Positions 1 through 64,000 of a DNA stretch of 64,000 nt are shown here, one piece after another. The position numbers and the translations under genes are program-made. Within the stretch, counting starts at the first letter, position 1, and every line of letters starts with the position of its first letter. The DNA lies in the NCBI RefSeq assembly GCF_028714215.1, contig NZ_JAQTMS010000003.1, forward strand, positions 62,001-126,000, in the 5' to 3' direction. The notes below the pieces were generated by a model. It did not search any database. It was not told where the DNA came from and worked only from the letters and a program-made list of their open reading frames with translations. The DNA comes from Rhodoferax sp. (GTDB lineage: Bacteria; Pseudomonadota; Gammaproteobacteria; Burkholderiales; Burkholderiaceae_C).

Positions 1-1734
1 CTGTTGCAACGGCACGGCGCGCGCGCTCGGCAAATGAATCACTTTGCCAGGGACCAGGCGCAGGTCCCGGTCGCTGTCGGTGAACAGCAGCAGCCCGGCG
101 CGGTTGATGAGGCGCGCCTGCAATTCTTCACAGGCCTTGATCAGGGCATTGCCAAAAGTGTAGGTGGTGCGGCCGGCCGATGAGGAGCCGCTGGGATAGG
201 CGGTCGCGGTGTCCGGTTGACGCAGTTTCATCTGGTCGGCATCCTGGCCCAGGATATGCCCGGCAATCTGCAAAAAAGCGCTGGAATTACCCTGCCCCAT
301 ATCCGTCACCGCGTTGTGCACAACAATCTCGCCCCGTGGCGTCAACTCCACCTTGGCGATGGCCGAGTCACGTACCTTACCGCCGTAACCCGCCGCATTG
401 AACACCGATGCCAAGCCGACGCCGCGCCGGGTATGGGGTGGCGCCAGTTGCTGCCAGTGCTTGCGCTCCAGCCACAGCGGGTGATCTTGCAGAATTTTCA
501 GACAGCCAACGATGCCGGTCGACGTGATCAGACGCATCCCGACACCATTGGTGTCGCCGTCTAGCAGTGCGTTGCGCAGACGCAGTTCCAGGGGATCCAT
601 GCCCAGTTTTTCCGCCAGCAAATCCATCATCGATTCAAAGGCGAAGGTAACCTGACAGACGCCGAAAGCCCGCATCGCGCCGGCCACCGGGTTGTTGGTG
701 AAGACACAGTGGCCCTCGATCAGCACATGGGGGATGCGGTAAGGGCCGCCCGCGTGCTCCATTCCCAGCTCCATGACTTCGCCGCCCAGATGAGCGTAGG
801 CGCCGCTGTCATACACAAGTTGGCAGCTCAAAGCCTGTAGCACCCCGTCCCGCCCGGCGCCCAGGCGGTAGCGTAGCGTGCAGGCATGGCGCTTGTAACC
901 GGCGGTCATATTTTCTTCCCGCTCCCACTGCATCTTCACCGGCCGGCCGTTGGCGTGTAGCGCCGCCAGAGCCAGCAGGCATTGCACCGTGGCGCCGTCC
1001 TTGCCGCCGAAACCACCCCCCAGGCTGGGGCTGACTATGCGGATTCGGTCAAAGGCAAGCCCCAAGGCAGCGCCGATCTCGAAGCGGTCGCGGAATGGCG
1101 ACTGGGTGGATACGGTCATGGCGATACTGCCGTCCTCCTCCAGCCGCGCCACGCCGTTTTCCGTTTCCAGAAAGCCATGGGCCTGCACCGGGGTGGAAAA
1201 CGAGCCCTGCACGACCACATCGCAAGCGCTTAGGACACTGCTGGCGTCCCCCTTGCGGATCTCGGCCGCCATCAGGATGTTGCCGGGATGCGTCTCGTGC
1301 AGTTGCGCAGCCCCCGGGGCCAGCGCCGCTTGCGGATCAAAGACCCCCGGCAGCGGCTCGATTTCGACCTGTACCAGGGCAATCCCCCGTTTCAGCGCCT
1401 CGCGCGTCTCAGCCAGCACCAGTGCCACGGCGTCTCCGGGATAGCGGACCCGGTCGTCCACCAGAACCGGTGTGTCCTTATGGATGATGCCATGACGGTT
1501 GGGTCCCGGCACATCCACGGACGTCAATACTCTGAGGACGCCGGGCACTGCCAGGGCCGCTCCAGCCTCCACCGCCCGCAGCCTGCCGCTGGCGACGCCG
1601 GCCCGCACCGCCCCGGCCCAGATCAGTTGGTCGGGGTAACAGTCGGCGGCAAAGCGTTCCGTGCCGGACGCCTTGGCACGGGCATCGCCGCGGATTTCCG
1701 CTTTACCGGCCGCCAGTGGCTGTCGGTCCGTCAT
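1..1734 (-). CDS. Xanthine dehydrogenase family, molybdopterin-binding subunit (3' end missing)
   Basis: Translation of the minus strand from the ATG at 1734 gives about 578 residues with no stop, so the gene runs off the left edge and lacks its C-terminus. It reads as the large molybdenum subunit of the xanthine dehydrogenase/aldehyde oxidase family. It has the N-terminal a/b hammerhead domain and then the cofactor-binding domain, with the glycine-rich GGGFGGKD loop and a PFRDRFEIGAALGL segment upstream of it. Such enzymes hydroxylate purines or aldehydes and need FAD and 2Fe-2S partners, which are not in this window. The start overlaps the stop of the upstream aminotransferase (ATGA), so the two are probably translationally coupled. 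The substrate cannot be read from sequence. Confidence 0.9.
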   Translation of the reverse strand, partial: MTDRQPLAAGKAEIRGDARAKASGTERFAADCYPDQLIWAGAVRAGVASGRLRAVEAGAALAVPGVLRVLTSVDVPGPNRHGIIHKDTPVLVDDRVRYPGDAVALVLAETREALKRGIALVQVEIEPLPGVFDPQAALAPGAAQLHETHPGNILMAAEIRKGDASSVLSACDVVVQGSFSTPVQAHGFLETENGVARLEEDGSIAMTVSTQSPFRDRFEIGAALGLAFDRIRIVSPSLGGGFGGKDGATVQCLLALAALHANGRPVKMQWEREENMTAGYKRHACTLRYRLGAGRDGVLQALSCQLVYDSGAYAHLGGEVMELGMEHAGGPYRIPHVLIEGHCVFTNNPVAGAMRAFGVCQVTFAFESMMDLLAEKLGMDPLELRLRNALLDGDTNGVGMRLITSTGIVGCLKILQDHPLWLERKHWQQLAPPHTRRGVGLASVFNAAGYGGKVRDSAIAKVELTPRGEIVVHNAVTDMGQGNSSAFLQIAGHILGQDADQMKLRQPDTATAYPSGSSSAGRTTYTFGNALIKACEELQARLINRAGLLLFTDSDRDLRLVPGKVIHLPSARAVPLQQ

Positions 1735-2861
1735 GGGGTCGTGCTCCTTGACGCCCGGATCGCCCCTACTTCCTCTTTCAGGACCCCGGCAAAGCTTTCC
1801 ATCACCCACCTCTCCCGCAGGGTGACCCGAATCCAGCCCGGAAAACGAAAACCCGTCATGGTACGCACCATCATCCCTCGTTTCATCAAGCGCCGGTACA
1901 TCAACATGTCGTTGATGGGAGTCCGGATCATCAGATAATTGCCTTCACCGCCGACCGTCTCCAGGCCCAGATCGTCGCAGACTCTGCACAGCTGGGCTTT
2001 TTCCTGTTTTACCAAAGCACAGGTGGCGGCTATATGTTCCCGGTCGTCGGACAGCGCCGCCAGGGCGGCCTGCTGAGCCTGGACGTTGACCGAATAGGCG
2101 ACGCTGGTGCGCCGCACCACATCCACCACCGTGTCGGTTCCAACCAGATAGCCGCTGCGCAGTCCGGCCAGGGCATACATCTTGGAAAAGGTTCGGAACA
2201 GCACCAGATTGGGGAACCGCTCCATCAGCCTGATCGCATTCGGGTACTCCGGGTCCTCCACATACTCCCGATACGCCTCGTCCAACACCACGATCCTGTC
2301 GTCGCCCACCTTTTCCAGGAAATCGATCAGAACCTGCCGGCTCCAGTAGCTGCCGGTGGGATTATTGGGATTGCAGACAAAGAGGATCTTGGTGTGGCGG
2401 TCGATCCGGTCCAGCATCCCCTGCGGGTCGAAGGCGTAATCGCGCAAAGGGACCAGGCGGGCCTCAATACCGGAGAACTCGGCCACCCATTCGTAGACGG
2501 CAAAGGTCTTGTCAGCGGTGACGATGTTATCGCCCGCCTGGCAGAAGGCCTTGATGACCGACGAGATCACTTCGCAGGAGCCGTTGCCAACCAGGAAACA
2601 ATCCGGAGATATACCGAATCGTCGACCCAATGCTTCGCGCAGATCGTAGGAATCACCGCTGGGGTAGATGGCCGCCCGTTCTGGCGGGAAGGCAGCGATG
2701 ACGCGGACAGCGGCCGCTGGCGGACCGAGGGGATTTTCGTTGTTATTGAGGCGATGCAACACGGAAGTGCCGTACTCCTGCATCAGCAGATGATCGGGCC
2801 GGCTGGGCACGTAGGCCTGGAAACTGCGGACGTAATCGGGGATCAGGGCGTCCAGATTCAT
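1731..2861 (-). CDS. HisC-like PLP-dependent aminotransferase
   Basis: A 376-residue fold-type I aminotransferase resembling histidinol-phosphate aminotransferase. Visible landmarks are the NNNENPLGPP segment near residue 40, CNPNNPTG near residue 165, DEAYREYV with the PLP-contacting Asp, and FRTFSKMYALAGLR carrying the Schiff-base Lys. Length is normal for HisC. It sits between a GNAT/ATPase-like protein and a xanthine dehydrogenase subunit, with ATGA overlaps at both ends, and no other his gene is present. A specialised amino-acid transamination is therefore at least as likely as histidine synthesis. Confidence 0.85.
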   Translation of the reverse strand: MNLDALIPDYVRSFQAYVPSRPDHLLMQEYGTSVLHRLNNNENPLGPPAAAVRVIAAFPPERAAIYPSGDSYDLREALGRRFGISPDCFLVGNGSCEVISSVIKAFCQAGDNIVTADKTFAVYEWVAEFSGIEARLVPLRDYAFDPQGMLDRIDRHTKILFVCNPNNPTGSYWSRQVLIDFLEKVGDDRIVVLDEAYREYVEDPEYPNAIRLMERFPNLVLFRTFSKMYALAGLRSGYLVGTDTVVDVVRRTSVAYSVNVQAQQAALAALSDDREHIAATCALVKQEKAQLCRVCDDLGLETVGGEGNYLMIRTPINDMLMYRRLMKRGMMVRTMTGFRFPGWIRVTLRERWVMESFAGVLKEEVGAIRASRSTTP

Positions 2862-4183
2862 GACCGCACGTTTCTGTCTGAATGGTCGTAGACCACCAGA
2901 TCGCCCCGCCCGGCGTCCGGTATCAGCAGGCGCGGGACAAAACCGGTTTCCTCCAGCGCAGTGGCGAAAGCGGTATCCTCGCCGCGGCCGGTGTTGATCT
3001 CAACCAGAAAGTTTTCGATTCCTTCAGCGCGCAGCAGTTCGAGATGGGCGGCCAGGTTGGCGGCCATGTCCTTGCCGGCGCACAAGGGGCGGATGATTGC
3101 CAGGCAACGGGCGTATTCCAGCTCAACTGCCAACACCGAAGCATCACGCAGCCTGGAAGGATCAGTGGCTGTTACCCGCAGTTGCCGGGGAAGGCACAGC
3201 CGTTCATACTGAGCAGCCAGGAAGCTTGCCAGTTGGCCGCTGCAATAGACTGCACCGCCGCTCTCCTCCTTGAGCTGGCGGTAATAGTAGGTGCTGTGGG
3301 CGGCGGCGTCGCCGATCCCAGTCAACTCCAGCTCTCCGAGAAAGTCAAAGAAGCGCTCGTACCCCACCAGCACCCCCTGACGCCGCACGAATCCCCGGCA
3401 GTTGGAGCGGGAAATGCGTCCCACCGCTTCATCCAGCAGCAGGGTCAGCGCCCGATCATCCGGGTCGGCGCCGAACAGGTAAGGGCCATGCAGTTCCAGG
3501 CAGGATTCGGTCAGCGCTCGCCACATCACGCCGCCCATGATCCAGTCTCCGCAGGTGAGCAGAATGGCATTCAGGTGTCCCGCCGCGAGCATGTCGGCCG
3601 CCATGCCGGGACGCGTCAAAAACGCTGGCACAAAGGGGGCGCCGGAGGTCGCCACCATGGCGGCAAAGTACCTGAGGTCATCCGGGGACGGGTCGGTCAG
3701 ACCAAGGCTTGCGACCATATCGGGTGGTGGGAGCGCCACGACGCCCGCCGCTGGGTAGTCCCGGTCCCGGGTCATGCGCAGCACCAGCCTCTCGTCAGCG
3801 CCGAATTCGAGCCGCAGGCTGGAGACGCTGCGGGCAGCCAGCATCGGTCCCAGCATTTCCAGCGATTCCTGACTGTCGGTGCTGACATGCCAAGTCAGGT
3901 TGAAGGCCCGCATATCGGGATTGGCCGTGTGCAACGAGAGGGTGAGCGCCAGCCGATAACCTTGATCCTCCAGTTCGATCTCCAGCACCGAATTCGCCGC
4001 GACCTGCCGCGCATAAAAGGCGAAAAGTTCCTCCATTGCCAGTACCAGACCTCCGGTCTCCCGGTCGTTATAGCCAAAACCGTGCGCCCCCTTGTCGACG
4101 AATTCCATGGCCAGAGGAAGGAACGGCGCTCGAAAAGGCAGGCGCGTGGTGGCTTTTAGGGGTGTACTGCCCAGCGGTCGCAT
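2858..4183 (-). CDS. Fusion of a degenerate RsbW-like ATPase domain with a GNAT-like domain
   Basis: A 441-residue protein I cannot name. Residues about 15-145 align by eye with the anti-sigma kinase encoded at 5354-5779 (FVDKGAHGFG against FVEQRADHFG, LAMEELF against VALEEAF). The N-box Asn and the DKG box are lost, so ATP binding is doubtful. The remaining part repeats the layout of the neighbouring GNAT protein, including a YYRQLKEE block and a final segment LRAEGIENFLVEINTG then ALEETGFVP that resembles a GNAT C-terminal half. AAAGGT lies about 7 bases before the ATG. The stop overlaps the aminotransferase start. It probably acts as a non-catalytic partner or acyltransferase in the partner-switching operon, by inference only. 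Confidence 0.6.
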   Translation of the reverse strand: MRPLGSTPLKATTRLPFRAPFLPLAMEFVDKGAHGFGYNDRETGGLVLAMEELFAFYARQVAANSVLEIELEDQGYRLALTLSLHTANPDMRAFNLTWHVSTDSQESLEMLGPMLAARSVSSLRLEFGADERLVLRMTRDRDYPAAGVVALPPPDMVASLGLTDPSPDDLRYFAAMVATSGAPFVPAFLTRPGMAADMLAAGHLNAILLTCGDWIMGGVMWRALTESCLELHGPYLFGADPDDRALTLLLDEAVGRISRSNCRGFVRRQGVLVGYERFFDFLGELELTGIGDAAAHSTYYYRQLKEESGGAVYCSGQLASFLAAQYERLCLPRQLRVTATDPSRLRDASVLAVELEYARCLAIIRPLCAGKDMAANLAAHLELLRAEGIENFLVEINTGRGEDTAFATALEETGFVPRLLIPDAGRGDLVVYDHSDRNVRS

Positions 4184-4248
4184 CCTATTGACCTTTCACG
4201 TCGGCATGGCCGGAACAAGAAAATGATTTCAGCATGAGAACTCCCTGT

Positions 4249-5283
4249 TCACCCTTGACCCTTCACCCGTGCCCAATCTTCCATGATGAATTCCAACAGT
4301 TCCTTGGAAAAATCCGAAGCCAGCACGATGTCCTCGAAATCGGGTGGGCACAAGAGCTTCTGCATGAGCAGTCCGTCGCCGTCAAACCAGCGCGGCATGG
4401 GGCCACCGAAAAAATAGCCCCGCTCCCGAAGGATGTCCACCGCGGCGCCAACCCAGGGTTCGGTCAGCTTCAGCCAAACCTGAATGACAAGCACGTTTTT
4501 TGCCAGCGCCTGTCCCTCCAGCGCGGCATGGAAGTCCCGGAAATCGCCTCCGACATCGGTCACTGCAATCCGGGCCACGCGGGCAAAATCAAAAACCGTC
4601 AGGTCAGCCCCGGTGAGCTTACCGCCGGGTATCTCTGCCGTGGAGACGACCAGTTCTCGGGTGTCATCAAGGCGATCGTAGATTTTCCGTAATTCGTCCT
4701 CATAGATCAACGGCAGGTATATCCGGTGGGGCTTCGGTTTATAGCAGCGCGAAGCGTTAACGGTTGCCACCCGTCCGGCTGCACTTTTTTCCTGGCTGTA
4801 GGCCTCCGCGGGCATCAAGGCAATCTCGATAGCCGTTTCCACAAAGTTGAACGTTGCGATAGCTTTCTGCATGTAAGGGTGATTGCAGACAGCCTCACCG
4901 AACAGCGCCTCGATATGTGGATTTTGCGGAACAAATTGATTGAACAAATAATCCAGCGTAGCCCTGTTGGCCCCGGAGTTTCGGTATTCCCGCCGGACCA
5001 GACCGGCGCCGGCTTCGTACAGGGATTTACACGGCGCCGAGAGATAGAGGTGATTGACGCCGATGATCTTGCCGGACGCGGCACGGGCACAAATCGAGTA
5101 GTAGCGGCCTTCCCGGTTTGCCGCGGTGATGGCCGCCGGATCGTAGAAAAGCCGGATCGGATAATGTTCACCATAAACGCAGCGAAAAAGCTCTGCGATG
5201 CCCTCGGCATCGTCGGGGCGAAAACTGCTTACGGTAAAGGGCTCATGTTCCGGATGGATGGGTTTTTCTTCATCGCTTGTCAC
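4249..5283 (-). CDS. GNAT family N-acetyltransferase
   Basis: A protein of about 344 residues whose N-terminal half reads as a GNAT acyltransferase: FRPDDAEGIAELFRCVYG, then GKIIGVNHLYLSA, then an acetyl-CoA loop-like GLVRREYRNSGANRATLDYLF. The second half looks like a diverged GNAT repeat. The open frame continues upstream to 5433 and would overlap the RsbW-type gene. I chose the GTG at 5283 because GAGGGGG stands about 8 bases before it and the conserved sequence begins just after. It follows RsbU/V/W-type genes on the same strand with a gap of about 70 bases. The acceptor is unknown. Confidence 0.75.
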   Translation of the reverse strand: MTSDEEKPIHPEHEPFTVSSFRPDDAEGIAELFRCVYGEHYPIRLFYDPAAITAANREGRYYSICARAASGKIIGVNHLYLSAPCKSLYEAGAGLVRREYRNSGANRATLDYLFNQFVPQNPHIEALFGEAVCNHPYMQKAIATFNFVETAIEIALMPAEAYSQEKSAAGRVATVNASRCYKPKPHRIYLPLIYEDELRKIYDRLDDTRELVVSTAEIPGGKLTGADLTVFDFARVARIAVTDVGGDFRDFHAALEGQALAKNVLVIQVWLKLTEPWVGAAVDILRERGYFFGGPMPRWFDGDGLLMQKLLCPPDFEDIVLASDFSKELLEFIMEDWARVKGQG

Positions 5284-5353
5284 AGATATTTCCCCCTCAA
5301 CTTTGTTTAGCTCGAGCTCGACACCCACTCGATGACGAACTCCAGGCCGATGA

Positions 5354-5779
5354 TCAGGCTTTACCAAGCTCCGCGCGCCGGAGCACCAGTCGCAAAATAT
5401 TCTGCCCGTTTTCCCTGCGGTAGCTGACGTCATCCGTCAACCTGCGGATAAAGTAAACCCCCAGTCCACCGATTTCTCGTTCCATGATACCCAGGCCTGT
5501 GTCTGGATCTGGCAGCGACAGAACATCAAACGGGAGGCCCTTGTCCGCGATTTCCAGCACAAAGGCATCGTCCTGCGCACTACAGGCAAGTTCCACCTCT
5601 CCCTCTCCCACCGGATAGGCATAGCTACAGACATTGACAAAAGCTTCCTCAAGGGCGACCAGCAAGCCGATCTTCTTCTTTGTCTCAAGACCGAAATGAT
5701 CGGCGCGCTGCTCGACAAATTCACTCACCAGAGGCAGATTCTCAACATGCGCAGCGCATATTTTCTTGTCTGCTTGCAT
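5354..5779 (-). CDS. Anti-sigma factor serine kinase, RsbW/SpoIIAB type (HATPase_c_2)
   Basis: A 141-residue GHKL ATPase of the RsbW/SpoIIAB family. The N-box reads LLVALEEAFVNVCSYAYP. The next ATP-binding boxes read IADKGLPFD and GLGIMEREIGGLGVYFIRRL, and the tail is the usual NILRLVLRR strand. Such kinases bind a sigma factor or another partner and phosphorylate the STAS protein on Ser. The STAS gene ends 6 bases upstream and the phosphatase precedes it, so the three form a standard partner-switching module. No sigma factor gene lies nearby, so the output target is unknown and may be the downstream GNAT-type proteins. Confidence 0.9.
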   Translation of the reverse strand: MQADKKICAAHVENLPLVSEFVEQRADHFGLETKKKIGLLVALEEAFVNVCSYAYPVGEGEVELACSAQDDAFVLEIADKGLPFDVLSLPDPDTGLGIMEREIGGLGVYFIRRLTDDVSYRRENGQNILRLVLRRAELGKA

Positions 5780-5785
5780 GGCTAT

Positions 5786-6121
5786 TCAGGAGAGCTTGCT
5801 CAGAGCGCTGGCCACCGAATCATCGATCTGGAAAATGGCGCCGAAACCGGAGATCTCGAACACCTCCTTGACCGTCCCCTTGACATTGGCAAAACGGATC
5901 TGTCCGCTTTTCCCCTTCAATTGCTTGGCGGTGACAAGCAAGGCCCGCAAGCCCGCGCTGCTGATGTAGTCAAGAGCGTCAAAATCAACAATGAAAGCGA
6001 TCTCTGCGCTGCTCATCAGTTGGGCCACGGCCTTTTCATAAACCGGCGCGGTAACGGCGTCGAGTCTACCGCTGATCGATACGAGGGTGGCGTTGGCTAC
6101 CTTGCGGGTCTGAATGTCCAT
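5786..6121 (-). CDS. STAS domain anti-anti-sigma factor (RsbV/SpoIIAA type)
   Basis: A 111-residue single STAS domain. The conserved segment DFDALDYISSAGLRALL carries the Ser expected to be phosphorylated by the RsbW-type kinase and dephosphorylated by the PP2C protein. In the unphosphorylated state it would sequester the kinase. The length is typical. It lies between the PP2C gene (stop at 6171) and the kinase gene (start at 5779) on the same strand. Confidence 0.92.
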   Translation of the reverse strand: MDIQTRKVANATLVSISGRLDAVTAPVYEKAVAQLMSSAEIAFIVDFDALDYISSAGLRALLVTAKQLKGKSGQIRFANVKGTVKEVFEISGFGAIFQIDDSVASALSKLS

Positions 6122-6170
6122 ATCGTTCTCGTTTTTGGTTGGGGGGTATAGGTTTTGCTATCGGACGGAA

Positions 6171-8030
6171 TTAGACATCGGTCACAGCTCCCCGATACCT
6201 GAGTGCCATCATGGTAACGTCGTCGGATTGTGGTGCCCCGTCGGCGTGCCGCGAGACTTCCGCGCGGATGTGATGAATCATCTGCGCCAGTTCATCTTTG
6301 GGTCCATTGCGTAGCGCGTTCAAAAGTCGCGTTTCTCCGTACAACTCGTCTGCCGAATTGGTGGCCTCGGTCACACCGTCGGTATAGAGAAAAAGCGTGT
6401 CTCCAGGCTGTAGCGTGAACCGCTCGGTTTGGTAAATCGTATCCGGCATGGGACCCAACACAAAACCTGCTTTCAGGACCAGATAGCGCGTTCCTTGAGA
6501 GTCAATCAGCAGCGGAGGATTGTGTCCGGCATTGGCAAAACGCACCTCCCCGCTTCTAACATCCAGGATGGCGCAGAACACCGTGGCGAACATGCAACTG
6601 TCATTGTCCGAGGCGAGCACCTTATTCACATAAGAAAGTATTTGGTCGGGTGCTCCAAGCCGCTGCCCCTCGGACTTCAGCAACGTCTTTGCCACCATCA
6701 TGTACAGTGCGGCCGGCACACCCTTGCCGGCGACATCGGCAATCAGGAAGCACAAATTGTCTTGATCGATGAAAAAGAAATCATAGAAGTCGCCTCCGAC
6801 CTCTTTCGCCGAGTCCATCGAGGCGAATATGTCCAGTTCCGGACGATCCGGAAAGGCCGGGAACAGACGCGGAAGCAGGCTCGCCTGAATGTCGGTGGCA
6901 ACCTTCAGTTCGCTTTGGATACGCTCCTTGGCAGCCGTGGTTTCGGTCAGGTTTTTGATGTACTCCCTCAGATCCGTCGTCATTCGGTTGAAGGCATCGG
7001 CCAATTCCTGGATCTCGTCGCCGGTGCGAATATCGAGCCGATGATCGAGCTTGCCGGTGCTGACGATATTGACCCCCTCCTTTAACAGCAGAACCGGCGC
7101 CGTGATCTTCCTGGAAAGCGCGATGATCACCAGCAGCACAATGGCCAGCATGCCTGCCATCAGCCAGACGATCAGGCGCATCAACTGCTCGGGGCGCTCC
7201 ATGAGTTCCGATCGCTGCAGAACTATGCCGAAGGTCCAGCCCGGCGTGTTGGGGATGGGGCTGAATAGCGTCACGAGCCTGGTGCCGTCCGGGCGAACGA
7301 AGTTGCCCTGACCCGGCTCTGCCTTGACTATCCTTTGCCCGATTTCCTCCAATCCCCGATAGCCCACAGCCGAGGATTGCAGAAGATTGAGCTTCATGGG
7401 CAAGGCCGGGTTGGGGTGGGCCACGACCAACCCGCTGCTGTCAACTACCCATCCGGCGCCGCTTTCACCGATGTGGATGGCCTCCGTGATATGGGAGAGT
7501 GTCTTGAGCAATACCGTTGCACCGACGAGGCCAACGCGCGCCCCTTTTTCATTGGTCACAACGCTGGCCACCACAAAGATGGACTCGCCGGTCGCTTTTG
7601 AAACCAGGGGGTCGCTGATGGCATGCGTCTGCCCCTTTTCCATGACGGCCTTCCAGTAGCCTCGATCGGAAACGTTGCCGCTGGAGCCTTCTTGGGAAGT
7701 GACAAAACGCCCTTGGACATTGGCGAAAAACAGCATCTCGAAATCCGGGTTGATCGCAGGCCGCCGCTTTACCAGGTCCTTGCCAATCGCTTCGACATCG
7801 CCGCTGCGGATGAGATCGCGACTGGCGATGGTCTTGACTTCGTTCAGATAGCCCTGTATCAGACGCCCGATCTCCGCTGATCGGGCCTTCAGAATTTCCT
7901 GGCCGAGATCCTGGGTCAGCGGGACTACCGTGCCCTCGACGTTTGAATAGATCGTGAATCCGAAACCAGTCATCAACAGGCCCAGCGTCAAACCGAACCA
8001 GATCAGCATTTTTGCCCTGATTGACCTCAT
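6171..8030 (-). CDS. Membrane-bound RsbU-like serine phosphatase (dCache-HAMP-PP2C)
   Basis: A 619-residue sensor phosphatase. One membrane helix lies at residues about 9-31, then an extracytoplasmic Cache-like sensor, a second helix near 285-308 (LIVWLMAGMLAIVLLVIIAL), a HAMP linker and a SpoIIE/PP2C domain. The PP2C domain shows EVGGDFYDFF and IADVAGKGVPAALYM, with metal-binding Asp residues, and a late LYTDGVTEA motif. It would sense a small molecule outside the membrane and dephosphorylate the STAS protein downstream. A GAGGAAGG ribosome site precedes the ATG. It lies 36 bases downstream of relA on the same strand, so stringent-response linkage is possible but unproven. Confidence 0.92.
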   Translation of the reverse strand: MRSIRAKMLIWFGLTLGLLMTGFGFTIYSNVEGTVVPLTQDLGQEILKARSAEIGRLIQGYLNEVKTIASRDLIRSGDVEAIGKDLVKRRPAINPDFEMLFFANVQGRFVTSQEGSSGNVSDRGYWKAVMEKGQTHAISDPLVSKATGESIFVVASVVTNEKGARVGLVGATVLLKTLSHITEAIHIGESGAGWVVDSSGLVVAHPNPALPMKLNLLQSSAVGYRGLEEIGQRIVKAEPGQGNFVRPDGTRLVTLFSPIPNTPGWTFGIVLQRSELMERPEQLMRLIVWLMAGMLAIVLLVIIALSRKITAPVLLLKEGVNIVSTGKLDHRLDIRTGDEIQELADAFNRMTTDLREYIKNLTETTAAKERIQSELKVATDIQASLLPRLFPAFPDRPELDIFASMDSAKEVGGDFYDFFFIDQDNLCFLIADVAGKGVPAALYMMVAKTLLKSEGQRLGAPDQILSYVNKVLASDNDSCMFATVFCAILDVRSGEVRFANAGHNPPLLIDSQGTRYLVLKAGFVLGPMPDTIYQTERFTLQPGDTLFLYTDGVTEATNSADELYGETRLLNALRNGPKDELAQMIHHIRAEVSRHADGAPQSDDVTMMALRYRGAVTDV

Positions 8031-8066
8031 TCCAGCCTTCCTCTCGATCTTGTTGACATTCCCCTG

Positions 8067-10286
8067 TCACCGGCGCCGCGCCGAACGCACGCCATTCAAA
8101 TCCGCCACAATCCCCAGCACCTTCTGCAAGCGCCCCGAGTCGGACACTTCAACCGTGAAAGTCATCCAGGCGGTGCCCTTGATCGACTGCGTCTGGACCC
8201 CGATCACATTCATTTTTTCCTTGGTGAAGACTTCCGAAATATCGCGCAACAAACCCTGTCGGTCGGCAGCCTCCACCGCCACGTCCACCGGATAGACGGC
8301 CGCTTCGGTGGTTTCGGGTAGACCCCACTCGACCTCGATCACACGTTCGCCATTTTTGGCCACCATCTCGCGCAGATTGGAGCAATCGGCGCGGTGCACG
8401 CTGACCCCTTTGCCGCGCGTGACAAAACCGCAAATGGCGTCCGGCGGGGCCGGTTTGCAGCACCTGGCCAGCTGCGTCATCAGCGAATCAACACCTACCA
8501 CCAGCAACCCGCCCTTGCCGCCGCCGGGCTTGCCGCGCGGCTTCTTGAGCAGCATATGGTCGTCGTCGGACGGAGCTGGCTCCGGCGGACGCAACACGGT
8601 TTCGATATTGCGCAGCGAGAACTCGTCCTTGCCCACCACCTCGAACAGATCGTCGGCCGAGTTGAAGCCCAGTTGCGAGGCCAGATCTTCCAGCTTGACG
8701 GCGGTCTTGCCGATGCGTTGCAGCAGTTTTTCGACGGCGTCACGACCTTTTGCCACAGTCTCATTGGTCGCCAGCGCATTGAACCAGGCCCGCACTTTGG
8801 CTTTGGCCCGGTGACTGACCAGGTAGCCCAGTTCGGGATTGAGCCAGTCGCGCGAGGGGCCGCCTTCCTTGGCCACGGTCACTTCCACCGTCTGGCCGTT
8901 CTTGAGCGGCGTGTTCAGGGGCACCATCACGCCGTCCAGCCGCGCACCGCGACAGCGATGTCCCAGGTTGGTATGCACGCTGTAGGCGAAGTCAATGGCG
9001 GTGGCGCCTTGCGGCAACTCGACGATGGCGGCGTCCGGCGTCAGCACGTAAATGCGGTCATCCAGAACAACCTGCCCCGGCAGCCCCGAGAGATCGCGCT
9101 CCCAGGCCAGCAACTGGCGCAGCACAGCGATTTTGGCGTCGTAGGCACCGCTGGCCGAGACACCCGAGTAGCCTTTGGCACCGGCCTCCTTGTAGGCCCA
9201 ATGCGCCGCCACCCCATGTTCGGCATGGTCGTGCATGGCCTGGGTTCGAATCTGGATCTCGATCGGCCGCCCGGCCTGATCGCGCACGATGGTGTGCAAG
9301 GACTGGTAGCCATTGGCTTTGGGCCGCGCGATGTAGTCGTCGAACTCCTGCGTCACCGGCGCGAACTGGCTGTGCACCCAGCTCAAGGCGGCATAGCAGT
9401 CCGGAATGGTGGCGACCACAATGCGCAGTGCCCGGATGTCGTAAACCTGGTCAAAACCAAGCGACTTGCCGCGCATCTTCTTGACGATGCTGTAGATGTG
9501 CTTGGGTCGCCCCTGTACCGTGGCAGCGATGCCCTGCGCCTTCAGTTCAGCCTCCAGGCGCGAGCGCAACAGTTCCACGTGCGTTTCGCGCTCGGAACGC
9601 TTTTCGTCCAGCAGCAACGCCACCTGCCGGTAGGTCTCGGGCTCCAGAAAACGAAACGACAGGTCTTCCATCTCCCACTTGATTTCCCGGATGTCCAGAC
9701 GGTTCGCCAGCGGGGCAAAGACCTGCAAGGCTTCGCTCGCCAGCCCGGGCGGAATGGGCAGCTTGCTGGCGGCAAAAAAGCGCAGCGTCTGCAGGCGCGA
9801 GGCCAGGCGCAACATCACGACCCGCAAGTCGCGCGAGAACGCCAGCAACATCTTGCGCACGTTTTCGGTTTGGGCCGCGGCCGTTTGCGCCATCGGGATT
9901 GCCGCTGGGGCGCGGGCGCCGGCAAGCTGGCTCAGACGCGCTTGCCGCTGCACCCGCACCAGCTTGGTGGTTTCGATCGCCAGGGCCGCAAAGTTGTCGC
10001 CAAAGGCCTTGGCAATCACCTCCTGCGGCTTGTTCAAGTGGTCGCAGGCATAGACCAGGTAACTGGCCGCCTGCATCGCTTCCGACCCGCCTATGGTCTT
10101 CAGAATGGCTGCCACCGCTTCGGCATGGGCAAAAATATTTTCACCGGTGTCCAGTGTTTCACTCGCCAGCAGGGGCTCGGCAAAAGCCCGGGCACGCGCC
10201 AGTGCGTGGTCTTGTCCAGGTTCGTTTTGCGCCGTCGCGGCCAGCAGGGTGGTCGAACCAGTGGGCTCGGCTGTCAGTCTTTTCAT
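8067..10286 (-). CDS. relA: RelA-type (p)ppGpp synthetase
   Basis: About 739 residues, matching E. coli RelA in length. It has an N-terminal HD-like domain, a synthetase domain (GRPKHIYSIVKKMRGKSLGFDQ, then ARPKANGYQSLHTIV and PIEIQIRTQAMHDHAEHGVAAHWAYK), a TGS domain near residue 405 (DRIYVLTPDAAIVELP), and a C-terminal ACT domain. The HD region reads YLVYACDHLNK where a hydrolase would have a His-Asp pair, so hydrolysis is probably lost and the protein is a RelA-type monofunctional synthetase. A TTG at 10292 is an alternative start two codons upstream. Confidence 0.93.
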   Translation of the reverse strand: MKRLTAEPTGSTTLLAATAQNEPGQDHALARARAFAEPLLASETLDTGENIFAHAEAVAAILKTIGGSEAMQAASYLVYACDHLNKPQEVIAKAFGDNFAALAIETTKLVRVQRQARLSQLAGARAPAAIPMAQTAAAQTENVRKMLLAFSRDLRVVMLRLASRLQTLRFFAASKLPIPPGLASEALQVFAPLANRLDIREIKWEMEDLSFRFLEPETYRQVALLLDEKRSERETHVELLRSRLEAELKAQGIAATVQGRPKHIYSIVKKMRGKSLGFDQVYDIRALRIVVATIPDCYAALSWVHSQFAPVTQEFDDYIARPKANGYQSLHTIVRDQAGRPIEIQIRTQAMHDHAEHGVAAHWAYKEAGAKGYSGVSASGAYDAKIAVLRQLLAWERDLSGLPGQVVLDDRIYVLTPDAAIVELPQGATAIDFAYSVHTNLGHRCRGARLDGVMVPLNTPLKNGQTVEVTVAKEGGPSRDWLNPELGYLVSHRAKAKVRAWFNALATNETVAKGRDAVEKLLQRIGKTAVKLEDLASQLGFNSADDLFEVVGKDEFSLRNIETVLRPPEPAPSDDDHMLLKKPRGKPGGGKGGLLVVGVDSLMTQLARCCKPAPPDAICGFVTRGKGVSVHRADCSNLREMVAKNGERVIEVEWGLPETTEAAVYPVDVAVEAADRQGLLRDISEVFTKEKMNVIGVQTQSIKGTAWMTFTVEVSDSGRLQKVLGIVADLNGVRSARRR

Positions 10287-10304
10287 CCGCAATACATCCA
10301 GTTT

Positions 10305-11201
10305 CTAATCCAGCAGAAATGACACCACCGTGCGCACCTGATCCTCTGCCATCAAGGTGGGCGCGTGGCCCACGCCCTCGAATTCGACCAGTCGCGCCCG
10401 CGGGCCGCGCAGCGTCATGGCCTGTGCCGTCTGGGGTGCCAGCAAGTCGGACTGGGCACCCCTGAGCAGCAAGGTAGTGGCCTTGATGTTGTCATAGAGT
10501 TGCCACAGCGCCGCCTCCCCCTGCGCCACCGACTCAGGCGTCACATGGCGAAACGGGACCGCAATGGCCGGGTCGTAATGCAGCGTCAGGCTACCGGGCG
10601 TACCGGCCAGCGGTTTGACCATGGGTTTGGAGAACGCCAGCCACTGCGCGGGCGTATGCGGCCCGAAGCTGGTGGAGCTGGCCCACAGCGCATCGGCGGC
10701 CTGCTGCAGCGAGGAAAAGCACCCGGTATCGCCGAGATACTCGCCAATGCGCTGCAAGGCCTGCCACTGCATGGCGGGGCCGACGTCGTTGAGTACCAGT
10801 CGACGCACCGGAACCGGTAGCGGTAAATCGGGTTGGCCGCACAGAACCATGCCTATCAAGCCCCCCATGCTGGTGCCAACCCAATCCAGCGTGGTCGGTT
10901 TGAGCTGCGCCAACAAGGCCAGCATATCGGCCGCGTAGGCCGGAATCTGATAGCCCATGGGGTCTTTCAACCAGTCGCTTCTGCCCCGCCCCACCACGTC
11001 CGGGCAAACCACCCGAATGGCGTCACCGGCCTGGCTGCACAAGGCCTGTGCCAGCGTGTCGAAATCGCGCCCCTGGCGCGACAAACCGTGAGCACAAACC
11101 ACCACGTGCGAGCTTTGCGGGTTGCCCCATTGCCAGTAGGCCATGCGGTGCGAGCCCGAGGCATCGGGACAGATTACGTAGTTCAGCTTAGCGTCAGGCA
11201 T
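10305..11201 (-). CDS. Alpha/beta hydrolase
   Basis: A 298-residue alpha/beta hydrolase. It shows the oxyanion region VVVCAHGLSRQGRDFD, the nucleophile elbow VGTSMGGLIG (Ser near residue 104), an acidic residue in the RGAQSDLL segment and the catalytic His in EGVGHAP. I start it at the ATG at 11201, where homology begins (MPDAKLNYV). The open frame continues to 13211 only because it is antisense to two GC-rich dehydrogenase genes. It diverges from the 3-hydroxybutyrate dehydrogenase gene across a 54-base gap, which suggests a role with esters or polyhydroxybutyrate-related substrates, but this is only contextual. Confidence 0.88.
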   Translation of the reverse strand: MPDAKLNYVICPDASGSHRMAYWQWGNPQSSHVVVCAHGLSRQGRDFDTLAQALCSQAGDAIRVVCPDVVGRGRSDWLKDPMGYQIPAYAADMLALLAQLKPTTLDWVGTSMGGLIGMVLCGQPDLPLPVPVRRLVLNDVGPAMQWQALQRIGEYLGDTGCFSSLQQAADALWASSTSFGPHTPAQWLAFSKPMVKPLAGTPGSLTLHYDPAIAVPFRHVTPESVAQGEAALWQLYDNIKATTLLLRGAQSDLLAPQTAQAMTLRGPRARLVEFEGVGHAPTLMAEDQVRTVVSFLLD

Positions 11202-11255
11202 GGTGCAATTATTGGTTTGATAATGTCTGCATCCTAATTCAATCGGAGAACCACC

Positions 11256-12026
11256 ATGCTCAGAGGCAAAACGGCCCTCGTCACCGGATCCACCAGCGGC
11301 ATCGGCCTTGGCATCGCCAAGGCCCTGGCCAAACAAGGCGCCAACATCGTCCTCAACGGTTTTGGCGATGTTGAAGGCCCCAAAGCCGAGGTCGCGGGCC
11401 TGGGCGTGCAAGTGGCCTACCACGGCGCCGACATGAGCCAGCCGGCCGAGATCGAAGACATGATGAAGTTTGCCGCCGGCCGGTTTGGACGGATCGATAT
11501 TCTGGTCAACAACGCCGGCATCCAGCATGTCGCCCGGATCGAGAATTTTCCGGTCGAGCGCTGGGACGCCATCATCGCCATCAACCTGAGCAGCGCTTTT
11601 CACGCCACCCGGCTGGCGCTGCCGGCCATGCAAGCCGCGGGTTGGGGCCGCATCATCAACGTCGCGTCGGTGCATGGCCTGGTGGCTTCGGCCGAAAAAT
11701 CGGCTTACGTCACGGCCAAGCACGGTGTCGTCGGCCTGACCAAGGTGACCGCACTGGAAAACGCCACCAGCGGCGTCACCTGCAACGCCATCTGCCCCGG
11801 CTGGGTGCTGACGCCGCTGGTGCAAAAACAGGTCGACGCCAAGGCTGCGGCGCTTGGCGTCTCCAACGAGGCAGCGATCAAATTGCTGCTCGGTGAAAAA
11901 GAGCCGTCGCTGCAGTTCACGACGCCCGAAGAGCTGGGTGAACTGGCCGTGTTCTTCTGCTCCCCGGCCGCCAACAATGTGCGCGGCGTGGCCTGGAACA
12001 TGGATGGCGGCTGGGCCGCGCAATAA
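11256..12026 (+). CDS. 3-hydroxybutyrate dehydrogenase (SDR)
   Basis: A 256-residue short-chain dehydrogenase. It has the NAD-binding TGSTSGIGLGIAKAL motif at the N-terminus, NNAGIQHV near residue 87, a catalytic Ser in NVASVHGLVAS, the catalytic YVTAKHG pair, and CNAICPGWVLTPLV. The sequence from NNAGIQHVARIENFP onward is characteristic of D-3-hydroxybutyrate dehydrogenases, which convert 3-hydroxybutyrate to acetoacetate in polyhydroxybutyrate mobilisation. A CGGAG ribosome site stands 8 bases before the ATG. It is followed by an iron alcohol dehydrogenase gene after 18 bases, so the two are likely cotranscribed. Confidence 0.9.
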   Translation: MLRGKTALVTGSTSGIGLGIAKALAKQGANIVLNGFGDVEGPKAEVAGLGVQVAYHGADMSQPAEIEDMMKFAAGRFGRIDILVNNAGIQHVARIENFPVERWDAIIAINLSSAFHATRLALPAMQAAGWGRIINVASVHGLVASAEKSAYVTAKHGVVGLTKVTALENATSGVTCNAICPGWVLTPLVQKQVDAKAAALGVSNEAAIKLLLGEKEPSLQFTTPEELGELAVFFCSPAANNVRGVAWNMDGGWAAQ

Positions 12027-12044
12027 ACCCGCAAAGGACTCGTC

Positions 12045-13199
12045 ATGTCGCAATTTACCTTTGAAACGGCACCCAAAATCATCTGCGAGCAGGGCGGCGC
12101 CAATCGCCTGGGCGAGATCGCCCAGGGTCTGGGCATCAGCCACCTGTTTCTGGTGACCGACGCCGGCTTGATCAAGGCCAGGCTGATCGATGGTGCACTG
12201 ACCTCGCTGGCTGCCGCCAAGGTGGCGGTGACGGTGTTTTCCGATGTCCTGGCCGATCCGCCCGAACTCAGCGTGCAGGCGGCAGTCGACGCCGCACGCG
12301 CTGCTGGCGCCGATGGCGTGCTGGGCTTTGGCGGCGGCAGCTCGCTCGATAGCGCCAAGCTGGTGGCCTTGCTGGCGCGCACGCCGCAGGCCCTGCCCGC
12401 GATCTACGGCATTGGCCTGGCGCGCGGCCCGCGCCTGCCCTTGATCCAGCTGCCAACCACCGCCGGCACCGGCTCCGAGGTGACGCCGATCGCCATCCTG
12501 ACCACGCCCAGCCACGAGAAGAAAGGGGTGGTCTCGCCGCTGCTGTACCCCGACGTGGCGCTGCTCGACAGCCGCCTGACGCTGGGCCTGCCGCCGGCCA
12601 CCACGGCGATGACCGGCGTCGACGCCATGGTGCATGCGATCGAAGCCTTCAGCACCCGGCTGAAGAAGAATCCGCTGTCCGACGCCCTGGCGCTCAAGGC
12701 CCTGCAACTGCTCTATGCCAATCTGCCGGCGGCCGTGACCGATGGCAAGGACGCCACGGTGCGCGAGAACATGTTGCTCGGTTCGCTGTTTGCCGGCATG
12801 GCTTTCGCCAACGCCCCGGTCGGCGCGGTCCACGCCCTGGCCTACCCGCTGGGCGGCCACTACGGCTTGCCGCACGGCCTTTCCAATTCCCTGGTCTTCG
12901 TGCCGGTGCTGAAATTCAATCTGCCGCTGGCGCAAGCCCTCTACGCACAATTGGGGCGCGCCATTTTGCCGCAGTTGGCCGGCAGCGGCGACGGCGAAGC
13001 CGCCAACGCCTTCGTCGCCGCCATCGGTCAGCGCGTTGCCGCCATGCCTTACGCGCAGACGCTGCGCGACGCCGGCGTCAAGGAGAGTGACCTGCCGATG
13101 CTGGCCGAGGACGCCATGAAGGTGCAGCGCCTGCTGGTGAATAACCCGCGTGATGTGAGTTACCAGGACGCGCTGGCGATGTACCAGGTGGCCTACTGA
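12045..13199 (+). CDS. Iron-containing alcohol dehydrogenase
   Basis: A 384-residue group III metal-dependent alcohol dehydrogenase. Visible motifs are GFGGGSSLDSAKLVALL for NAD binding, LPTTAGTGSEVTPIA, and the metal-binding segments GVDAMVHAIEAF and GAVHALAYPLGGHYGLPHGLSNS with the ligand His residues. The length is typical. An AAAGGA site precedes the ATG, and it follows the 3-hydroxybutyrate dehydrogenase gene closely. The substrate (for example a 4-hydroxybutyrate-like or simple alcohol) cannot be read from sequence. Confidence 0.9.
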   Translation: MSQFTFETAPKIICEQGGANRLGEIAQGLGISHLFLVTDAGLIKARLIDGALTSLAAAKVAVTVFSDVLADPPELSVQAAVDAARAAGADGVLGFGGGSSLDSAKLVALLARTPQALPAIYGIGLARGPRLPLIQLPTTAGTGSEVTPIAILTTPSHEKKGVVSPLLYPDVALLDSRLTLGLPPATTAMTGVDAMVHAIEAFSTRLKKNPLSDALALKALQLLYANLPAAVTDGKDATVRENMLLGSLFAGMAFANAPVGAVHALAYPLGGHYGLPHGLSNSLVFVPVLKFNLPLAQALYAQLGRAILPQLAGSGDGEAANAFVAAIGQRVAAMPYAQTLRDAGVKESDLPMLAEDAMKVQRLLVNNPRDVSYQDALAMYQVAY

Positions 13200-13243
13200 T
13201 AGTGCCGGCAAAGCCGGTGCTGAAGGCGCCCCGGCCGGCGCCG
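13200..13243. terminator. GC-rich hairpins between convergent genes
   Basis: The 44-base gap between the convergent alcohol dehydrogenase and SIMPL genes holds a CCGGC-AAA-GCCGG stem-loop and a second GGCGCC/GGCGCC pairing. They could end transcription from both sides. There is no run of T on either strand, so intrinsic termination would be weak. Confidence 0.35.
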
Positions 13244-13954
13244 CTATTTCAGTTGCACCGATCCCGACACCGTCACCACGACCGAGGTCTTGCCGGCCTC
13301 CACCGGTAACGGCGCGTCGGCCACGCTGGCGCGGGCGTCCATCGCCATCATCCGGGGCCGGGGCACAAAACCCTGGTCGTTGGCCGTGATACTGACTTCG
13401 CGCAAGCTGTAGCCAGTGAAACCGAAGCTGCGGGCAATCTCCGACGCCCGCGCCTTGAAACGTTCAATGGCCATGTTTTGCGCCTCGGCTTCGACCTTGC
13501 CGCGGCGCTCGCGACTGAGAGAAAAACCGACGCCACTGACCGTGAGCGTCTGTATCCGGCCAGCCGTTGCGGCGATGGCCGCGAAATCGCGGCCTTCCAG
13601 AATCAATTCAGCCGATCCTTGCCAACCGATGGGCTTGCCGTCGCGGCCATAGCGCGGCGACAGGTTGAAATTGCCGGTGCGGACCTCAAGCTGTCCCGGC
13701 TGCACCGCTATTTTGGCTTCCGTCAGGGCCGCATCAAGCGCCGTCTTGAGCTGGTATTGCAGCGCACCGGCGTCACTGCCGTCGCGACTGGTGCTCAGGG
13801 AAATCGACAGCAGGTCGGTCCCCACCTCGATCGCGCCCTGAGCCGAGAGGTGCACCACGTTGATTGTTTCGGGATCCCTCACCTGCTGGGCAAAAATGCC
13901 GGCAGAGCCGGCCAACAGAACGCATACCGAGATGACTTTGATGGCGAATTTCAA
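13244..13954 (-). CDS. Secreted SIMPL domain protein (DUF541)
   Basis: A 236-residue protein with a signal peptide (MKFAIKVISVCVLLAGSAGIFAQ) followed by one SIMPL/DUF541 domain. The family landmarks are VHLSAQGAIEVGTDLLSISLS at the start and GVGFSLSRERRGKVEAEAQNMAIERFKARA near the middle. These periplasmic or outer-membrane proteins are poorly understood. The start is a TTG at 13954, supported by GAGGAA about 6 bases before it. It lies head to tail with a small secreted protein gene. Confidence 0.85.
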   Translation of the reverse strand: MKFAIKVISVCVLLAGSAGIFAQQVRDPETINVVHLSAQGAIEVGTDLLSISLSTSRDGSDAGALQYQLKTALDAALTEAKIAVQPGQLEVRTGNFNLSPRYGRDGKPIGWQGSAELILEGRDFAAIAATAGRIQTLTVSGVGFSLSRERRGKVEAEAQNMAIERFKARASEIARSFGFTGYSLREVSITANDQGFVPRPRMMAMDARASVADAPLPVEAGKTSVVVTVSGSVQLK

Positions 13955-13992
13955 ACTGATTCCTCAACGGTGAACGGGAGAAGAAACCGACT

Positions 13993-14286
13993 TCAGGGGC
14001 GATCCGACCGGGCATCCGGGCGCTGCTGGCGCAATTGCTGCCTGAGATCGGCGCGCTCCTGTGGCGACAGATGGCGCTTCTCGGGCGTGCTTTTGAGCGC
14101 CGGCTCCTGGCGCTGGTCGTCCCGTGCCGGCGCCGGCGCCGGCGCCAGCCTGAGCGCCTGACGCAACTCGGCGCGCCGCTGCTCGGGTGCCGATTGCGAT
14201 GCCGCGGCCTGCGCATTGGGCGCCGGCTGCGCCCAGGCGCCGATGGAAAGCAGCGAAATAGCCAGAAGAAGCGGAGAAGATTTCAT
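13993..14286 (-). CDS. Small secreted Pro/Ala/Gln/Arg-rich protein of unknown function
   Basis: A 97-residue protein with a clear N-terminal signal (MKSSPLLLAISLLSIGAWAQ). The mature part is charged and helical, with two similar blocks, QRRAELRQALR and ERADLRQQLRQQ. It resembles small periplasmic proteins that bind other factors through Arg/Gln-rich helices, but I cannot name a family. A GTG at 14292 is an alternative start. It diverges from ompR. Confidence 0.6.
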   Translation of the reverse strand: MKSSPLLLAISLLSIGAWAQPAPNAQAAASQSAPEQRRAELRQALRLAPAPAPARDDQRQEPALKSTPEKRHLSPQERADLRQQLRQQRPDARSDRP

Positions 14287-14350
14287 GGTCACAGGATAAT
14301 GAGGCGCTGGCTCAGATTGTTCAACCTCTGGCTGGTGCTCCAGGGCAAGA

Positions 14351-14428
14351 TTTGTAACAGAGTGTCAACACTTGCCAAATATTTCCCATTTTGCCGCCGC
14401 CAGCCTGCAAAATCCCCATTGTTACAAA
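14351..14428 (+). promoter_or_regulatory. Possible OmpR-type sites in the ompR leader
   Basis: The region before ompR holds TTTGTAAC at 14351-14358 and its exact inverse GTTACAAA at 14421-14428. GTAACA at 14354 is followed after 4 bases by GTCAAC, the half-site spacing used by OmpR-family regulators (GTNACA-N4-GTNACA). This suggests autoregulation of the ompR/envZ pair. Assigned by motif only. Confidence 0.35.
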
Positions 14429-14443
14429 TTCAGTGGTGCCATC

Positions 14444-15175
14444 ATGAGTCAAAACCCCAGCCGAAAAGACAAGATCATGGTCGTCGACGACGACGTCCGC
14501 ATCCGCGACCTGCTGCGCCGTTACCTGACGCAAGAAGGCTTTGACGTGGTGCAGGCCGAAGACGGCAAGTCCCTGACACGCATCCTGTTGCGCGAAACGG
14601 TCGACCTGATCGTATTGGACTTGATGATGCCCGGCGAGGATGGCTTGTCGATTTGCCGGCGGCTGCGCGCCGCCAACGACCGCACCCCCATCATCATGCT
14701 GACCGCCAAGGGCGAGGACGTGGACCGCATTGTGGGCCTCGAGGTCGGTGCCGACGACTATCTGGGCAAGCCCTTCAACCCGCGCGAATTGCTGGCCCGC
14801 GTGCATGCCGTGTTGCGCCGGCGCCCGACGCAGGAAGCACCCGGTTCGCCGTCCAGCGACAACCAGATCGTCAGTTTTGGCCCCTTCACCTTTGACCTGG
14901 GCGCGCGCACCTTGCACCGGGACAACGAGGACCTGCCCCTGACCACCGGCGAATTTGCCATGCTCAAAGCGCTGGTACGCCATCCGCGGCAACCTTTGTC
15001 GCGCGAGAAGTTGGCCCAACTGGCGCGCGGCCGGGAGTTCGAGCCGTTTGACCGCAGTCTGGATGTGCAGGTGTCGCGCTTGCGCAAATTGGTGGAAGTC
15101 GATGCCGCCGCGCCGCGCTACATTCAAACCGTCTGGGGTATTGGTTACGTTTTTGTACCGGACGGTGCGGGTTGA
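14444..15175 (+). CDS. ompR: OmpR-family response regulator
   Basis: A 243-residue response regulator. It has a receiver domain with the acidic pair VVDDD near residue 15, the phospho-acceptor Asp59 in IVLDLMMPGEDG and Lys in YLGKPFNPREL, followed by a winged-helix DNA-binding domain with the LTTGEFAMLKALV and DVQVSRLRKLVE segments and a TVWGIGYVF end. I start at the ATG at 14444, where homology begins, not at the upstream GTG-type start. It overlaps the kinase gene by a TTGA junction, the usual OmpR/EnvZ arrangement. Confidence 0.9.
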   Translation: MSQNPSRKDKIMVVDDDVRIRDLLRRYLTQEGFDVVQAEDGKSLTRILLRETVDLIVLDLMMPGEDGLSICRRLRAANDRTPIIMLTAKGEDVDRIVGLEVGADDYLGKPFNPRELLARVHAVLRRRPTQEAPGSPSSDNQIVSFGPFTFDLGARTLHRDNEDLPLTTGEFAMLKALVRHPRQPLSREKLAQLARGREFEPFDRSLDVQVSRLRKLVEVDAAAPRYIQTVWGIGYVFVPDGAG

Positions 15176-16584
15176 GCCGATTGACCCGAGCGAAAACTTC
15201 AGCCGCGCTGCTCAGTGGCGCCATTCCCCTGGAGACCTCATCCAGGGGCCGCCAATCGCGCTGGCGCCTGAGCCTTTTCTGGCGCACTTTTTTTTTGCTG
15301 GCGCTGCTGCTGATCGGCAGCATTCTGGCCTGGCTGCAGACGCTGCGCGCGCTGGAATTTGAACCGCGCGCCTTCCAGACGGCGCAGCAAATCGCGTCGC
15401 TAGTCAATCTCAGCCGCGCCGCCTTGATCCACTCCGACGCCATCGCCCGCGTCTCCCTGATCAAGACCATGCGCGAGCAGGAAGGCGTTCGCATCGTGCC
15501 GCGCGAACCGGGCGACAAGTTCGAGCCCTTCGACACCGATGCGCTGGGCCAGCGCATCTCGCTCGAACTGCGCAGCAAACTCGGTCCCGGCACCGAGTTG
15601 GCCAACAGCGTCAACCAGGAAGAGGGGCTGTGGGTCGGCTTCGTCATCGACGGCGACAACTACTGGATGCGCACCAACCGCGACCGCTTCAATCGCATGG
15701 CTGGCCGGACCTGGATCATCTGGTTGATCACGGCGGCCGCGCTGTCGCTGGCCGGTGCAGCGGTGATTGCGCGTCTGATCAACCGGCCCCTGAAGCAACT
15801 CTCGTTTGCCGCCAGCCGTGTTCGCGAGGGCGATTTCAACGCCAGCACGCTGGACGAAACAGTGGCCACCAGCGAAATCCGGGCCGTCAACATCGGCTTC
15901 AACCGGATGAGCCAGAAGCTGGCCAAAATAGAGCAGGACCGGGCCATCATGCTGGCCGGCATCTCGCACGACCTGCGCACGCCGCTGGCCCGTTTGCGCC
16001 TCGAAACGGAACTCAGCGTGGCCGATCCCGAGGCGCGCGCCAACATGGTCACGGATATCGCCCAGCTCGACGCCATCATCGGCAAGTTTCTGGAATACGC
16101 CCGGCCCGACAAGGTCGAATTGAGCAGCGTGGTGCTGCGCGAAGTGGTCGACGCCTGTCTTTTCAACGTCCGGAATCGACCCGACATGCGCATCAATCTG
16201 GACCTCAGCGAGGACCTGGTGGTGCTCGCCGACGCGGTCGAACTGGGTCGCGTCATCAGCAACCTGCTGGAGAACGCCGGCCGCTATGGCAAGTCGGTGC
16301 ATACCGGGGTGGCGCAGGTTGATATTGCCGCCAAGGCGCGTGACAAATGGGTGCTGATCCGCGTGCGCGACCACGGTATCGGCGTCTCCGAGGCGCAACT
16401 GGAGAACCTGACGAAGCCGTTTTACCGCGGGGAGGCGGCACGCACCGCGGCCAACGGTGCCGGGCTGGGCCTGGCGATTGTGGAAAAAGTGGTGCTCCGC
16501 ATGGGCGGCACTTTTGCCCTCAGCAACACCAGCTCCGGCGGCCTGGCCGCCAACATCAAACTACAGCGCGCCCCGACCGCCTGA
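15172..16584 (+). CDS. envZ: EnvZ-like sensor histidine kinase
   Basis: A 470-residue kinase. The first membrane helix is [21 protein letters not shown] near residue 40 and the second [23 protein letters not shown] near residue 180, enclosing a periplasmic loop. A HAMP domain follows, then HisKA with [17 protein letters not shown], and HATPase with [23 protein letters not shown] and [11 protein letters not shown]. It starts with TTG, overlapping the ompR stop. Its last 24 bases overlap the convergent ygiQ gene. Confidence 0.9.
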
Positions 16585-19026
16585 GCGTTTGGCGCCGGCC
16601 GGTTTGGCAGCGCTTGCGCGCGGCGGCAAGCCGGTGTGCTGGGTCAGAATCCGTCCCGGCAGCGGGGCTTGCCCCTTGAGCGCCGCCGGCGTTGAATTCT
16701 TGCGCCGGGCACTGCTGTAATTGCCGTCCGTCAACGGCTGAAAAGTCGGGATCAGATGCTGCTTGCCGTTGCCGATCAAATCGGCCCGGCCCATCGCTTT
16801 GAGGGCCTCGCGCAACAGCGGCCAGTTGTTGGCATCGTGGTAGCGTAAAAACGCCTTGTGCAGGCGCCGGCGCTTGTCGCCGCGCACGACGTCCACGGTC
16901 TCGCTATCGCGCGTTATCCGGTGCAGCGGGTTGCGCTTGCTGTGGTACATGGCGGTGGCAGTGGCCATCGGCGACGGATAAAAAGTCTGCACCTGATCGG
17001 CGCGAAAACCATTCTTCTTCAGCCACAGCGCCAGCTGCATCATGTCTTCGTCGCTGGTGCCGGGGTGCGCGGCGATGAAATAGGGAATCAAAAACTGCTT
17101 CTTGCCGGCTTCCAGCGAGAACTTGTCGAACAAGGCTTTGAACTTGTCGTAACTGCCGATACCGGGTTTCATCATCTTGGCCAGCGGCCCCGCTTCGGTG
17201 TGCTCAGGCGCAATTTTCAGGTAACCGCCGACGTGGTGCGTCACCAGTTCCTTGACGTATTCGGGGCTGCGCACCGCCAGGTCGTAGCGCAAGCCCGAAC
17301 CAATCAGAATTTTCTTGATGCCCTTGAGGGCGCGACCGCGCCGGTACATGTGGATCAGCGGACCGTGGTCGGTGCCCAGGTTCTGGCAGATGCCGGGGTA
17401 GACGCAGCTCGGCTTGCGGCAGGCGGCCTCGATTTCGGGGCTCTTGCAGCCCAGCCGGTACATATTGGCGGTCGGGCCGCCGAGGTCGGAAATGGTGCCG
17501 GTAAAACCCTTCACCTTGTCGCGAACTTCCTCCATCTCATGGATCACCGAGTCTTCGGAACGGCTCTGGATGATGCGGCCCTCATGCTCGGTGATGGAGC
17601 AGAAGGTGCAGCCGCCAAAGCAGCCGCGCATGATGTTGACACTGAAACGGATCATCTCCCAGGCCGGAATCTTGCTGGCACCCTCATGGCTGCCGCTCGC
17701 GTCGGCATAGACCGGATGCGGGCTGCGGGCGTAGGGCAGGTCGAACACCCAGTCCATCTCGGCGGTGGTCAGCGGAATCGGCGGCGGCGTGATCCAGACA
17801 TCGCGCGCCGTGGCCCCCTCGCCGTGCGCCTGCACCAGCGCCCGGGCGTTGCCGGGGTTGGTCTCCAGGTGCAGCACGCGGTTGGCATGGGCATACAGCA
17901 CCGGGTCGCTTTTCACCTGTTCGTAACTGGGCAGGCGGATCACCGAGCTGCCGCGCGGCGGCACCTTGACCGTGCCCTTGCCATGCAGCGCCGGGTTCGG
18001 CACAAAAGTCAGTGGTTGAGCAGTGTCATTGCGGCTACTCTTGCTGTCATGGCTACCGCGCTTGCTGTCATTGCGGGCTTGACCCGCAATCCATGTGCCC
18101 GGCTGCATGGATCCCGGATCGAGTCCGGGATGACAATCGCCTTGCATCGCATCTTCTTGCCGGCCGCCCTCCCTGGCGCACGAACTGCCCTGCCCGACCG
18201 CCTGCTCGCTGGTGGTCTGGTAGGGGTTGATGTGAGACTCCAGCCGGCCCGGCTCATCGACGCTGGTGGAATCGATCTCAAACCATTGCCCGCCGGAGGC
18301 TTCGCCCGGGCGTCGCAAATCATGCGATGCGCGAAGCACGAAGGCGGTGCCGCGAACGTCGGTCATTTGCTCGATCGGCTCGCGCGCGGCGAGCCGGTGC
18401 GCAATCTCGACAATCGCACGCTCGGCATTGCCGTACAACAGCAAATCGCACTTGGCGTCCACCACGATGGAGCGGCGTACCTTGTCCGACCAGTAGTCGT
18501 AGTGCGCAATGCGGCGCAACGAGCCTTCGATGCCGCCCAGCACGATGGGCACCTCCTTGAAGGCCTCGCGACAGCGCTGGCTGTAAACAATTGCCGCGCG
18601 ATCCGGCCGCTTGCCGGCGACGTCACCGGGGGTATAGGCGTCATCGCTGCGGATTTTGCGGTCGGCGGTGTAGCGGTTGATCATGGAATCCATGTTGCCG
18701 GCCGTCACGCCCCAGAACAGGTTTGGTTTACCCAGTACCTTGAACGGCTCGGCGCTTTGCCAATCCGGTTGCGCAATGATGCCGACCCGAAAACCCTGGG
18801 CTTCCAGCACACGACCGACCACCGCCATGCCGAAGCTGGGGTGATCGACATAGGCGTCCCCCGTGACCAGCACGATGTCACAACTGTCCCAACCCAGCAG
18901 GTCCATCTCGGCGCGGCTCATGGGCAGGAATTTGGCCGTGCCAAAACGGGCCGCCCAGTATTTGCGGTAGCTGCCCAAAGGCTTGGCGGCGCGGGGGAAA
19001 AAGGAGACGTCAACGGGGGCGTTCAT
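16561..19026 (-). CDS. ygiQ: YgiQ family radical SAM protein
   Basis: About 821 residues, reading as the YgiQ (UPF0313) family: [11 protein letters not shown] at the start, [22 protein letters not shown], the radical SAM cluster motif [20 protein letters not shown] with three Cys, [16 protein letters not shown], and a basic, low-complexity C-terminal tail. It is predicted to be an iron-sulfur S-adenosylmethionine enzyme of unknown substrate. Between the [12 protein letters not shown] part and PLTFVPNP, where the family usually has a variable linker, a 70-base palindromic repeat is read in frame, giving a HPGLDPGS...AGQARND peptide. Upstream TTG-type starts to 19053 lack a ribosome site. Confidence 0.9.
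18066..18135. repeat. Dispersed-type palindromic repeat inside ygiQ
   Basis: A 70-base unit framed by TGTCAT at 18066 and ATGACA at 18130, with a second nested pair ATCCATG (18089) and CATGGAT (18106). Each half holds its own hairpin (TGCGGG/CCCGCA at 18072-18088 and CCCGG/CCGGG at 18113-18129). Read in the ygiQ frame it encodes HPGLDPGS and AGQARND, the peptide signature of a palindromic repeat common in proteobacterial intergenic DNA. Partial copies of CTTGCTGTCAT lie just to its left. Confidence 0.8.
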
Positions 19027-19121
19027 GGGGAACCGGGAGAAGTAGGGAAGCAAGGCGCCGAGTGTACGGTGTTAGGTTTGGCTGCGCCCCTGGTGGGGAT
19101 ACTTGGGAAGCCAGGGTCTGT

Positions 19122-20147
19122 TCAGGCCAAAAACGCAAATCGTTGCTCGGTGAAAAGCCGAACGCATGCCTCAGCGACTGCGGGGTCATAGACGGTACCC
19201 CGGCCGCGTTCTATTTCCCGTAACGCCGCATCGACCCCCAGCGCCGCCCGGTACGGCCGGTGCGAAGCCATCGCCTCCACCACGTCGGCCACCGCCACAA
19301 TCCTGGCTTCAAGCAGAATTTGCTCGCCCTTGAGGGCCAGCGGGTAACCGGAACCATCCTGCCGCTCGTGGTGCTGCTGCACGATTTTCGAGATTGGCCA
19401 AGGGAAGTCTATGGACTTGAGTATTTCGTAGCCGTCCTGGGAGTGCTCCTTGATGATGGCGAATTCCGTTTCGTTGAGCCGCCCCGGCTTGCTGAGAATC
19501 TCGGCCGGCACCCGGATCTTGCCGACATCATGGACCACACCGGCCAGGTGAACACCCTCCACCTGCTCCTCGGGAAGCTGCAGTTCCCGGGCGATGGCTA
19601 TGGCCAGTTGAGCCACGCGGCGCTGGTGGCCAGCGGTATAGGGATCGCGCAGCTCCACCGTCGCGGCCAGCGCCGTGATCGAATCGAGCAGGCTGGTTTT
19701 CAGCTTATTGCGGCTTTCCCTCAGCTCCGCTGTGCGCTCCATCACCAAGTCTTCCAGATGGTGGCGCAAGCGATTCAGTTCCAAATGGGTGCGGACCCGC
19801 GCCATCAGTTCTTCATGCTGATAGGGCTTGCTGACAAAATCCACGGCACCCAGCCCAAAACCTTGAACTTTTTCATCCGTTTCAGTGACGGCGCTGACAA
19901 AGATCACTGGCACATCGCGCGTCGCGAGATCGGCCTTGAGACGCCGACAAACTTCGTAGCCGTCCATCCCCGGCATGCGAATATCGAGCAACACCAGATC
20001 GGGTGGGTTGTGGGCGGCCGCGCGCAAGGCCAGCTCGCCGCTGATCGCGGAACGCACCTCATAGCCCTCCTCCTTCAGAATTTCCGTCAACAACCGCAAG
20101 GAGGCCGGCGTGTCGTCAACGGCGAGTATCTTTCCTTTGTCCATCAT
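19122..20147 (-). CDS. Response regulator with HD-GYP phosphodiesterase domain (copy 1)
   Basis: A 341-residue protein. The N-terminal receiver domain shows ILAVDDTPASLRLLTEILKEEGY, LVLLDIRMPGMDGYEVC with the phospho-acceptor Asp, and FVSKPYQHEEL. After a short helix, the HD-GYP domain shows TAGHQRRVAQLA, GVVHDVGKIRVPAEIL and HHERQDGSGYP. Proteins of this type hydrolyse cyclic di-GMP when the receiver is phosphorylated. It overlaps the end of the hybrid kinase gene by ATGA, so the kinase is its likely donor. It is nearly the same protein as the one at 25962-26987. Confidence 0.93.
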   Translation of the reverse strand: MMDKGKILAVDDTPASLRLLTEILKEEGYEVRSAISGELALRAAAHNPPDLVLLDIRMPGMDGYEVCRRLKADLATRDVPVIFVSAVTETDEKVQGFGLGAVDFVSKPYQHEELMARVRTHLELNRLRHHLEDLVMERTAELRESRNKLKTSLLDSITALAATVELRDPYTAGHQRRVAQLAIAIARELQLPEEQVEGVHLAGVVHDVGKIRVPAEILSKPGRLNETEFAIIKEHSQDGYEILKSIDFPWPISKIVQQHHERQDGSGYPLALKGEQILLEARIVAVADVVEAMASHRPYRAALGVDAALREIERGRGTVYDPAVAEACVRLFTEQRFAFLA

Positions 20148-23100
20148 GCGAGCTCATCCGGTTGTTGGGTCTGCAATGCCTTGAGGATGGCTGGGTAGTC
20201 GAAATTTCCTACCAGCTGGGACAGCGTCTTGTGCAACTTCGAATCAAGGGATGCAATTTGCTGAATAACGGCACTGATGCGTTCGCCCTCCAGGCTTTCC
20301 AGGGCTTCAAGCAGTTCCTGGCGCAGGTCGGCGGGCAACAGCGCCAGCATCCGCGAAGTCAACACCACATCGCTCACCGGCGGCTCCGCCGGCGTCTCGG
20401 CATAAGTGTATTGCACGCCCAACTGCTTGGTCATGCATTCGTATATTTCGTTGAAGCGGTAGGGTTTGCGTACAAAGTCATCCATGCCGACCTTCAGCAT
20501 TTCATCGCGTTGCTCGGTAAAGACCGAGGCCGTGACCGCGACTATTTTCACCTCCCGACCACCGGGAAGCTGACGGATACGCCGCGTCGCTTCCAGACCG
20601 TCCATCACCGGCATGCGCCGGTCCATCCAGATCAGCTGCGGCCGCCAACTGTCGAACAAGGCCACGGCCTGCTCACCGTTTTCCGCCAGCCTGACCTGCA
20701 AACCGACATTTTTCATCAACCGGGTCAGCAGCAATTGGTTGTCCAGCTGATCCTCAACGATCAGGATGCGGTATTCGGGCTGGCCCGGCGCCAGGCCCAC
20801 GATCTCGCCCCTGCCAGCGCTTTGCGGCTTGAGCACGTCGGCCGCGGCAACCCTCTCCATCGGCAGTTCCACGCGGAATGTCGAGCCCTTGCCCAGCGTA
20901 CTTTCGAAGCCGATCGTGCCACCCATCAATTGGACGAATTGGCGGGCAATGGACAGGCCCAGGCCGGTGCCTTTTTGCGCCGCCGTTTCCCCAAACTGGA
21001 CGAAAGGCTCGAAGACTCTTTTCTGATCTTCCGCGCCGATGCCGATGCCGGAGTCCTCGACCTCGATCAGCAAGCGCTGCGGCGTGGCATTGGGCTTCAA
21101 GCCGAAACGCACGGTAACACCCCCCTGCCGGGTAAATTTGACGGCGTTGCCCAGCAGGTTGATCAACACCTGGCGCACCCGCCCCTCGTCGCCCCGGATG
21201 TAGCGCGGGAATTGAGAAGACTGATCGATGACCAATTGCAGCCCCTTCTCCTGCGCCCGCACATGCATCATGTCGGTCACATCGCGCACCAGGCTGCCCA
21301 GATCAAAGGGGGCCCGCTCCACTTGCACCCGGCCGGCCTCGATCTTGGCCATTTCCAGCACGTCGTTGATCAAGGTCAGCAGGTGCTCGCCACTGCGGTT
21401 GATGATGTCGAGGTTCTCGCGCTGCTCCGGTTGCAGCAACGGATCCTTGCGCATCATGTTGGAGAAACCGAGGACGGCGTTCAGCGGGGTGCGCAGTTCG
21501 TGGCTCATGCTGGCCAGAAAGACGCTCTTGGCCTTGTTGGCCGCTTCGGCCGCATCGCGCGCCAGCAGCAGTTGCTGGTTCAATTTCCGGATGCTGTCCT
21601 CCGCCTGCTTGCGCTCGGTAATGTCTTCCAGCAAGGCCAGAACGTAGTCCACCGACCGGTCGACCCGCCGGACACAACCCACCGCCAGGTTGGTGAAAAC
21701 CAGGCTACCGTTCTTGCGCACGAAGCGTTTTTCCAGCATGTAGTTGTCGATTTCCCCGCGCAGCATCCGCTCGAACTGGGCGACGTCGGCGGTCAAATCT
21801 TCCGGGTAGGTCATTTCCGCCCAACTCAGGCGCAGCAGTTCCCCACGCGAGTAGCCCATCATCTCGCAAAGCTTGTCGTTGACCTGAACCCAGCCTTTTT
21901 CCGGCGAAGTAATCGCCATGCCGACCAACTGGCGTTCGAAGAACTGGCGCATGCGCTCTTCGCTGGCGGTCAGTTGGTGGGTCCGCTCCAGGACGCGTTG
22001 CTCCAGTTCGGCATTCAGTTGGCGGATTTCTTCCTCCGCCTGTTTGCGTTCGCTGATATCGCTCCAGATGGTGAGGGCGCTGGTCACTTCGCCAGCGGCG
22101 TCGAATTCGGGCACCACACGCACAAACCAGCAAACCGGTTTGCCCTCCACGGTCCAGGACAAGTCGACTTCGGCGAGCTTGCCGGACGCCATCGCCGCCA
22201 TCAGTTGTTGCGTAAACACGTCTGCCCGAGGTTGAAGGTTGGTTGAGAGCTCGGCCGGTGTCTTGCCCAGAACCTGCTGCGCCGTCAGGTGATTGACTCG
22301 CTCGAATTCCGGGTTGACGTAGATGCGCCGCCCTTGCCGGTCGTAACGCACGATGACATCGGGCGAGTTTTCCGCCAGGGTGCGGTATTCATGCTCGCGC
22401 ACCCGCAGCAAACGGTTGCTTCGCTCGCGCTCCAGTTCGGCGGCAGCACGTGTCGCGACCAGTTGCAGCAGCTGAGTGACCGGTGCATCGTCAGGAAGCG
22501 GCTTACTGCTCATGACGGCGATCAGGCCTATCGGCTGGCCTGTTGAATCCCACAGCGGAATGCCGATATAACTTTCCGCGCCCATTCCGGGCAACAGGGA
22601 ATCTTCGGGAAACAGTTGCTGAATTCCATGTGGATAAACGCAGAGTCGCCGCCCCATGACGTTTTCGCAGGGCGTGCCCTTGAGGGCGTAGCGCATGTTC
22701 GGTGTGATGGCGCCTTTGGCGTACAAGGCCACCGTCTCCGCCATGTCCGGATTCTCATCCAACCGGTCGATGAGGACGTAATCCATTTCGAGTTTTTCGC
22801 CGAGAAACTGCGCTAGCGCATCGAAAAAATTTTCCCCGCTGGCCTGCCAGCCGCGTTGGGCCACGAAAGACAAGGCATCTTCCACACGCTTGCGCTCGGA
22901 GATATCGATAAAGGTGACGATGATCTGCGTGAGCTCATTTTCTTTATCGAAAACCGGATCGGCATTCACCAGGACCCACGCATCGTTCTCCTGATCGGGA
23001 CGATGCACGCCTAAAACGTAATTTCTCAAGGCCTTGCGCGATGCCCGCACCCGACTTACCGGATAGTCGGCAAGAGCAGCGACAGTTCCGTCTTCACGGA

Positions 23101-24793
23101 AGAAATGCCAGGCCGGATCGATCACCATTTTGCCCAATAGCTGGTCTTGCGAGAGTCCCAGTATTTCCTGCGCCATGGAATTGGACGTCAGAATTTTCGT
23201 GTCGGCTCCATGCACGATCACTGCCGCTTGAATTTTTTGGATCAGGGTTCGGTATTTTTCTTCGCTCGCCCGCAACGATGCTTCCACCCGCTTGCGCTCG
23301 GTAAGGTCGTAGGTCAATCCGACGAAGCCCGTGATCCGATCGCTCTCATCGCGCAGCGCGGTCACCGACAGATTCACCGGAATGCGCCGGCCGTCCTTGC
23401 GGATAAAAGTCCATTCATTTTCCTCGGGCAGCTTGCGCCGCGGGCGGGCCGCAAACACTTCGAATCCCGGCAGGATCGCCGCGCCCAGTTCTTCCGACAA
23501 CTGCCGGGCGTGCCGTGCCATTTCTTCAGGATCGTGCCAGCGCGCCGGGGACTGTTGGCCCACCACCTCGCTGGCCGCGTAACCCAGCAAGCGCTCGGCG
23601 GCCGGATTGAAACTGGTGACAATGCCGTCGGGGTTGGCGGAGATGACGCCATAGGCCACGTTGTCCAGAATCGTTCGCTGGAACAGGGTGAGTTGGCGCA
23701 ACGCCTCTTCCGTCTGCTTGCGCCCGGTGATGTCGGCGACGGAACCCTCGTAGTAAAGGGTAGCCCCATCCTGACCAGAGACACGGCGGGCATTGATGGA
23801 AACAGAAATCCGGCTCCCGTCCTTGCGGTACTCGTCCGCTTCAAATCCCTCGACATAGCCATTCGTTTCAACGGCCTTCAGGAAGCGCTCCCAGTCCCGC
23901 GGATTCACATAGAACTGACGTCCAATGTCGTTGACGCGGGCCATCAAGGCCTCGGCCGAGTCATAGCCGTGGATTCTGGCAAGCGCCGGGTTGGCGCTCA
24001 GGTAGCGCCCTTCAGGTGTGCACTGGAAGATCCCTTCGCGTGCATTCTCAAAGATGCTGTGATACTTCTCTTCGGCATCCTTGATCCCCTTCATCTGCAG
24101 TCGGATCGTTTCACCCATCTGGCCAAGAATCCTGCCGAACGCCTGAAACTCAACATAAGGCAACTCGGCCACCGGCAAATCGTAAATGCCGTCGGCATAG
24201 GGCCGAACGATCCTGTTGAGCGCGTCTATCGGTTCTTTCAGGAATTTGCGCAGGAACAGGTGGGTCAGAAGCGCCAGAGAAATCAGCACAAACAACATGG
24301 TCGTCGCGTAGGCAAACAACAACCCGCGTGCGGCCTCTTTCACGTACCGCTTGGTAAAAAAGATCTGGACCTCGCCCAGCAATCTTCCCTGGTGGTAAAT
24401 CTTTCCGGTCCGGTTCAGCCCATCCGATTCGGAGCCCTTTCCAACCGCCTGGACAATCGATCCCGACGCGTCCTTGATCACCAGTCCCGCCACAAACTCA
24501 TTCTGCGAAAGAGTCCGGCCGATGGTCTGCACCGTGGGCTTGTCGTAATTCCACAATGGCAGTTCAAGCGCGCCGACAAGGTAGTCCCTGGATGCGTCGG
24601 CGCTCTTCATCAGGTTGACTTCCTCCTCATGGACCGCCCCCAGATAGAGCATCAAAAAAGTGATGACGGAGACCAGGCCCACGGCAGTGGTCAGGCCCAG
24701 GGCCAGACGCCTGGAGATGGAGCGAATCCCGGAGCCAATTCTTGACGCTGACTTTTTGTCAGGACCAGGGTCCCCGCTTTGTGAGCCGTTCAT
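20144..24793 (-). CDS. Multi-PAS/GAF hybrid sensor histidine kinase (copy 1)
   Basis: A 1549-residue kinase. The N-terminus has a membrane helix ([21 protein letters not shown]), an extracytoplasmic region and a second helix ([23 protein letters not shown]). Three PAS domains follow, then a GAF domain near residues 650-800, two more PAS domains, HisKA with [18 protein letters not shown], HATPase with [18 protein letters not shown] and [11 protein letters not shown], a receiver with [13 protein letters not shown], and a helical C-terminal tail of about 80 residues shared with the 26984-31288 kinase. The HD-GYP regulator just downstream is the obvious partner. The many PAS domains suggest redox or light-type cofactors, but ligands cannot be read. 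Confidence 0.92.
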
Positions 24794-24886
24794 CTCCGAT
24801 CGCCCCCGCGGAGAATGTGCCCCAAATTTGCGGCGTTACCGCTGCGCAATGTCAGATCCAGAACCATGACTGTCCTGCCGGTTGAT

Positions 24887-25759
24887 TCAGTCGGCTTTTC
24901 CTTCCGGAGCATGAATCCCATATTTCCGCAAGATGCTGTTATAGCTGCCGTCCTTTTTCATCACCAGCAGCGCTTTTGCGAACCGTGACACCACATCCGC
25001 CGATGTCGGCCTGCTGAAGGCAAGGTATTCGTCGTGCGATACAACTGGAAAAGCGTTGTCGAAATCGTCTCTCTTGTAACCCAGCTCCTTAACGCGGTAA
25101 TTGAAAACCAGCTCATCGAGAAACATCAGGTCGATTCTCCCGGATGCAAGCTTTTGAACATTCATGTCATCGTCATGAACGGCGTCCAGATTCTTTCCTT
25201 CCTGGAAGCCGTTTTCCAGAAGGTATTTGTGCGTGAAATAGTCCCTGACGGTACCTACCCGGTATTGCTTCGCATCGCTCAGATTTCGCACGACGACATC
25301 TTTTCTGGCTTTCAGTTTCCAAAGAGAATCGGTGGCGTGATAGATCGGCCCCACCAGTTGGAACAGGCGCGCGCGCTCCTCGGTGTAGGTCAGTTGGTAG
25401 ATCAGAATGTCTTTCTCCTTCTGGGCCATTTCGTAAGCGCGCGCCCAGGGGTACATGACAAATTTGCCCTCGATTCCCGTTCGCTGCTGAAGCAGCTTGA
25501 TGAGATCCACGGTAAATCCGACAATCTCTCCGTCCTTGACATACCCCAGCGGCGGATAGGGGTCGGACACAATGGTCAGAGTTTGAGCACTTGCCGGGCA
25601 TGCAATAGTCAGATGCAGGAGCACCGCCGCTGAAACAAGCGCCATCCGCCCGAGCTTGCTCCAGAGGGCCGCGCAACCTTGAACGAAACCGGTTTTCCGG
25701 TGCCCTGCCGTGGCAACCTTGTTCCCGACGGAATCACCTTGATAGTGGGAAATACGCAT
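24887..25759 (-). CDS. Periplasmic amino-acid-type substrate-binding protein
   Basis: A 290-residue protein with a signal-like segment near residues 37-60 (ALVSAAVLLHLTIACPASAQ) and a SBP_bac_3/PBP2 fold: LTIVSDPYPPLGYVKDGEIVGFTVDLIKLL, KDILIYQLTYTEERA, YRVGTVRDY and MKKDGSYNSILRKYGI. Proteins of this type feed ABC transporters, but no permease is nearby, so it may present a ligand to the flanking sensor kinases. AGGAGG stands 9 bases before the ATG. Confidence 0.82.
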   Translation of the reverse strand: MRISHYQGDSVGNKVATAGHRKTGFVQGCAALWSKLGRMALVSAAVLLHLTIACPASAQTLTIVSDPYPPLGYVKDGEIVGFTVDLIKLLQQRTGIEGKFVMYPWARAYEMAQKEKDILIYQLTYTEERARLFQLVGPIYHATDSLWKLKARKDVVVRNLSDAKQYRVGTVRDYFTHKYLLENGFQEGKNLDAVHDDDMNVQKLASGRIDLMFLDELVFNYRVKELGYKRDDFDNAFPVVSHDEYLAFSRPTSADVVSRFAKALLVMKKDGSYNSILRKYGIHAPEGKAD

Positions 25760-25961
25760 ATTCGTTACCTCCTGTTCACTAAACTAAGTGCCATCCTGTG
25801 CTCGTCGACAATTTTCATCATAAGACCATTGCCAGGCGTTCGGCAACTCAATTTCCTGGGCGTCCCGGAACTCGGTCAGGCGTGAAATCGCGAGCCCTGC
25901 TTGGCTCCGGGCAACCCGTCAAAACGGTCGACGCCTGTTCGTCATCAGTGCCGATGACGCA

Positions 25962-26987
25962 TCAGGCTGAGAAGGCAAACTGTTTTTCGGTGAAAAGCCG
26001 GTTACAGGCGTCGATGACCGCGGCGTCATAGAGGGTGCCACGGCCGCGTTCCATTTCCTTCAACGCACTGTCGGCCCCCAGCGCCGCCCGGTACGGCCGG
26101 TGCGACGACATCGCCTCCACCACATCGGCCACCGCCACGATCCTGGCCTCCAGCATGATCTGCTCGCTCCGGAGCCCCTGCGGGTAGCCGGAGCCATCCT
26201 GTCGCTCATGGTGTTGCTGCACGATTTGCGCAATCGGCCAGGGGAAATCGATGGCCTTGAGTATTTCGTAGCCAGTCTGGGCGTGTTCCCGGATGATCGC
26301 CATTTCCAGTTCGGTCAGCCGCCCCGGCTTGCTCAGGATCTCGGCCGGCACCCGGATCTTGCCGACATCGTGGACCACCCCGGCCAGGTGAACGCCCTCC
26401 ACCTGCTCCTCGGGAAGTTGCAGCTCCCGGGCGATGGCCATGGCCAGTTGGGCCACGCGGCGCTGATGGCCGGCGGTATAGGGATCGCGCAATTCGACGA
26501 TGGCGGCCAGTGCCGTGATCGAATCGAGCAGGCTGGTTTTGAGCTTTTTCTCGCTTTCCCGCAGCTCCGCCGTGCGCTCCGCCACCAAGTCCTCCAGATG
26601 ATGGCGCAAGTGATTGAGTTCCAGATGGGTGCGGACCCGGGCCAATAGCTCCTCATGCTGGTAGGGCTTGGTCACGAAGTCCACGGCACCGACCCCAAAA
26701 CCGTGCAACTTCTCATCCATTTCCGTAACCGCGCTGACGAAGATCACCGGCACATCGCGCGTTGCGGCTTGGGCCTTGAGACGCCGGCACACCTCGTAGC
26801 CGTCCATCTGGGGCATGCGGATGTCGAGCAGCATCAGATCGGGTGGATTGATAGTGGCCGCGCGCAGTGCCAATTCGCCGCTGATCGCGGAACGAACCTC
26901 GTAGCCCTCCTCCTTCAGAATCTCCGTCAACAGCCTCAAGGAGGCCGGCGTGTCATCAACGGCGAGTATCTTGCCTTTGTCTGTCAT
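25962..26987 (-). CDS. Response regulator with HD-GYP phosphodiesterase domain (copy 2)
   Basis: A 341-residue paralogue of the protein at 19122-20147, identical over long stretches. It has a receiver domain with LMLLDIRMPQMDGYEVC and the Asp phospho-acceptor, then an HD-GYP domain with TAGHQRRVAQLAMAIA, GVVHDVGKIRVPAEIL and HHERQDGSGYP. The start overlaps the stop of the hybrid kinase upstream (ATGA), the same junction as in the first pair. It probably degrades cyclic di-GMP on command from that kinase. Confidence 0.93.
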   Translation of the reverse strand: MTDKGKILAVDDTPASLRLLTEILKEEGYEVRSAISGELALRAATINPPDLMLLDIRMPQMDGYEVCRRLKAQAATRDVPVIFVSAVTEMDEKLHGFGVGAVDFVTKPYQHEELLARVRTHLELNHLRHHLEDLVAERTAELRESEKKLKTSLLDSITALAAIVELRDPYTAGHQRRVAQLAMAIARELQLPEEQVEGVHLAGVVHDVGKIRVPAEILSKPGRLTELEMAIIREHAQTGYEILKAIDFPWPIAQIVQQHHERQDGSGYPQGLRSEQIMLEARIVAVADVVEAMSSHRPYRAALGADSALKEMERGRGTLYDAAVIDACNRLFTEKQFAFSA

Positions 26988-29900
26988 GTCACACCTGCCG
27001 GATTGTTGGTCTGCAAAGCCTTCAGAATGCTGGGATAGTCGAAGTTTCCAGCCAGTTGCGACAGCCTCTTGTACAGCCCGGGATCGAGGGCAGCGATTTG
27101 CCGGATGACAGTGGCTATGCGTTCACCCTCCAGGCTTTCCAGGGCATCCTGGAGTTCACGGCGCAGGTCGGGCGGCACCACCGCCAGCATCGGGGCCGTC
27201 AGCACCCCATCACCGGCTGGTGCCGGCGCAGGCGTTTCGGCGTACCGGTAGCGCAGGCCCAACTGCTGGCTCAGGCAGTCGTATATTTCGTTGAAGCGGT
27301 AGGGTTTGCGCACGAAGTCATCCATGCCCGCCTTGAGCATTTCCTCGCGTTGCTCGGTAAAGGCGGAGGCCGTGACGGCAACAATCTTGACTTCCTTGCC
27401 GCCGGGCAGCTCACGGATACGCCGCGTCGCTTCCAGGCCATCCATCACCGGCATGCGTCGGTCCATCCAGATCAGCTGCGGTGCCCAGCTCAGGAACAGC
27501 CTCACGGCCTGCTCGCCGTTCTCCGCCAGCTGTGTCTGCAAGCCCATGTTTTTCATCAGTCTGGAGAGCAGCAATTGATTCTCCAACTGGTCTTCGACGA
27601 TCAGGATGCGGTACTCGGGCTGATTCGGCGCCAGGCCCACGATCTCGCCCCGGTCGGCGCCCTGCGGTAGCGTCACAGCGCCAACCTCGACCTTCTCCAG
27701 CGGCAGTTCCACCCGGAACGTCGAGCCCTTGCCGGGCAGGCTCAGAACACTGATGACGCCGCCCATCAGTTGCACGAACTGCCGGGTGATCGTCAGGCCC
27801 AGGCCGGTGCCTTTCTGGGCCGCCGCATTTCCCAGTTGCACAAACGGTTCGAAGATTATTTGCTGATCTTCCGGCTTGATGCCCGGACCCGAGTCCTCGA
27901 CCTCGATCAGCAGGCGTTGCGGCACGGCATCGGGCTTCAAGCCGAAGCGCACGGTAACACCACCTTGCTGGGTAAATTTGACGGCATTGCCCAGCAGGTT
28001 GATCAGCACCTGGCGCACGCGCGCCTCGTCGCCCTTGATATAGCGCGGAAATTCCGAGGACTGATCGATCAGCAACTGCAGCCCTTTCTCCCGGGCGCGC
28101 ACATGCATCATGTCGGTGACATCGCGCACCAGACTGCCCAGATCGAAGGGGGCACTCTCCAACTGCACCCGGCCGGCCTCGATCTTGGCCATTTCCAGCA
28201 CGTCGTTGATCAGGGTCAGCAGGTGCTCGCCGCTGCGGCTGATGATGTCAAGGTTCTCGCGCTGCTCCATTGGCAGCAGCGCATCCTTGCGCATCATGTT
28301 GGAGAAACCCAGAATGGCGTTCAGGGGCGTGCGCAACTCATGGCTCATGCTGGACAGGAAAACGCTCTTGGCCCGATTGGCCGCTTCGGCCGCATTGCGC
28401 GCCAGTACCAGGTCGGCGGTGCGCTGCTGCACTTGTTCCTCCAGGTGATCCTTGTAACGGAGCAACTCCTCACCGGCCTTTTTGCGCTCGGCCAGCAACT
28501 GGATGCGGTCCAGCGCCGCCGCCATGTGGCTGGCCAGCGCGGTCAGGTACTTCTGCTCGGAACTCGACGGAATCCGCACGCCCTCGGCGCCAAAGGTGCC
28601 GACCCCCACCGAGCCCAGATGCCGCCCGGACAAAATGATCGGAACATTGACGATGGTCCGACTGCCAATCCGGGCCACAATTTCCTTGTTCACCCGCGGG
28701 TCGGTTTGCGCATCCTCGACAAGGACAATTTCCTTGGCTTGCGCGATCTCCTCCAGCATCTTGTCGCCGGCAATGGTCAGCGTGGCAGTGCCTTCTTCCG
28801 ACATCACCGTGCCCGACTCCGGGCCGCCGGCGACCAAAGCCTTTAAATACGCCTGGTCTTCCGACAGCAGATAGACCCACAGATTCTGGTAGCCAATAAT
28901 GTTTTTGACTTCAACCTGCGCCGCCTGCAGAATTTCCGCATAAGTTTGGGCGCGTTCCAGATTCCTGGAAAGATGAAGCAATGACTGCGAATGCCGTTCC
29001 CGCTCCTGCAGTTCTTCCTCGGCCCGCTTGAGCGCGCTAACGTCGTGAACCGTGCCGACCGAACGCAAGGGCTTGCCGTCCTCGGCGTAGTAGGTCTCGC
29101 ATTGTTCGTTGACGTATTTCACACGCCCATCCTTCATCAGCAAGCGGTGCACGATGTCGTAAGGCTGCTTGCTGCTGAGCGACTCGGTGTAGGCCTGGTT
29201 CACCCGTTCCCGGTCATCGGGATGGATTCCGTTCAGGAAAGCATCGTAGGAGGCGCCGAATTTTTTGGGATCGATTTCAAAGATGCGGTAAATCTCGTCC
29301 GACCAGGTCAACACATTGCTGGCCAGATCAAGCTCCCAATTGCCCAGATGGGCGATGCGCTGCGCGTCCGCCAGGCCGTGCTCGCTGCGCCGCAACTGCT
29401 CCTCGGCCAGCTTGCGCTCGGTGATGTCCTCGGAAATGCCCAGCAGGTAGAGCGGACTTCCGTCATCGGCCAGGATGGGGATTTTTCGGGTATGCAGATG
29501 ACGCCGGCCCAGGTACCTGGTGTCGATCGGCTCGTCGGCAATATCGAGCAAGGCCCGGCTATCGAGAATCGCCCGATCCTTGGCAACGAAGAAATCCGCT
29601 TGCTCTTTCGGAAAAAAGTCATGGTCACTTTTTCCTATCAATTCAGAGCGTGAATAGCCCAGCAACTGTTCCCCGGCCTTGTTGAATCTTACAAATTTGA
29701 AATCCTTTGCATCCTTGACGAAGACCATGTTGGGGATATGTTCCACGATGGCATCAAGAAAGTGTTCGCTTGCGCGCAGCGCTTCCTCGGCTCGTTTGAG
29801 TTCCGTGATGTCGCGAAAGGCCACCACCGCCCCGGTGATTTTCCCGGCCTCCAGAATCGGTGTACTGATGAATTCCACCGGAAAGCTGGCGCCATCCTTG

Positions 29901-31288
29901 CGCCAGTAGAGGTCGCTGCCGCGATGCACCACACCCTGCTTGTAAGCCGCCTGCACCGGACACTCTTGCTCCGGGAAGGGGTCGCCGCCCGGCTTGGTGT
30001 GATGGAACAGGGCATGACTGTGCTGGCCCATCAGCTCTTCAAGTTTGAAACCCAGCAATTGCAGCGCCGCCGGATTGACAAACGTGCAACGGCCGTCGTT
30101 GTCGAGTCCGTAGATGCCTTCCCCCGCCGAATCCAGGATCAGCCGGTTGCGCAGACCCAGTTGCGCCACCTCCTGTTCTGCCTTGTTGCGCTCGGTGACA
30201 TCGCGCGCCGCGGCAAACACGCCCAGCACGTTGCCGTCTCCGTCGCGGTAGATCGAGGCGTTGTACAGCACCTCGGTGAGCCTGCCGTCGCGGTGCCGGA
30301 TGGTGAGCGGGTAGTCGGTGACGGAGCCCTTGGCGAAAACCTGTCGATAGACCGCCCTGCCCTTCTCCGGCTCGGTGAAATAGTTGGAGAAGTCGGTCCC
30401 GATCAAGTCCTCGCGGGGCACCCCCACCACCTTGACGCTGCCCTCGTTGACGTCGGTGATGGTGCCTTGCGGGCTGATCATGACCAGAGGATCCAGGCTC
30501 GCCTCGATCAGGCTTCGGGTATAGAGCGAGGCCAGCCGCAGGCGTTCTTCATTGCGCGCCAGCGCGTCGAGCATCTGGTTCAGGTTATCGGCCAGTTTGG
30601 TAATTTCATCCCGGTCGCCCGGAATGCTGGCGCGGCTGGCGAGATTGCCGGCGTGCACTTGCTCGGCGACCCGAACCAGGGAGCCGATGCGCTGCCCCAG
30701 CCGGTTCGCGATCAGTGTCGCGGCGAGCAGGGAGAAGGCCGTGGCCAGCAGCACGAGGATGGCACTGCTCAGTAGCATTTCCCGCAACTCGCTGGAAATT
30801 TTGCCCCGCCCCAGACCGATGCGCGCCCAGCCGACCTGCCGGTTGTCGATGCCGACGGGCACCGCCACATCGGCCATCAACGCGTTGTCTATCAGGGTCT
30901 GGATTTGGGCCGGCGCCTTGATCAGGGCAAGGCTTTGCGGGTCGGAAACAAACTGCCCCACTTTGGTCGGGTCGCTATGCGCCAACACGCGGCAGCTGGA
31001 AGAAATGACCATGGCATAACGCAACCCGGGGTAGGTCTGGAAGGAACGCACCACCTCCTGCAGACCGACCACGTCATTGGTCAGCACCCCGGCCAGGGAA
31101 CTGACCGCCAGCGATTGCGCCAGACCGGTCGTCGCCTCGCGGCTGTCGCGGTAGAGATGTTCTCTCTCGCCGTTGATCTGGTAGGCGGAATAAGCGCCAA
31201 TCAACAAAAAGAAACCGACCACAAAGGCCAGAACAATCTGTCGTTTGAATGATCCCCGGGCGCTTATTCCTGAAAAAAACGGGCTCAT
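26984..31288 (-). CDS. Multi-PAS/GAF hybrid sensor histidine kinase (copy 2)
   Basis: About 1434 residues from the ATG at 31288 (MSPFFSG), which I prefer because the first membrane helix (IVLAFVVGFFLLIGAYSAY) follows at a normal distance; the frame is open to 31381. An extracytoplasmic sensor, a second helix (AILVLLATAFSLLAATLIA) and a HAMP domain follow, then about four PAS domains, a GAF domain, HisKA ([18 protein letters not shown]), HATPase and a receiver ([13 protein letters not shown]). From HisKA to the C-terminus it is nearly the same as the 20144-24793 kinase; the sensory part differs. Confidence 0.9.
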   Translation of the reverse strand: MSPFFSGISARGSFKRQIVLAFVVGFFLLIGAYSAYQINGEREHLYRDSREATTGLAQSLAVSSLAGVLTNDVVGLQEVVRSFQTYPGLRYAMVISSSCRVLAHSDPTKVGQFVSDPQSLALIKAPAQIQTLIDNALMADVAVPVGIDNRQVGWARIGLGRGKISSELREMLLSSAILVLLATAFSLLAATLIANRLGQRIGSLVRVAEQVHAGNLASRASIPGDRDEITKLADNLNQMLDALARNEERLRLASLYTRSLIEASLDPLVMISPQGTITDVNEGSVKVVGVPREDLIGTDFSNYFTEPEKGRAVYRQVFAKGSVTDYPLTIRHRDGRLTEVLYNASIYRDGDGNVLGVFAAARDVTERNKAEQEVAQLGLRNRLILDSAGEGIYGLDNDGRCTFVNPAALQLLGFKLEELMGQHSHALFHHTKPGGDPFPEQECPVQAAYKQGVVHRGSDLYWRKDGASFPVEFISTPILEAGKITGAVVAFRDITELKRAEEALRASEHFLDAIVEHIPNMVFVKDAKDFKFVRFNKAGEQLLGYSRSELIGKSDHDFFPKEQADFFVAKDRAILDSRALLDIADEPIDTRYLGRRHLHTRKIPILADDGSPLYLLGISEDITERKLAEEQLRRSEHGLADAQRIAHLGNWELDLASNVLTWSDEIYRIFEIDPKKFGASYDAFLNGIHPDDRERVNQAYTESLSSKQPYDIVHRLLMKDGRVKYVNEQCETYYAEDGKPLRSVGTVHDVSALKRAEEELQERERHSQSLLHLSRNLERAQTYAEILQAAQVEVKNIIGYQNLWVYLLSEDQAYLKALVAGGPESGTVMSEEGTATLTIAGDKMLEEIAQAKEIVLVEDAQTDPRVNKEIVARIGSRTIVNVPIILSGRHLGSVGVGTFGAEGVRIPSSSEQKYLTALASHMAAALDRIQLLAERKKAGEELLRYKDHLEEQVQQRTADLVLARNAAEAANRAKSVFLSSMSHELRTPLNAILGFSNMMRKDALLPMEQRENLDIISRSGEHLLTLINDVLEMAKIEAGRVQLESAPFDLGSLVRDVTDMMHVRAREKGLQLLIDQSSEFPRYIKGDEARVRQVLINLLGNAVKFTQQGGVTVRFGLKPDAVPQRLLIEVEDSGPGIKPEDQQIIFEPFVQLGNAAAQKGTGLGLTITRQFVQLMGGVISVLSLPGKGSTFRVELPLEKVEVGAVTLPQGADRGEIVGLAPNQPEYRILIVEDQLENQLLLSRLMKNMGLQTQLAENGEQAVRLFLSWAPQLIWMDRRMPVMDGLEATRRIRELPGGKEVKIVAVTASAFTEQREEMLKAGMDDFVRKPYRFNEIYDCLSQQLGLRYRYAETPAPAPAGDGVLTAPMLAVVPPDLRRELQDALESLEGERIATVIRQIAALDPGLYKRLSQLAGNFDYPSILKALQTNNPAGVT

Positions 31289-31811
31289 TTTTTCGGCTCG
31301 TCCAGGGGATGCACGATCGGACTGAACTTGCGCAAAAAAACCTCGATCTGGCCGCATGCCAACCGTGCCAGCGCAAGGCATCCAAGCAACAGGTTCTTAG
31401 AACTTGTCCGCAAATTACTGGGGGTCGCGCAAATCGATTTTCGGGATGGGATGCGAGGCGCAAAATCCAAGCCAAGGCTGCTTGCCTTGGCTGATTTTGT
31501 AACGAAGCAGACCGCCCGAAAATCCGTTTGCCCGCAGGGTTGGGTCGAAATCGGGCGATTTGCCCACCAAATTCCTTGCATGGGCAGGCAGCCCATGCGG
31601 CGAAATGTTGGCGGACAACTCATCCCGATTGCGTCCCAACGCGGCCCCCCGTAATTTGCGGACAAGTTCTTAATCATCTCACCCCATCTGCAATTGGTTC
31701 GGCAGATGGTACACCGGACCGACGCCAGCGAACTTGACCTGTGTCGGTATTTACGCGGACAAAGTGGCCCGCTTCCTTGTCGGGGCCGGGAGCAAGGGCG
31801 CCGGCAGCGCT
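31289..31811. other. 523-base region without genes
   Basis: This stretch lies between the copy 2 kinase (start 31288) and the next HD-GYP gene (stop 31812). It holds a MITE-like element at 31400-31669 and a perfect hairpin at 31684-31709 (CCATCTGC, 10-base loop, GCAGATGG). The short open frames in it overlap each other on both strands and have no ribosome sites. I see no gene. Confidence 0.7.
31400..31669. mobile_element. MITE-like element with 19-base perfect terminal inverted repeats
   Basis: The left end GAACTTGTCCGCAAATTAC at 31400-31418 is repeated exactly inverted at 31651-31669, and the match continues imperfectly inward for about 10 more bases. TTA stands directly outside both ends (31397-31399 and 31670-31672), which fits a 3-base target duplication. 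The inside holds nested palindromes: ATTTTCGGG at 31437 with CCCGAAAAT at 31515, a hairpin at 31462-31499, and GCATGGGC/GCCCATGC at 31578-31598. There is no transposase, so it would be non-autonomous. Confidence 0.75.
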
Positions 31812-34800
31812 TCAGCTTGAAAACACGAACTGTTTTTGTGTAAACAAGCGCAGGCAGGCATCGACCACCGCCGCATCGTAGACGGTACCCCGGCCTCTCG
31901 CCATCTCCTTGAGCGCGCTGTCTACCCCCAGCGCCGGCCGGTACGGTCGATGCGAGGCCATCGACTCGACCACGTCGGCCACCGCCAGGATGCGCGACTC
32001 CAGCAGGATTTGCTCGCCCCTGAGCCCCTGCGGATAGCCCGAGCCGTCCACCCTTTCGTGGTGCTGCAACACCATGCTGGCGATCGGCCAGGGAAATTTG
32101 ATGTCCTTGAGAATATCGAAGCCGGCCTGCGGGTGATTTTTCAGGAGCATGTATTCGACGCCGCTCAGTCTGGACGGCTTGGTGAGAATTTCCGCCGGGA
32201 TGCTGATTTTTCCCAGGTCGTGGATGCCGGCCGCGAGTTCGATGCCATGATTGGTGTCTTCCGGCAAGCCCAGTTCCTTGGCGATGGCGACCGCCAGTTG
32301 CCCGACCCGGCGCTGGTGGCCGGCGGTATAGGGGTCGCGCATTTCCACCGTGTTGGCGATGGCCTTGATCGACTCCTCCAGGCTCTGCCGCAGCGTTTCC
32401 TCATGATGCCGGTGCTCGCTGGCAATGCGATCGCGTTCGGCGCGCGTGCGCAAGGTCTCGATGCCAAAGGCCAGGTCGCCGGCGAGTTCCTGCAACAGAG
32501 TGACTTCGGCTTCATTGAAGGCGTCGGTCGCCGCCGCATACAGGGTCAGCACGCCCAAGGTGGCCGCCGCACTCTTGAGCGGCAGCGCTATGACGGACTG
32601 GTAGCCACGCTCCAGCGCCGCCTGCCGCCAGGGCAGCAACCCAGGGTCGGTCAAGAACTCTTGATTGACCTGGACCGCACCGGTCCGAATGGCCATGCCG
32701 GAGGGGCCACGCCCGCGCTCGCAATCGGCCCAACTGATGTTGGCGGTCGCCAAAAAGCCGTCATCGTGGCCGTATTGCGCCACCGGGCGCACCGTCTTGG
32801 CGGCGTCCGGCTCGGGAAAACCAACCCACGCCATGCTGTAGCCGCCGGTTTCCACCACCAGGCGGCAAATGGCGTCGAGAAGTTCGGCCTCGGTTATGGC
32901 GCGCACCAGCGCCTCGTTGCAGGCGCTCAGGGTGCGCAAGGCGCGGTTCAGCCGCCTGAGTTCCTGCTCGGCCAGTTTTCGTCCGGAAATGTCGCGCGCG
33001 GTAATCACGATACCGCCTACATCGGGATCATCGAGGAGGTTTCTTGCCAGCGCCTCGGCGTCCAGTTGGGTTCCGTCCTTGCGCCTCCAGCGCGCCTCAA
33101 CCCTGATCGTTTGGTCAGGCTTCGCCAGGGCTTCAGCCATTGCGTTGCGAACCAGAGGCAGAGACTGCGCTGGCACGAAATCCGTTATAGGCCTCCCGAG
33201 CACATCCGCCGTATCCCAGCCGGTTATTTGCTTTCCTGACTCGCTACGGTAGAGCAAGGTTCCCGAGCGATCGATGAGAAAGAAAACTTCCGTTCCACCC
33301 TCGATCATTTTGCGATAGTAGCGTTCCTTTCTGGTCAAAGCCTCCTGCGCCTGTTTGCGCGCCGTGATGTCGCGCGAAACAGTCATCACGCTGACGACGC
33401 GTCCTTCGCGGTCCAACTCCGGGAAGGCGTAAATGTTGTACCAGTAATCGATGTTGTCGGCTTTCGGCCAGACCACGTCAATGGCCTCGGCGACGCCGCT
33501 GTCGAGCACCCGGCGCAGCAGATCCTGGAGAACCGTGGCACCGGCGGCGGGCAGCGGCGAGCGCTCGCTCGGCGCGCTGGCAAGCAGTCCCTGCCGGGGC
33601 ATCTGCGCCACCTTCAAGTACATCGGATTGACATAGGTGCGCCGGCAGTCACGGTCGTAGCGCGCGATGATGTCGGGCGAGTATTCGATCAGGGCCCGGT
33701 ACACCTGCTGGGCCTCGTAGAGCGACTCTTCCGCCTGCTGGCGCTTGACACGGGTGCGCAGCACCGTGATGCCGAACGCCAGATCGCCTGAAAGCTCATC
33801 GAGAAGCCGGATTTCGTCCGGACTGAAGGCGTTGATCTCGGCCGAATAAATCAGGAAAATACCGAATACTTTGGCGCCATCGTCCTTCAGCGGCAAGGCA
33901 ATGCAGGAGCGATAACCCCGCTGTAGGGCAGCGTCGCGCCAGGGGGCGGTTTGCGGGTCGGTGGCGAAATCCTGAACACACACAATAGCGCCGCTGCGGA
34001 TCGCTGTTCCGCCCGGGCCGTGGCCCCGTTCGGTGTCGGCCCAGGTGATGTTGGCGTCGGCCAGATAGCCCTGCTCGACCCCGGCCCAGGCAACCGGCTT
34101 GACGGTCTTGGCCGCGTCGTTTTCGGCATAACCGACACAAGCCATCCGGTAGCCGGCTTCCTCGCAAACGATGCGGCAGATGTCGTTCAGCAGGGTCGGT
34201 TCGTCCTGCGCCCGCACCAGAACCTGATTGCAGTCGCTGATGGCACGCAGTTCCCGATTCAGTCTGTGCGTTGCCTCCTCCGCCCGCCGGCGCTCGCTCA
34301 TGTCCTGGGCCAGCACGGCGACGCCTATGACGCCTTCCTCACTCCTGATCGGGCTGTGCGAGACTTGAAAATACTGGCGCGAGCGCAACTCTTCCCCGGA
34401 AAACGCTTCCTCCACCACTTGCTCTCCCGCCAGCGCCCGGTCCAGGTTGTGCCGGGCGGTGTCCCGGTCCTCGGTCACGCTCATGTAATCCAGCACACTG
34501 TGGCCCAGTTCAATCTCCGCGCCATACAGCGCTTTCATGCTGGCGGCATGGCCTTGGTTAAAACTGGTGTAACGGTATTGCCGGTCGACCGAAAAAATGA
34601 GGGCGTTGGCGCTGTTGATAATGCCGCGGGAGGTCGAGTACTGTTGCCTGAGCCGCTCTTCTGCCACCCTTCTTTTGACCAGTTCCCTTCTCAGGGTCAA
34701 GGTCCAGATCGCCGCGATCAGAAACAACACCAGCAACACCAGGATCGCCAGGGAGTAGACCCGGTGTCTGATCTGCTCGCGCGTTTCAAAAACCACCTCT

Positions 34801-35579
34801 TTCGGTTTCCATTTGTCGATCACGCGCTGGTAGCTGCCATCGGCTTTAATCGTCTTCAGTGCGCTATTGATGGCGGCCAGGAGTTGTGTATTTCCTTCCT
34901 TGACGGCAATGGCGGAGTAGGAGAAGGCCACCGGTTCGCCGCTGATCCGGATGTCGCGCAGCTTGTTTTCGGCAATCACATAGGACCCAACCCGGTAGTC
35001 CACCACCACGGCGTCGATGGCGCCGGCGTTGAGCAGTTTGAATCCGGCCAGGAAGTCGGGAATGATCGTCAACCGAATGGCGGGGAATTTCTCCAGCAGT
35101 TGCCGGGGCAGCCCGCCCGCCTCGACGCCCACCTGCAAACCGGCAAGACTTGCAATCCCCGCTATGCCAACCTTATCGGTTCTGGTGAAGATTGAAAACT
35201 GCGACTCCAGCAAGGGTTCCGAAAAGTCGTATATTTTTTCCCGCTCTTCAGTCTGGTTGATCTGGATCAGCGCATCGGCCTCGCCACGCGCCACCAGCGC
35301 CTGCGCTTGCGGCCAATCGATGGCCCTGATTTCAATCGGCTGCGGCAGATGCGGCGCCAGCGCGCGGACAATATCGACCGCAACGCCGGTCGGGCTTGCC
35401 TTGTCCAGGTAGACCACCGGCGCTATGTTCTGGTTGCCGAGAAAAAGAAGTCTGGCAGCACTGGCGCCTTCAGCAAATACACTGGAAAGCGCAATCAAAT
35501 TGATCAAGACGCCCGCCAGCGCAGGCCGCACCCAGTTGCCTTGAAACAGCAATTTCTGTCTCTTTGTCTCCGTCTTCAC
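31812..35579 (-). CDS. Periplasmic-binding/PAS/GAF/HD-GYP sensor phosphodiesterase
   Basis: About 1255 residues. A signal or anchor segment is followed by a SBP_bac_3 domain (LLFLGNQNIAPVVYLDKASP to ADGSYQRVIDKWKP), a membrane helix (SLAILVLLVLFLIAAIWTL), a PAS domain, a GAF domain, two PAS domains, a second GAF domain and a C-terminal HD-GYP domain with GIHDLGKISIPAEIL and HHERVDGSGYP. The binding domain outside the membrane would tune cyclic di-GMP hydrolysis inside. I start at the GTG at 35579, which has AAGGAC about 7 bases upstream; the frame is open to 35651. There is no kinase domain. Confidence 0.88.
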   Translation of the reverse strand: MKTETKRQKLLFQGNWVRPALAGVLINLIALSSVFAEGASAARLLFLGNQNIAPVVYLDKASPTGVAVDIVRALAPHLPQPIEIRAIDWPQAQALVARGEADALIQINQTEEREKIYDFSEPLLESQFSIFTRTDKVGIAGIASLAGLQVGVEAGGLPRQLLEKFPAIRLTIIPDFLAGFKLLNAGAIDAVVVDYRVGSYVIAENKLRDIRISGEPVAFSYSAIAVKEGNTQLLAAINSALKTIKADGSYQRVIDKWKPKEVVFETREQIRHRVYSLAILVLLVLFLIAAIWTLTLRRELVKRRVAEERLRQQYSTSRGIINSANALIFSVDRQYRYTSFNQGHAASMKALYGAEIELGHSVLDYMSVTEDRDTARHNLDRALAGEQVVEEAFSGEELRSRQYFQVSHSPIRSEEGVIGVAVLAQDMSERRRAEEATHRLNRELRAISDCNQVLVRAQDEPTLLNDICRIVCEEAGYRMACVGYAENDAAKTVKPVAWAGVEQGYLADANITWADTERGHGPGGTAIRSGAIVCVQDFATDPQTAPWRDAALQRGYRSCIALPLKDDGAKVFGIFLIYSAEINAFSPDEIRLLDELSGDLAFGITVLRTRVKRQQAEESLYEAQQVYRALIEYSPDIIARYDRDCRRTYVNPMYLKVAQMPRQGLLASAPSERSPLPAAGATVLQDLLRRVLDSGVAEAIDVVWPKADNIDYWYNIYAFPELDREGRVVSVMTVSRDITARKQAQEALTRKERYYRKMIEGGTEVFFLIDRSGTLLYRSESGKQITGWDTADVLGRPITDFVPAQSLPLVRNAMAEALAKPDQTIRVEARWRRKDGTQLDAEALARNLLDDPDVGGIVITARDISGRKLAEQELRRLNRALRTLSACNEALVRAITEAELLDAICRLVVETGGYSMAWVGFPEPDAAKTVRPVAQYGHDDGFLATANISWADCERGRGPSGMAIRTGAVQVNQEFLTDPGLLPWRQAALERGYQSVIALPLKSAAATLGVLTLYAAATDAFNEAEVTLLQELAGDLAFGIETLRTRAERDRIASEHRHHEETLRQSLEESIKAIANTVEMRDPYTAGHQRRVGQLAVAIAKELGLPEDTNHGIELAAGIHDLGKISIPAEILTKPSRLSGVEYMLLKNHPQAGFDILKDIKFPWPIASMVLQHHERVDGSGYPQGLRGEQILLESRILAVADVVESMASHRPYRPALGVDSALKEMARGRGTVYDAAVVDACLRLFTQKQFVFSS

Positions 35580-35739
35580 TGGCTGTCCTTCAATTGCAGC
35601 TGCGTCGCTCGGCAGCAGGCCATGCCCTTCCAAGCGACCGCCGCACCGCAAAACATTGTCGCTCTGAATTTATCCCAAAATATAGGCGAGCGCGCGCGCG
35701 CCGCGCACATTTTTTTGCCATCACCCATGGTGGGATTGA

Positions 35740-37455
35740 TCAGGCCAAAAATGCAAACTGCTTTTCGGAGAACAAGCGGATGCAGGCGTCGACCACCGTC
35801 GCGTCATAAGCGACGCCCCGGCCGCGCGCCATGTCCTGCAACGCGGCTTCGATCCCCAGGGCTGCCCGATAAGGTCGATCCGAGGCCATCGCCTCGACCA
35901 CGTCGGCCACCGCGAGGATGCGCGACTCCAGCAGGATTTGCTCGCCCCTCAACCCCCGCGGATAGCCCGAGCCGTCCAGCCTTTCGTGGTGCTGCAACAC
36001 CATGCTGGCGATGGGCCAGGGGAATTTGATGTCCTTGAGAATATCGAAACCGGCCTGAACGTGATTCTGGAGCAGCATGAATTCGATCGTCGTCAGCTTG
36101 CTGGGTTTGGCCAGAATTTCTGCCGGGACCGCGATTTTTCCCAGATCGTGAATGCTGGCAGCAAGTTCGATGCCATGATTCGTGTCTTCCGGCCGGCTCA
36201 GTTCCCGCGCGATGACAACGGCCAGTTGCCCAACCCGGCGTTGATGGCCGGCGGTATAGGGGTCGCGCATTTCCACCGTGTCGGCAATGGCCTTGATGGA
36301 GTCCTCCAGACTCAGCCGCAAGATCTCGGCATGGCGCAGGTGCTCGACGCGAGCACGCAGGGTCTGGATGCCGAAGGCCAGGTCTTCAGCCAGTTTCTGC
36401 AACAGCGCCAGTTCCGCATCGTTGAAAGCGTCGGGCTCCGGCGCATAGAGGGTCAGCACGCCCAAGGTGGCAGCCGCACTCTTGAGCGGCAGCGCAATGG
36501 TGGACCGATAACCGCGCGCCAGCGCGGCCTGGCGCCAGGGCAGCAAGGCCGGGTCGGTCAAGAAGTTCTGATTGCCCTGGACCGCACCGGTCCGAATGGC
36601 CATGCCGGAGGGGCCGCGCCCGCGCTCGCAATCGGCCCAACTGATATTGGCGGTCGCCAAAAAACCGTCATCGTGGCCGTATTGCGCCACCGGGCGCACC
36701 GTCTTGGCCGTGTCCGGCTCGGGAAAACCAACCCACGCCATGCTGTAACCGCCGGTTTCCACGATCAGCCGACAAATCGAGTTCAAGAGTTGGGCCTCGT
36801 TGTCGGCGCGCACCAGCGCCTCGTTGCAGGCACTCAGTGTGCGCAGAGCGCGGACGGCCCGGGCCAGTGCCTGCTCGTTTTGCTTGCGTTGGCTGATGTC
36901 GCGCACCGTGGCTTGCAACACCGGCTTGCCGTCGAGTTCCAGGGCGGTCAGCAACACCTCGGACGGAAACTCGGTGCCGTCGCGCCGGCGATGCAACCAT
37001 TCGAACTGATGGCTGCCATTCTGGTACGCCACGGCAATACGCTGATTGGCCAGGCTCATCGAATCCTCGCCGCCGGGCTGCTTGGGTGGGGACAGCTGTG
37101 CTGGATGCTTGCGGATGAAATCGTCACGCGTGCGGCAGCCGAACATCCGCAGGGCGGCCGGGTTGCAATCGAAAAATCCGTGCTGGTCCAGCAGCATGAT
37201 CGCATCGGGAGACAATTCGAACGTGGTATGGAACTTGGCTGCCATGTTTTGCAGCGCTTGGCCCAGCACCCGCGCCTCGGTCACGCCGGCGGCGCGGTAA
37301 TCAGCCCGCTCGGCCAGCGGCGGGCGAAACTGCGCGTCCTGCAGGGACGCCGGCTTGGCGAACGCGTCAAAAACATGACGCCAGACGCCGGGGCTCAGGG
37401 TCGCTCGGGCGGGCTGGGCCGCACCCGCCCGGTTGCGCAATTTGAAGGTTTTCAT
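35740..37455 (-). CDS. PAS-GAF-HD-GYP phosphodiesterase at the end of the gas vesicle unit
   Basis: About 571 residues with no membrane segment: a PAS domain near residues 75-190 (FELSPDAIMLLDQHGFFDCNPAALRMFG), a GAF domain near 225-370, and HD-GYP with SIHDLGKIAVPAEIL and HHERLDGSGYP. The GAF and HD-GYP parts are nearly the same as the C-terminal half of the 31812-35579 protein. It starts 36 bases after the gvpJ-type stop on the same strand, so it is probably cotranscribed with the gas vesicle genes. The start is uncertain: ATG at 37455 is taken, and ATG or TTG codons lie just upstream. Confidence 0.88.
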   Translation of the reverse strand: MKTFKLRNRAGAAQPARATLSPGVWRHVFDAFAKPASLQDAQFRPPLAERADYRAAGVTEARVLGQALQNMAAKFHTTFELSPDAIMLLDQHGFFDCNPAALRMFGCRTRDDFIRKHPAQLSPPKQPGGEDSMSLANQRIAVAYQNGSHQFEWLHRRRDGTEFPSEVLLTALELDGKPVLQATVRDISQRKQNEQALARAVRALRTLSACNEALVRADNEAQLLNSICRLIVETGGYSMAWVGFPEPDTAKTVRPVAQYGHDDGFLATANISWADCERGRGPSGMAIRTGAVQGNQNFLTDPALLPWRQAALARGYRSTIALPLKSAAATLGVLTLYAPEPDAFNDAELALLQKLAEDLAFGIQTLRARVEHLRHAEILRLSLEDSIKAIADTVEMRDPYTAGHQRRVGQLAVVIARELSRPEDTNHGIELAASIHDLGKIAVPAEILAKPSKLTTIEFMLLQNHVQAGFDILKDIKFPWPIASMVLQHHERLDGSGYPRGLRGEQILLESRILAVADVVEAMASDRPYRAALGIEAALQDMARGRGVAYDATVVDACIRLFSEKQFAFLA

Positions 37456-37491
37456 GTCGTACCAGCCCATTGGGATGGGCGCGCAGCGCAA

Positions 37492-37872
37492 TCACGAAAG
37501 CAACTGATCTCTCTGAACCGGCGCCGCCGAGGGTTGCAACACCGGTTGCGTCTGCTGCAAAGCCTCCAGGCGTTCGATGCGCGCGCTCAACGCCTGCGCC
37601 TGCGGATTTTCCGCTGCCAGCTTGGGATTCAGGTAGGGGCTGCTGGACCACCAGTCAATCCCCATTTCGCGCGCCTTGTCGACCGAACAGATCAGAAGAC
37701 GGATCTGGATCGTCAGCAACTCGATATCGACGATCTTGACCTTGATGTCGCCGGCGATCACCAGGCCTTTGTCCAGGATGCGTTCCAGAACATCCGCCAG
37801 CGTCGCGGAACTGGTGCCATGCGTGATGCTCCTGGGCCTGTTTGGCGGTGTCGCCAATTGCGGGGTATTCAT
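37492..37872 (-). CDS. gvpJ: Gas vesicle protein GvpJ (GvpA family with C-terminal extension)
   Basis: A 126-residue GvpA-family protein. The core TLADVLERILDKGLVIAGDIKVKIVDIELLTIQIRLLICSVDKAREMGIDWW matches the GvpA fold, and the GIDWW end with a Pro/Gln/Ala-rich extension is typical of GvpJ or GvpM. Such minor shell proteins are thought to nucleate the vesicle tip. It is the last recognisable gvp gene of the structural unit, 59 bases after gvpK. Confidence 0.88.
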   Translation of the reverse strand: MNTPQLATPPNRPRSITHGTSSATLADVLERILDKGLVIAGDIKVKIVDIELLTIQIRLLICSVDKAREMGIDWWSSSPYLNPKLAAENPQAQALSARIERLEALQQTQPVLQPSAAPVQRDQLLS

Positions 37873-37931
37873 GTCTTTCTATCCTGTTGCGTCAGCAGCT
37901 CGGGGGACGCCCGGTCTGTCTGTTGGCGTTG

Positions 37932-38258
37932 TTACAGCAATTTGCCCAGCGGGCCGAGATCCAGATTCAGATCTTTGTCCGTCAAGCCGAATTCTTTTTT
38001 TAACCAGACCATTTGCTTGTCCAATTCAAGAAAAGTCAAACCCAGGCGTTCGATCTCGTCTTCCGTCAGCGAACCCCCTTCGATGCGCCTGATCGCCTGC
38101 TTTTCCAGCAACTGCCGGACCAGTTCCACCAGTGTCAGGACCAGTTGCCCCAGACCGTTCTTGACAGTCTCCGGATCGAGCGCGATGCGGGGCGACGGAT
38201 TGGCTTTTTCGGCACTTTTGTTCTCCTCGGGAAAGAGAAACACCTGGGCTGTGTTCAT
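37932..38258 (-). CDS. gvpK: Gas vesicle protein GvpK
   Basis: A 108-residue protein with the GvpK core (IALDPETVKNGLGQLVLTLVELVRQLLEKQAIRRIEGGSLTEDEIERLGLTFLELDKQM). GvpK is one of the minor proteins needed for gas vesicle formation in most clusters. AGGAGG precedes the ATG, which overlaps the stop of the upstream GvpA-family gene (ATGA). Confidence 0.95.
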   Translation of the reverse strand: MNTAQVFLFPEENKSAEKANPSPRIALDPETVKNGLGQLVLTLVELVRQLLEKQAIRRIEGGSLTEDEIERLGLTFLELDKQMVWLKKEFGLTDKDLNLDLGPLGKLL

Positions 38259-38449
38259 GCGACCTCCTGCATCAATTTGCGCTGCACAATCGCCGTCTCA
38301 ACCGAGGTCAGGAGCAGGTTCAAATTCAAATAGATCAGATCCACACCAGCCACCGAGATCACAATTTCGCCCATCGCCACCACGCCCGTGTTGAGCACCC
38401 GGTCCAGCAGCTCGCACAAGGAAGAGTTCTTCTCCACAGCCAATCCCAT
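38255..38449 (-). CDS. Small GvpA-family protein, GvpS/GvpM type
   Basis: A 64-residue protein of the GvpA family: LCELLDRVLNTGVVAMGEIVISVAGVDLIYLNLNLLLTSVETA. The SVAGVDLIYL core is the pattern seen in GvpS, a minor vesicle protein. I start at the ATG at 38449 because GGGAG stands 7 bases before it; a TTG at 38476 overlapping the upstream TPR gene stop is an alternative. It overlaps gvpK by ATGA. Confidence 0.85.
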   Translation of the reverse strand: MGLAVEKNSSLCELLDRVLNTGVVAMGEIVISVAGVDLIYLNLNLLLTSVETAIVQRKLMQEVA

Positions 38450-38472
38450 CACGCAGCTCCCGCGTCCATCGG

Positions 38473-39012
38473 TCAATCTTCCTGGTCCAGCAAGCGCTCG
38501 TACATGCTGCGCGCCATGTGCTGGTTGCCGGCGCGCTCATGGCCTTCGGCCAGTGCCAACAACTCGGCCTTCGCCGCGTCTGCCTGAGGCGTCCCCGCAT
38601 GATCTTCCACCAGCGTCCAGAGCAACTCGGTCGCCTCCCGCTGCTTGCCCTCCTTGCGGTAATGTTGCGCCATGGTGAAAAGGTGCTCCAGCAGCGGTTG
38701 GCTGGCAGCGGCGCTGGCAAGGCCTTCGGCCAACGCCGCCAACTCCGCCCTTGCCGTGTCCGCCTGAGGGGTCTCGGAACGTTCTTCCACAAGCGTCCAG
38801 AACAGTTCCTTGGCGCGCTGGATATTCCCCTCCTTGCGGTGTCGTTGCGCTATGGCGAGAAGCCGCTCCAGCAGTTCCCGGCTCATCTCGCAACTGATCT
38901 CCTTTTCCGCGGCGCAAACAGCAGCGCTGCCGGGTGCAGCGCCGGCCTCGGGAGCCAGATTCACTGACTCCGCCAGCGCTTCGTCTTTGTCAAATTCCAC
39001 TGCATTCGTCAT
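38473..39012 (-). CDS. TPR-repeat protein of the gas vesicle cluster
   Basis: A 179-residue soluble protein. After an acidic N-terminus come two near-identical TPR-like repeats of about 49 residues: LLERLLAIAQRHRKEGNIQRAKELFWTLVEE and LLEHLFTMAQHYRKEGKQREATELLWTLVED, each followed by a PQAD[TA]A[RK]AEL helix. A third partial repeat closes the protein. I do not recognise a named gvp family. The place between the ArsA-like gene and the gvpS-like gene suggests a scaffold or chaperone adaptor. GGAGAAA precedes the ATG. Confidence 0.75.
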   Translation of the reverse strand: MTNAVEFDKDEALAESVNLAPEAGAAPGSAAVCAAEKEISCEMSRELLERLLAIAQRHRKEGNIQRAKELFWTLVEERSETPQADTARAELAALAEGLASAAASQPLLEHLFTMAQHYRKEGKQREATELLWTLVEDHAGTPQADAAKAELLALAEGHERAGNQHMARSMYERLLDQED

Positions 39013-39024
39013 GACATTTCTCCG

Positions 39025-40986
39025 TTATGTTGCATAGAGGGCGCGGCCGAGTACGCGCAGCCGCTCGAACCCGCGTGGCTCGTCCTGTCGAAACACCAGC
39101 GCCAGGTGCCGATCCGCGCATGTCGTCCGATAGCGCTCCAGCAGCGGCTGCTGGGCGCGGCGCAAGGCCGAGCAGATGGGGCAGGAAGAGGGTGGCGTCA
39201 GCAGGTTGACAAACAGGATAGGCACCGCCACCCCAAGTCGTTGACAGGCGGCCAGCAGATCGAGCGTCTCGGCATATGCCATCTCGGTAGGAATGGTCAC
39301 CGCCAGCAACGCCGCCTGCCTGGCGTCGACCAGCAGGCGCCGAAACAGCTTCAATTTTTTGGATAGATCAACCATCAACTCACAGATCCTGGGCAACCAG
39401 AAGACGTCCCGGTATTTCAGGAATAGAGCAAAGAAAGTCTTGAGCCATTTTTCGATCAGTTCGGGCATTTCCAGAAAACGCAGCAGGTGCCCGGTCGGTG
39501 CAGTATCCAGCACAAAACAGTCATACCGCTTGCGATCCATCAAGTCCACGATGCGGGCCAGAGACAGCATTTCGTCCAGACCCGGCGGAGCCACGTCCAG
39601 CATCCGCTCCATGACTTCCCGGTCGAACGCGAAATCGGTTCCGGCCTGTTCCGTGCCGCGACCGAAGACCGCGCTGATCTCGGTCGCGTAGTCCCGTTTC
39701 AGGCGCTCATACTCGGCCTGGGCGTCCAACTCGATCACGCTCAGTCCGGGCGCGACCCGGGTTTCCTGTGCGCCAATCTCGCAACCCAGACAAGCGGCCA
39801 GCGAATGGGCCGGGTCGATGGAAAAAAGCAGTATCTCCTTGCCGCGTCGCTCCTGTGCCAGCCGCAACGCCGAGGCGCAGGCCAGGGTGGTCTTGCCGAC
39901 GCCGCCCTTGCCGGCGAACAAAATGAGCTTCATCGAAGCTGCCGGCAAGGGTGCCGGATGGCTTACCGGTGAGTGCCCCGTGATGACGTTGTTGAACCCG
40001 CCGCCGGGCACCACCGCGGCAAGCGGCCAGTCATCAGCTTGCGCCAGGGGCCGAGCCTGCTCCCACAGGCTCAACAAGCGCTCTGCTCCCCGCACCTCGT
40101 CAAGCAACAGGGGCAGCCCCCAGAAGGCGTATTTTGAAAACACCTGCGTGAGTTCCTTCAGCTCAAGCCTCTGCCTTGACGCCCATTCAGCGCAGACCGG
40201 GCAGCCGGATGGTTGCGACAGCAAGCCGTTGACGACGACCTCGCGCACCGGCAAGCCAAGCCGCTCCAACTCGCGCAGCATCACCTGTGTCACATGGATG
40301 CTCAAGGTCTCGGCCAGCATCACCGGCACGAAGCGACACCGCTTGGGCGAACGCAGCAGCGTCCACAAATTCTTCAGGTCAGCCAGGGTCTGTTCCAGAT
40401 AAAGATCGACAGCCTCTTTGCAGTAGGCGCCGCGGTACAGCCGCGCCATATACCGGTACTTGGCCAGCATCGCGTCCAGCGCCGCAACCCAGCGGCGCAT
40501 CAGTGCCGGAAGCCCCAGGAGCTTGAGCGTATGCCCGGCCGGCGCCGTGTCCACCACGATACAGGCGTAGCGCTGCTGCTTCACCCAAGCCATGATTTCC
40601 AGCAAAGCCATCATCTCGTCCAGACCCGGTATCGACAGGTCCAGAAACCGGGCCACATCGGACGGGTCCAAAAAAGTACCGCGCAGGGCAATCGTGCGAA
40701 GGTGTTCCTGATGCTGCGTCTTGAAGCGTTGCAGGCTCTGCTGTGGGTCAATTTCACATAAGGCCAGATTCTTCGGCGCTGCCGAGCCGGCAAAACAATC
40801 CAACAGCGAATGAGCCGGGTCAGTGGAGACCAACAGGAAGGAAGCGGCCGGATGCCGACGCGCCAAATCCAGGGCGGCGGCAGAGGCGCAAGTTGTCTTG
40901 CCAACCCCTCCCTTGCCGCCAAAAAGCAGCAGACGAAGCCCGTCTTCCCGCAAAAATCCCGGAACGGCGGCTGGTTCCACGATCAC
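39025..40986 (-). CDS. Double ArsA/Get3-type ATPase of the gas vesicle cluster
   Basis: A 653-residue protein made of two ArsA/Get3 domains. The first P-loop is GGKGGVGKT at residues 23-31, the second GKGGVGKT near residue 355. Each half has a switch Asp motif (STDPAHSLLDC, SIDPAHSLAAC), a VVDTAPAGHTL or VLDTAPTGHLL motif, and a CPVC or CPIC pair as in the Get3 zinc site. It lacks the Cys triad position I would expect of an arsenite pump and no ars gene is nearby. A tail-anchored or hydrophobic-protein chaperone role for GvpA-type proteins is plausible. It starts with GTG overlapping the gvpG stop. Confidence 0.85.
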   Translation of the reverse strand: MIVEPAAVPGFLREDGLRLLLFGGKGGVGKTTCASAAALDLARRHPAASFLLVSTDPAHSLLDCFAGSAAPKNLALCEIDPQQSLQRFKTQHQEHLRTIALRGTFLDPSDVARFLDLSIPGLDEMMALLEIMAWVKQQRYACIVVDTAPAGHTLKLLGLPALMRRWVAALDAMLAKYRYMARLYRGAYCKEAVDLYLEQTLADLKNLWTLLRSPKRCRFVPVMLAETLSIHVTQVMLRELERLGLPVREVVVNGLLSQPSGCPVCAEWASRQRLELKELTQVFSKYAFWGLPLLLDEVRGAERLLSLWEQARPLAQADDWPLAAVVPGGGFNNVITGHSPVSHPAPLPAASMKLILFAGKGGVGKTTLACASALRLAQERRGKEILLFSIDPAHSLAACLGCEIGAQETRVAPGLSVIELDAQAEYERLKRDYATEISAVFGRGTEQAGTDFAFDREVMERMLDVAPPGLDEMLSLARIVDLMDRKRYDCFVLDTAPTGHLLRFLEMPELIEKWLKTFFALFLKYRDVFWLPRICELMVDLSKKLKLFRRLLVDARQAALLAVTIPTEMAYAETLDLLAACQRLGVAVPILFVNLLTPPSSCPICSALRRAQQPLLERYRTTCADRHLALVFRQDEPRGFERLRVLGRALYAT

Positions 40987-41369
40987 ACCCTGGCAGCAAC
41001 GTTCGGCAAGAAACTGGCGACCAGCGTTTCTTCTTCCTGTTCTTCTTCGTCCTCAAACTCTTCTTCGTCCTCTTCTTCTTCCTCGTCCTCTTCTTCCTCT
41101 TCTTCCTGGTCCTCTTCATCGCCTTCTTCACCCTCTTCGGCCAGCCCCTCCTCCCGGTCCCGGATGGCGTCCAGGCGGTCGAGCAGCTGCGCCTCGGCGG
41201 TCTCGAACTCCTGTTCCGTGATCGCTCCGGTATCGAGCTTCATGTAAAGCTCGCTGAGCGAACGGGTCACGGCCTCGGCCTCTCCGGCCTGCTCCTTCTG
41301 CACCGCATCGTTGATTTCCCTGAAAATCCACAGCAACGGCGAGATCAGCAGATTGTCGAGAATCAACAT
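40983..41369 (-). CDS. gvpG: Gas vesicle protein GvpG with a poly-acidic tail
   Basis: A 128-residue protein. The first 80 or so residues are the GvpG family (NLLISPLLWIFREINDAVQKEQ, LSELYMKLDTGAITEQEFE, EAQLLDRLDAIRD). The last part is almost entirely Glu and Asp (about residues 80-120). It starts at the ATG at 41369, 10 bases after the gvpF stop. GvpG is a minor assembly protein. The acidic tail is much longer than I would expect in the family. Confidence 0.9.
   Translation of the reverse strand: MLILDNLLISPLLWIFREINDAVQKEQAGEAEAVTRSLSELYMKLDTGAITEQEFETAEAQLLDRLDAIRDREEGLAEEGEEGDEEDQEEEEEEDEEEEEDEEEFEDEEEQEEETLVASFLPNVAARV
41027..41145. repeat. Pyrimidine-rich CTT/CTC tract in gvpG
   Basis: The plus strand here is nearly all C and T in CTT/CTC/TCT triplets, encoding the Glu/Asp run of GvpG on the minus strand. 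Triplet slippage would keep the frame and vary the tail length. Confidence 0.8.
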
Positions 41370-41379
41370 GGGGCAATCC

Positions 41380-42141
41380 TCAAGCCTGCAACGCAACACT
41401 GACGAAGTGGTGCGGCGCCCAAGGACCGTTGAAATCAAAGGAAAAATTGTTGTCAAAACGATTGGCCGCGTCGAAAACACCGTCCTCGAAAGCCTTCTGG
41501 GCACCGCGCTCCACCAGACAGGCCAGGTGCATCACTTCCTTCTCTTCGCGCGACGGATTCTGTTTGACGTCGACGCAGCGCGGACCCAGCACTTCCATCA
41601 CGGTCTCGGCGTGCTGCTCGCGGTCCTGCGTCAACAGGTGATCGAACAGGCGTCCCATTTCGATCTTGTCATTCTGTGAGGGTCCGTGCTGTTTTCCAAG
41701 CATGGCATCGCGCAACTCCGCCAGATCCGGGTGATGGGTCACCATGTACTCAAAAATGTTCGGCACATCGAGGACGACACGCAGCCCCAACTCGACTTTG
41801 CCGCGCACCTTGTCCAACTGCTCGACAAAAGTGCTGCCGTTCTGTTTCAGGATATTGAGCAGCGCCTTGTTGCTGGCGGCAATGGTGCCGAACGCCACCG
41901 GCAGCACCGTCGTCTCTTCCATCAGTCGCTTGATGACGACGTTATGCGCCGCCAGATTCTTGCGCTCGGGCCGAATGCGTTTTTCAGTGATGTCGCTGAC
42001 CACCGCGGCCAGGGGACCCTGGGATATCACATAGACTGGCGCGCCGTTGATTCCGATGTTCCCGTAGACAGGATGCGATTCAACTGCGTCGGCAATCGCG
42101 TACAGGTAGTGACCGGGCTCCAGCCGGGTTTCAATGCTCAT
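41380..42141 (-). CDS. gvpF: Gas vesicle protein GvpF/GvpL (copy 1)
   Basis: A 253-residue GvpF/L protein. Landmarks are GHYLYAIADA at the start, LAAVVSDI, LAAHNVVIKRLMEETTVLPVAFGTIA, and the C-terminal NFSFDFNGPWAPHHFV that matches the family ending GPWPPYNFV. GvpF and GvpL are minor structural or assembly proteins that bind GvpA. The start overlaps the stop of the small upstream gene by ATGA. A second copy lies at 47629-48468. Confidence 0.93.
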   Translation of the reverse strand: MSIETRLEPGHYLYAIADAVESHPVYGNIGINGAPVYVISQGPLAAVVSDITEKRIRPERKNLAAHNVVIKRLMEETTVLPVAFGTIAASNKALLNILKQNGSTFVEQLDKVRGKVELGLRVVLDVPNIFEYMVTHHPDLAELRDAMLGKQHGPSQNDKIEMGRLFDHLLTQDREQHAETVMEVLGPRCVDVKQNPSREEKEVMHLACLVERGAQKAFEDGVFDAANRFDNNFSFDFNGPWAPHHFVSVALQA

Positions 42142-42380
42142 GTTTTCACCCCATTGCGAATCCTGCCGGAACTCAGGGTCTTGATATCGCGGACGGTCGC
42201 CACGCGACCGCGCGGGGCCAACCCATACCCGGCCGGAACAGGGTCTTGCCGCAACCGCCGCCAGGTCATGATCTCGCGTCGGCGCCGGTACGCCAGGCCG
42301 CGTTGGTCGCGTCCCGGCACGAGCCGGAAGGCGGCGCTACTCAAGGAAGATGCCAGGCATGAGGATGTTCGGATATTCAT
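42138..42380 (-). CDS. Small orphan gene between gvpV-like and gvpF
   Basis: An 80-residue basic protein that I do not recognise. It has many Arg residues and no membrane segment. GGAG stands about 9 bases before the ATG and the stop overlaps the gvpF start by ATGA. These signals suggest a real translated gene rather than a shadow, possibly needed for coupling gvpF translation. Confidence 0.5.
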   Translation of the reverse strand: MNIRTSSCLASSLSSAAFRLVPGRDQRGLAYRRRREIMTWRRLRQDPVPAGYGLAPRGRVATVRDIKTLSSGRIRNGVKT

Positions 42381-42448
42381 TGCATCACACTCCCAAATTG
42401 ACGAGCAGTAAAACGGCTTGGTTACGGCCGACTTGGGGCCAGCCTATT

Positions 42449-42781
42449 TCAATAGGCCAGGGACCTGCGTTTAAGGCGATCGGTCGGCGCCGTATGAATC
42501 GGCAAGGGCATGGCGGCAAGCGCCTGGTTGGCCTGCGTTTCAGCATAGGGTCGGTCGACCGACCGTTGCAGTCGGACCTGCTTGGTTTCAATTTCAGCCA
42601 CGCGCGCCCGAATTTCAATGCAGCGCCGCTGGGCCCTCTGCATCTCTTTCATGAGTCGCTGTTTTTCCATTTCCAGCATCGACAACTCAAGCAGTGCACC
42701 GGCCGAGGTCCGGATGCGCCGGGCATCCACAATCCCGCCCATGGTCTTGATCTGCTGCACGCCGCGCTTATCAGTGCTCAT
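42449..42781 (-). CDS. Coiled-coil gas vesicle cluster protein (GvpV position)
   Basis: A 110-residue protein from the ATG at 42781, with GGGG about 6 bases upstream. A long charged helix, LLELSMLEMEKQRLMKEMQRAQRRCIEIRARVAEIETKQVRLQRS, predicts a coiled coil, and the tail is Ala/Pro-rich. It lies between gvpN and gvpF, the place of gvpV in the Serratia cluster as I recall it. The homology itself needs checking. The frame upstream of this ATG is a shadow of gvpN. Confidence 0.7.
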   Translation of the reverse strand: MSTDKRGVQQIKTMGGIVDARRIRTSAGALLELSMLEMEKQRLMKEMQRAQRRCIEIRARVAEIETKQVRLQRSVDRPYAETQANQALAAMPLPIHTAPTDRLKRRSLAY

Positions 42782-42791
42782 GGTTTTCCCC

Positions 42792-43802
42792 TTAGCCGAT
42801 TTCTGCCACAAGATTGACGGCGCTGCCGGCGCGGCGCGAGTCGCTGGCGGCCTTCTTGTCGCCCGCAACCGGAACCAGCGCCGGTAGCGGCGGGCAGCAG
42901 CGCGCAATGATTTCATCCAGGCGTTCCAGCCCTGCAACCTGCCCATCGTGCGTTACCTTGAGGCAATCGGCGTTCAGCACGTCATGGCACAGTTGCCGGA
43001 ACGTCGGGTCGCTGGCGGCCACCGTGCCTTTGCGGTTGGCCACGATGCGCCCCAGCATGATGCAGGCACGGATGGTGGGACGGCCGTTGTTGACGCCCAA
43101 CTTGCGGAACTCGCGCACGATGTCGACAATCGATTTCGACTGCCGCCACGGCAGGCCCGACTTGGCCTGCGTGATGGCCACCTCGGTCTCATAGTCGTGG
43201 TGCCCCACTTTGATCGTGATCATGCGGTCCATCAGCGCGTCCTGGGTCTTGTGTACCCCTGCGTACTCCTCCGGATTGCTGGTGAAGATGGCGCTGAAGT
43301 GGGGGTGCACCTGGAGATAGCCATCGCCACTGCGCGCATCCGGGAGTTCCAGCAAGCGCTCCTCCAGAATCGACAGCAGCACGTTGTTGGCTTCGGGGCG
43401 TGAGCGCGTGAACTCGTCGTAGATCAGAGTGAAGCCGTATTTGCAGGCCGTGGTCAGGCGGTTGTCGCCCCATTGCTTGGAGACACTCTCCTCCTGTTTC
43501 AGCACCGAGTGAATGTAGTTGTCGACCACCTTGGTGGAGCGATAACCGGTTTGGCCTCCGATCAGATCGGAACTACCGAATTCGTCGTCCCCATGGATCA
43601 GGATCACCTGGCGGCCCAGTTGCGCCGCCACGTGCATGGCCAGAGCGGTCTTGCCAGTGCCGGCTGGTCCGCTGAAATGAATCGGATAACCGGCCCCTAT
43701 GTAGTCAAGCGCCCGCCCGGCGACGCCCTGGATATAAGGCGTCTCGACAAAATTGGCCTTCTTCTCCAACGTCAGCACTGTCAGCTCTTCAGCTTCGTTC
43801 AT
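42792..43802 (-). CDS. gvpN: Gas vesicle AAA ATPase GvpN
   Basis: A 336-residue MoxR-type AAA ATPase. The Walker A motif GPAGTGKT lies at residues 45-52 and Walker B is in GFTLIYDEFTR; SNPEEYAGVHKTQDALMDRM is the sensor part typical of GvpN. In cyanobacteria and haloarchaea it enhances vesicle widening and binds GvpC and GvpA. I start at the ATG at 43802, which has GAGGAG 8 bases upstream; a GTG at 43811 is an alternative. The C-terminus is Ala/Lys/Arg-rich. Confidence 0.95.
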   Translation of the reverse strand: MNEAEELTVLTLEKKANFVETPYIQGVAGRALDYIGAGYPIHFSGPAGTGKTALAMHVAAQLGRQVILIHGDDEFGSSDLIGGQTGYRSTKVVDNYIHSVLKQEESVSKQWGDNRLTTACKYGFTLIYDEFTRSRPEANNVLLSILEERLLELPDARSGDGYLQVHPHFSAIFTSNPEEYAGVHKTQDALMDRMITIKVGHHDYETEVAITQAKSGLPWRQSKSIVDIVREFRKLGVNNGRPTIRACIMLGRIVANRKGTVAASDPTFRQLCHDVLNADCLKVTHDGQVAGLERLDEIIARCCPPLPALVPVAGDKKAASDSRRAGSAVNLVAEIG

Positions 43803-43887
43803 CGCACCCACTCCTCATGTTGGTTAACACCGATAGCGGCCGGTCGCGCGCCCTGGCTGCCACGCCAAGCCCGGCTCAACTCGCGCC

Positions 43888-45111
43888 TCACTTCTTCTTC
43901 GGCTTCAAGGTCTTGGCTTTGGCGTGCACCGCCTTGGCGGGTGCGGCCTTGACCTTGGCCTTGGCGCCAGCCTGGGCCTTCTTTGCCACCGGCTTGACCG
44001 GCTCGCCACGCGGCGGCGTGCTGGGCCATGGCTTGGCGGCGCTTGGCGCCACCTCGGGCAGCGGCTTCACAAGCTCGCGTCGGGACACGACATGCGGCGC
44101 CGGTTTGACCAGTTTCTCGGTGCCCCCGACGCTGGCTTTCACTGGCACGTTGCGGGCGCTGGCAATCGGTGCAACGGGCTCGATGCGCACCCCGGGCTTA
44201 AGCGCCACGGGCGTGCTCCAGTGGGAACTGGGCAGCGGCGCCTTGGTCCGCGCCGTCGTTGCGGGCAGACTCCTGGCCAACGAGTGCCCCACATGGCCAC
44301 GTGAAGCATGAAAACCCTGCATCAGTTCGGCCAGTGAATGGGCGCGCTCGCGCCGGCATTTGGCCAAGCCGGCCCACTGTGCCTTGGCCATATGATGATG
44401 CGCTCTGGCAAAGGAACGCATCAGCGCCGCCACCGCGTGGGCGCGCTCGCGCCGGTCTCGCGCCAAACCGGCGCCCTGCGCCTTAGCCATGCGCCGCAGC
44501 GATTTGGCAAAATCGGCGCGATCTCTGGAAAATTCGTTGAACAGGGAAGCCACGGAAGTCCCGACGGCTTGTCTCGACTGGGCCAGACTGCGACGCAGTT
44601 CGTGGCGCATCAGGCCATGGTCCTGGCGCAAGCCCTTGCTCACCTCGCCGGCGTTATGGCGTATCTCAAGCACTTCGGCGGATAGCCCCATGCGATCGGC
44701 CGCCAGCCCGGATTTAAGGGTCTGTGCCATATCCTGATGGGCTTTGGAAAAATCGGCGCGCTCTTTTGAAAAATCAATAAACAGAGAACTCACTGCGCTC
44801 ACCACGGCTTCTCTCGACTCGACCAGACTCTGGCGCAGGTTGTTGCGCATGAGTTCATGGTCCTGGCGAAACTCGCTGCCCAGTTCACTGGCGTTGCCAA
44901 GTATTTGATGCACTTCGCCAGACCGGCTCAGTTGATCGGCAGCGAGGTCGCCTCTCAGCGTCCTGGCCATCGCCTTGCGCTCCTGCCCGAACGCTCGCAG
45001 TGCGTGGGCAGTCTGTGCCTTGATGTCAGCAACCACTCGCTGACGCTCGTGCGCCGCAGACGCCATGCCCGGCACCAAGGGGGTTGCCATGTGTTTTTGG
45101 ATGTTGCTCAT
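43888..45111 (-). CDS. Repeat protein in the gvpC position, with Lys/Ala/Pro-rich tail
   Basis: A 407-residue protein between gvpA and gvpN, where gvpC usually lies. Residues 47-126 and 127-206 form two ungapped 80-residue repeats (each ending in [KR][ED]RADF[SA]K), divisible into 40-residue halves. Residues 207-239 and 240-272 form two 33-residue repeats (MAKAQ.AGLA..RRERAH). Cyanobacterial GvpC is built of 33-residue helical repeats that bind the vesicle surface, so a GvpC-type outer scaffold is the best reading. The last 100 residues are Pro/Ala/Lys-rich and histone H1-like. AGGAG precedes the ATG. Confidence 0.7.
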   Translation of the reverse strand: MSNIQKHMATPLVPGMASAAHERQRVVADIKAQTAHALRAFGQERKAMARTLRGDLAADQLSRSGEVHQILGNASELGSEFRQDHELMRNNLRQSLVESREAVVSAVSSLFIDFSKERADFSKAHQDMAQTLKSGLAADRMGLSAEVLEIRHNAGEVSKGLRQDHGLMRHELRRSLAQSRQAVGTSVASLFNEFSRDRADFAKSLRRMAKAQGAGLARDRRERAHAVAALMRSFARAHHHMAKAQWAGLAKCRRERAHSLAELMQGFHASRGHVGHSLARSLPATTARTKAPLPSSHWSTPVALKPGVRIEPVAPIASARNVPVKASVGGTEKLVKPAPHVVSRRELVKPLPEVAPSAAKPWPSTPPRGEPVKPVAKKAQAGAKAKVKAAPAKAVHAKAKTLKPKKK

Positions 45112-45198
45112 TTCAATTCACTCCTCTTAGGCTGGGCAGCTTGCTGACTGCTTGCTGATTGGATTCAATTCGTTGGACCTTGTTTTAGAGGCACATGC

Positions 45199-45233
45199 TT
45201 TCCCTGCCGGGGGGCGAACCTCCCGGCAAGGAA
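45199..45233 (-). terminator. Large stem-loop after gvpA
   Basis: TTTCCCTGCCGGG pairs with CCCGGCAAGGAAAA across a short loop, 18 bases downstream of the gvpA stop. No T-run follows on the minus strand, so it is more likely a partial terminator or an RNA-stabilising hairpin that raises gvpA message above the downstream genes. Confidence 0.6.
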
Positions 45234-45251
45234 AACACTGAGCACAGACCC

Positions 45252-45470
45252 TTAGGCCGGAGCCGCCGCGCTGGATGTGAGGCCAATTGCCTCTGCATAC
45301 TTGAGGTAAGTCTCGACCGATGCGATCACGACACGTGCCTCAATCGACAGCAGTTCAATACCGACCAGCGACACTTTGACCCAAGCATCGATAACGATAC
45401 CCTTGTCCAAGATGCGGTCTACAACTTCAGCCAAACTCGACGAATCCGTCGATTTTTGTACCTTTGCCAT
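45252..45470 (-). CDS. gvpA: Major gas vesicle shell protein GvpA
   Basis: A 72-residue protein with the canonical GvpA core: [53 protein letters not shown], then a short Ala-rich end. GvpA forms the ribbed gas-permeable, water-excluding shell. GGAG stands 8 bases before the ATG. It is the first gene of the structural unit, with its own sigma-54-type promoter upstream and a hairpin downstream. Confidence 0.98.
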
Positions 45471-45538
45471 TTCAAACTCCTAACGTATGTCACCCCTGTT
45501 AAACGCTTTCCAGACACGAAGTACGGGGTTAAACCCTT

Positions 45539-45555
45539 CGTTACAGGATGTAACG
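45539..45555. promoter_or_regulatory. 17-base palindrome at the gvpA start region
   Basis: CGTTACA-GGA-TGTAACG is a perfect inverted repeat with a 3-base centre. It covers roughly -12 to +4 relative to the start expected from the sigma-54 promoter. It is a good candidate for a repressor site. Confidence 0.45.
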
Positions 45556-45569
45556 CATTGACCGTGCCA
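45555..45569 (-). promoter_or_regulatory. Sigma-54 (-24/-12) promoter of gvpA
   Basis: On the minus strand TGGCACGGTCAATGC matches the sigma-54 consensus TGGCACG-N4-TTGC at all key positions, with GG at -24 and GC at -12 and correct spacing. Transcription would begin near 45543, giving a leader of about 73 bases. The NtrC-type activator encoded at 51258-52808 and the NtrB-type kinase at 46112-47632 are the likely regulators. Confidence 0.75.
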
Positions 45570-45710
45570 AGTGCCGGCATCCGGTGCCAACCAAGCCGTT
45601 TCACTGACAGATATCAAACGAATGAAAAGATCACTGATGGAATACCCAGGTTGGTCAGTCCAAGGGCTGCGCCGACCGTCCAAGCAGAGGCAAATTGACC
45701 ATGGAGCGCA

Positions 45711-45726
45711 CGCCATAGCTATGGCG
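45711..45726. promoter_or_regulatory. 16-base perfect palindrome, possible activator site
   Basis: CGCCATAGCTATGGCG lies just after the receiver gene stop and about 175 bases upstream of the predicted gvpA start. This distance is usual for an enhancer of an NtrC-type activator. It could instead act as a hairpin ending the upstream operon, though no T-run follows. Confidence 0.4.
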
Positions 45727-45728
45727 CC

Positions 45729-46112
45729 TCATACCGAAGATAAGACGGCATGGATCGCGTTCATGATGTCGTCATGACGAAACGGTTTCGTGACAAAGTC
45801 CGAGATCAGGCCCGTTCTCAAGCTTTGCTGCACCACGCTATCGTCCTTGTAGAAATAGCCGGAGACGAGAATCATCGGCGCGCTGCTGGAGGTTTCACCC
45901 TGAATCCGCCGGGCCAGTTCCACGCCTTCGATATCTCCCAGCTTGGCATCCAGCAGGATCAGGTCACAGGCGTGCGAGCGCAGCCAGCGCAGTGCCGCGT
46001 CGCCGCTGTCTGCGGTGGCGACGGCAAAGCCGTTTTTTTTCAAAATCATTTCCAGAGCCCAACGTACGTCGGGTTCGTCATCGACCACCAGGACCGTGCG
46101 GTGCTTGACCAT
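45729..46112 (-). CDS. Single-domain receiver protein (GvrC-like position)
   Basis: A 127-residue receiver domain without an output domain. It shows VLVVDDEPDVRWALEMIL, LILLDAKLGDIEGVEL with the phospho-acceptor Asp, MILVSGYFYKDDS and FVTKPFRHDDIM. The real start is the ATG at 46112, overlapping the kinase stop by one base; upstream frame is a shadow of the kinase. It may take phosphate from, or compete for, the kinase at 46112-47632. The Serratia cluster ends in a similar kinase/receiver set as I recall it. Confidence 0.85.
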   Translation of the reverse strand: MVKHRTVLVVDDEPDVRWALEMILKKNGFAVATADSGDAALRWLRSHACDLILLDAKLGDIEGVELARRIQGETSSSAPMILVSGYFYKDDSVVQQSLRTGLISDFVTKPFRHDDIMNAIHAVLSSV

Positions 46113-47632
46113 CAGGCAGCCTGCGCAACCGGCAGGCGCACAGCAAACGTGGTGCCCTGTCCCTCGATGCTGTTCTCCACCGCGATGCTGCCCCCATGCT
46201 GCTTCACAATCGTGTGGCAAATCGAGAGCCCCAAACCGGTACCCTTGCCGACCGGCCGGGTGGTGAAGAAGGGGTCGAATATCCGGCTCAAGTGGGCCGG
46301 CGAAATCCCGCATCCGGTATCGGACACTTGCACCAACGCCGCGTCACCATCGCGCCAGGTGGCCACGCTGACGTCGCCGCCACCCAGCATCGCCTGATAG
46401 GCGTTCAAAACCAGATTCATGATCACTTGCTGCAGCAGGTTGGCATTGCCGGAAATCGGCAGCACGGGCTCTGCATAGCGCTCCACCAAATTGATCTTCT
46501 GCAGCTTCGCTTGCGGCGTCAGCACGCTGAGCGTCTCGCGCACCAGGGCGACCAGATTCAGCGCTTCTTTTTGACTGCTGGACGAGGGCCGCGCGAAGCG
46601 CAGCAGATTCTCGATGATCATGGATGAGCGCTCTATGCCTTCGATGATCTTGCGCACGCACTCCTGCTGAAACACCGGATCATCGGGCGGCTCCAGAAGG
46701 AATTGCGCCGCGGAGAAGCTGACCGACAGCGGATTGCGCAACTCGTGCGCAATGCCACCAGCCATCACCCCCAAGGCGGCCAGTTTTTCGCTCTGGTAGA
46801 GGTGTTGCTCCAGCGCCCGCCGCTCGGACAGATCGCGGCCCACCGCCACGACGCCGCTGACCTTGCCGGAGTCGTCGCGGATCGGCGAGAACGACCAGTC
46901 CACCGGTATCGATGCCCCCGAGCTGGCCATCAGGTTCAACTCCCGGAACTCCACCACGTCGCCACCGACCAGTTGCCGGATGATCGCCGCCATGTCCTTG
47001 CGCTGGCTGGTTTCGCACAGTTCGGCCAGCAACTGTCCCTGCACCTCGCCGATCCGATAGCCCGAGATGCGTTCGGCCGCCGGGTTCCAGCTGGTGATGC
47101 AGCCCTCGGGGTCGGTCGAGATCACCAGATCATTGGCGCTTTCAACCACGCTGGCCAGGTGGCGCTCCGCCATCCTGACCTTGGCACTCAGTTGCAACTT
47201 CTCGGTGATATCGTCCATCACCAGCATTGCGTGTTCCACCGCGGCACCGGTCTTGATCGGAATCACGGTGTAGAAATAGCTGCGGATCGGCACACCGGGT
47301 GCCCGGTAGGTCATCTGGGCGCCAGGCAGCGGCAAACCGATGTTGAAGACACTTCGAATCTTGGCTTCCAGCTGCGTGAACTCGAGGATCGCATCCGGAA
47401 AGACCTGACGGATCTGCCGCCCTATGGTGTTTTCCTCGGTCCGCCTGGCCTTCTCAATGAAGTTGCGGTTCGCCGAGACCACGCGCAGGGCAGGATCGAT
47501 CAGGATCAGGGAAAACGGGATATTCCCCAGCAGCATGTGGTAAAGCTTTTCATACCAGGCTTCGCTGGAAGCGGTGGTCGCGGAGCGGATGCCGCTGCTT
47601 GCCGAAAAGCCGGCGCTGTTGGACTTCTTCAT
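46112..47632 (-). CDS. Soluble NtrB-type PAS sensor histidine kinase (GvrB-like)
   Basis: A 506-residue kinase without membrane segments. Two PAS domains (near residues 35-150, NIPFSLILIDPALRVVSANRNF, and 160-280, ESANDLVISTDPEGCITSWNPAAERISGY) are followed by HisKA with AGGIAHELRNPLSVSFSAAQFL and HATPase with DTGCGISPAHLSRIFDPFFTTR and [13 protein letters not shown]. This is the NtrB class that phosphorylates NtrC-type activators. It overlaps the gvpF/L gene upstream by ATGA and the receiver gene downstream, so it belongs to the regulatory unit. Confidence 0.9.
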   Translation of the reverse strand: MKKSNSAGFSASSGIRSATTASSEAWYEKLYHMLLGNIPFSLILIDPALRVVSANRNFIEKARRTEENTIGRQIRQVFPDAILEFTQLEAKIRSVFNIGLPLPGAQMTYRAPGVPIRSYFYTVIPIKTGAAVEHAMLVMDDITEKLQLSAKVRMAERHLASVVESANDLVISTDPEGCITSWNPAAERISGYRIGEVQGQLLAELCETSQRKDMAAIIRQLVGGDVVEFRELNLMASSGASIPVDWSFSPIRDDSGKVSGVVAVGRDLSERRALEQHLYQSEKLAALGVMAGGIAHELRNPLSVSFSAAQFLLEPPDDPVFQQECVRKIIEGIERSSMIIENLLRFARPSSSSQKEALNLVALVRETLSVLTPQAKLQKINLVERYAEPVLPISGNANLLQQVIMNLVLNAYQAMLGGGDVSVATWRDGDAALVQVSDTGCGISPAHLSRIFDPFFTTRPVGKGTGLGLSICHTIVKQHGGSIAVENSIEGQGTTFAVRLPVAQAA

Positions 47633-48468
47633 GCCCGGGTTTCAGACAGATTCGGACAAAAATTGTAGGGTGGCCAGGGACCCCGTAGTTCGAGGTTCAG
47701 GCCGATCACCTGGTAGGCCTCTTGCTGGTCCGCCAGTGCGCAGCGGAAATCGGGCAGCATCTCGGGCGTCAACAAAAAGCTGCCGTTGAAGACCATGCGC
47801 TCGGCGCGTCCGGTGACGGCGCTGGCATGCAGCCGCAACGGGCTGGCGTCCAGCGCGTGCAAAGCCAGTGCCTGCTGCAAGTCCTGGCTGACCCGCGCCA
47901 CCCCCGACTCCAGCGCCGCTTCGATCCGGGCATCCAGTTGCTTCTGCTGCAGGTAGCGGACTCCCGGCGAGGACGCCAGCGCGGCGCGGCGCGACTGCAC
48001 CTCGGGATCTTCGGCCGCAATGATGCGACGGGCATCTTCTTCGACCAGGTAGCCCTTGACACTCCACTCGCTCTTGTCGCGCAGCTGGTCCAGTGCCGAT
48101 TCAATGTTCTTCTGATGCTGCCGCAGGAAGTCCCGCAAGCTGTCCCGGGAACGGTAGAGGGTGCCGAATTTGACCGGCAGCACCGGCGACGCCGCCATGA
48201 TCCGTGCCACCACCGCCTCATGCCGGGTGGCCCGCTCACCGATCCAGGACAGGGTCTGCAGATTCTGCTCGGAAAAATCGGCGATGACCACCTTCCCGGT
48301 CACTGCCACCACATTGGCCTCGCACAGCGCCGACACCTGGTAACGCTCATCGACGCCCAGCAATCCCTCATCCGCCAGCAGACCGACCGCGGACAGGCAC
48401 TCGGGTCGAGCCAGGCAGTAGAGGTAAACGCCGAGTTCCGGTACGGCTTCAGGCGGCAGATCGGTCAT
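47629..48468 (-). CDS. Gas vesicle protein GvpF/GvpL (copy 2)
   Basis: A 279-residue GvpF/L protein: ELGVYLYCLARPE at the start, RHEAVVARIMAASPVLPVKFGTLYRSRDSLRDFLRQH, and the family ending LNLELRGPWPPYNFCP. I start at the ATG at 48468, just after the AAA ATPase stop; a TTG at 48474 is an alternative. It lies in the upstream regulatory/assembly unit, separate from copy 1, and is clearly diverged from it. Confidence 0.9.
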   Translation of the reverse strand: MTDLPPEAVPELGVYLYCLARPECLSAVGLLADEGLLGVDERYQVSALCEANVVAVTGKVVIADFSEQNLQTLSWIGERATRHEAVVARIMAASPVLPVKFGTLYRSRDSLRDFLRQHQKNIESALDQLRDKSEWSVKGYLVEEDARRIIAAEDPEVQSRRAALASSPGVRYLQQKQLDARIEAALESGVARVSQDLQQALALHALDASPLRLHASAVTGRAERMVFNGSFLLTPEMLPDFRCALADQQEAYQVIGLNLELRGPWPPYNFCPNLSETRA

Positions 48469-48470
48469 GA

Positions 48471-50618
48471 TCAAAATTCTTTCAAGGCCGCATCGAAGTG
48501 CCGCGCCTGGATCTGCAACGGGGAAGACTTGGCCGATTTGGCGCCGGCACCCTGGCTCTGTCCAATCCGCTCGCGGATGGCGTTCAAGGCGGCGCGGTTG
48601 CAGATGGCACCCAGGTCGGCACCGGTCAGCCCCACCGTGCCAAGCGCCAGCGCCTTCAGGTCAACCCCCTTGGCGACCGGCTTGCCACGCACCTGCACCT
48701 GCAGAATCGCCAGCCGCTGCGGTTCGTCCGGCAGGCCAATCTCTATCGTCACGTCAAAGCGTCCGGGGCGTCGCAAGGCCGGGTCCACCATGTCCGGCCG
48801 GTTGGTGGCCGCCAGCACCAGCACCCCGGCCAGTTTCTCGACACCGTCGAGTTCGGCCAGAAACTGCCCCACCACGCGCTCGCTGACACCGGAGTCCGAC
48901 GCCCCGCTGCCGCGCCGTGGCACCAGGGCGTCAACCTCATCAAAAAATACCAGGCACGGTGCGGCCTGCTTGGCCTTTTGAAAGACCTCCCGGACGGCGC
49001 GCTCGGACTCCCCAACGTACTTGGACATCAAGGCTGGTCCCTTGACCGAAATGAAGTTGACCTGGGTCGCGCTGGCCGCCGCCTGCGCCAGCAGCGTCTT
49101 GCCGCAACCCGGCGGGCCGCACAGCAGCACGCCCTTGAGCGGCTTGATACCGACGGCCTGAAACAGATCGGCGTGCTGCAGCGGCCATTCCAGCAGTTCG
49201 CGCAGCAGGCGCTTGGCGTCCTCCAGCCCGCCCACATCGTCCCAACCGGTATTGGGCACCTCGACAAAAACCTCGCGCAGTGCCGACGGTTCCACGTCAC
49301 GCAGGGCGGCCAGAAAATCGTCCTTGCACAGTTCGAGCTTCTGCAAGGACTCATAGGGCAAAGAGGCCTGGGCGAAGTCGATCTCCGGCAAGATGCGCCG
49401 CACGCAAATCATGGCCGCTTCGCGACAAAGTGCTTCCAGATCGGCACCGACAAAGCCATGGGTGATGTCGGCCAGGCCGGGCAGGTCCACATCGTCGGCC
49501 ACCGGCATGCCGCGGGTGTAGATTTCAAGAATGGCCAAACGGCCATGGCGGTCCGGAATCGGAATCCCGATCTCGCGATCAAAACGCCCGGGCCGGCGCA
49601 AGGCCGGATCAATGGCGTTGGGAATGTTGGTGGCGGCTATGACCACCACCTGTCCGCGTGCCTTGAGGCCGTCCATCAGGCTCAACAGCTGCGCCACGAC
49701 GCGGCGCTCGACCTGATGTTCACCCCCCAGACCTTCCCGCTTGGGCGCGATGGAGTCGATCTCATCGATGAAAATGATGCTGGGTGCCTGCTTGGTCGCA
49801 TCGTCGAACAGCTTGCGCAAGTAGCCCTCCGATTCGCCGTAGAACTTCTGCATGATCTCCGGGCCGCTGATGGAGAAGAAGTGCACGTCGGTCTCATGCG
49901 CGACGGCACGCGCAATCAGCGTCTTGCCGCAGCCGGGCGGGCCGTACAGCAGCACCCCCTTGGGCGCGTCGATGCCGAGCCGGACAAACACCTCCGGAAA
50001 GCGCAAGGGCAGTTCGATGATCTCGCGCACGCGCTGCACTTCGCGCTTGAGTCCGCCAATGTCCTCGTACGACAGCGTGCCTCGCCCGGTCGGGCTGGCC
50101 TTGGCTTCGGTCTGCGCCGGACCGACCGACAACAAGGTTTCCGGGGCGATCAGGACCGGTCCCTTGGGCTTGGTCTCGCGCACCAGGAAGTCCAGCGAGC
50201 GACTGCCAAACAAGGTGCCGCGTATGCGGTCCCCCTCCAGCACCGGCAAGCCGTCCAGCCGGGCTCCGATGTATTCCAGATCGCGGTCCGACAGACCCGC
50301 CGCGGTGGGCGACAGAACAATGCGCTGCGCCGCCTGGGCCTTCACTTTTTGAATCGCCACGGCATCGTCGAGCGCCACCCCCGCGTTGCCGCGCGACAAG
50401 CCGTCGAGCTGCACTCTGGCGCCGCCCCGGTCATCCTTGTAGGCCGGCATCAGCTTGCAAACGGTGCGCCGCTTGCCGACGATCTCGACGATGTCGCCAA
50501 TCTCCAGTCCCAGCGCCTGGATATCGCTGGGGTCCAGTCGTGCCAGTGCGCGCCCAACGTCCTTGCTCAAGGCCTCGCTGACCTTGAAGCGCGGACCGGT
50601 GTCTTCTGCTTTTTTCAT
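48471..50618 (-). CDS. CDC48/VAT-type double AAA ATPase
   Basis: A 715-residue protein of the CDC48 family, which is typical of archaea and eukaryotes. The N-domain is a double-psi barrel (RLDPSDIQALGLEIGDIVEI). D1 has Walker A GPPGCGKT at 226-233 and Walker B IIFIDEID at 281-288; D2 has GPPGCGKT at 501-508 and LVFFDEVD near 556, with arginine-finger LRRPGRFD in both. Such unfoldases occur in some gas vesicle loci. It may disassemble or remodel vesicle proteins. It overlaps the gvpH stop by ATGA. Confidence 0.92.
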   Translation of the reverse strand: MKKAEDTGPRFKVSEALSKDVGRALARLDPSDIQALGLEIGDIVEIVGKRRTVCKLMPAYKDDRGGARVQLDGLSRGNAGVALDDAVAIQKVKAQAAQRIVLSPTAAGLSDRDLEYIGARLDGLPVLEGDRIRGTLFGSRSLDFLVRETKPKGPVLIAPETLLSVGPAQTEAKASPTGRGTLSYEDIGGLKREVQRVREIIELPLRFPEVFVRLGIDAPKGVLLYGPPGCGKTLIARAVAHETDVHFFSISGPEIMQKFYGESEGYLRKLFDDATKQAPSIIFIDEIDSIAPKREGLGGEHQVERRVVAQLLSLMDGLKARGQVVVIAATNIPNAIDPALRRPGRFDREIGIPIPDRHGRLAILEIYTRGMPVADDVDLPGLADITHGFVGADLEALCREAAMICVRRILPEIDFAQASLPYESLQKLELCKDDFLAALRDVEPSALREVFVEVPNTGWDDVGGLEDAKRLLRELLEWPLQHADLFQAVGIKPLKGVLLCGPPGCGKTLLAQAAASATQVNFISVKGPALMSKYVGESERAVREVFQKAKQAAPCLVFFDEVDALVPRRGSGASDSGVSERVVGQFLAELDGVEKLAGVLVLAATNRPDMVDPALRRPGRFDVTIEIGLPDEPQRLAILQVQVRGKPVAKGVDLKALALGTVGLTGADLGAICNRAALNAIRERIGQSQGAGAKSAKSSPLQIQARHFDAALKEF

Positions 50619-51226
50619 GACCCTTTCCTTTTTCCTTTCTTGCTCAGCGCAATTTCAAGGATGCCGTTGCGACAATGAAAACTCAGCTTGTCGGGGGTGA
50701 AACTGGCCGGCAGCAGCATCTCTTTGCGGTAGTTGGGTTGCCCCATTTCAGTCGTGATGAGCAGGATGTCGTCGTGCACCTCGACTTTCACATTGGCTTC
50801 CTCGGTCCCCGGCACCTCGGCGATGATCAGCAAGCGCCCCGGCTCGTCAAACAGATCGACCATCGGCTCGCGGATCTCGCGCACCGCCACCAGCTTGCCT
50901 TCCTCGTTCTGGCGCACGTTTCCGAACGGCTCGACCCTGGGGCTCTTGTCCCCGATACCGGATTTGACCGTGAAGCCATAGACGCCCTTGGCCTGCTGGC
51001 CCGACCCGAACTTGAACTCGCCACCCTTGCTGACGCTGCCGCCGGACTGCTGCGCCTCCTGCGCGAGCTTGCCCAACTGCTCGATCAGGTTGCCCATGCC
51101 GGCGAGAAAACCGCCACCCGAAGACTCGGATTTGCCCTTGCCGAAGGCCTCCCCCAGGCGACGCCCGATTTCATCGAGGCGCTCCTTGCCGGGTGCAAAT
51201 TCATCTGAACGTTTTCTGTCAACCAT
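50615..51226 (-). CDS. gvpH: Hsp20-like gas vesicle protein GvpH
   Basis: A 203-residue protein. The N-terminal half is charged with a Gly/Ser stretch; the C-terminal half is an alpha-crystallin-like fold (PMVDLFDEPGRLLIIAEVPGTEEANVKVEVHDDILLITTE, then the LPASFTPDKLSFHCRNGILEIALSK end). GvpH proteins act as small chaperones in gas vesicle loci. I start at the ATG at 51226, which has AGAGGTAAG upstream. The stop overlaps the AAA ATPase start by ATGA. Confidence 0.88.
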   Translation of the reverse strand: MVDRKRSDEFAPGKERLDEIGRRLGEAFGKGKSESSGGGFLAGMGNLIEQLGKLAQEAQQSGGSVSKGGEFKFGSGQQAKGVYGFTVKSGIGDKSPRVEPFGNVRQNEEGKLVAVREIREPMVDLFDEPGRLLIIAEVPGTEEANVKVEVHDDILLITTEMGQPNYRKEMLLPASFTPDKLSFHCRNGILEIALSKKGKRKGS

Positions 51227-51257
51227 GTTCTTACCTCTTTGATGTAAACCAGCCTGA

Positions 51258-52808
51258 TCAATGCCGAAGCGCCGCTTCATCTTTCTGAAGTTTGTAGTCG
51301 TCCTTCATGAAATGAATGGAGGAAATCTCATACGTTTTGAGTTTGGTATGGATCGTTTTGTAATCCAGGTGCAGCATCCGTGCCGCCTGCGCCTTGTTAC
51401 CGTGGGTCAGTGCCAGCGCCCGCAAAAGAATCGCACGCTCCACTTGAGTCGTAATCTGCCCGATCAAGTCCTTCAAGGGAAAATCAACCCCCAAGGTCAT
51501 GAACTCCTCTGGCGCACACAGCGGGCAAGCCTGGTGCTCACTTGTTTCAAAATGCGCCTGTGTCAGTCGCTCCGGCAGCCGCGGCAGCTGTGGACAAACA
51601 CGTTGGTCAAGCATGCCCAGCAGTTCCGGCGCAATCAAGCCATCGGTGCTGTCGCACAGCAAGACGGCGCGGCGCAACTGGTTGCGCAACTCGCGCGCGT
51701 TGCCGGGCCAGTCGTAGCGCTGCAAGATGCCCCAGGCATGGCCTGACAAGCCTTTCACCTGCTTGTCCAACTCGGCGTTGGTCTGGGTCAAAAATCGATG
51801 CACCAGAAACACCAGGTCTTCCTTGCGTTCCCGCAATGCCGTCAGATGAATCGTGTACTCGGCCAGCCGGTGGTACAGGTCGCCGCGAAAGGTGTGCCGC
51901 TCCACCATCGCCAACAGGTCGGCATTGGTCGCCGCCACCACCCGGAAATCGACTTTTTGTTCCTTGCTGCTGCCGATGCGGTGAATTCGCCGCGTCTCCA
52001 GCACCCGCAGCAGCTTGCCCTGCATCGCCAATGGCAGGTTGCCGATCTCGTCCAGAAAAATGGTGCCGCCCTCGGCCAGTTCAAAAGCCCCCGCTTTAGC
52101 CTGATGGGCTCCCGTGAAAGCGCCTTTTTCGTGACCAAACAATTCACTCTCGATCAGCGACTCCGATATGGCGCCGCAATCGACCGCCACCAGCGGCTTG
52201 GCGCAGCGCTTGCTTCGGGCGTGAATGGCTTGCGACACCAATTCCTTTCCGGTGCCGGACTCACCCGTGATCAGGACCGAGAAATTGGTCCGGGCAACCC
52301 GTTCCACCTCGCGCTGGATGCCTTGAATGGCGGCGCTGTTTCCCATCGAATTCACCAGCGAATCGGCTTGGCGCGGAGGGTCCAGGATTTGCCGAACCTG
52401 GAGCTTGGCTCTTCTTTCCTCCAGGGCGTAGCGAACGGTACTCAGCACGTCCTCGTTCTTGAACGGTTTGGTCAGGTAATCCCAGGCCCCGGCCCGAACG
52501 GCGCGCACCGCGTCATGGGTGTTGCCGTTGCCGGTGACCATGATGACAGGTGTCGTTTTGTAGTCGGTCTTGATCTTTGTCAGCACCTCAAAACCATCCA
52601 GGTCGGGCAAACCGATATCCAGCAGCACCACGTCGGGCACCTCCTTGCCGATAGCGACCAGTGCTTCTTCGCCGTTCGCCGCCAACAACGGTGCAAACCC
52701 GGCCTGTCGCATGAGATTGGACAAGACCCAGCGTGCATCCTCCTGGTCGTCCACCACCAGCACCTTGGCCAGGGCCGAAGGTGCGCCAGCGATCTTGCCA
52801 ACTGTCAT
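51258..52808 (-). CDS. NtrC-type sigma-54 response regulator (GvrA-like)
   Basis: A 516-residue activator. The receiver has Asp64 in VVLLDIGLPDLDG; the AAA domain shows GESGTGKE, the sigma-54 contact loop GAFTGA within GHEKGAFTGAHQ, and LDEIGNLP; the C-terminus is a Fis-type helix-turn-helix (KAQAARMLHLDYKTIHTKL). It should activate the sigma-54 promoter found upstream of gvpA after phosphorylation by the NtrB-type kinase. A CPLC motif lies in the linker before the Fis domain. It overlaps the upstream gene by ATGA. Confidence 0.93.
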   Translation of the reverse strand: MTVGKIAGAPSALAKVLVVDDQEDARWVLSNLMRQAGFAPLLAANGEEALVAIGKEVPDVVLLDIGLPDLDGFEVLTKIKTDYKTTPVIMVTGNGNTHDAVRAVRAGAWDYLTKPFKNEDVLSTVRYALEERRAKLQVRQILDPPRQADSLVNSMGNSAAIQGIQREVERVARTNFSVLITGESGTGKELVSQAIHARSKRCAKPLVAVDCGAISESLIESELFGHEKGAFTGAHQAKAGAFELAEGGTIFLDEIGNLPLAMQGKLLRVLETRRIHRIGSSKEQKVDFRVVAATNADLLAMVERHTFRGDLYHRLAEYTIHLTALRERKEDLVFLVHRFLTQTNAELDKQVKGLSGHAWGILQRYDWPGNARELRNQLRRAVLLCDSTDGLIAPELLGMLDQRVCPQLPRLPERLTQAHFETSEHQACPLCAPEEFMTLGVDFPLKDLIGQITTQVERAILLRALALTHGNKAQAARMLHLDYKTIHTKLKTYEISSIHFMKDDYKLQKDEAALRH

Positions 52809-53407
52809 TGCGTCTTTCCCTGTTTTTTTCTGAGCGACGGGAGCAATTGGCGGACCAGGATGTCGGCGTCAAGCAGTGCCTCAACGGAATGGGCCAAGCC
52901 CAGAAACAGCAAACCGATCTCGCCAGCGCGCAGCGTCGCGTTGACCCGATTGGCGATAAACCGATCACGCTTCCAGAGCAGCTTGCGGCTTTGCTCTTCA
53001 CGCTGGTGCTGGTACTCGGGATCAGCGTGGCGCGCGGCAGCCTGATGGAATTGGTACTCCTGCAGCAGCAGCCCGGCATCTTCGGTGCCCATCAACTGGG
53101 CGCCCTGCGCCATCAATTCCAGCAGCAAGCGGTGATTCTTGCTCCCCTGTGCGGCAACGTCCTTGACAATGTCCTCTTCTCTGGCGCAAACGGGCAAGCC
53201 GTCCTGGTACAGGCGCACCGTTGCATAGGGCAACTCCAGAGACTTGATCATTTGCTGGATTCCGAACCAGACATCGTCAATCGACTTGAGATGCTCAACC
53301 CACTTGTCATGGCCAAACCGGCTGATGTAAGCCTGCTTGGTCTGCTCAAGCAGCGACCCCATATCCTGTTCGGTATGGACAATCGGGATCACAACCAGCG
53401 TTCGCAT
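52805..53407 (-). CDS. Conserved protein of unknown function in the gas vesicle regulatory unit
   Basis: A 200-residue soluble protein beginning MRTLVVIPIVHTEQDMGSL. It has RLYQDGLPVC and GSKNHRLLLELMAQGAQLMGTED blocks that look conserved, and a basic C-terminal helical part. I recognise the pattern from unnamed bacterial and archaeal proteins but know no function. It is the first gene of the regulatory unit, joined to the NtrC-type gene by ATGA, and lies where gvpY-type genes do in other loci. Confidence 0.7.
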   Translation of the reverse strand: MRTLVVIPIVHTEQDMGSLLEQTKQAYISRFGHDKWVEHLKSIDDVWFGIQQMIKSLELPYATVRLYQDGLPVCAREEDIVKDVAAQGSKNHRLLLELMAQGAQLMGTEDAGLLLQEYQFHQAAARHADPEYQHQREEQSRKLLWKRDRFIANRVNATLRAGEIGLLFLGLAHSVEALLDADILVRQLLPSLRKKQGKTQ

Positions 53408-53658
53408 AATTCAGCTGCCAGGAAAAATGCGGGCGAGGCTGAATTTGGAATCTGGATTGACATCAAACCTCCCCCACAGAACTTTCATTCTGGAGTCATT
53501 GCAGTCTGTTACAAACTATCTGAAACCATCTTGCGTTTTCTCAAGCAAGTAACATTCTCTCCAGCCCCCAACCGGGTTGATCGAAACCCACATGCTTCCT
53601 TGACGCCTCAAAATACGCTATCGTCAGCCGACCCCAAAAACCAACTGAACCGTGCCCG
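53408..53658. other. Divergent intergenic region of 251 bases
   Basis: Lies between the regulatory unit (minus) and the acyltransferase (plus). I see TGTTAC near 53508 and GTAACA near 53546 as a widely spaced inverted pair, and a CTTGC/GCAAG stem-loop near 53530. No sigma-54 promoter with correct spacing is visible on the minus strand. Confidence 0.4.
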
Positions 53659-54558
53659 ATGCTTAATTTTCTTCCCCCACTGGTGGTGGGCCTGATTGCT
53701 TCCCTGCTGCTGGCGCTCAACGCGCTGTTCTGGGTCCCGATACTGCTCATTTTTGCCTTGCTGAAGCTGATCATCCCGATCAAGAAAATGCGGCTGCTGA
53801 TCGACCCGCTGCTGCTGCGCATCGCTGAAGCCTGGATTGCCGGCAACAGCGGCTGGATGCGCCTGACCCAGCGCACCCGTTGGGACGTGCAAGGCATCGA
53901 AGGGCTCAACTACCGCAGCTGGTACCTGGTGAACTGCAATCACCAGTCCTGGGTCGACATTCTGGTGCTGCAACACCTGTTCAACCGGCGCATTCCGCTG
54001 CTCAAATTCTTTCTCAAGCAGCAATTGATGTGGGTACCGGTCATGGGGCTGGCCTGGTGGGCACTGGATTTTCCGTTCATGCGCCGCCATAGCGAGGAGT
54101 TTTTGAAAAAACACCCCGAGATGCGCGGCAAGGATCAAGCCACCACGCGCCAGGCCTGCGAAAAATTTGCCCTGATCCCCACCAGCGTGATGAATTTTCT
54201 GGAGGGCACGCGCTTTACCACGGCCAAGCACCAGCGGCAAAAGTCACCCTACAAGCATTTGCTCAAACCCAAGGCCGGCGGCCTGGCCTTGGCGCTGAAC
54301 GCCATGGGCGACAAGTTCCAGGCGATTCTGGACGTGACCATTGTTTACCCGGACGGCGCGCCGCAATTCTGGCAATTCCTGAAGGGCAGACTGCAACGCG
54401 TGGTGGTTCGGGTGCGTGCGTTACCGGTGCCGCAACAGCTGGCGCAAGGCGATTACGCCGGCGATGCGGCGGTGCGCGAGGCCTACCAGCAATGGGTGCA
54501 CCAGCTGTGGCTGGACAAGGATGCGCAGATCGAGACGCTGCTCAGCGCAAGTGCTTGA
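53659..54558 (+). CDS. PlsC/YihG-type acyltransferase
   Basis: A 299-residue membrane acyltransferase with an N-terminal membrane helix (VVGLIASLLLALNALFWVPILL). The catalytic NHQSWVD (HX4D) motif lies near residue 95, and FLEGTR is the glycerol-3-phosphate-contacting motif. The length and the RWDVQGIEGL and KHQRQKSPYKHLLKPKAGG parts fit YihG-like 1-acylglycerol-3-phosphate acyltransferases. Its end overlaps the convergent MOSC gene by 17 bases. Confidence 0.88.
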   Translation: MLNFLPPLVVGLIASLLLALNALFWVPILLIFALLKLIIPIKKMRLLIDPLLLRIAEAWIAGNSGWMRLTQRTRWDVQGIEGLNYRSWYLVNCNHQSWVDILVLQHLFNRRIPLLKFFLKQQLMWVPVMGLAWWALDFPFMRRHSEEFLKKHPEMRGKDQATTRQACEKFALIPTSVMNFLEGTRFTTAKHQRQKSPYKHLLKPKAGGLALALNAMGDKFQAILDVTIVYPDGAPQFWQFLKGRLQRVVVRVRALPVPQQLAQGDYAGDAAVREAYQQWVHQLWLDKDAQIETLLSASA

Positions 54559-55123
54559 ACATCTTGGCCTGGAACGACTCGGCGATGCTCAGGCGTCGCG
54601 GACCCGGTAGCAGTTCAAACGGTTCGCCGGCGCTTAAATGCCCCGCCTGCTCCAGCGCCAGATAGAAGCCGCAGTAGCCGCTTTGCGCCATCACCTTGCT
54701 GGCACCGCTGAAACCCATGACGGCATTGAACTTGTAGCAAGGCTGGCGCGGCTGCGTCACGCGCAAGGCGCAAGCAGCGAACCTGAGCACATCGCCGACC
54801 CAGACCTCCGTCTCCAGCAGGCCTTGCAGGGTCAGGTTCTCACCGAACGTGCCAAGGGGCAGCGCAGCGTCGTCGCTGCCCATCAGGCTCGCCTTGGTGC
54901 GCTGGGCACGCCAGAACGGGTAATGCTCCACCGGATAGGCGTAGACCGCTTTGTCCAGCCCGCCATGGACCGTCAAATCGGCCTGCTCGTCACCCGACAG
55001 CCCCATGGCAGAAACCTGGACCGGGCCGGTGACCGGCAGCTTGTGAATAGCGGTCAGGATGGACCGCCCCTCGATCTGGATGCGGCGCGCCGGAGCCGTC
55101 TGGACGCCAAGCAGCGTGAACAC
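54542..55123 (-). CDS. MOSC domain protein
   Basis: A 193-residue MOSC (molybdenum-cofactor sulfurase C-terminal) protein of YiiM type: MGLSGDEQADLTVHGGLDKAVYAYP, GTFGENLTLQG, VGDVLRFA and TQPRQPCYKF with the conserved Cys. It starts with GTG overlapping the acyl-CoA dehydrogenase stop by one base. Such proteins reduce N-hydroxylated substrates or carry sulfur for the cofactor. It may connect with the molybdoenzyme at the left edge only distantly. Confidence 0.88.
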   Translation of the reverse strand: MFTLLGVQTAPARRIQIEGRSILTAIHKLPVTGPVQVSAMGLSGDEQADLTVHGGLDKAVYAYPVEHYPFWRAQRTKASLMGSDDAALPLGTFGENLTLQGLLETEVWVGDVLRFAACALRVTQPRQPCYKFNAVMGFSGASKVMAQSGYCGFYLALEQAGHLSAGEPFELLPGPRRLSIAESFQAKMFKHLR

Positions 55124-56286
55124 TATTTACCGCCCAGGCCCATGGCCCTGGTGATCACTTCCTTCATGATCTCGTTGGTGCCGCCGTAGATGCGCTGGAC
55201 GCGGGCGTCGGCGTAGGCACGGGTGATAGCGTATTCCCACATATAACCGTAGCCGCCGAACAGTTGCACGCACTGGTCCATCACCTTGCACTGCAAGTCG
55301 CTGCACCAGTACTTGGCCATGCTGGCGGTCGCCGTGTCCAGCGTGTCGGCCAGCAGCAGCTCGGCGCATTTGTCGACAAAGACGCGCGCCACCTGGACCT
55401 CCGTTTGCAGCTCGGCCAGGGTGAAGCGCGTGTTCTGGAACGCGCCCACGCTCTGGCCGAACACCTTGCGCTCCTTCACATAGTCCACGGTCCAGTCAAT
55501 GGCCGCCTGCGCCGCAGCGACGGCGCCGATGGCGATTTGCAGGCGCTCCCACGGCAACTGCTCCATCAGGCAGATGAAGCCCCGGTTCTCATGGGCCGGC
55601 CCGCCCAGCAGATTGGCGGCCGGCAAGCGCACATTGTCGAAGAACAGTTCGGAGGTGTCCTGCGCCTTGAGGCCCAGTTTTTTCAGCCGCTTGCCGACCG
55701 AGTAGCCCGGCATGCCGCGCTCCACCAGCAACAAGCTGGTGCCCTTGGCGCCGGCTTGCGGGTTGGTCTTGGCGACCACGATCACCAGGTCGGCGTGCCA
55801 GCCGTTGGTGATAAAGGTCTTGCTGCCATTGAGCAGATAGCTGCCGTCCGGCTGTTGGATGGCAGTCGCCTTGATGCCCTGCAAGTCGGAGCCGGCCGCT
55901 GGCTCGCTCATGGCAATGGCGCCAATCATGGCGCCGCTGGCCAGTTGCGGCAGGTATTTTTTCTTTTGCTCCGCGGTGCCGTAGTGCAGGATGTAGGGCG
56001 CCACGATCTCGCTGTGCAGGGAGTAGCCGATGCCGGAGAAGCCGGCCGCGCTGAGCTCCTCGATCTGCGCCATGGAATACAGCTTGTCGGCGCCGGCGCC
56101 GCCGTATTCCTCCGGCATGCTCAGGCACAGGAAGCCGTTCTCGCCGGCCTTGTTCCAGACCGCGCGGTCGACATAGCCCTGCTCTTCCCAGGCGGCATGG
56201 AAAGGGGCAATTTCCTTCTCGATGAAGCGACGAAAACTGTCGCGAAAGGCCTGGTGGTCGGCGCTAAAAAGAGTTCGCTGGATCAT
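55123..56286 (-). CDS. Acyl-CoA dehydrogenase
   Basis: A 387-residue FAD acyl-CoA dehydrogenase. It shows SMPEEYGGAGADKLYS, IGAIAMSEPAAGSDLQGIKATA, LNGSKTFITNGWHADL and the C-terminal QLFGGYGYMWEYAITRAYADARVQRIYGGTNEIMKEVI, with the catalytic Glu in the last segment. I start at the ATG at 56286 where homology begins. It diverges from the thiolase gene across a region with a palindrome. Confidence 0.93.
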   Translation of the reverse strand: MIQRTLFSADHQAFRDSFRRFIEKEIAPFHAAWEEQGYVDRAVWNKAGENGFLCLSMPEEYGGAGADKLYSMAQIEELSAAGFSGIGYSLHSEIVAPYILHYGTAEQKKKYLPQLASGAMIGAIAMSEPAAGSDLQGIKATAIQQPDGSYLLNGSKTFITNGWHADLVIVVAKTNPQAGAKGTSLLLVERGMPGYSVGKRLKKLGLKAQDTSELFFDNVRLPAANLLGGPAHENRGFICLMEQLPWERLQIAIGAVAAAQAAIDWTVDYVKERKVFGQSVGAFQNTRFTLAELQTEVQVARVFVDKCAELLLADTLDTATASMAKYWCSDLQCKVMDQCVQLFGGYGYMWEYAITRAYADARVQRIYGGTNEIMKEVITRAMGLGGK

Positions 56287-56322
56287 GCTGTCACCTGTTT
56301 GACAAGAATTAGAGTATTTATA

Positions 56323-56338
56323 CAAAGCAATCGCTTTG
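56323..56338. promoter_or_regulatory. Inverted repeat between fatty-acid oxidation genes
   Basis: CAAAGC-AATC-GCTTTG lies in the divergent promoter region between the acyl-CoA dehydrogenase and thiolase genes. It may be the operator of a TetR- or FadR-like regulator of fatty-acid oxidation. No such regulator is in the window. Confidence 0.45.
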
Positions 56339-56412
56339 CGAAAAGAATATACTGCATCCGGACCTCTCGCCGCCCACTATTTTTTTAATTCCTTCCCCCC
56401 ACTGGAGTCTCC

Positions 56413-57618
56413 ATGACCGAAGCATTTGTGTTTGATGCCATCCGCACGCCGCGCGGCAAAGGCAAGAAAGACGGCAGCCTCTATGAAGTCAAACCGATCA
56501 ACCTGCTGGCCGGCGTGCTGACCGAGTTGCAGCGCCGTAACGACTTCGATACCGCCCAGGTGGACGACGTGGTGATGGGCGTGGTGTCGCCGGTCGGCGA
56601 ACAAGGCTCGGTCATCGCCAAGGTGGCGGCGCTGAAAGCCGGCTGGGACTTCACCTGCTCGGGCATGCAGGTCAACCGTTTTTGCGCCTCGGGCCTGGAA
56701 GCGGTCAATCTGGCGGCGCAAAAAGTGCGCTCCGGCTGGGAAGAACTGGTGGTGGCCGGTGGCGTCGAGAGCATGAGCCGCGTGCCGATCGGCTCCGACG
56801 GCGGCGCCTGGGCGATGGACCCGGAAACCAATTCGCAGACCGCTTTCGTGCCGCAAGGCATTGGCGCCGATCTGATTGCCACGCTGGAAGGCTTTTCGCG
56901 CCAGGACGTCGACGCGTTCGCGCTGGAGAGCCAGCAACGCGCCGCCAAGGCCCGCGCCAGCGGCTATTTCTCGCACTCGCTGGTGCCCGTCACCGACTTC
57001 CTGGGCCAGGTCATTCTGGCCGAGGACGAGTTCATCAAGCCGCAAACCACGCTGGAAGGGCTGGCCTCACTGAAACCGGCTTTCGATCAAATGGGCGGCA
57101 TGGGTTTCGACCAGGTGGCCCTCACGCGCTACCCGCAGGTGGAGCGCATCCAGCATGTGCACCACGCCGGCAACTCCAGCGGCATCGTCGATGGCGCCGC
57201 CGCGCTGTTGATCGGCTCGGAAGCGGCCGGCAAGACCCACGGCTTCACGCCACGGGCCCGCATTGTGGCGGCGGCACTGAGCGGCGCCGACCCCACCATC
57301 ATGCTGACCGGCCCGATGCCGGCGGCGCGCAAGGCGCTGGCCAAGGCCGGTCTGACGATAGACCAGATCGACTTGTTTGAAGTCAACGAAGCCTTTGCCG
57401 CGGTGGTGATGCGTTTCATGAAAGAGATGGGCGTGTCGCACGACCGGGTCAACGTCAACGGCGGCGCCATTGCCATGGGGCATCCGCTGGGCGCCACCGG
57501 CGCCATGATCCTGAGCACCTTGATCGACGAACTGCACCGGCGCCAGTTGCGCTACGGCATGGCCACCTTGTGCGTGGGCGGCGGCATGGGCATTGCGACT
57601 ATCGTGGAAAGAATCTAA
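56413..57618 (+). CDS. Acetyl-CoA acetyltransferase (thiolase)
   Basis: A 401-residue thiolase. The nucleophilic Cys lies in [14 protein letters not shown] near residue 90, followed by [18 protein letters not shown], the catalytic His in GHPLGATGA and the second Cys in CVGGGMG. The length is typical. The stop overlaps the start of the FadB-like gene (TAATG), so together they form the beta-oxidation beta and alpha activities. Confidence 0.93.
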
Positions 57619-59789
57619 TGAAGACCATCCAATACCAACTTGACGACGGCATCGCCAGCATCACTTTCGACGAACCCAATTCGCCGGTCAACACCATGTG
57701 CCTGCAATGGCAGGAAGACATGTCGGAACTGGTGGCGCAGGTTCTGAAGGATCAGGACAAAATCAAGGGCATCATCCTGGCGTCGGCCAAATCGACCTTC
57801 TTCGCCGGCGCCGACCTGAAGGGTGCCATGCGTCTGAAGGTCACGGACGCCAGCGCCATCTTCGCCGAAATTGAACGCGTCAAGAAGAACTTCCGCACCC
57901 TGGAAACTCTGGGCAAACCGGTGGTCAGCTGCCTCAACGGCACGGCCCTGGGCGGCGGCTGGGAAGTGGCCCTGGTGGGGCACCACCGGATCGCCATCGA
58001 CGACCGCAAGATCCAGTTCGGTCTGCCCGAGGTGACGCTGGGTCTGCTGCCCGGCGCCAGCGGCGTGACCAAGATGACGCGCCACCTGGGCTTGATGGGC
58101 GCTCAACCTTATCTGGTGGAGGGCAAGACTTTTTCGCCCTCCGAGGCCAAAGGCCTGGGACTGGTGCATGAACTGGTGGCACCGGGCGACGGCGCCGCCG
58201 CCGAGATGCGGGCCAAGGCAGTGGCCTGGATTGCCGCCAACCCGAAGGCCCAGCATCCCTGGGAAGACAAGGACTACAAGGTGCCGGGCGGCACCCCGTC
58301 CAACCCCAAGGTGGCGATGATGCTGGTGGTGGCCCCGGCCATGATCAAGAAGCAGACGCGCGGCCTCTACCCCGCCCCCGAGGCCATCATGGCCTGCATG
58401 GTGGAAGGCTTGCAGGTCGACTTGCCGACCGCCTTGCGCATCGAGAGCCGCTATCTGGCCAAGCTGATGACCGGCAGCGTGGCGCGCGCCATGATCAACA
58501 CCTTCTTCTTCAATTTGAATGCCATCAAGAGCGGCCAGTCGCGGCCCGCCGGCGTGGCCCGGTTCAAGCCGGCCAAGGTCGGTCTGCTGGGCGCCGGCGC
58601 GATGGGCGCCGGCATTGCCTACGCGCAGGCCAGCAAGGGCATCGCCACGGTGCTGAAGGACGTGAGCCAGGAGAAGGCCGAGGCCGGCAAGGCCCACAGC
58701 GCCAAACTGACCCAGGCGCGGGTCGACAAAGGCCGCATGAGCGCCGACGAGCAGCAAAAGATCCTGGGCCGCATCCAGGCCACCGGCAACACGTCCGACC
58801 TGAAAGACTGCGACCTGATCATCGAAGCCGTGTTCGAGAATCGCGAACTCAAGGCCAGGGTCACTAGGGAAGCCGAGCCGATGCTGGCTGGACCTGACAA
58901 AGGGGGCGGCTTCTTTGCCTCCAACACTTCCACCCTGCCGATCAGCGGCCTGGCCAAGGCCAGCGCCGCACCGGAGAAATTCATCGGCATCCACTTCTTC
59001 AGCCCGGTCGACAAGATGAAGCTGGTGGAGATCATTCGCGGCCAGCAGACCAGCGACGAAACGGTGGCGCGGGCCTTCGACTACGTGCAAGCCATCGGCA
59101 AGATGCCGATCGTGGTGAACGACTCGCGCGGCTTCTTCACCAGCCGCGTCTTCGGCACCTTCGTCATGGAAGGCGTGGCGATGCTGGGCGAAGGCATACC
59201 GGCGCCGGCGATCGAGAACGCCGGCATCCAGTGCGGCATGCCGGTAGGCCCGCTGGCGGTGCTGGACGAAACCACTTTGAGCCTGAGCCTGCACGTGATG
59301 GAGCAGACCCGTGCCGACTACGCAGCCGAGGGCAAAAACTACGTCGCCGTCCCGGGCGAGGCACTGGTGGCCAGGATGGTGAAAGAGTACCAGCGGCCCG
59401 GCCGCGCCGGCGGCGCCGGCTTCTACGAATACCCGACCGAGAAAGGCGCCAAGAAATACCTCTGGCCGCAACTCAAACCGCTGTTTGAAAAGCCCGATGC
59501 CCGGTGGAACATCACTGACCTGAAAGACCGCCTGCTGTATCGCCAGGCGGTGGAAACGGCCCGCTGCCTGAGCGAAGGCGTGCTCACCAGCGTGCACGAG
59601 GCCAACATCGGCTCCATCTTCGGCATCGGCTTCCCGGCCTGGACCGGCGGCGCCCTGCAGTTCATCTACGGCATGGGGATAGATGCCTTCGTCAAACGCG
59701 CCGATCAACTGGCAGCCGCCTTCGGGGCCGGTTTTGCGCTGACGGACGAGGTCAAGGCAACGCTCCAGCGCTATCAACCGGTTTATTGA
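57618..59789 (+). CDS. FadB/FadJ-like 3-hydroxyacyl-CoA dehydrogenase/enoyl-CoA hydratase
   Basis: A 723-residue bifunctional enzyme. The N-terminal crotonase domain shows NGTALGGGWEVAL and LPEVTLGLLPGASG; the NAD domain begins VGLLGAGAMGAGIAYAQ near residue 320; the C-terminal domain has HFFSPVDKMKLVEII, SRGFFTSRVFGTFV and GFPAWTGG. It hydrates enoyl-CoA and oxidises 3-hydroxyacyl-CoA. I start at the ATG at 57618, overlapping the thiolase stop; the frame open further upstream is a shadow. Confidence 0.93.
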   Translation: MKTIQYQLDDGIASITFDEPNSPVNTMCLQWQEDMSELVAQVLKDQDKIKGIILASAKSTFFAGADLKGAMRLKVTDASAIFAEIERVKKNFRTLETLGKPVVSCLNGTALGGGWEVALVGHHRIAIDDRKIQFGLPEVTLGLLPGASGVTKMTRHLGLMGAQPYLVEGKTFSPSEAKGLGLVHELVAPGDGAAAEMRAKAVAWIAANPKAQHPWEDKDYKVPGGTPSNPKVAMMLVVAPAMIKKQTRGLYPAPEAIMACMVEGLQVDLPTALRIESRYLAKLMTGSVARAMINTFFFNLNAIKSGQSRPAGVARFKPAKVGLLGAGAMGAGIAYAQASKGIATVLKDVSQEKAEAGKAHSAKLTQARVDKGRMSADEQQKILGRIQATGNTSDLKDCDLIIEAVFENRELKARVTREAEPMLAGPDKGGGFFASNTSTLPISGLAKASAAPEKFIGIHFFSPVDKMKLVEIIRGQQTSDETVARAFDYVQAIGKMPIVVNDSRGFFTSRVFGTFVMEGVAMLGEGIPAPAIENAGIQCGMPVGPLAVLDETTLSLSLHVMEQTRADYAAEGKNYVAVPGEALVARMVKEYQRPGRAGGAGFYEYPTEKGAKKYLWPQLKPLFEKPDARWNITDLKDRLLYRQAVETARCLSEGVLTSVHEANIGSIFGIGFPAWTGGALQFIYGMGIDAFVKRADQLAAAFGAGFALTDEVKATLQRYQPVY

Positions 59790-59817
59790 CGAGGTTCACA
59801 GTACCGGATTCAAAGTA

Positions 59818-59832
59818 CTTGACATAGTCAAG
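59818..59832. promoter_or_regulatory. Palindromic operator 1 of the MarR-GNAT gene
   Basis: CTTGAC-ATA-GTCAAG is a perfect inverted repeat. It contains a TTGACA that could serve as the -35 box. It shares the TGAC-N3-GTCA core with a second palindrome 21 bases further on. Confidence 0.55.
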
Positions 59833-59838
59833 CAATTG

Positions 59839-59853
59839 CCTGACGATGTCAGG
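59839..59853. promoter_or_regulatory. Palindromic operator 2 of the MarR-GNAT gene
   Basis: CCTGAC-GAT-GTCAGG is a perfect inverted repeat ending two bases before the ATG at 59855. Centres of the two palindromes are 21 bases apart, two helical turns, as expected for two dimers of an autorepressor. Confidence 0.55.
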
Positions 59854-59854
59854 C

Positions 59855-60793
59855 ATGAACATCAACCCGCCTGCCGCCACCAAGTCGCACATCGAGGCGG
59901 TGCGCGGCTTCAACCGTTTCTACACCCGGCGCATCGGCGTGCTGGACCCCTACCTCGGCAGCGAGCTGTCGCTGACCGAGGTGCGGGTGCTGTACGAGCT
60001 GGCGCACCGCGACCAGCCCACCGCCACCGAACTGGGCCGCGACCTGGGGCTGGACACCGGTTATTTGAGCCGCATCCTGCGTCGCTTCGAGGCCAAAAAC
60101 TGGCTGGCCCGGGTACCCTCCATTGCCGACGCGCGGCAAAGCCTGCTGGCGCTGACGGCCGCCGGGCACGCGGCTTTTGCGCCCCTGCAGCAAAAATCGC
60201 GCGACGAGGCGGCGGCCCTGCTGGCACCGCTGGCCGACAGCCAGCGCCAGCAGGTGATAGCCGCCATGGAGCGGATGCAGCAGTTGCTGGAGCCGGCCCG
60301 CAGGAGCCCGACCCAGTCGATCCTGCTGCGCGACCCGCAAGCCGGCGACATGGGCTGGGTGGTGCAGCAGCACGGCGAAATCTATGCCCGCGAATACGGC
60401 TGGAACAACCAGTTCGAAGCCCTGGTGGCGGACATCGTCGCCAAGTACCTGCGCAACCACCAGCCGGCATGGGAGCACTGCTGGATGGCCGAACTGGACG
60501 GCCAGCGCGTCGGCTCGGTCTTTGTGGTGCGCAAATCCAGAACCGTGGCCCAGTTGCGCATGTTGATCCTGGCGCCGCGGGCGCGCGGGCTGGGACTGGG
60601 CGCGCGCCTGACCGACCAGTGCATCGCCTTCGCGCGCGACAAGGGCTACAAGAAAATGGTGTTGTGGACCAACAGTTGTCTGGGCGCGGCGCGCGACATT
60701 TATGCCAGGCGCGGTTTCAAGCTGGTCAAGAGCGAGCCCTACCACGGCTTCGGCCAGGACCTGGTCGGCGAGCACTGGGAACTGAAGCTTTGA
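59855..60793 (+). CDS. MarR-type regulator fused to a GNAT acetyltransferase
   Basis: About 312 residues. The N-terminal half is a MarR winged helix (VRGFNRFYTRRIGVLDPYL, LTEVRVLYELAHRDQPTATELGRDLGLDTGYLSRILRRFEAKNWL). The C-terminal half is a GNAT domain with LRMLILAPRARGLGLGARLTDQCIAFARDKGYKKMVLWTN containing the acetyl-CoA loop. Fusions of this type are a known family. I start at the ATG at 59855, since the ATG at 59846 lies inside the second palindrome and neither has a ribosome site. It is followed by a transporter gene overlapping its stop. Confidence 0.88.
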   Translation: MNINPPAATKSHIEAVRGFNRFYTRRIGVLDPYLGSELSLTEVRVLYELAHRDQPTATELGRDLGLDTGYLSRILRRFEAKNWLARVPSIADARQSLLALTAAGHAAFAPLQQKSRDEAAALLAPLADSQRQQVIAAMERMQQLLEPARRSPTQSILLRDPQAGDMGWVVQQHGEIYAREYGWNNQFEALVADIVAKYLRNHQPAWEHCWMAELDGQRVGSVFVVRKSRTVAQLRMLILAPRARGLGLGARLTDQCIAFARDKGYKKMVLWTNSCLGAARDIYARRGFKLVKSEPYHGFGQDLVGEHWELKL

Positions 60794-61704
60794 AGCTGGC
60801 CCTGCTGGCCGCTGCCGCCACCGGCATCCAGGTCGGCGCCGCCATCGTGGCCTCGCGCATGGTGGTGGCCGAGGTGGCGCCGCTGACGCTGGCGATGCTG
60901 CGCTATGGCTTCGGTTTTTTGTGTCTGCTGCCGTTTGTCTTCAAACCGCTGGGCGCGGTGACGGCCGACCGGAGAACCTGGAACGCCATCGCCCAGGTGC
61001 CCCTGGCGGACCTGGCGGCGATGGCGGCCCTGGGCCTGGGCCAGTTTGCCTTGCTGATCGCCCTGCTCAACTATGGGCTGCAATCGGTAGGCGCGGCGCA
61101 GGCGGCCCTGATCTTCAGCCTGTTTCCCCTGCTGACGCTGCTGCTGTCCGGCCTGCTGGGCCGCGAGCCCATCAGCACCCGGCTGCTGCTGGGCGTGCTG
61201 CTGTCCATCGCTGGCGTGGCGCTGTCGATGACGCCCAAGCTGGCGCAGGTCGGCAGCGGCCCCTGGTGGGGTGAACTGGCGGTGTTCTCCAGCGCCTGCG
61301 TCGGCGCCGTCTGCAGCGTGTTCTACCGGCCTTACCTGCAACGCTATCCAACCCTCAATGTCAGCGCTTTTGCCATGCTGATCTCGGCGCTGGCGCTGGC
61401 TGTGCTGGCACTGCCGGAAGACTGGCCGCTGCGCGTCCTGACGCTGCGGCCGCAAGCCTGGGGCATCGTTGCGTTTATCGGCGCCTCCAGCGGCATCGGC
61501 TATTTTCTCTGGCTCTACGCGCTCAAGCATGAGTCGCCAACCCGCGTCACCATTTTTCTGGCGCTCAACCCCTTGACGGCCGCCCTGCTGGGAACCTGGC
61601 TGCTACATGAAATCTTCGATGTCTGGCTGGCCGCTGCCATCGTCTTGATTGCCGTGGGGTTATGGCTGGCCACCCGCTCGCCGGCGGACCAGGCACGGCG
61701 ATAA
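60790..61704 (+). CDS. DMT (EamA) family transporter
   Basis: A 304-residue protein with about ten hydrophobic helices in two EamA halves. Visible parts are LALLAAAATGIQVGAAIVASRMVV at the start, GAAQAALIFSLFPLLTLLLSGLLGREP, and PTRVTIFLALNPLTAALLGTWLLHE. Start is a TTG overlapping the stop of the MarR-GNAT gene (TTGA). It is likely an exporter of a metabolite or drug under control of the MarR domain. Confidence 0.85.
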   Translation: MKLALLAAAATGIQVGAAIVASRMVVAEVAPLTLAMLRYGFGFLCLLPFVFKPLGAVTADRRTWNAIAQVPLADLAAMAALGLGQFALLIALLNYGLQSVGAAQAALIFSLFPLLTLLLSGLLGREPISTRLLLGVLLSIAGVALSMTPKLAQVGSGPWWGELAVFSSACVGAVCSVFYRPYLQRYPTLNVSAFAMLISALALAVLALPEDWPLRVLTLRPQAWGIVAFIGASSGIGYFLWLYALKHESPTRVTIFLALNPLTAALLGTWLLHEIFDVWLAAAIVLIAVGLWLATRSPADQARR

Positions 61705-61711
61705 TTGGCGA

Positions 61712-62329
61712 ATGCCTGAAAGCCTCCCTCTACCGGCGCCCGCCGCCACCGGGCAGCCGCGGCCCGCTTCGCTGACCGATCTGTTCTGGTCCTTCACCTG
61801 GCTGGCTTTACAGGGCTTTGGCGGGGTGCTGGCGATCGTGCAGCGCGAACTGGTGGAGAAGAAACAGTGGCTGACGCGCGAGCAGTTTCTGGAAGACTGG
61901 GCGGTGGCGCAGATTCTGCCCGGCCCCAACGTGGTCAACCTGTCGCTGATGATTGGCGACCGCTACTTCGGCTTGCGCGGCGCCCTGGTGGCGCTGGCCG
62001 GCATGTTGACCTTTCCTCTCCTGATCGTGCTGGCGCTGGCGGCCGTCTTCACCGGCATTTCCGATTCGCCCGGGGCGCAGGGCGCGCTGCGCGGCATGGG
62101 CGCGGTGGCGGCCGGCCTGATCACCGCCACCGGTCTGAAACTGATCAGTGCCTTGAAAACCAACGTCCTGGGCCGCGCCGTTTGCTGGGCGCTGGCCGTC
62201 CTGACGTTTATCGCGGTGGCCCTGCTGCACGTGCCTTTGATCTGGGTGCTGCTGGGCCTCGGCGGACTGGCCTGGGCCTGGGCTTATCGGCAACTGGGCC
62301 GCTCCGCGCTGGCGGGGACCAAGCCATGA
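61712..62329 (+). CDS. Chromate transporter, N-type half
   Basis: A 205-residue short-chain CHR protein. It shows the CHR signature TWLALQGFGGVLAIVQRELVEKKQWLTREQFLEDWAVAQILPGPNVVNLSLMIG followed by several membrane helices. Short CHR proteins work as pairs. The stop overlaps the second half gene by ATGA. I start at the ATG at 61712, after the DMT gene stop. Confidence 0.9.
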   Translation: MPESLPLPAPAATGQPRPASLTDLFWSFTWLALQGFGGVLAIVQRELVEKKQWLTREQFLEDWAVAQILPGPNVVNLSLMIGDRYFGLRGALVALAGMLTFPLLIVLALAAVFTGISDSPGAQGALRGMGAVAAGLITATGLKLISALKTNVLGRAVCWALAVLTFIAVALLHVPLIWVLLGLGGLAWAWAYRQLGRSALAGTKP

Positions 62330-62922
62330 TGCTGGCCTTGACGGCCTCCGACTGGCTGGCGCTGTTGACCCATTTCCTGTCGCTGTCACTGCTGGCCGTG
62401 GGCGGTGCCATCACCACGGCACCCGACATGCACCGCTATCTGGTGGATGAGCAGCATTGGCTGGGCGACATCCAGTTCACTTCTTCCATCGCGCTGGCAC
62501 AGGCGGCCCCCGGTCCCAACGTGTTGTTCATCGCGCTGCTGGGCTGGAATGTCGGCATCAATGCCGGCGGCGGCGTCAGCGCCGGTGCCAGTGCCTGGCC
62601 TTATGCCGCGCTGGGCACCTTGCTGGCCATGATTGGCATCCTGGTTCCCAGCACCACCCTGACCTTCGCGGCGGCGCGCTGGGGCCATCAAAACCGCGAA
62701 CTGCGAGCGGTACGTGCCTTCAAGCAAGGCATGGCGCCTATCGTGATTGCGCTGCTGATTGCCACCGGCTGGATTCTGGCCGTCAGCCACGGCAGCGCGC
62801 TGAAGAACTGGCCCATGTGGCTGCTCACCGCCCTGACCACCCTGCTGATCTGGCGCACCCGGCTACACCTGCTATGGCTGTTGGCCGCCGGCGGACTGCT
62901 GGGCTGGCTGGGCTGGGTTTAG
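62326..62922 (+). CDS. Chromate transporter, C-type half
   Basis: A 198-residue short-chain CHR protein, diverged from its partner: FLSLSLLAVGGAITTAPDMHRYLVDEQHWL, IALAQAAPGPNVLFIALLGWNVG, then four or so membrane helices. Overlaps the first half by ATGA. Together they should form a heterodimeric chromate or related anion transporter. Confidence 0.9.
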   Translation: MMLALTASDWLALLTHFLSLSLLAVGGAITTAPDMHRYLVDEQHWLGDIQFTSSIALAQAAPGPNVLFIALLGWNVGINAGGGVSAGASAWPYAALGTLLAMIGILVPSTTLTFAAARWGHQNRELRAVRAFKQGMAPIVIALLIATGWILAVSHGSALKNWPMWLLTALTTLLIWRTRLHLLWLLAAGGLLGWLGWV

Positions 62923-62957
62923 GGTAAGGAGATCATCTCGGACTCACGCAGGTATAT

Positions 62958-64000
62958 TCAGAAACGGGCAGGACTGAGCATTTGAGCGCTCAGCCCATAA
63001 GCGGCAACGTGATCCGGCAATGGCAGGCCGCGCACCAGTGAGGCGCACGATTCACCCATGGCAGCGGATGACATGATGCCCGAGCCGCCTTGTGCCGCGA
63101 CCCAGAAAAAACCGGGCACCTGAGGGTCGAAGCCGCCTACATGGCCTGCGTCGGAAACAAACGAGCGCAAACCAGCCCAAGTGCGTGTCGGCCGGCGAAT
63201 CTTCAGGTTGCTCATCTCCTCAATGCGGTAGATTCCCAGAGCAATGTCCAATTCCTCTGGCTGGACATCCTGCGGGACCACGAGGTCGGCGTTGGAGGGG
63301 GAGCCCAGTAGCATGCCGGCATCGGGTTTGAAGTACCAATCGTCACCGATGTCAAACACCATCGGCCAATGGGCAGTCGCGATACCTTCGGGTGGTGCGA
63401 AGATGAACGCCGAGCGCCGACGTGGCTCCAGGCCGATGGGCTTCACACCGGCAAGTTGTGCCACCACATCGGCCCAGGCGCCGGCGGCATTGATCACTAT
63501 CGGAGCCTCATAGCTGACTCCGCCGGCCTGCACCTGCCACAGGTCTCCAGATCGCTGGAGCGTGGTCACTTCGGCGTTGCACATCACTTTACCCCCAGCG
63601 CGCCGCACTCCGCGCAAGTAACCCTGATGCAGGGCATCCACATCAATGTCAACGGCGTCAGGGTCCAGCAGGGCACCCAAAACCTTTTCAGGGCGAAGCA
63701 CCGGTACCAACGCACAGGTGGCGACGCTGTCGAGCAGTTGCGCGCGCGGCGTGTTGGCGCGCAGGATGTCCCAGTGCTCGGCCAGTAATGCGTCCTGTCC
63801 CTGCGTGGACACCATCATGGCCCCGCGTGGGGAGATCAGTGGATGCTCGCAAAAGCCGGCCGGTGGTGTCTCGAAAAAGGTGCGACTGGCCTTGCTCAGG
63901 GCACACACCTGGGGTGTGCCGTAGCTCTCCATGAACAATGCTGCCGAGCGCCCCGTGGCGTGATAACCTGGCTGGGATTCCCGCTCGAGCAGGATCACGC
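62958..64000 (-). CDS. FAD-dependent oxidoreductase, DAO family (5' end missing)
   Basis: A DAO-type oxidoreductase that is cut at the right edge. The visible part begins VILLERESQPGYHATGRSAALFMESYG, the sequence just after the N-terminal FAD GxGxxG fold, which must lie beyond 64000. NAAGAWADVVAQLAG and GFFWVAAQGGSGIMSSAAMG are further FAD-contacting motifs. It probably oxidises an amino acid or hydroxy acid such as D-amino acids or glycine derivatives. It is convergent with the chromate transporter genes. Confidence 0.88.
   Translation of the reverse strand, partial: VILLERESQPGYHATGRSAALFMESYGTPQVCALSKASRTFFETPPAGFCEHPLISPRGAMMVSTQGQDALLAEHWDILRANTPRAQLLDSVATCALVPVLRPEKVLGALLDPDAVDIDVDALHQGYLRGVRRAGGKVMCNAEVTTLQRSGDLWQVQAGGVSYEAPIVINAAGAWADVVAQLAGVKPIGLEPRRRSAFIFAPPEGIATAHWPMVFDIGDDWYFKPDAGMLLGSPSNADLVVPQDVQPEELDIALGIYRIEEMSNLKIRRPTRTWAGLRSFVSDAGHVGGFDPQVPGFFWVAAQGGSGIMSSAAMGESCASLVRGLPLPDHVAAYGLSAQMLSPARF

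Follow-up and report, generated by a model that had tools for sequence, protein, structure and literature searches.

A predicted gas vesicle gene set with its own sensor system in a Rhodoferax genome, and the conserved gene orf200 that accompanies it

Gene content and layout of the cluster

The window, a stretch of 64,000 nucleotides from a Rhodoferax genome, contains, between positions 37492 and 53407, a complete gas vesicle cluster of the type known from Serratia sp. ATCC 39006, and all genes of the cluster lie on the minus strand, as a preliminary description of this DNA had stated (Table 1). Counting orf80, the locus has 19 genes, which fall, by gene order rather than by transcripts, into two groups: a gvpA1-led group and a regulatory group with gvrA, gvrB and gvrC. 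The preliminary description held the genes to be mostly joined by ATGA/GTGA overlaps; such joins are present, but "mostly" is slightly generous, as the coordinates give four-base overlaps at 8 of the 18 gene junctions, TTGA type included, and other overlaps at 2 more.

Table 1. Features of the gas vesicle locus, in window coordinates.
Feature	Position	Strand	Basis
orf200, conserved unnamed protein, 200 aa, heads regulatory operon	52805..53407	-	509 homologues; gvpN co-occurrence; predicted fold
gvrA-type, receiver + sigma54-activating AAA + HTH_8 (Fis-type HTH)	51258..52808	-	Pfam
gvpH-type Hsp20 chaperone	50615..51280	-	PF00011 23.9 bits, cut-off 20.8
CDC48-family AAA+ ATPase, gvpZ by position	48471..50618	-	TIGR01243 870.2 bits, cut-off 802.65; CDC48_N
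gvpF/L copy 2	47629..48474	-	PF06386 182.8 bits
gvrB-type PAS-HisKA-HATPase kinase	46112..47632	-	Pfam
gvrC-type stand-alone receiver, 127 aa	45729..46112	-	PF00072; start at 46112
sigma54-type -24/-12 site, TTGGCACG-N4-ATGCG	45554..45570	-	83 bp before gvpA1; counterparts in relatives
gvpA1 leader, conserved, CGAAG/CTTCG arms	45471..45553	-	alignment of 13 loci, pair counts
gvpA1, shell protein, 72 aa	45252..45470	-	PF00741 63.4 bits
gvpC-like repeat protein, 407 aa	43888..45111	-	internal repeats, homologues, position
gvpN, AAA+ ATPase	42792..43811	-	TIGR02640 352.8 bits, NCBIfam cut-off 266.8
gvpV-like, 110 aa	42449..42781	-	position; conserved in relatives
orf80, small basic conserved protein, 80 aa	42138..42380	-	ATGA overlap with gvpF1; reading frame conservation
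gvpF/L copy 1	41380..42141	-	PF06386 220.1 bits
gvpG, C-terminal tail acidic	40983..41369	-	PF05120 44.6 bits; start
tandem Get3/ArsA-type ATPase, 653 aa	39025..40986	-	PF02374 375.9 bits, 2 stretches; PDB relatives; CxxC
TPR protein, 179 aa	38473..39012	-	PF13428 28.9 bits, cut-off 23.5; relatives
gvpA2 (gvpS-type), minor GvpA-like protein	38255..38476	-	PF00741 56.5 bits
gvpK	37932..38258	-	PF05121 115.7 bits
gvpJ (gvpA3-type)	37492..37872	-	PF00741 59.9 bits

The genes named in the preliminary description (gvpA, J, K, N, G and H, an S-like gene, two gvpF/L copies and ATPase/chaperone genes) are all present and each is confirmed by its family; in protein searches, the gvp-like genes do fall in gas vesicle families with scores over the cut-offs. 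GvpA1, GvpA2 and GvpJ match PF00741 above the Pfam cut-off, and GvpK, GvpG, the two GvpL_GvpF proteins and Hsp20 are likewise all over theirs; the GvpH protein also has a sub-cutoff match to NF041800 (archaeal Hsp20). Pfam domains bear out the NtrC-type activator, the NtrB-type kinase and the receiver protein, and the phospho-acceptor D64 of GvrA is conserved in 36/36 aligned sequences. When the whole genome was searched with the PF00741 and PF06386 profiles, 3 and 2 matches were obtained, respectively, every one inside the locus, and no additional GvpA-like or GvpF/L gene was found elsewhere with these profiles.

A pair of cysteines (CxxC) in the GvrA linker was considered as an oxygen sensor and set aside as too lineage-specific, both residues being found in 8 of 10 beta-type GvrA sequences and in 0 of the 26 others aligned. 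The HD-GYP proteins at 31812-37491, which adjoin gvpJ, were likewise rejected as part of the system: of 42 loci that span 15 kb or more, only L081 and L110 show such matches, and in one congener (G374) the site is occupied by the gvp cluster without them.

Five genes were absent from the preliminary description, namely those for the GvpC-like, GvpV-like and TPR proteins, orf80 and orf200. Tandem repeats of about 33 residues are a trait of GvpC. The GvpC-like protein shows self-similarity at lags of 33, 40 and 73 residues that exceeds all 300 shuffles, and it has 20 homologues of 261-407 aa, unnamed or annotated as "hypothetical"; it gave no Pfam match over the cut-off. For orf80, which lies between gvpV and gvpF1, a reading as noise was overturned by the frame, open in 12/12 sequences having the gap, together with an excess at the third codon position.

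Promoter, leader and tandem ATPase of the gvpA1 operon

The sigma54-type site of the window was identified by reading the sequence against the consensus rather than by shuffle score. Among 63 scored loci, a sigma54-type site before gvpA1 reached a shuffle p<=0.01 in 37 and p<=0.05 in 47, with p>0.05 in 16, and the well-scoring sites lie mostly 55-90 bp from the gvpA1 ATG. The elements TGGCA...TGC are invariant in 13 aligned beta-type sequences that were cut to begin at the site. Within the leader, 3 of the 4 pairs of the CGAAG/CTTCG helix never vary, and a dyad upstream of this helix, which may span the transcription start, shows pairing in 76.9% of cells; on these counts, we do not take the leader as a proven RNA structure. 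No Rfam element was found in 31000-55000 at E<=0.1.

The Get3/ArsA-type ATPase carries the P-loop GKGGVGKT in each half, and two P-loops are present in 37/37 full-length relatives (split or partial copies left out). It also has a CxxC in both halves, CPVC and CPIC, a motif found in the first half of 37/37 and the second half of 34/37 full-length relatives. The CxxC zinc motif is a feature of Get3. The best solved relatives in the PDB are algal ArsA1 and Get3. A role in arsenic resistance was rejected, the match to the arsenical pump ATPase ArsA model TIGR04291 being 168.7 bits with an equivalog cut-off of 650. Gas-vesicle-linked ArsA homologues form clusters 4 and 6 of PMC2963123, where, in the excerpted text, they are proposed only to energise a biogenic step. 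The present protein shares with those clusters, as that excerpt describes them, an ArsA-type architecture of two domains and a place in gvp operons that also encode Hsp20, and differs in its Get3-type CxxC in both halves and in having algal ArsA1/Get3 as nearest relatives. Together, the Get3-type and CDC48-type ATPases suggest a route for keeping a very hydrophobic shell protein soluble.

Distribution and possible role of orf200

Searched against Pfam and NCBIfam, the orf200 protein itself gave no match. Its gene is carried by 11 of 427 genomes, all 11 of which have gvpN. The class sample contains it in 4 of 369 genomes, which are also the four where GvpN exceeds the cut-off, and the sample of relatives in 8 of 60, all among the 10 with gvpN. 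In a named collection, 38 of the 42 genomes whose gvpN loci span 15 kb or more have orf200, and 4/4 plasmids with orf200 carry gvpN. Of those 42 long loci, 14 seem to lack it, which is mostly an effect of where the stretches end, as 10 of these 14 genomes do carry orf200. One could suppose that orf200 has some general function in the cell and is a genomic hitch-hiker that often happens to lie near gvp genes, given that its 509 homologues were listed without genomic context and that no copy was detected in 2 of 13 gvpN genomes of the samples and 4 of 42 of the named set. However, orf200 is found in 0 of 414 gvpN-negative genomes across both samples, and the hypergeometric probability of the association is 4e-20 (relatedness ignored), and we consider a hitch-hiker very improbable. 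Judged by this distribution, orf200 is a conserved gas-vesicle-linked component.

The predicted fold of orf200 is like that of ChaN/TIKI proteins, and its best structural matches come from the TIKI/TraB/ChaN superfamily, the closest solved fold being haem-binding ChaN. Foldseek returned no match at E<=0.001, and the orf200 profile gave a single match in the PDB, unrelated and at E 0.91. PF01963 (TraB/PrgY/gumN) matches 14 of 42 members of the orf200 family at E<=10, at the C-terminal motif and always below the gathering score of 26.8 (best E 1.5e-4, 22.1 bits); the window's own protein gave no TraB match. In ungapped rows, the invariant residues are H11 (36/36), D69 (39/39) and E109, E117, R147 and H173 (42/42 each). 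The TIKI/TraB superfamily has a 2His/2Glu active site with a nearby Arg (PMC6254334). At the level of sequence and predicted structure, orf200 resembles TIKI/TraB/ChaN proteins in its putative alpha/beta fold and in a set of invariant residues (a pair of His, Asp/Glu and one Arg), but its first motif is PxxH instead of GxxH, the second position ahead of H11 is not a Glu, and its profile matches are under the curated cut-offs. The orf200 product looks like a putative enzyme dedicated to gas vesicles, one of TIKI-like fold whose target would be either a gas vesicle protein or a regulator.

That orf200 might instead work with the GvrA/GvrB switch as a sensor of oxygen or haem is suggested by ChaN, as the nearest solved fold, and by the 4-base overlap of orf200 with gvrA in the window. 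We regard this as rather unlikely. Among 28 orf200-containing loci of at least 15 kb, no gvrB-type kinase was seen in 14 and no gvrA match of at least 250 bits in 5, whereas CDC48 is present in 27 and Hsp20 in 26. Of these five, the stretches of L046, L049 and L050 contain no gvrA-type gene, that of L114 gives a lower score of 77 bits, and that of L093 stops just behind orf200. In Methylosinus, moreover, orf200 has gvpH on one side and CDC48 on the other, with a 4-base overlap into the latter. A more specific version of the enzyme reading, in which orf200 would be a vesicle-dedicated TIKI-like hydrolase or peptidase that clears or matures misassembled GvpA with Hsp20 and the CDC48-type unfoldase, is one we hold to be doubtful; if true, these clusters would carry a private quality-control machine for a floating organelle. 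Literature searches found nothing joining gas vesicle and TraB as whole words; among the matches listed, nothing on TIKI/EreA/ChaN was relevant to orf200 in gas vesicles, and none for gas vesicle with CDC48/GvpZ was on gas vesicles.

Gas vesicles serve as acoustic reporters, and orf200, for which we found neither a name nor a test, may affect their assembly in other hosts. In our view, the importance lies more in orf200 and the small orf80 than in the locus itself.

Function of the locus and comparison with known systems

Read from its genes, the locus in this lake bacterium is an ordinary but complete gas vesicle gene set with its own sensor system, and it very probably serves to produce gas vesicles for flotation under its own control. 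The mechanism proposed here draws on the protein families and on work with Serratia 39006, the host being known from its assembly alone. By analogy, the GvrB-type PAS kinase would phosphorylate the receivers of the GvrC-type protein and the NtrC-type GvrA, and GvrA would switch on gvpA1-gvpJ through activation of sigma54 RNA polymerase at the -24/-12 site upstream of gvpA1. GvpA1 would then polymerise into the shell, which the GvpC-like repeats would coat; GvpA2/J, F/L, G and K would help the shell to start, and GvpN and GvpV would help the bicones to grow. Ahead of assembly, Hsp20, the CDC48-type ATPase and the tandem Get3-type ATPase would probably keep hold of the GvpA proteins, which are hydrophobic, and remodel them.

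Alternatively, the locus could be intact in sequence and yet yield no floating vesicles, a missing third GvpF/L leaving aborted bicones or another hydrophobic shell. The whole genome indeed has 2 GvpF/L, and Serratia has three gvpF copies of which F2 and F3 are listed as essential (PMC4982088 and PMC6617781, in excerpt). However, two copies were likewise detected in each of the four beta-type loci that span 15 kb or more and have the full cluster (L039, L040, L041 and L044) and in Ectothiorhodospira (L046), a count made by BLAST only, which a divergent third copy could escape. In addition, the gvp genes are conserved across congeners, and the GvpA1 proteins of beta-type loci share 97-100% identity. 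We regard a cluster that makes no floating vesicles as very unlikely.

In the genus, gvpN occurs in 10 of 36 sampled genomes, and in 3 of these 10 the cluster lies between two genes that adjoin in cluster-free relatives. The gas vesicle cluster is accessory in this genus, a unit at a defined insertion site. Named loci from several phyla have a gene order resembling this one. The order in Desulfocicer vacuolatum DSM 3385 (L058), gvrA-H-CDC48-F2-(F3)-HK-RR-A1-N-V-F1-G-ArsA-A2-K-J, is as in the window, with an extra gvpF and no TPR or gvpC-like match; that genome (G431) also has orf200, at coordinates that fit directly upstream of gvrA, outside the L058 stretch.

The preliminary description rightly placed the locus in a betaproteobacterium. 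Polaromonas is a betaproteobacterium as well. Gas vesicle proteins of Polaromonas vacuolata are listed in a review. A cluster in another class than Serratia, as the preliminary description had it, is not new, a Burkholderia cluster being already in the excerpted text of PMC4982088.

The similarity to the Serratia set noted in the preliminary description was borne out in content, two-operon layout, gvrA/B/C-type regulators and sigma54-type site. In Serratia 39006, the excerpts describe a sigma54 site before gvpA1, dependence on GvrA and a need for gvrA, gvrB and gvrC in expression (PMC4982088, PMC6617781). As far as these excerpts go, the gvpA1-gvpY/gvrA-gvrC cluster and the present locus have in common two operons, gvpA1/A2/A3, C, N, V, F, G, K, H and Z by name or position, the NtrC-type GvrA, GvrB and GvrC, and the sigma54 site before gvpA1; likeness to individual Serratia genes is by order and family rather than by direct alignment. 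The term "rearranged" in the preliminary description holds, as the regulatory operon here precedes the gvpA operon, the reverse of the Serratia order. The locus differs further in having two gvpF/L copies against three, and a Get3-type ATPase and a TPR protein between gvpG and gvpA2. We take three gvpF copies as a trait of S39006 rather than of the kind, because gas vesicle clusters vary in content (PMC4982088, in excerpt). Also present here are orf200 and orf80, in a comparison that covers the Serratia genes other than GvpW, GvpX and GvpY. Serratia was not among the best 80 of at least 575 relatives in the genome-collection scan. A regulatory operon before the gvpA operon is described in Psychromonas ingrahamii and Desulfomonile (PMC4982088, in excerpt). 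What is new here is a further locus of a published type and, with it, another betaproteobacterial genus among the known carriers of gas vesicles; the literature already contains both inverted operons and clusters from betaproteobacteria.

Gene content and genomic site of the locus

Searches against Pfam and NCBIfam place the gvp genes in their own families, confirming the preliminary description's claim that this is a genuine gas vesicle locus. Three GvpA-family proteins, GvpK, GvpG, two GvpL_GvpF proteins, Hsp20, an ArsA-type ATPase and CDC48 domains score over their Pfam cut-offs, while in NCBIfam GvpN scores 352.8 bits (cut-off 266.8) and the CDC48 family 870.2 (cut-off 802.65). Open reading frames and their translations give the minus-strand order orf200, an NtrC-type activator (gvrA-type), gvpH (Hsp20), a CDC48-type ATPase gene, gvpF/L2, a gvrB-type kinase and a gvrC-type receiver, and then gvpA1, gvpC-like, gvpN, gvpV-like, orf80, gvpF/L1, gvpG, a Get3/ArsA-type ATPase gene, a TPR protein gene, gvpA2, gvpK and gvpJ. 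Across all 116 contigs of the genome (5.16 Mb), no GvpA-family or GvpF/L match was found outside the locus. In 2-kb steps the G+C content of the locus ranges from 0.58 to 0.64, similar to that of the remainder of the window. The host's assignment to the betaproteobacteria is borne out as well, since contigs L126 and L127, from the same-genus genomes G402 and G386, are identical to L038 and L036, whose records bear the title 'MAG: uncultured beta proteobacterium'. The locus is ordinary as such; its interest lies in orf200 and, to a lesser degree, in orf80.

Among sampled genomes, gvpN is present in 10 of 36 from the genus and in 0 of 24 others from the order. We fetched the acyltransferase region for 7 of the 26 gvpN-less congeners, six of which were informative, the contig of the other (G383) stopping too early. 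In these six, an acyltransferase gene and a radical-SAM/DUF3362 gene (Pfam) are divergent neighbours, with a spacing between matches of about 80 bp in G380, 280 bp in G403, 580 bp in G400 and 1.5-3.2 kb in G378, G372 and G387. The gvp cluster lies between these two genes in the window and in the congeners G374 and G395, and is the sole insert (about 16 kb) in G374. In G396 and G398 it lies at another place, and the acyltransferase/radical-SAM site spans about 310 bp in G396 and 3 kb in G398. Because the site lacks the cluster in the six gvpN-less congeners and because G396 and G398 carry the cluster elsewhere, it is accessory in the genus, with at least two sites used. The window also holds at this site a block of genes for hybrid kinases, receiver-HD-GYP and PAS/GAF-HD-GYP proteins and a solute-binding protein; G374 is without the hybrid kinase/HD-GYP block at the corresponding place.

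Coordinates of the features discussed
Feature	Sequence	Positions	Strand	Remark
Gas vesicle locus	window	37492-53407	-	
orf200	window	52805-53407	-	200 aa, no family name
gvrA	window	51258-52808	-	CxxC at residues 428-431
gvpA1 leader	window	45471-45570	-	
orf80	window	42138-42380	-	80-aa basic protein, between gvpV and gvpF1, conserved
Kinase/HD-GYP block	window	19122-37491	-	about 18 kb between radical-SAM gene and gvpJ
gvpN-like gene	L045 (Comamonadaceae contig)	10001-10987		70% identical
Plasmid gvp cluster	L192 (NZ_AP022334.1)	1-13259		mobilizable Methylosinus plasmid

Distribution and neighbours of orf200

The regulatory operon opens with orf200, which shares 4 bases with gvrA. At E<=0.001 a search yields 509 homologues, and the 120 of these that were listed have no Pfam domain and, where named at all, are called 'hypothetical protein'. 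At E<=0.001 the GvpN AAA ATPase model has matches, almost all of them weak, in 362 of 369 genomes of the class; orf200 is present in 4 of the 369, exactly the four whose GvpN exceeds the family cut-off. It is also present in 8 of 60 relatives, every one among the 10 with gvpN. In the two gvpN relatives without it, G385 and G386, whose completeness is 82 and 86%, the contig with gvpN measures 8.1 and 6.9 kb, respectively, and stops short of the cluster's orf200 end. When the samples are pooled, 11 of 11 orf200 carriers fall within the 13 gvpN genomes of 427 (hypergeometric 4e-20, relatedness ignored).

orf200 lies inside 28 of the 42 named loci that span 15 kb or more and elsewhere in the same genome for 10 of the other 14; it is missing from several of those fetched stretches because the stretch stopped inside the cluster. 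It was not found in the genomes of L045 (gvpN alone), L055, L064 and L098. All four plasmid records with orf200 (Methylosinus, two Methylocella, Octadecabacter) also carry gvpN, at a distance of 25 kb on the Octadecabacter plasmid, where transposases lie close to orf200. Plasmids with gvpN and without orf200 exist: haloarchaea account for 18 of the 24 with gvpN, and the four carriers include none of these 18. The Methylosinus plasmid, which bears a gvp cluster, a sigma54 regulator, a kinase, a receiver and orf200, is a possible transfer route for such clusters.

Among the 30 named loci open to this test, orf200 adjoins gvrA in 25, lies elsewhere in the locus in 3 and is absent from the stretch in 2; three further loci were too short. 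Where a locus of 15 kb or more includes orf200 (28 cases), CDC48 is present in 27, Hsp20 in 26, gvrA in 23 and the kinase in 14. We give Fisher values for such co-occurrence no weight, because loci that stop early drop orf200 and CDC48 jointly. In L048-L050 orf200 lies upstream of Hsp20 and CDC48 genes with no gvrA match adjoining, in L099 and L111 it is followed by CDC48, and in Methylosinus it sits between gvpH and CDC48. The sampled genome G136 has the order gvpA1...gvpJ, then orf200-gvrA-gvpH-CDC48-gvpF2-kinase.

orf80, the tandem ATPase and regulation

orf80 has no match in Pfam or NCBIfam. Measured in 12 relatives, the gvpV-gvpF1 gap is between 270 and 309 bp long in 11 and is absent from the beta-type locus L044. 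The orf80 frame is open in 12 of 12 sequences having the gap, window included (L036 and L128 protein-identical), while stops interrupt the +1 and +2 control frames in 11/12 and 7/12 sequences and the reverse frames in 9/12, 9/12 and 12/12. Differences by codon position are 0.384, 0.331 and 0.562, and the core reads 'RGLVYRxRREIMTxRRLRxDP'. Weaker profile matches occur in L043, L051, L052 and L136; the small Methylosinus gene at this position does not match the profile.

ArsA-type genes within gvp operons were noted already in 2010 (PMC2963123). The window's ArsA-type protein is a tandem, each half with a P-loop and a CxxC, of which the first is kept in 37/37 full-length relatives and the second in 34/37. 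These two halves, together with algal ArsA1 (1.9e-41) and Get3 (6e-41) as best solved relatives, suggest that the protein may be a hydrophobic-client ATPase for GvpA. ArsA-type (26) and TPR (9) genes share one slot in loci of at least 15 kb and occur together only in L040 and L041, both of beta type; both genes are present in the window and in six fetched congener loci.

A sigma54-type site, TTGGCACGGTCAATGCG, lies 83 bp upstream of gvpA1. Against a sigma54 consensus, 63 relatives' loci were scored, one of which (L115) had a misplaced gvpA1 start; in 47 the best match within 250 bp of gvpA1 beats shuffles at p<=0.05, and 37 of these reach p<=0.01. The other 17 of the 80 loci, with no gvpA1 or no upstream DNA, were left unscored. 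The receiver aspartate D64 of GvrA is kept in 36/36 aligned sequences and its GAFTGA loop is exact in 24/36. The kinase presumably pairs with the receivers. Passages of two Serratia papers describe a sigma54 site before gvpA1 and control by GvrA, with gvrA, gvrB and gvrC all needed (PMC4982088, PMC6617781).

Across 13 beta-type loci the gvpA1 leader is strongly conserved (ACGAAGG..CCCCGTACTTCG, with GGGG further on); CGAAG/CTTCG and CCCC/GGGG pairing could perhaps give a pseudoknot-like fold. The CxxC in the AAA-HTH linker of GvrA, with both cysteines in 8/10 beta-type and 0/26 other aligned sequences, might serve redox or metal sensing.

Relatives and precedent

A search of genome contigs with the GvpN alignment gave at least 575 related places, of which we kept the best 80. 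Among these 80, near matches bear the title of an Oxalobacteraceae, Burkholderiales or Comamonadaceae bacterium, an 86% match (L043) is titled Nitrospirae, and tblastn with the window's proteins finds genes arranged identically or nearly so in entries whose titles name Beta- and Deltaproteobacteria, Acidobacteria, Planctomycetes, Rokubacteria and Verrucomicrobia, among others. By BLAST, at thresholds that we set and with several loci stopping within the cluster, presence in the 42 loci (of 80) that span 15 kb or more is gvpN 42, gvpA1 41, gvpJ 41, gvpF1 40, gvpA2 40, gvpK 39, gvpF2 37, gvpG 36, CDC48 35, gvpH 34, receiver 30, orf200 28, gvrA 27, ArsA-type 26, gvpV 26, kinase 22, TPR 9 and gvpC-like 5. 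Around the gvpN-like gene of L045, the 10 kb on each side contain no further gvp match. Eight delta-type loci (L055, L057, L063-L065, L080, L081, L096) hold two consecutive gvpA1-like copies, and each copy shares 93-98% identity with GvpA1 of the window.

Homologues of GvrA and GvrC are reported for Thiodictyon in a section of PMC5944118. PMC4982088 describes proteobacterial gvp clusters as two operons; Psychromonas ingrahamii and Desulfomonile tiedjei have these in inverted order, and one Burkholderia has them divergent. According to a review (PMC11267810), gas vesicle producers include Polaromonas vacuolata, for which it lists gvpA1-A3, C, F1-F3, G, H, N, V, W, X and Z, and Rhodoferax antarcticus. 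Given these published inverted and divergent operons and betaproteobacterial producers, the locus therefore belongs to an already known kind.
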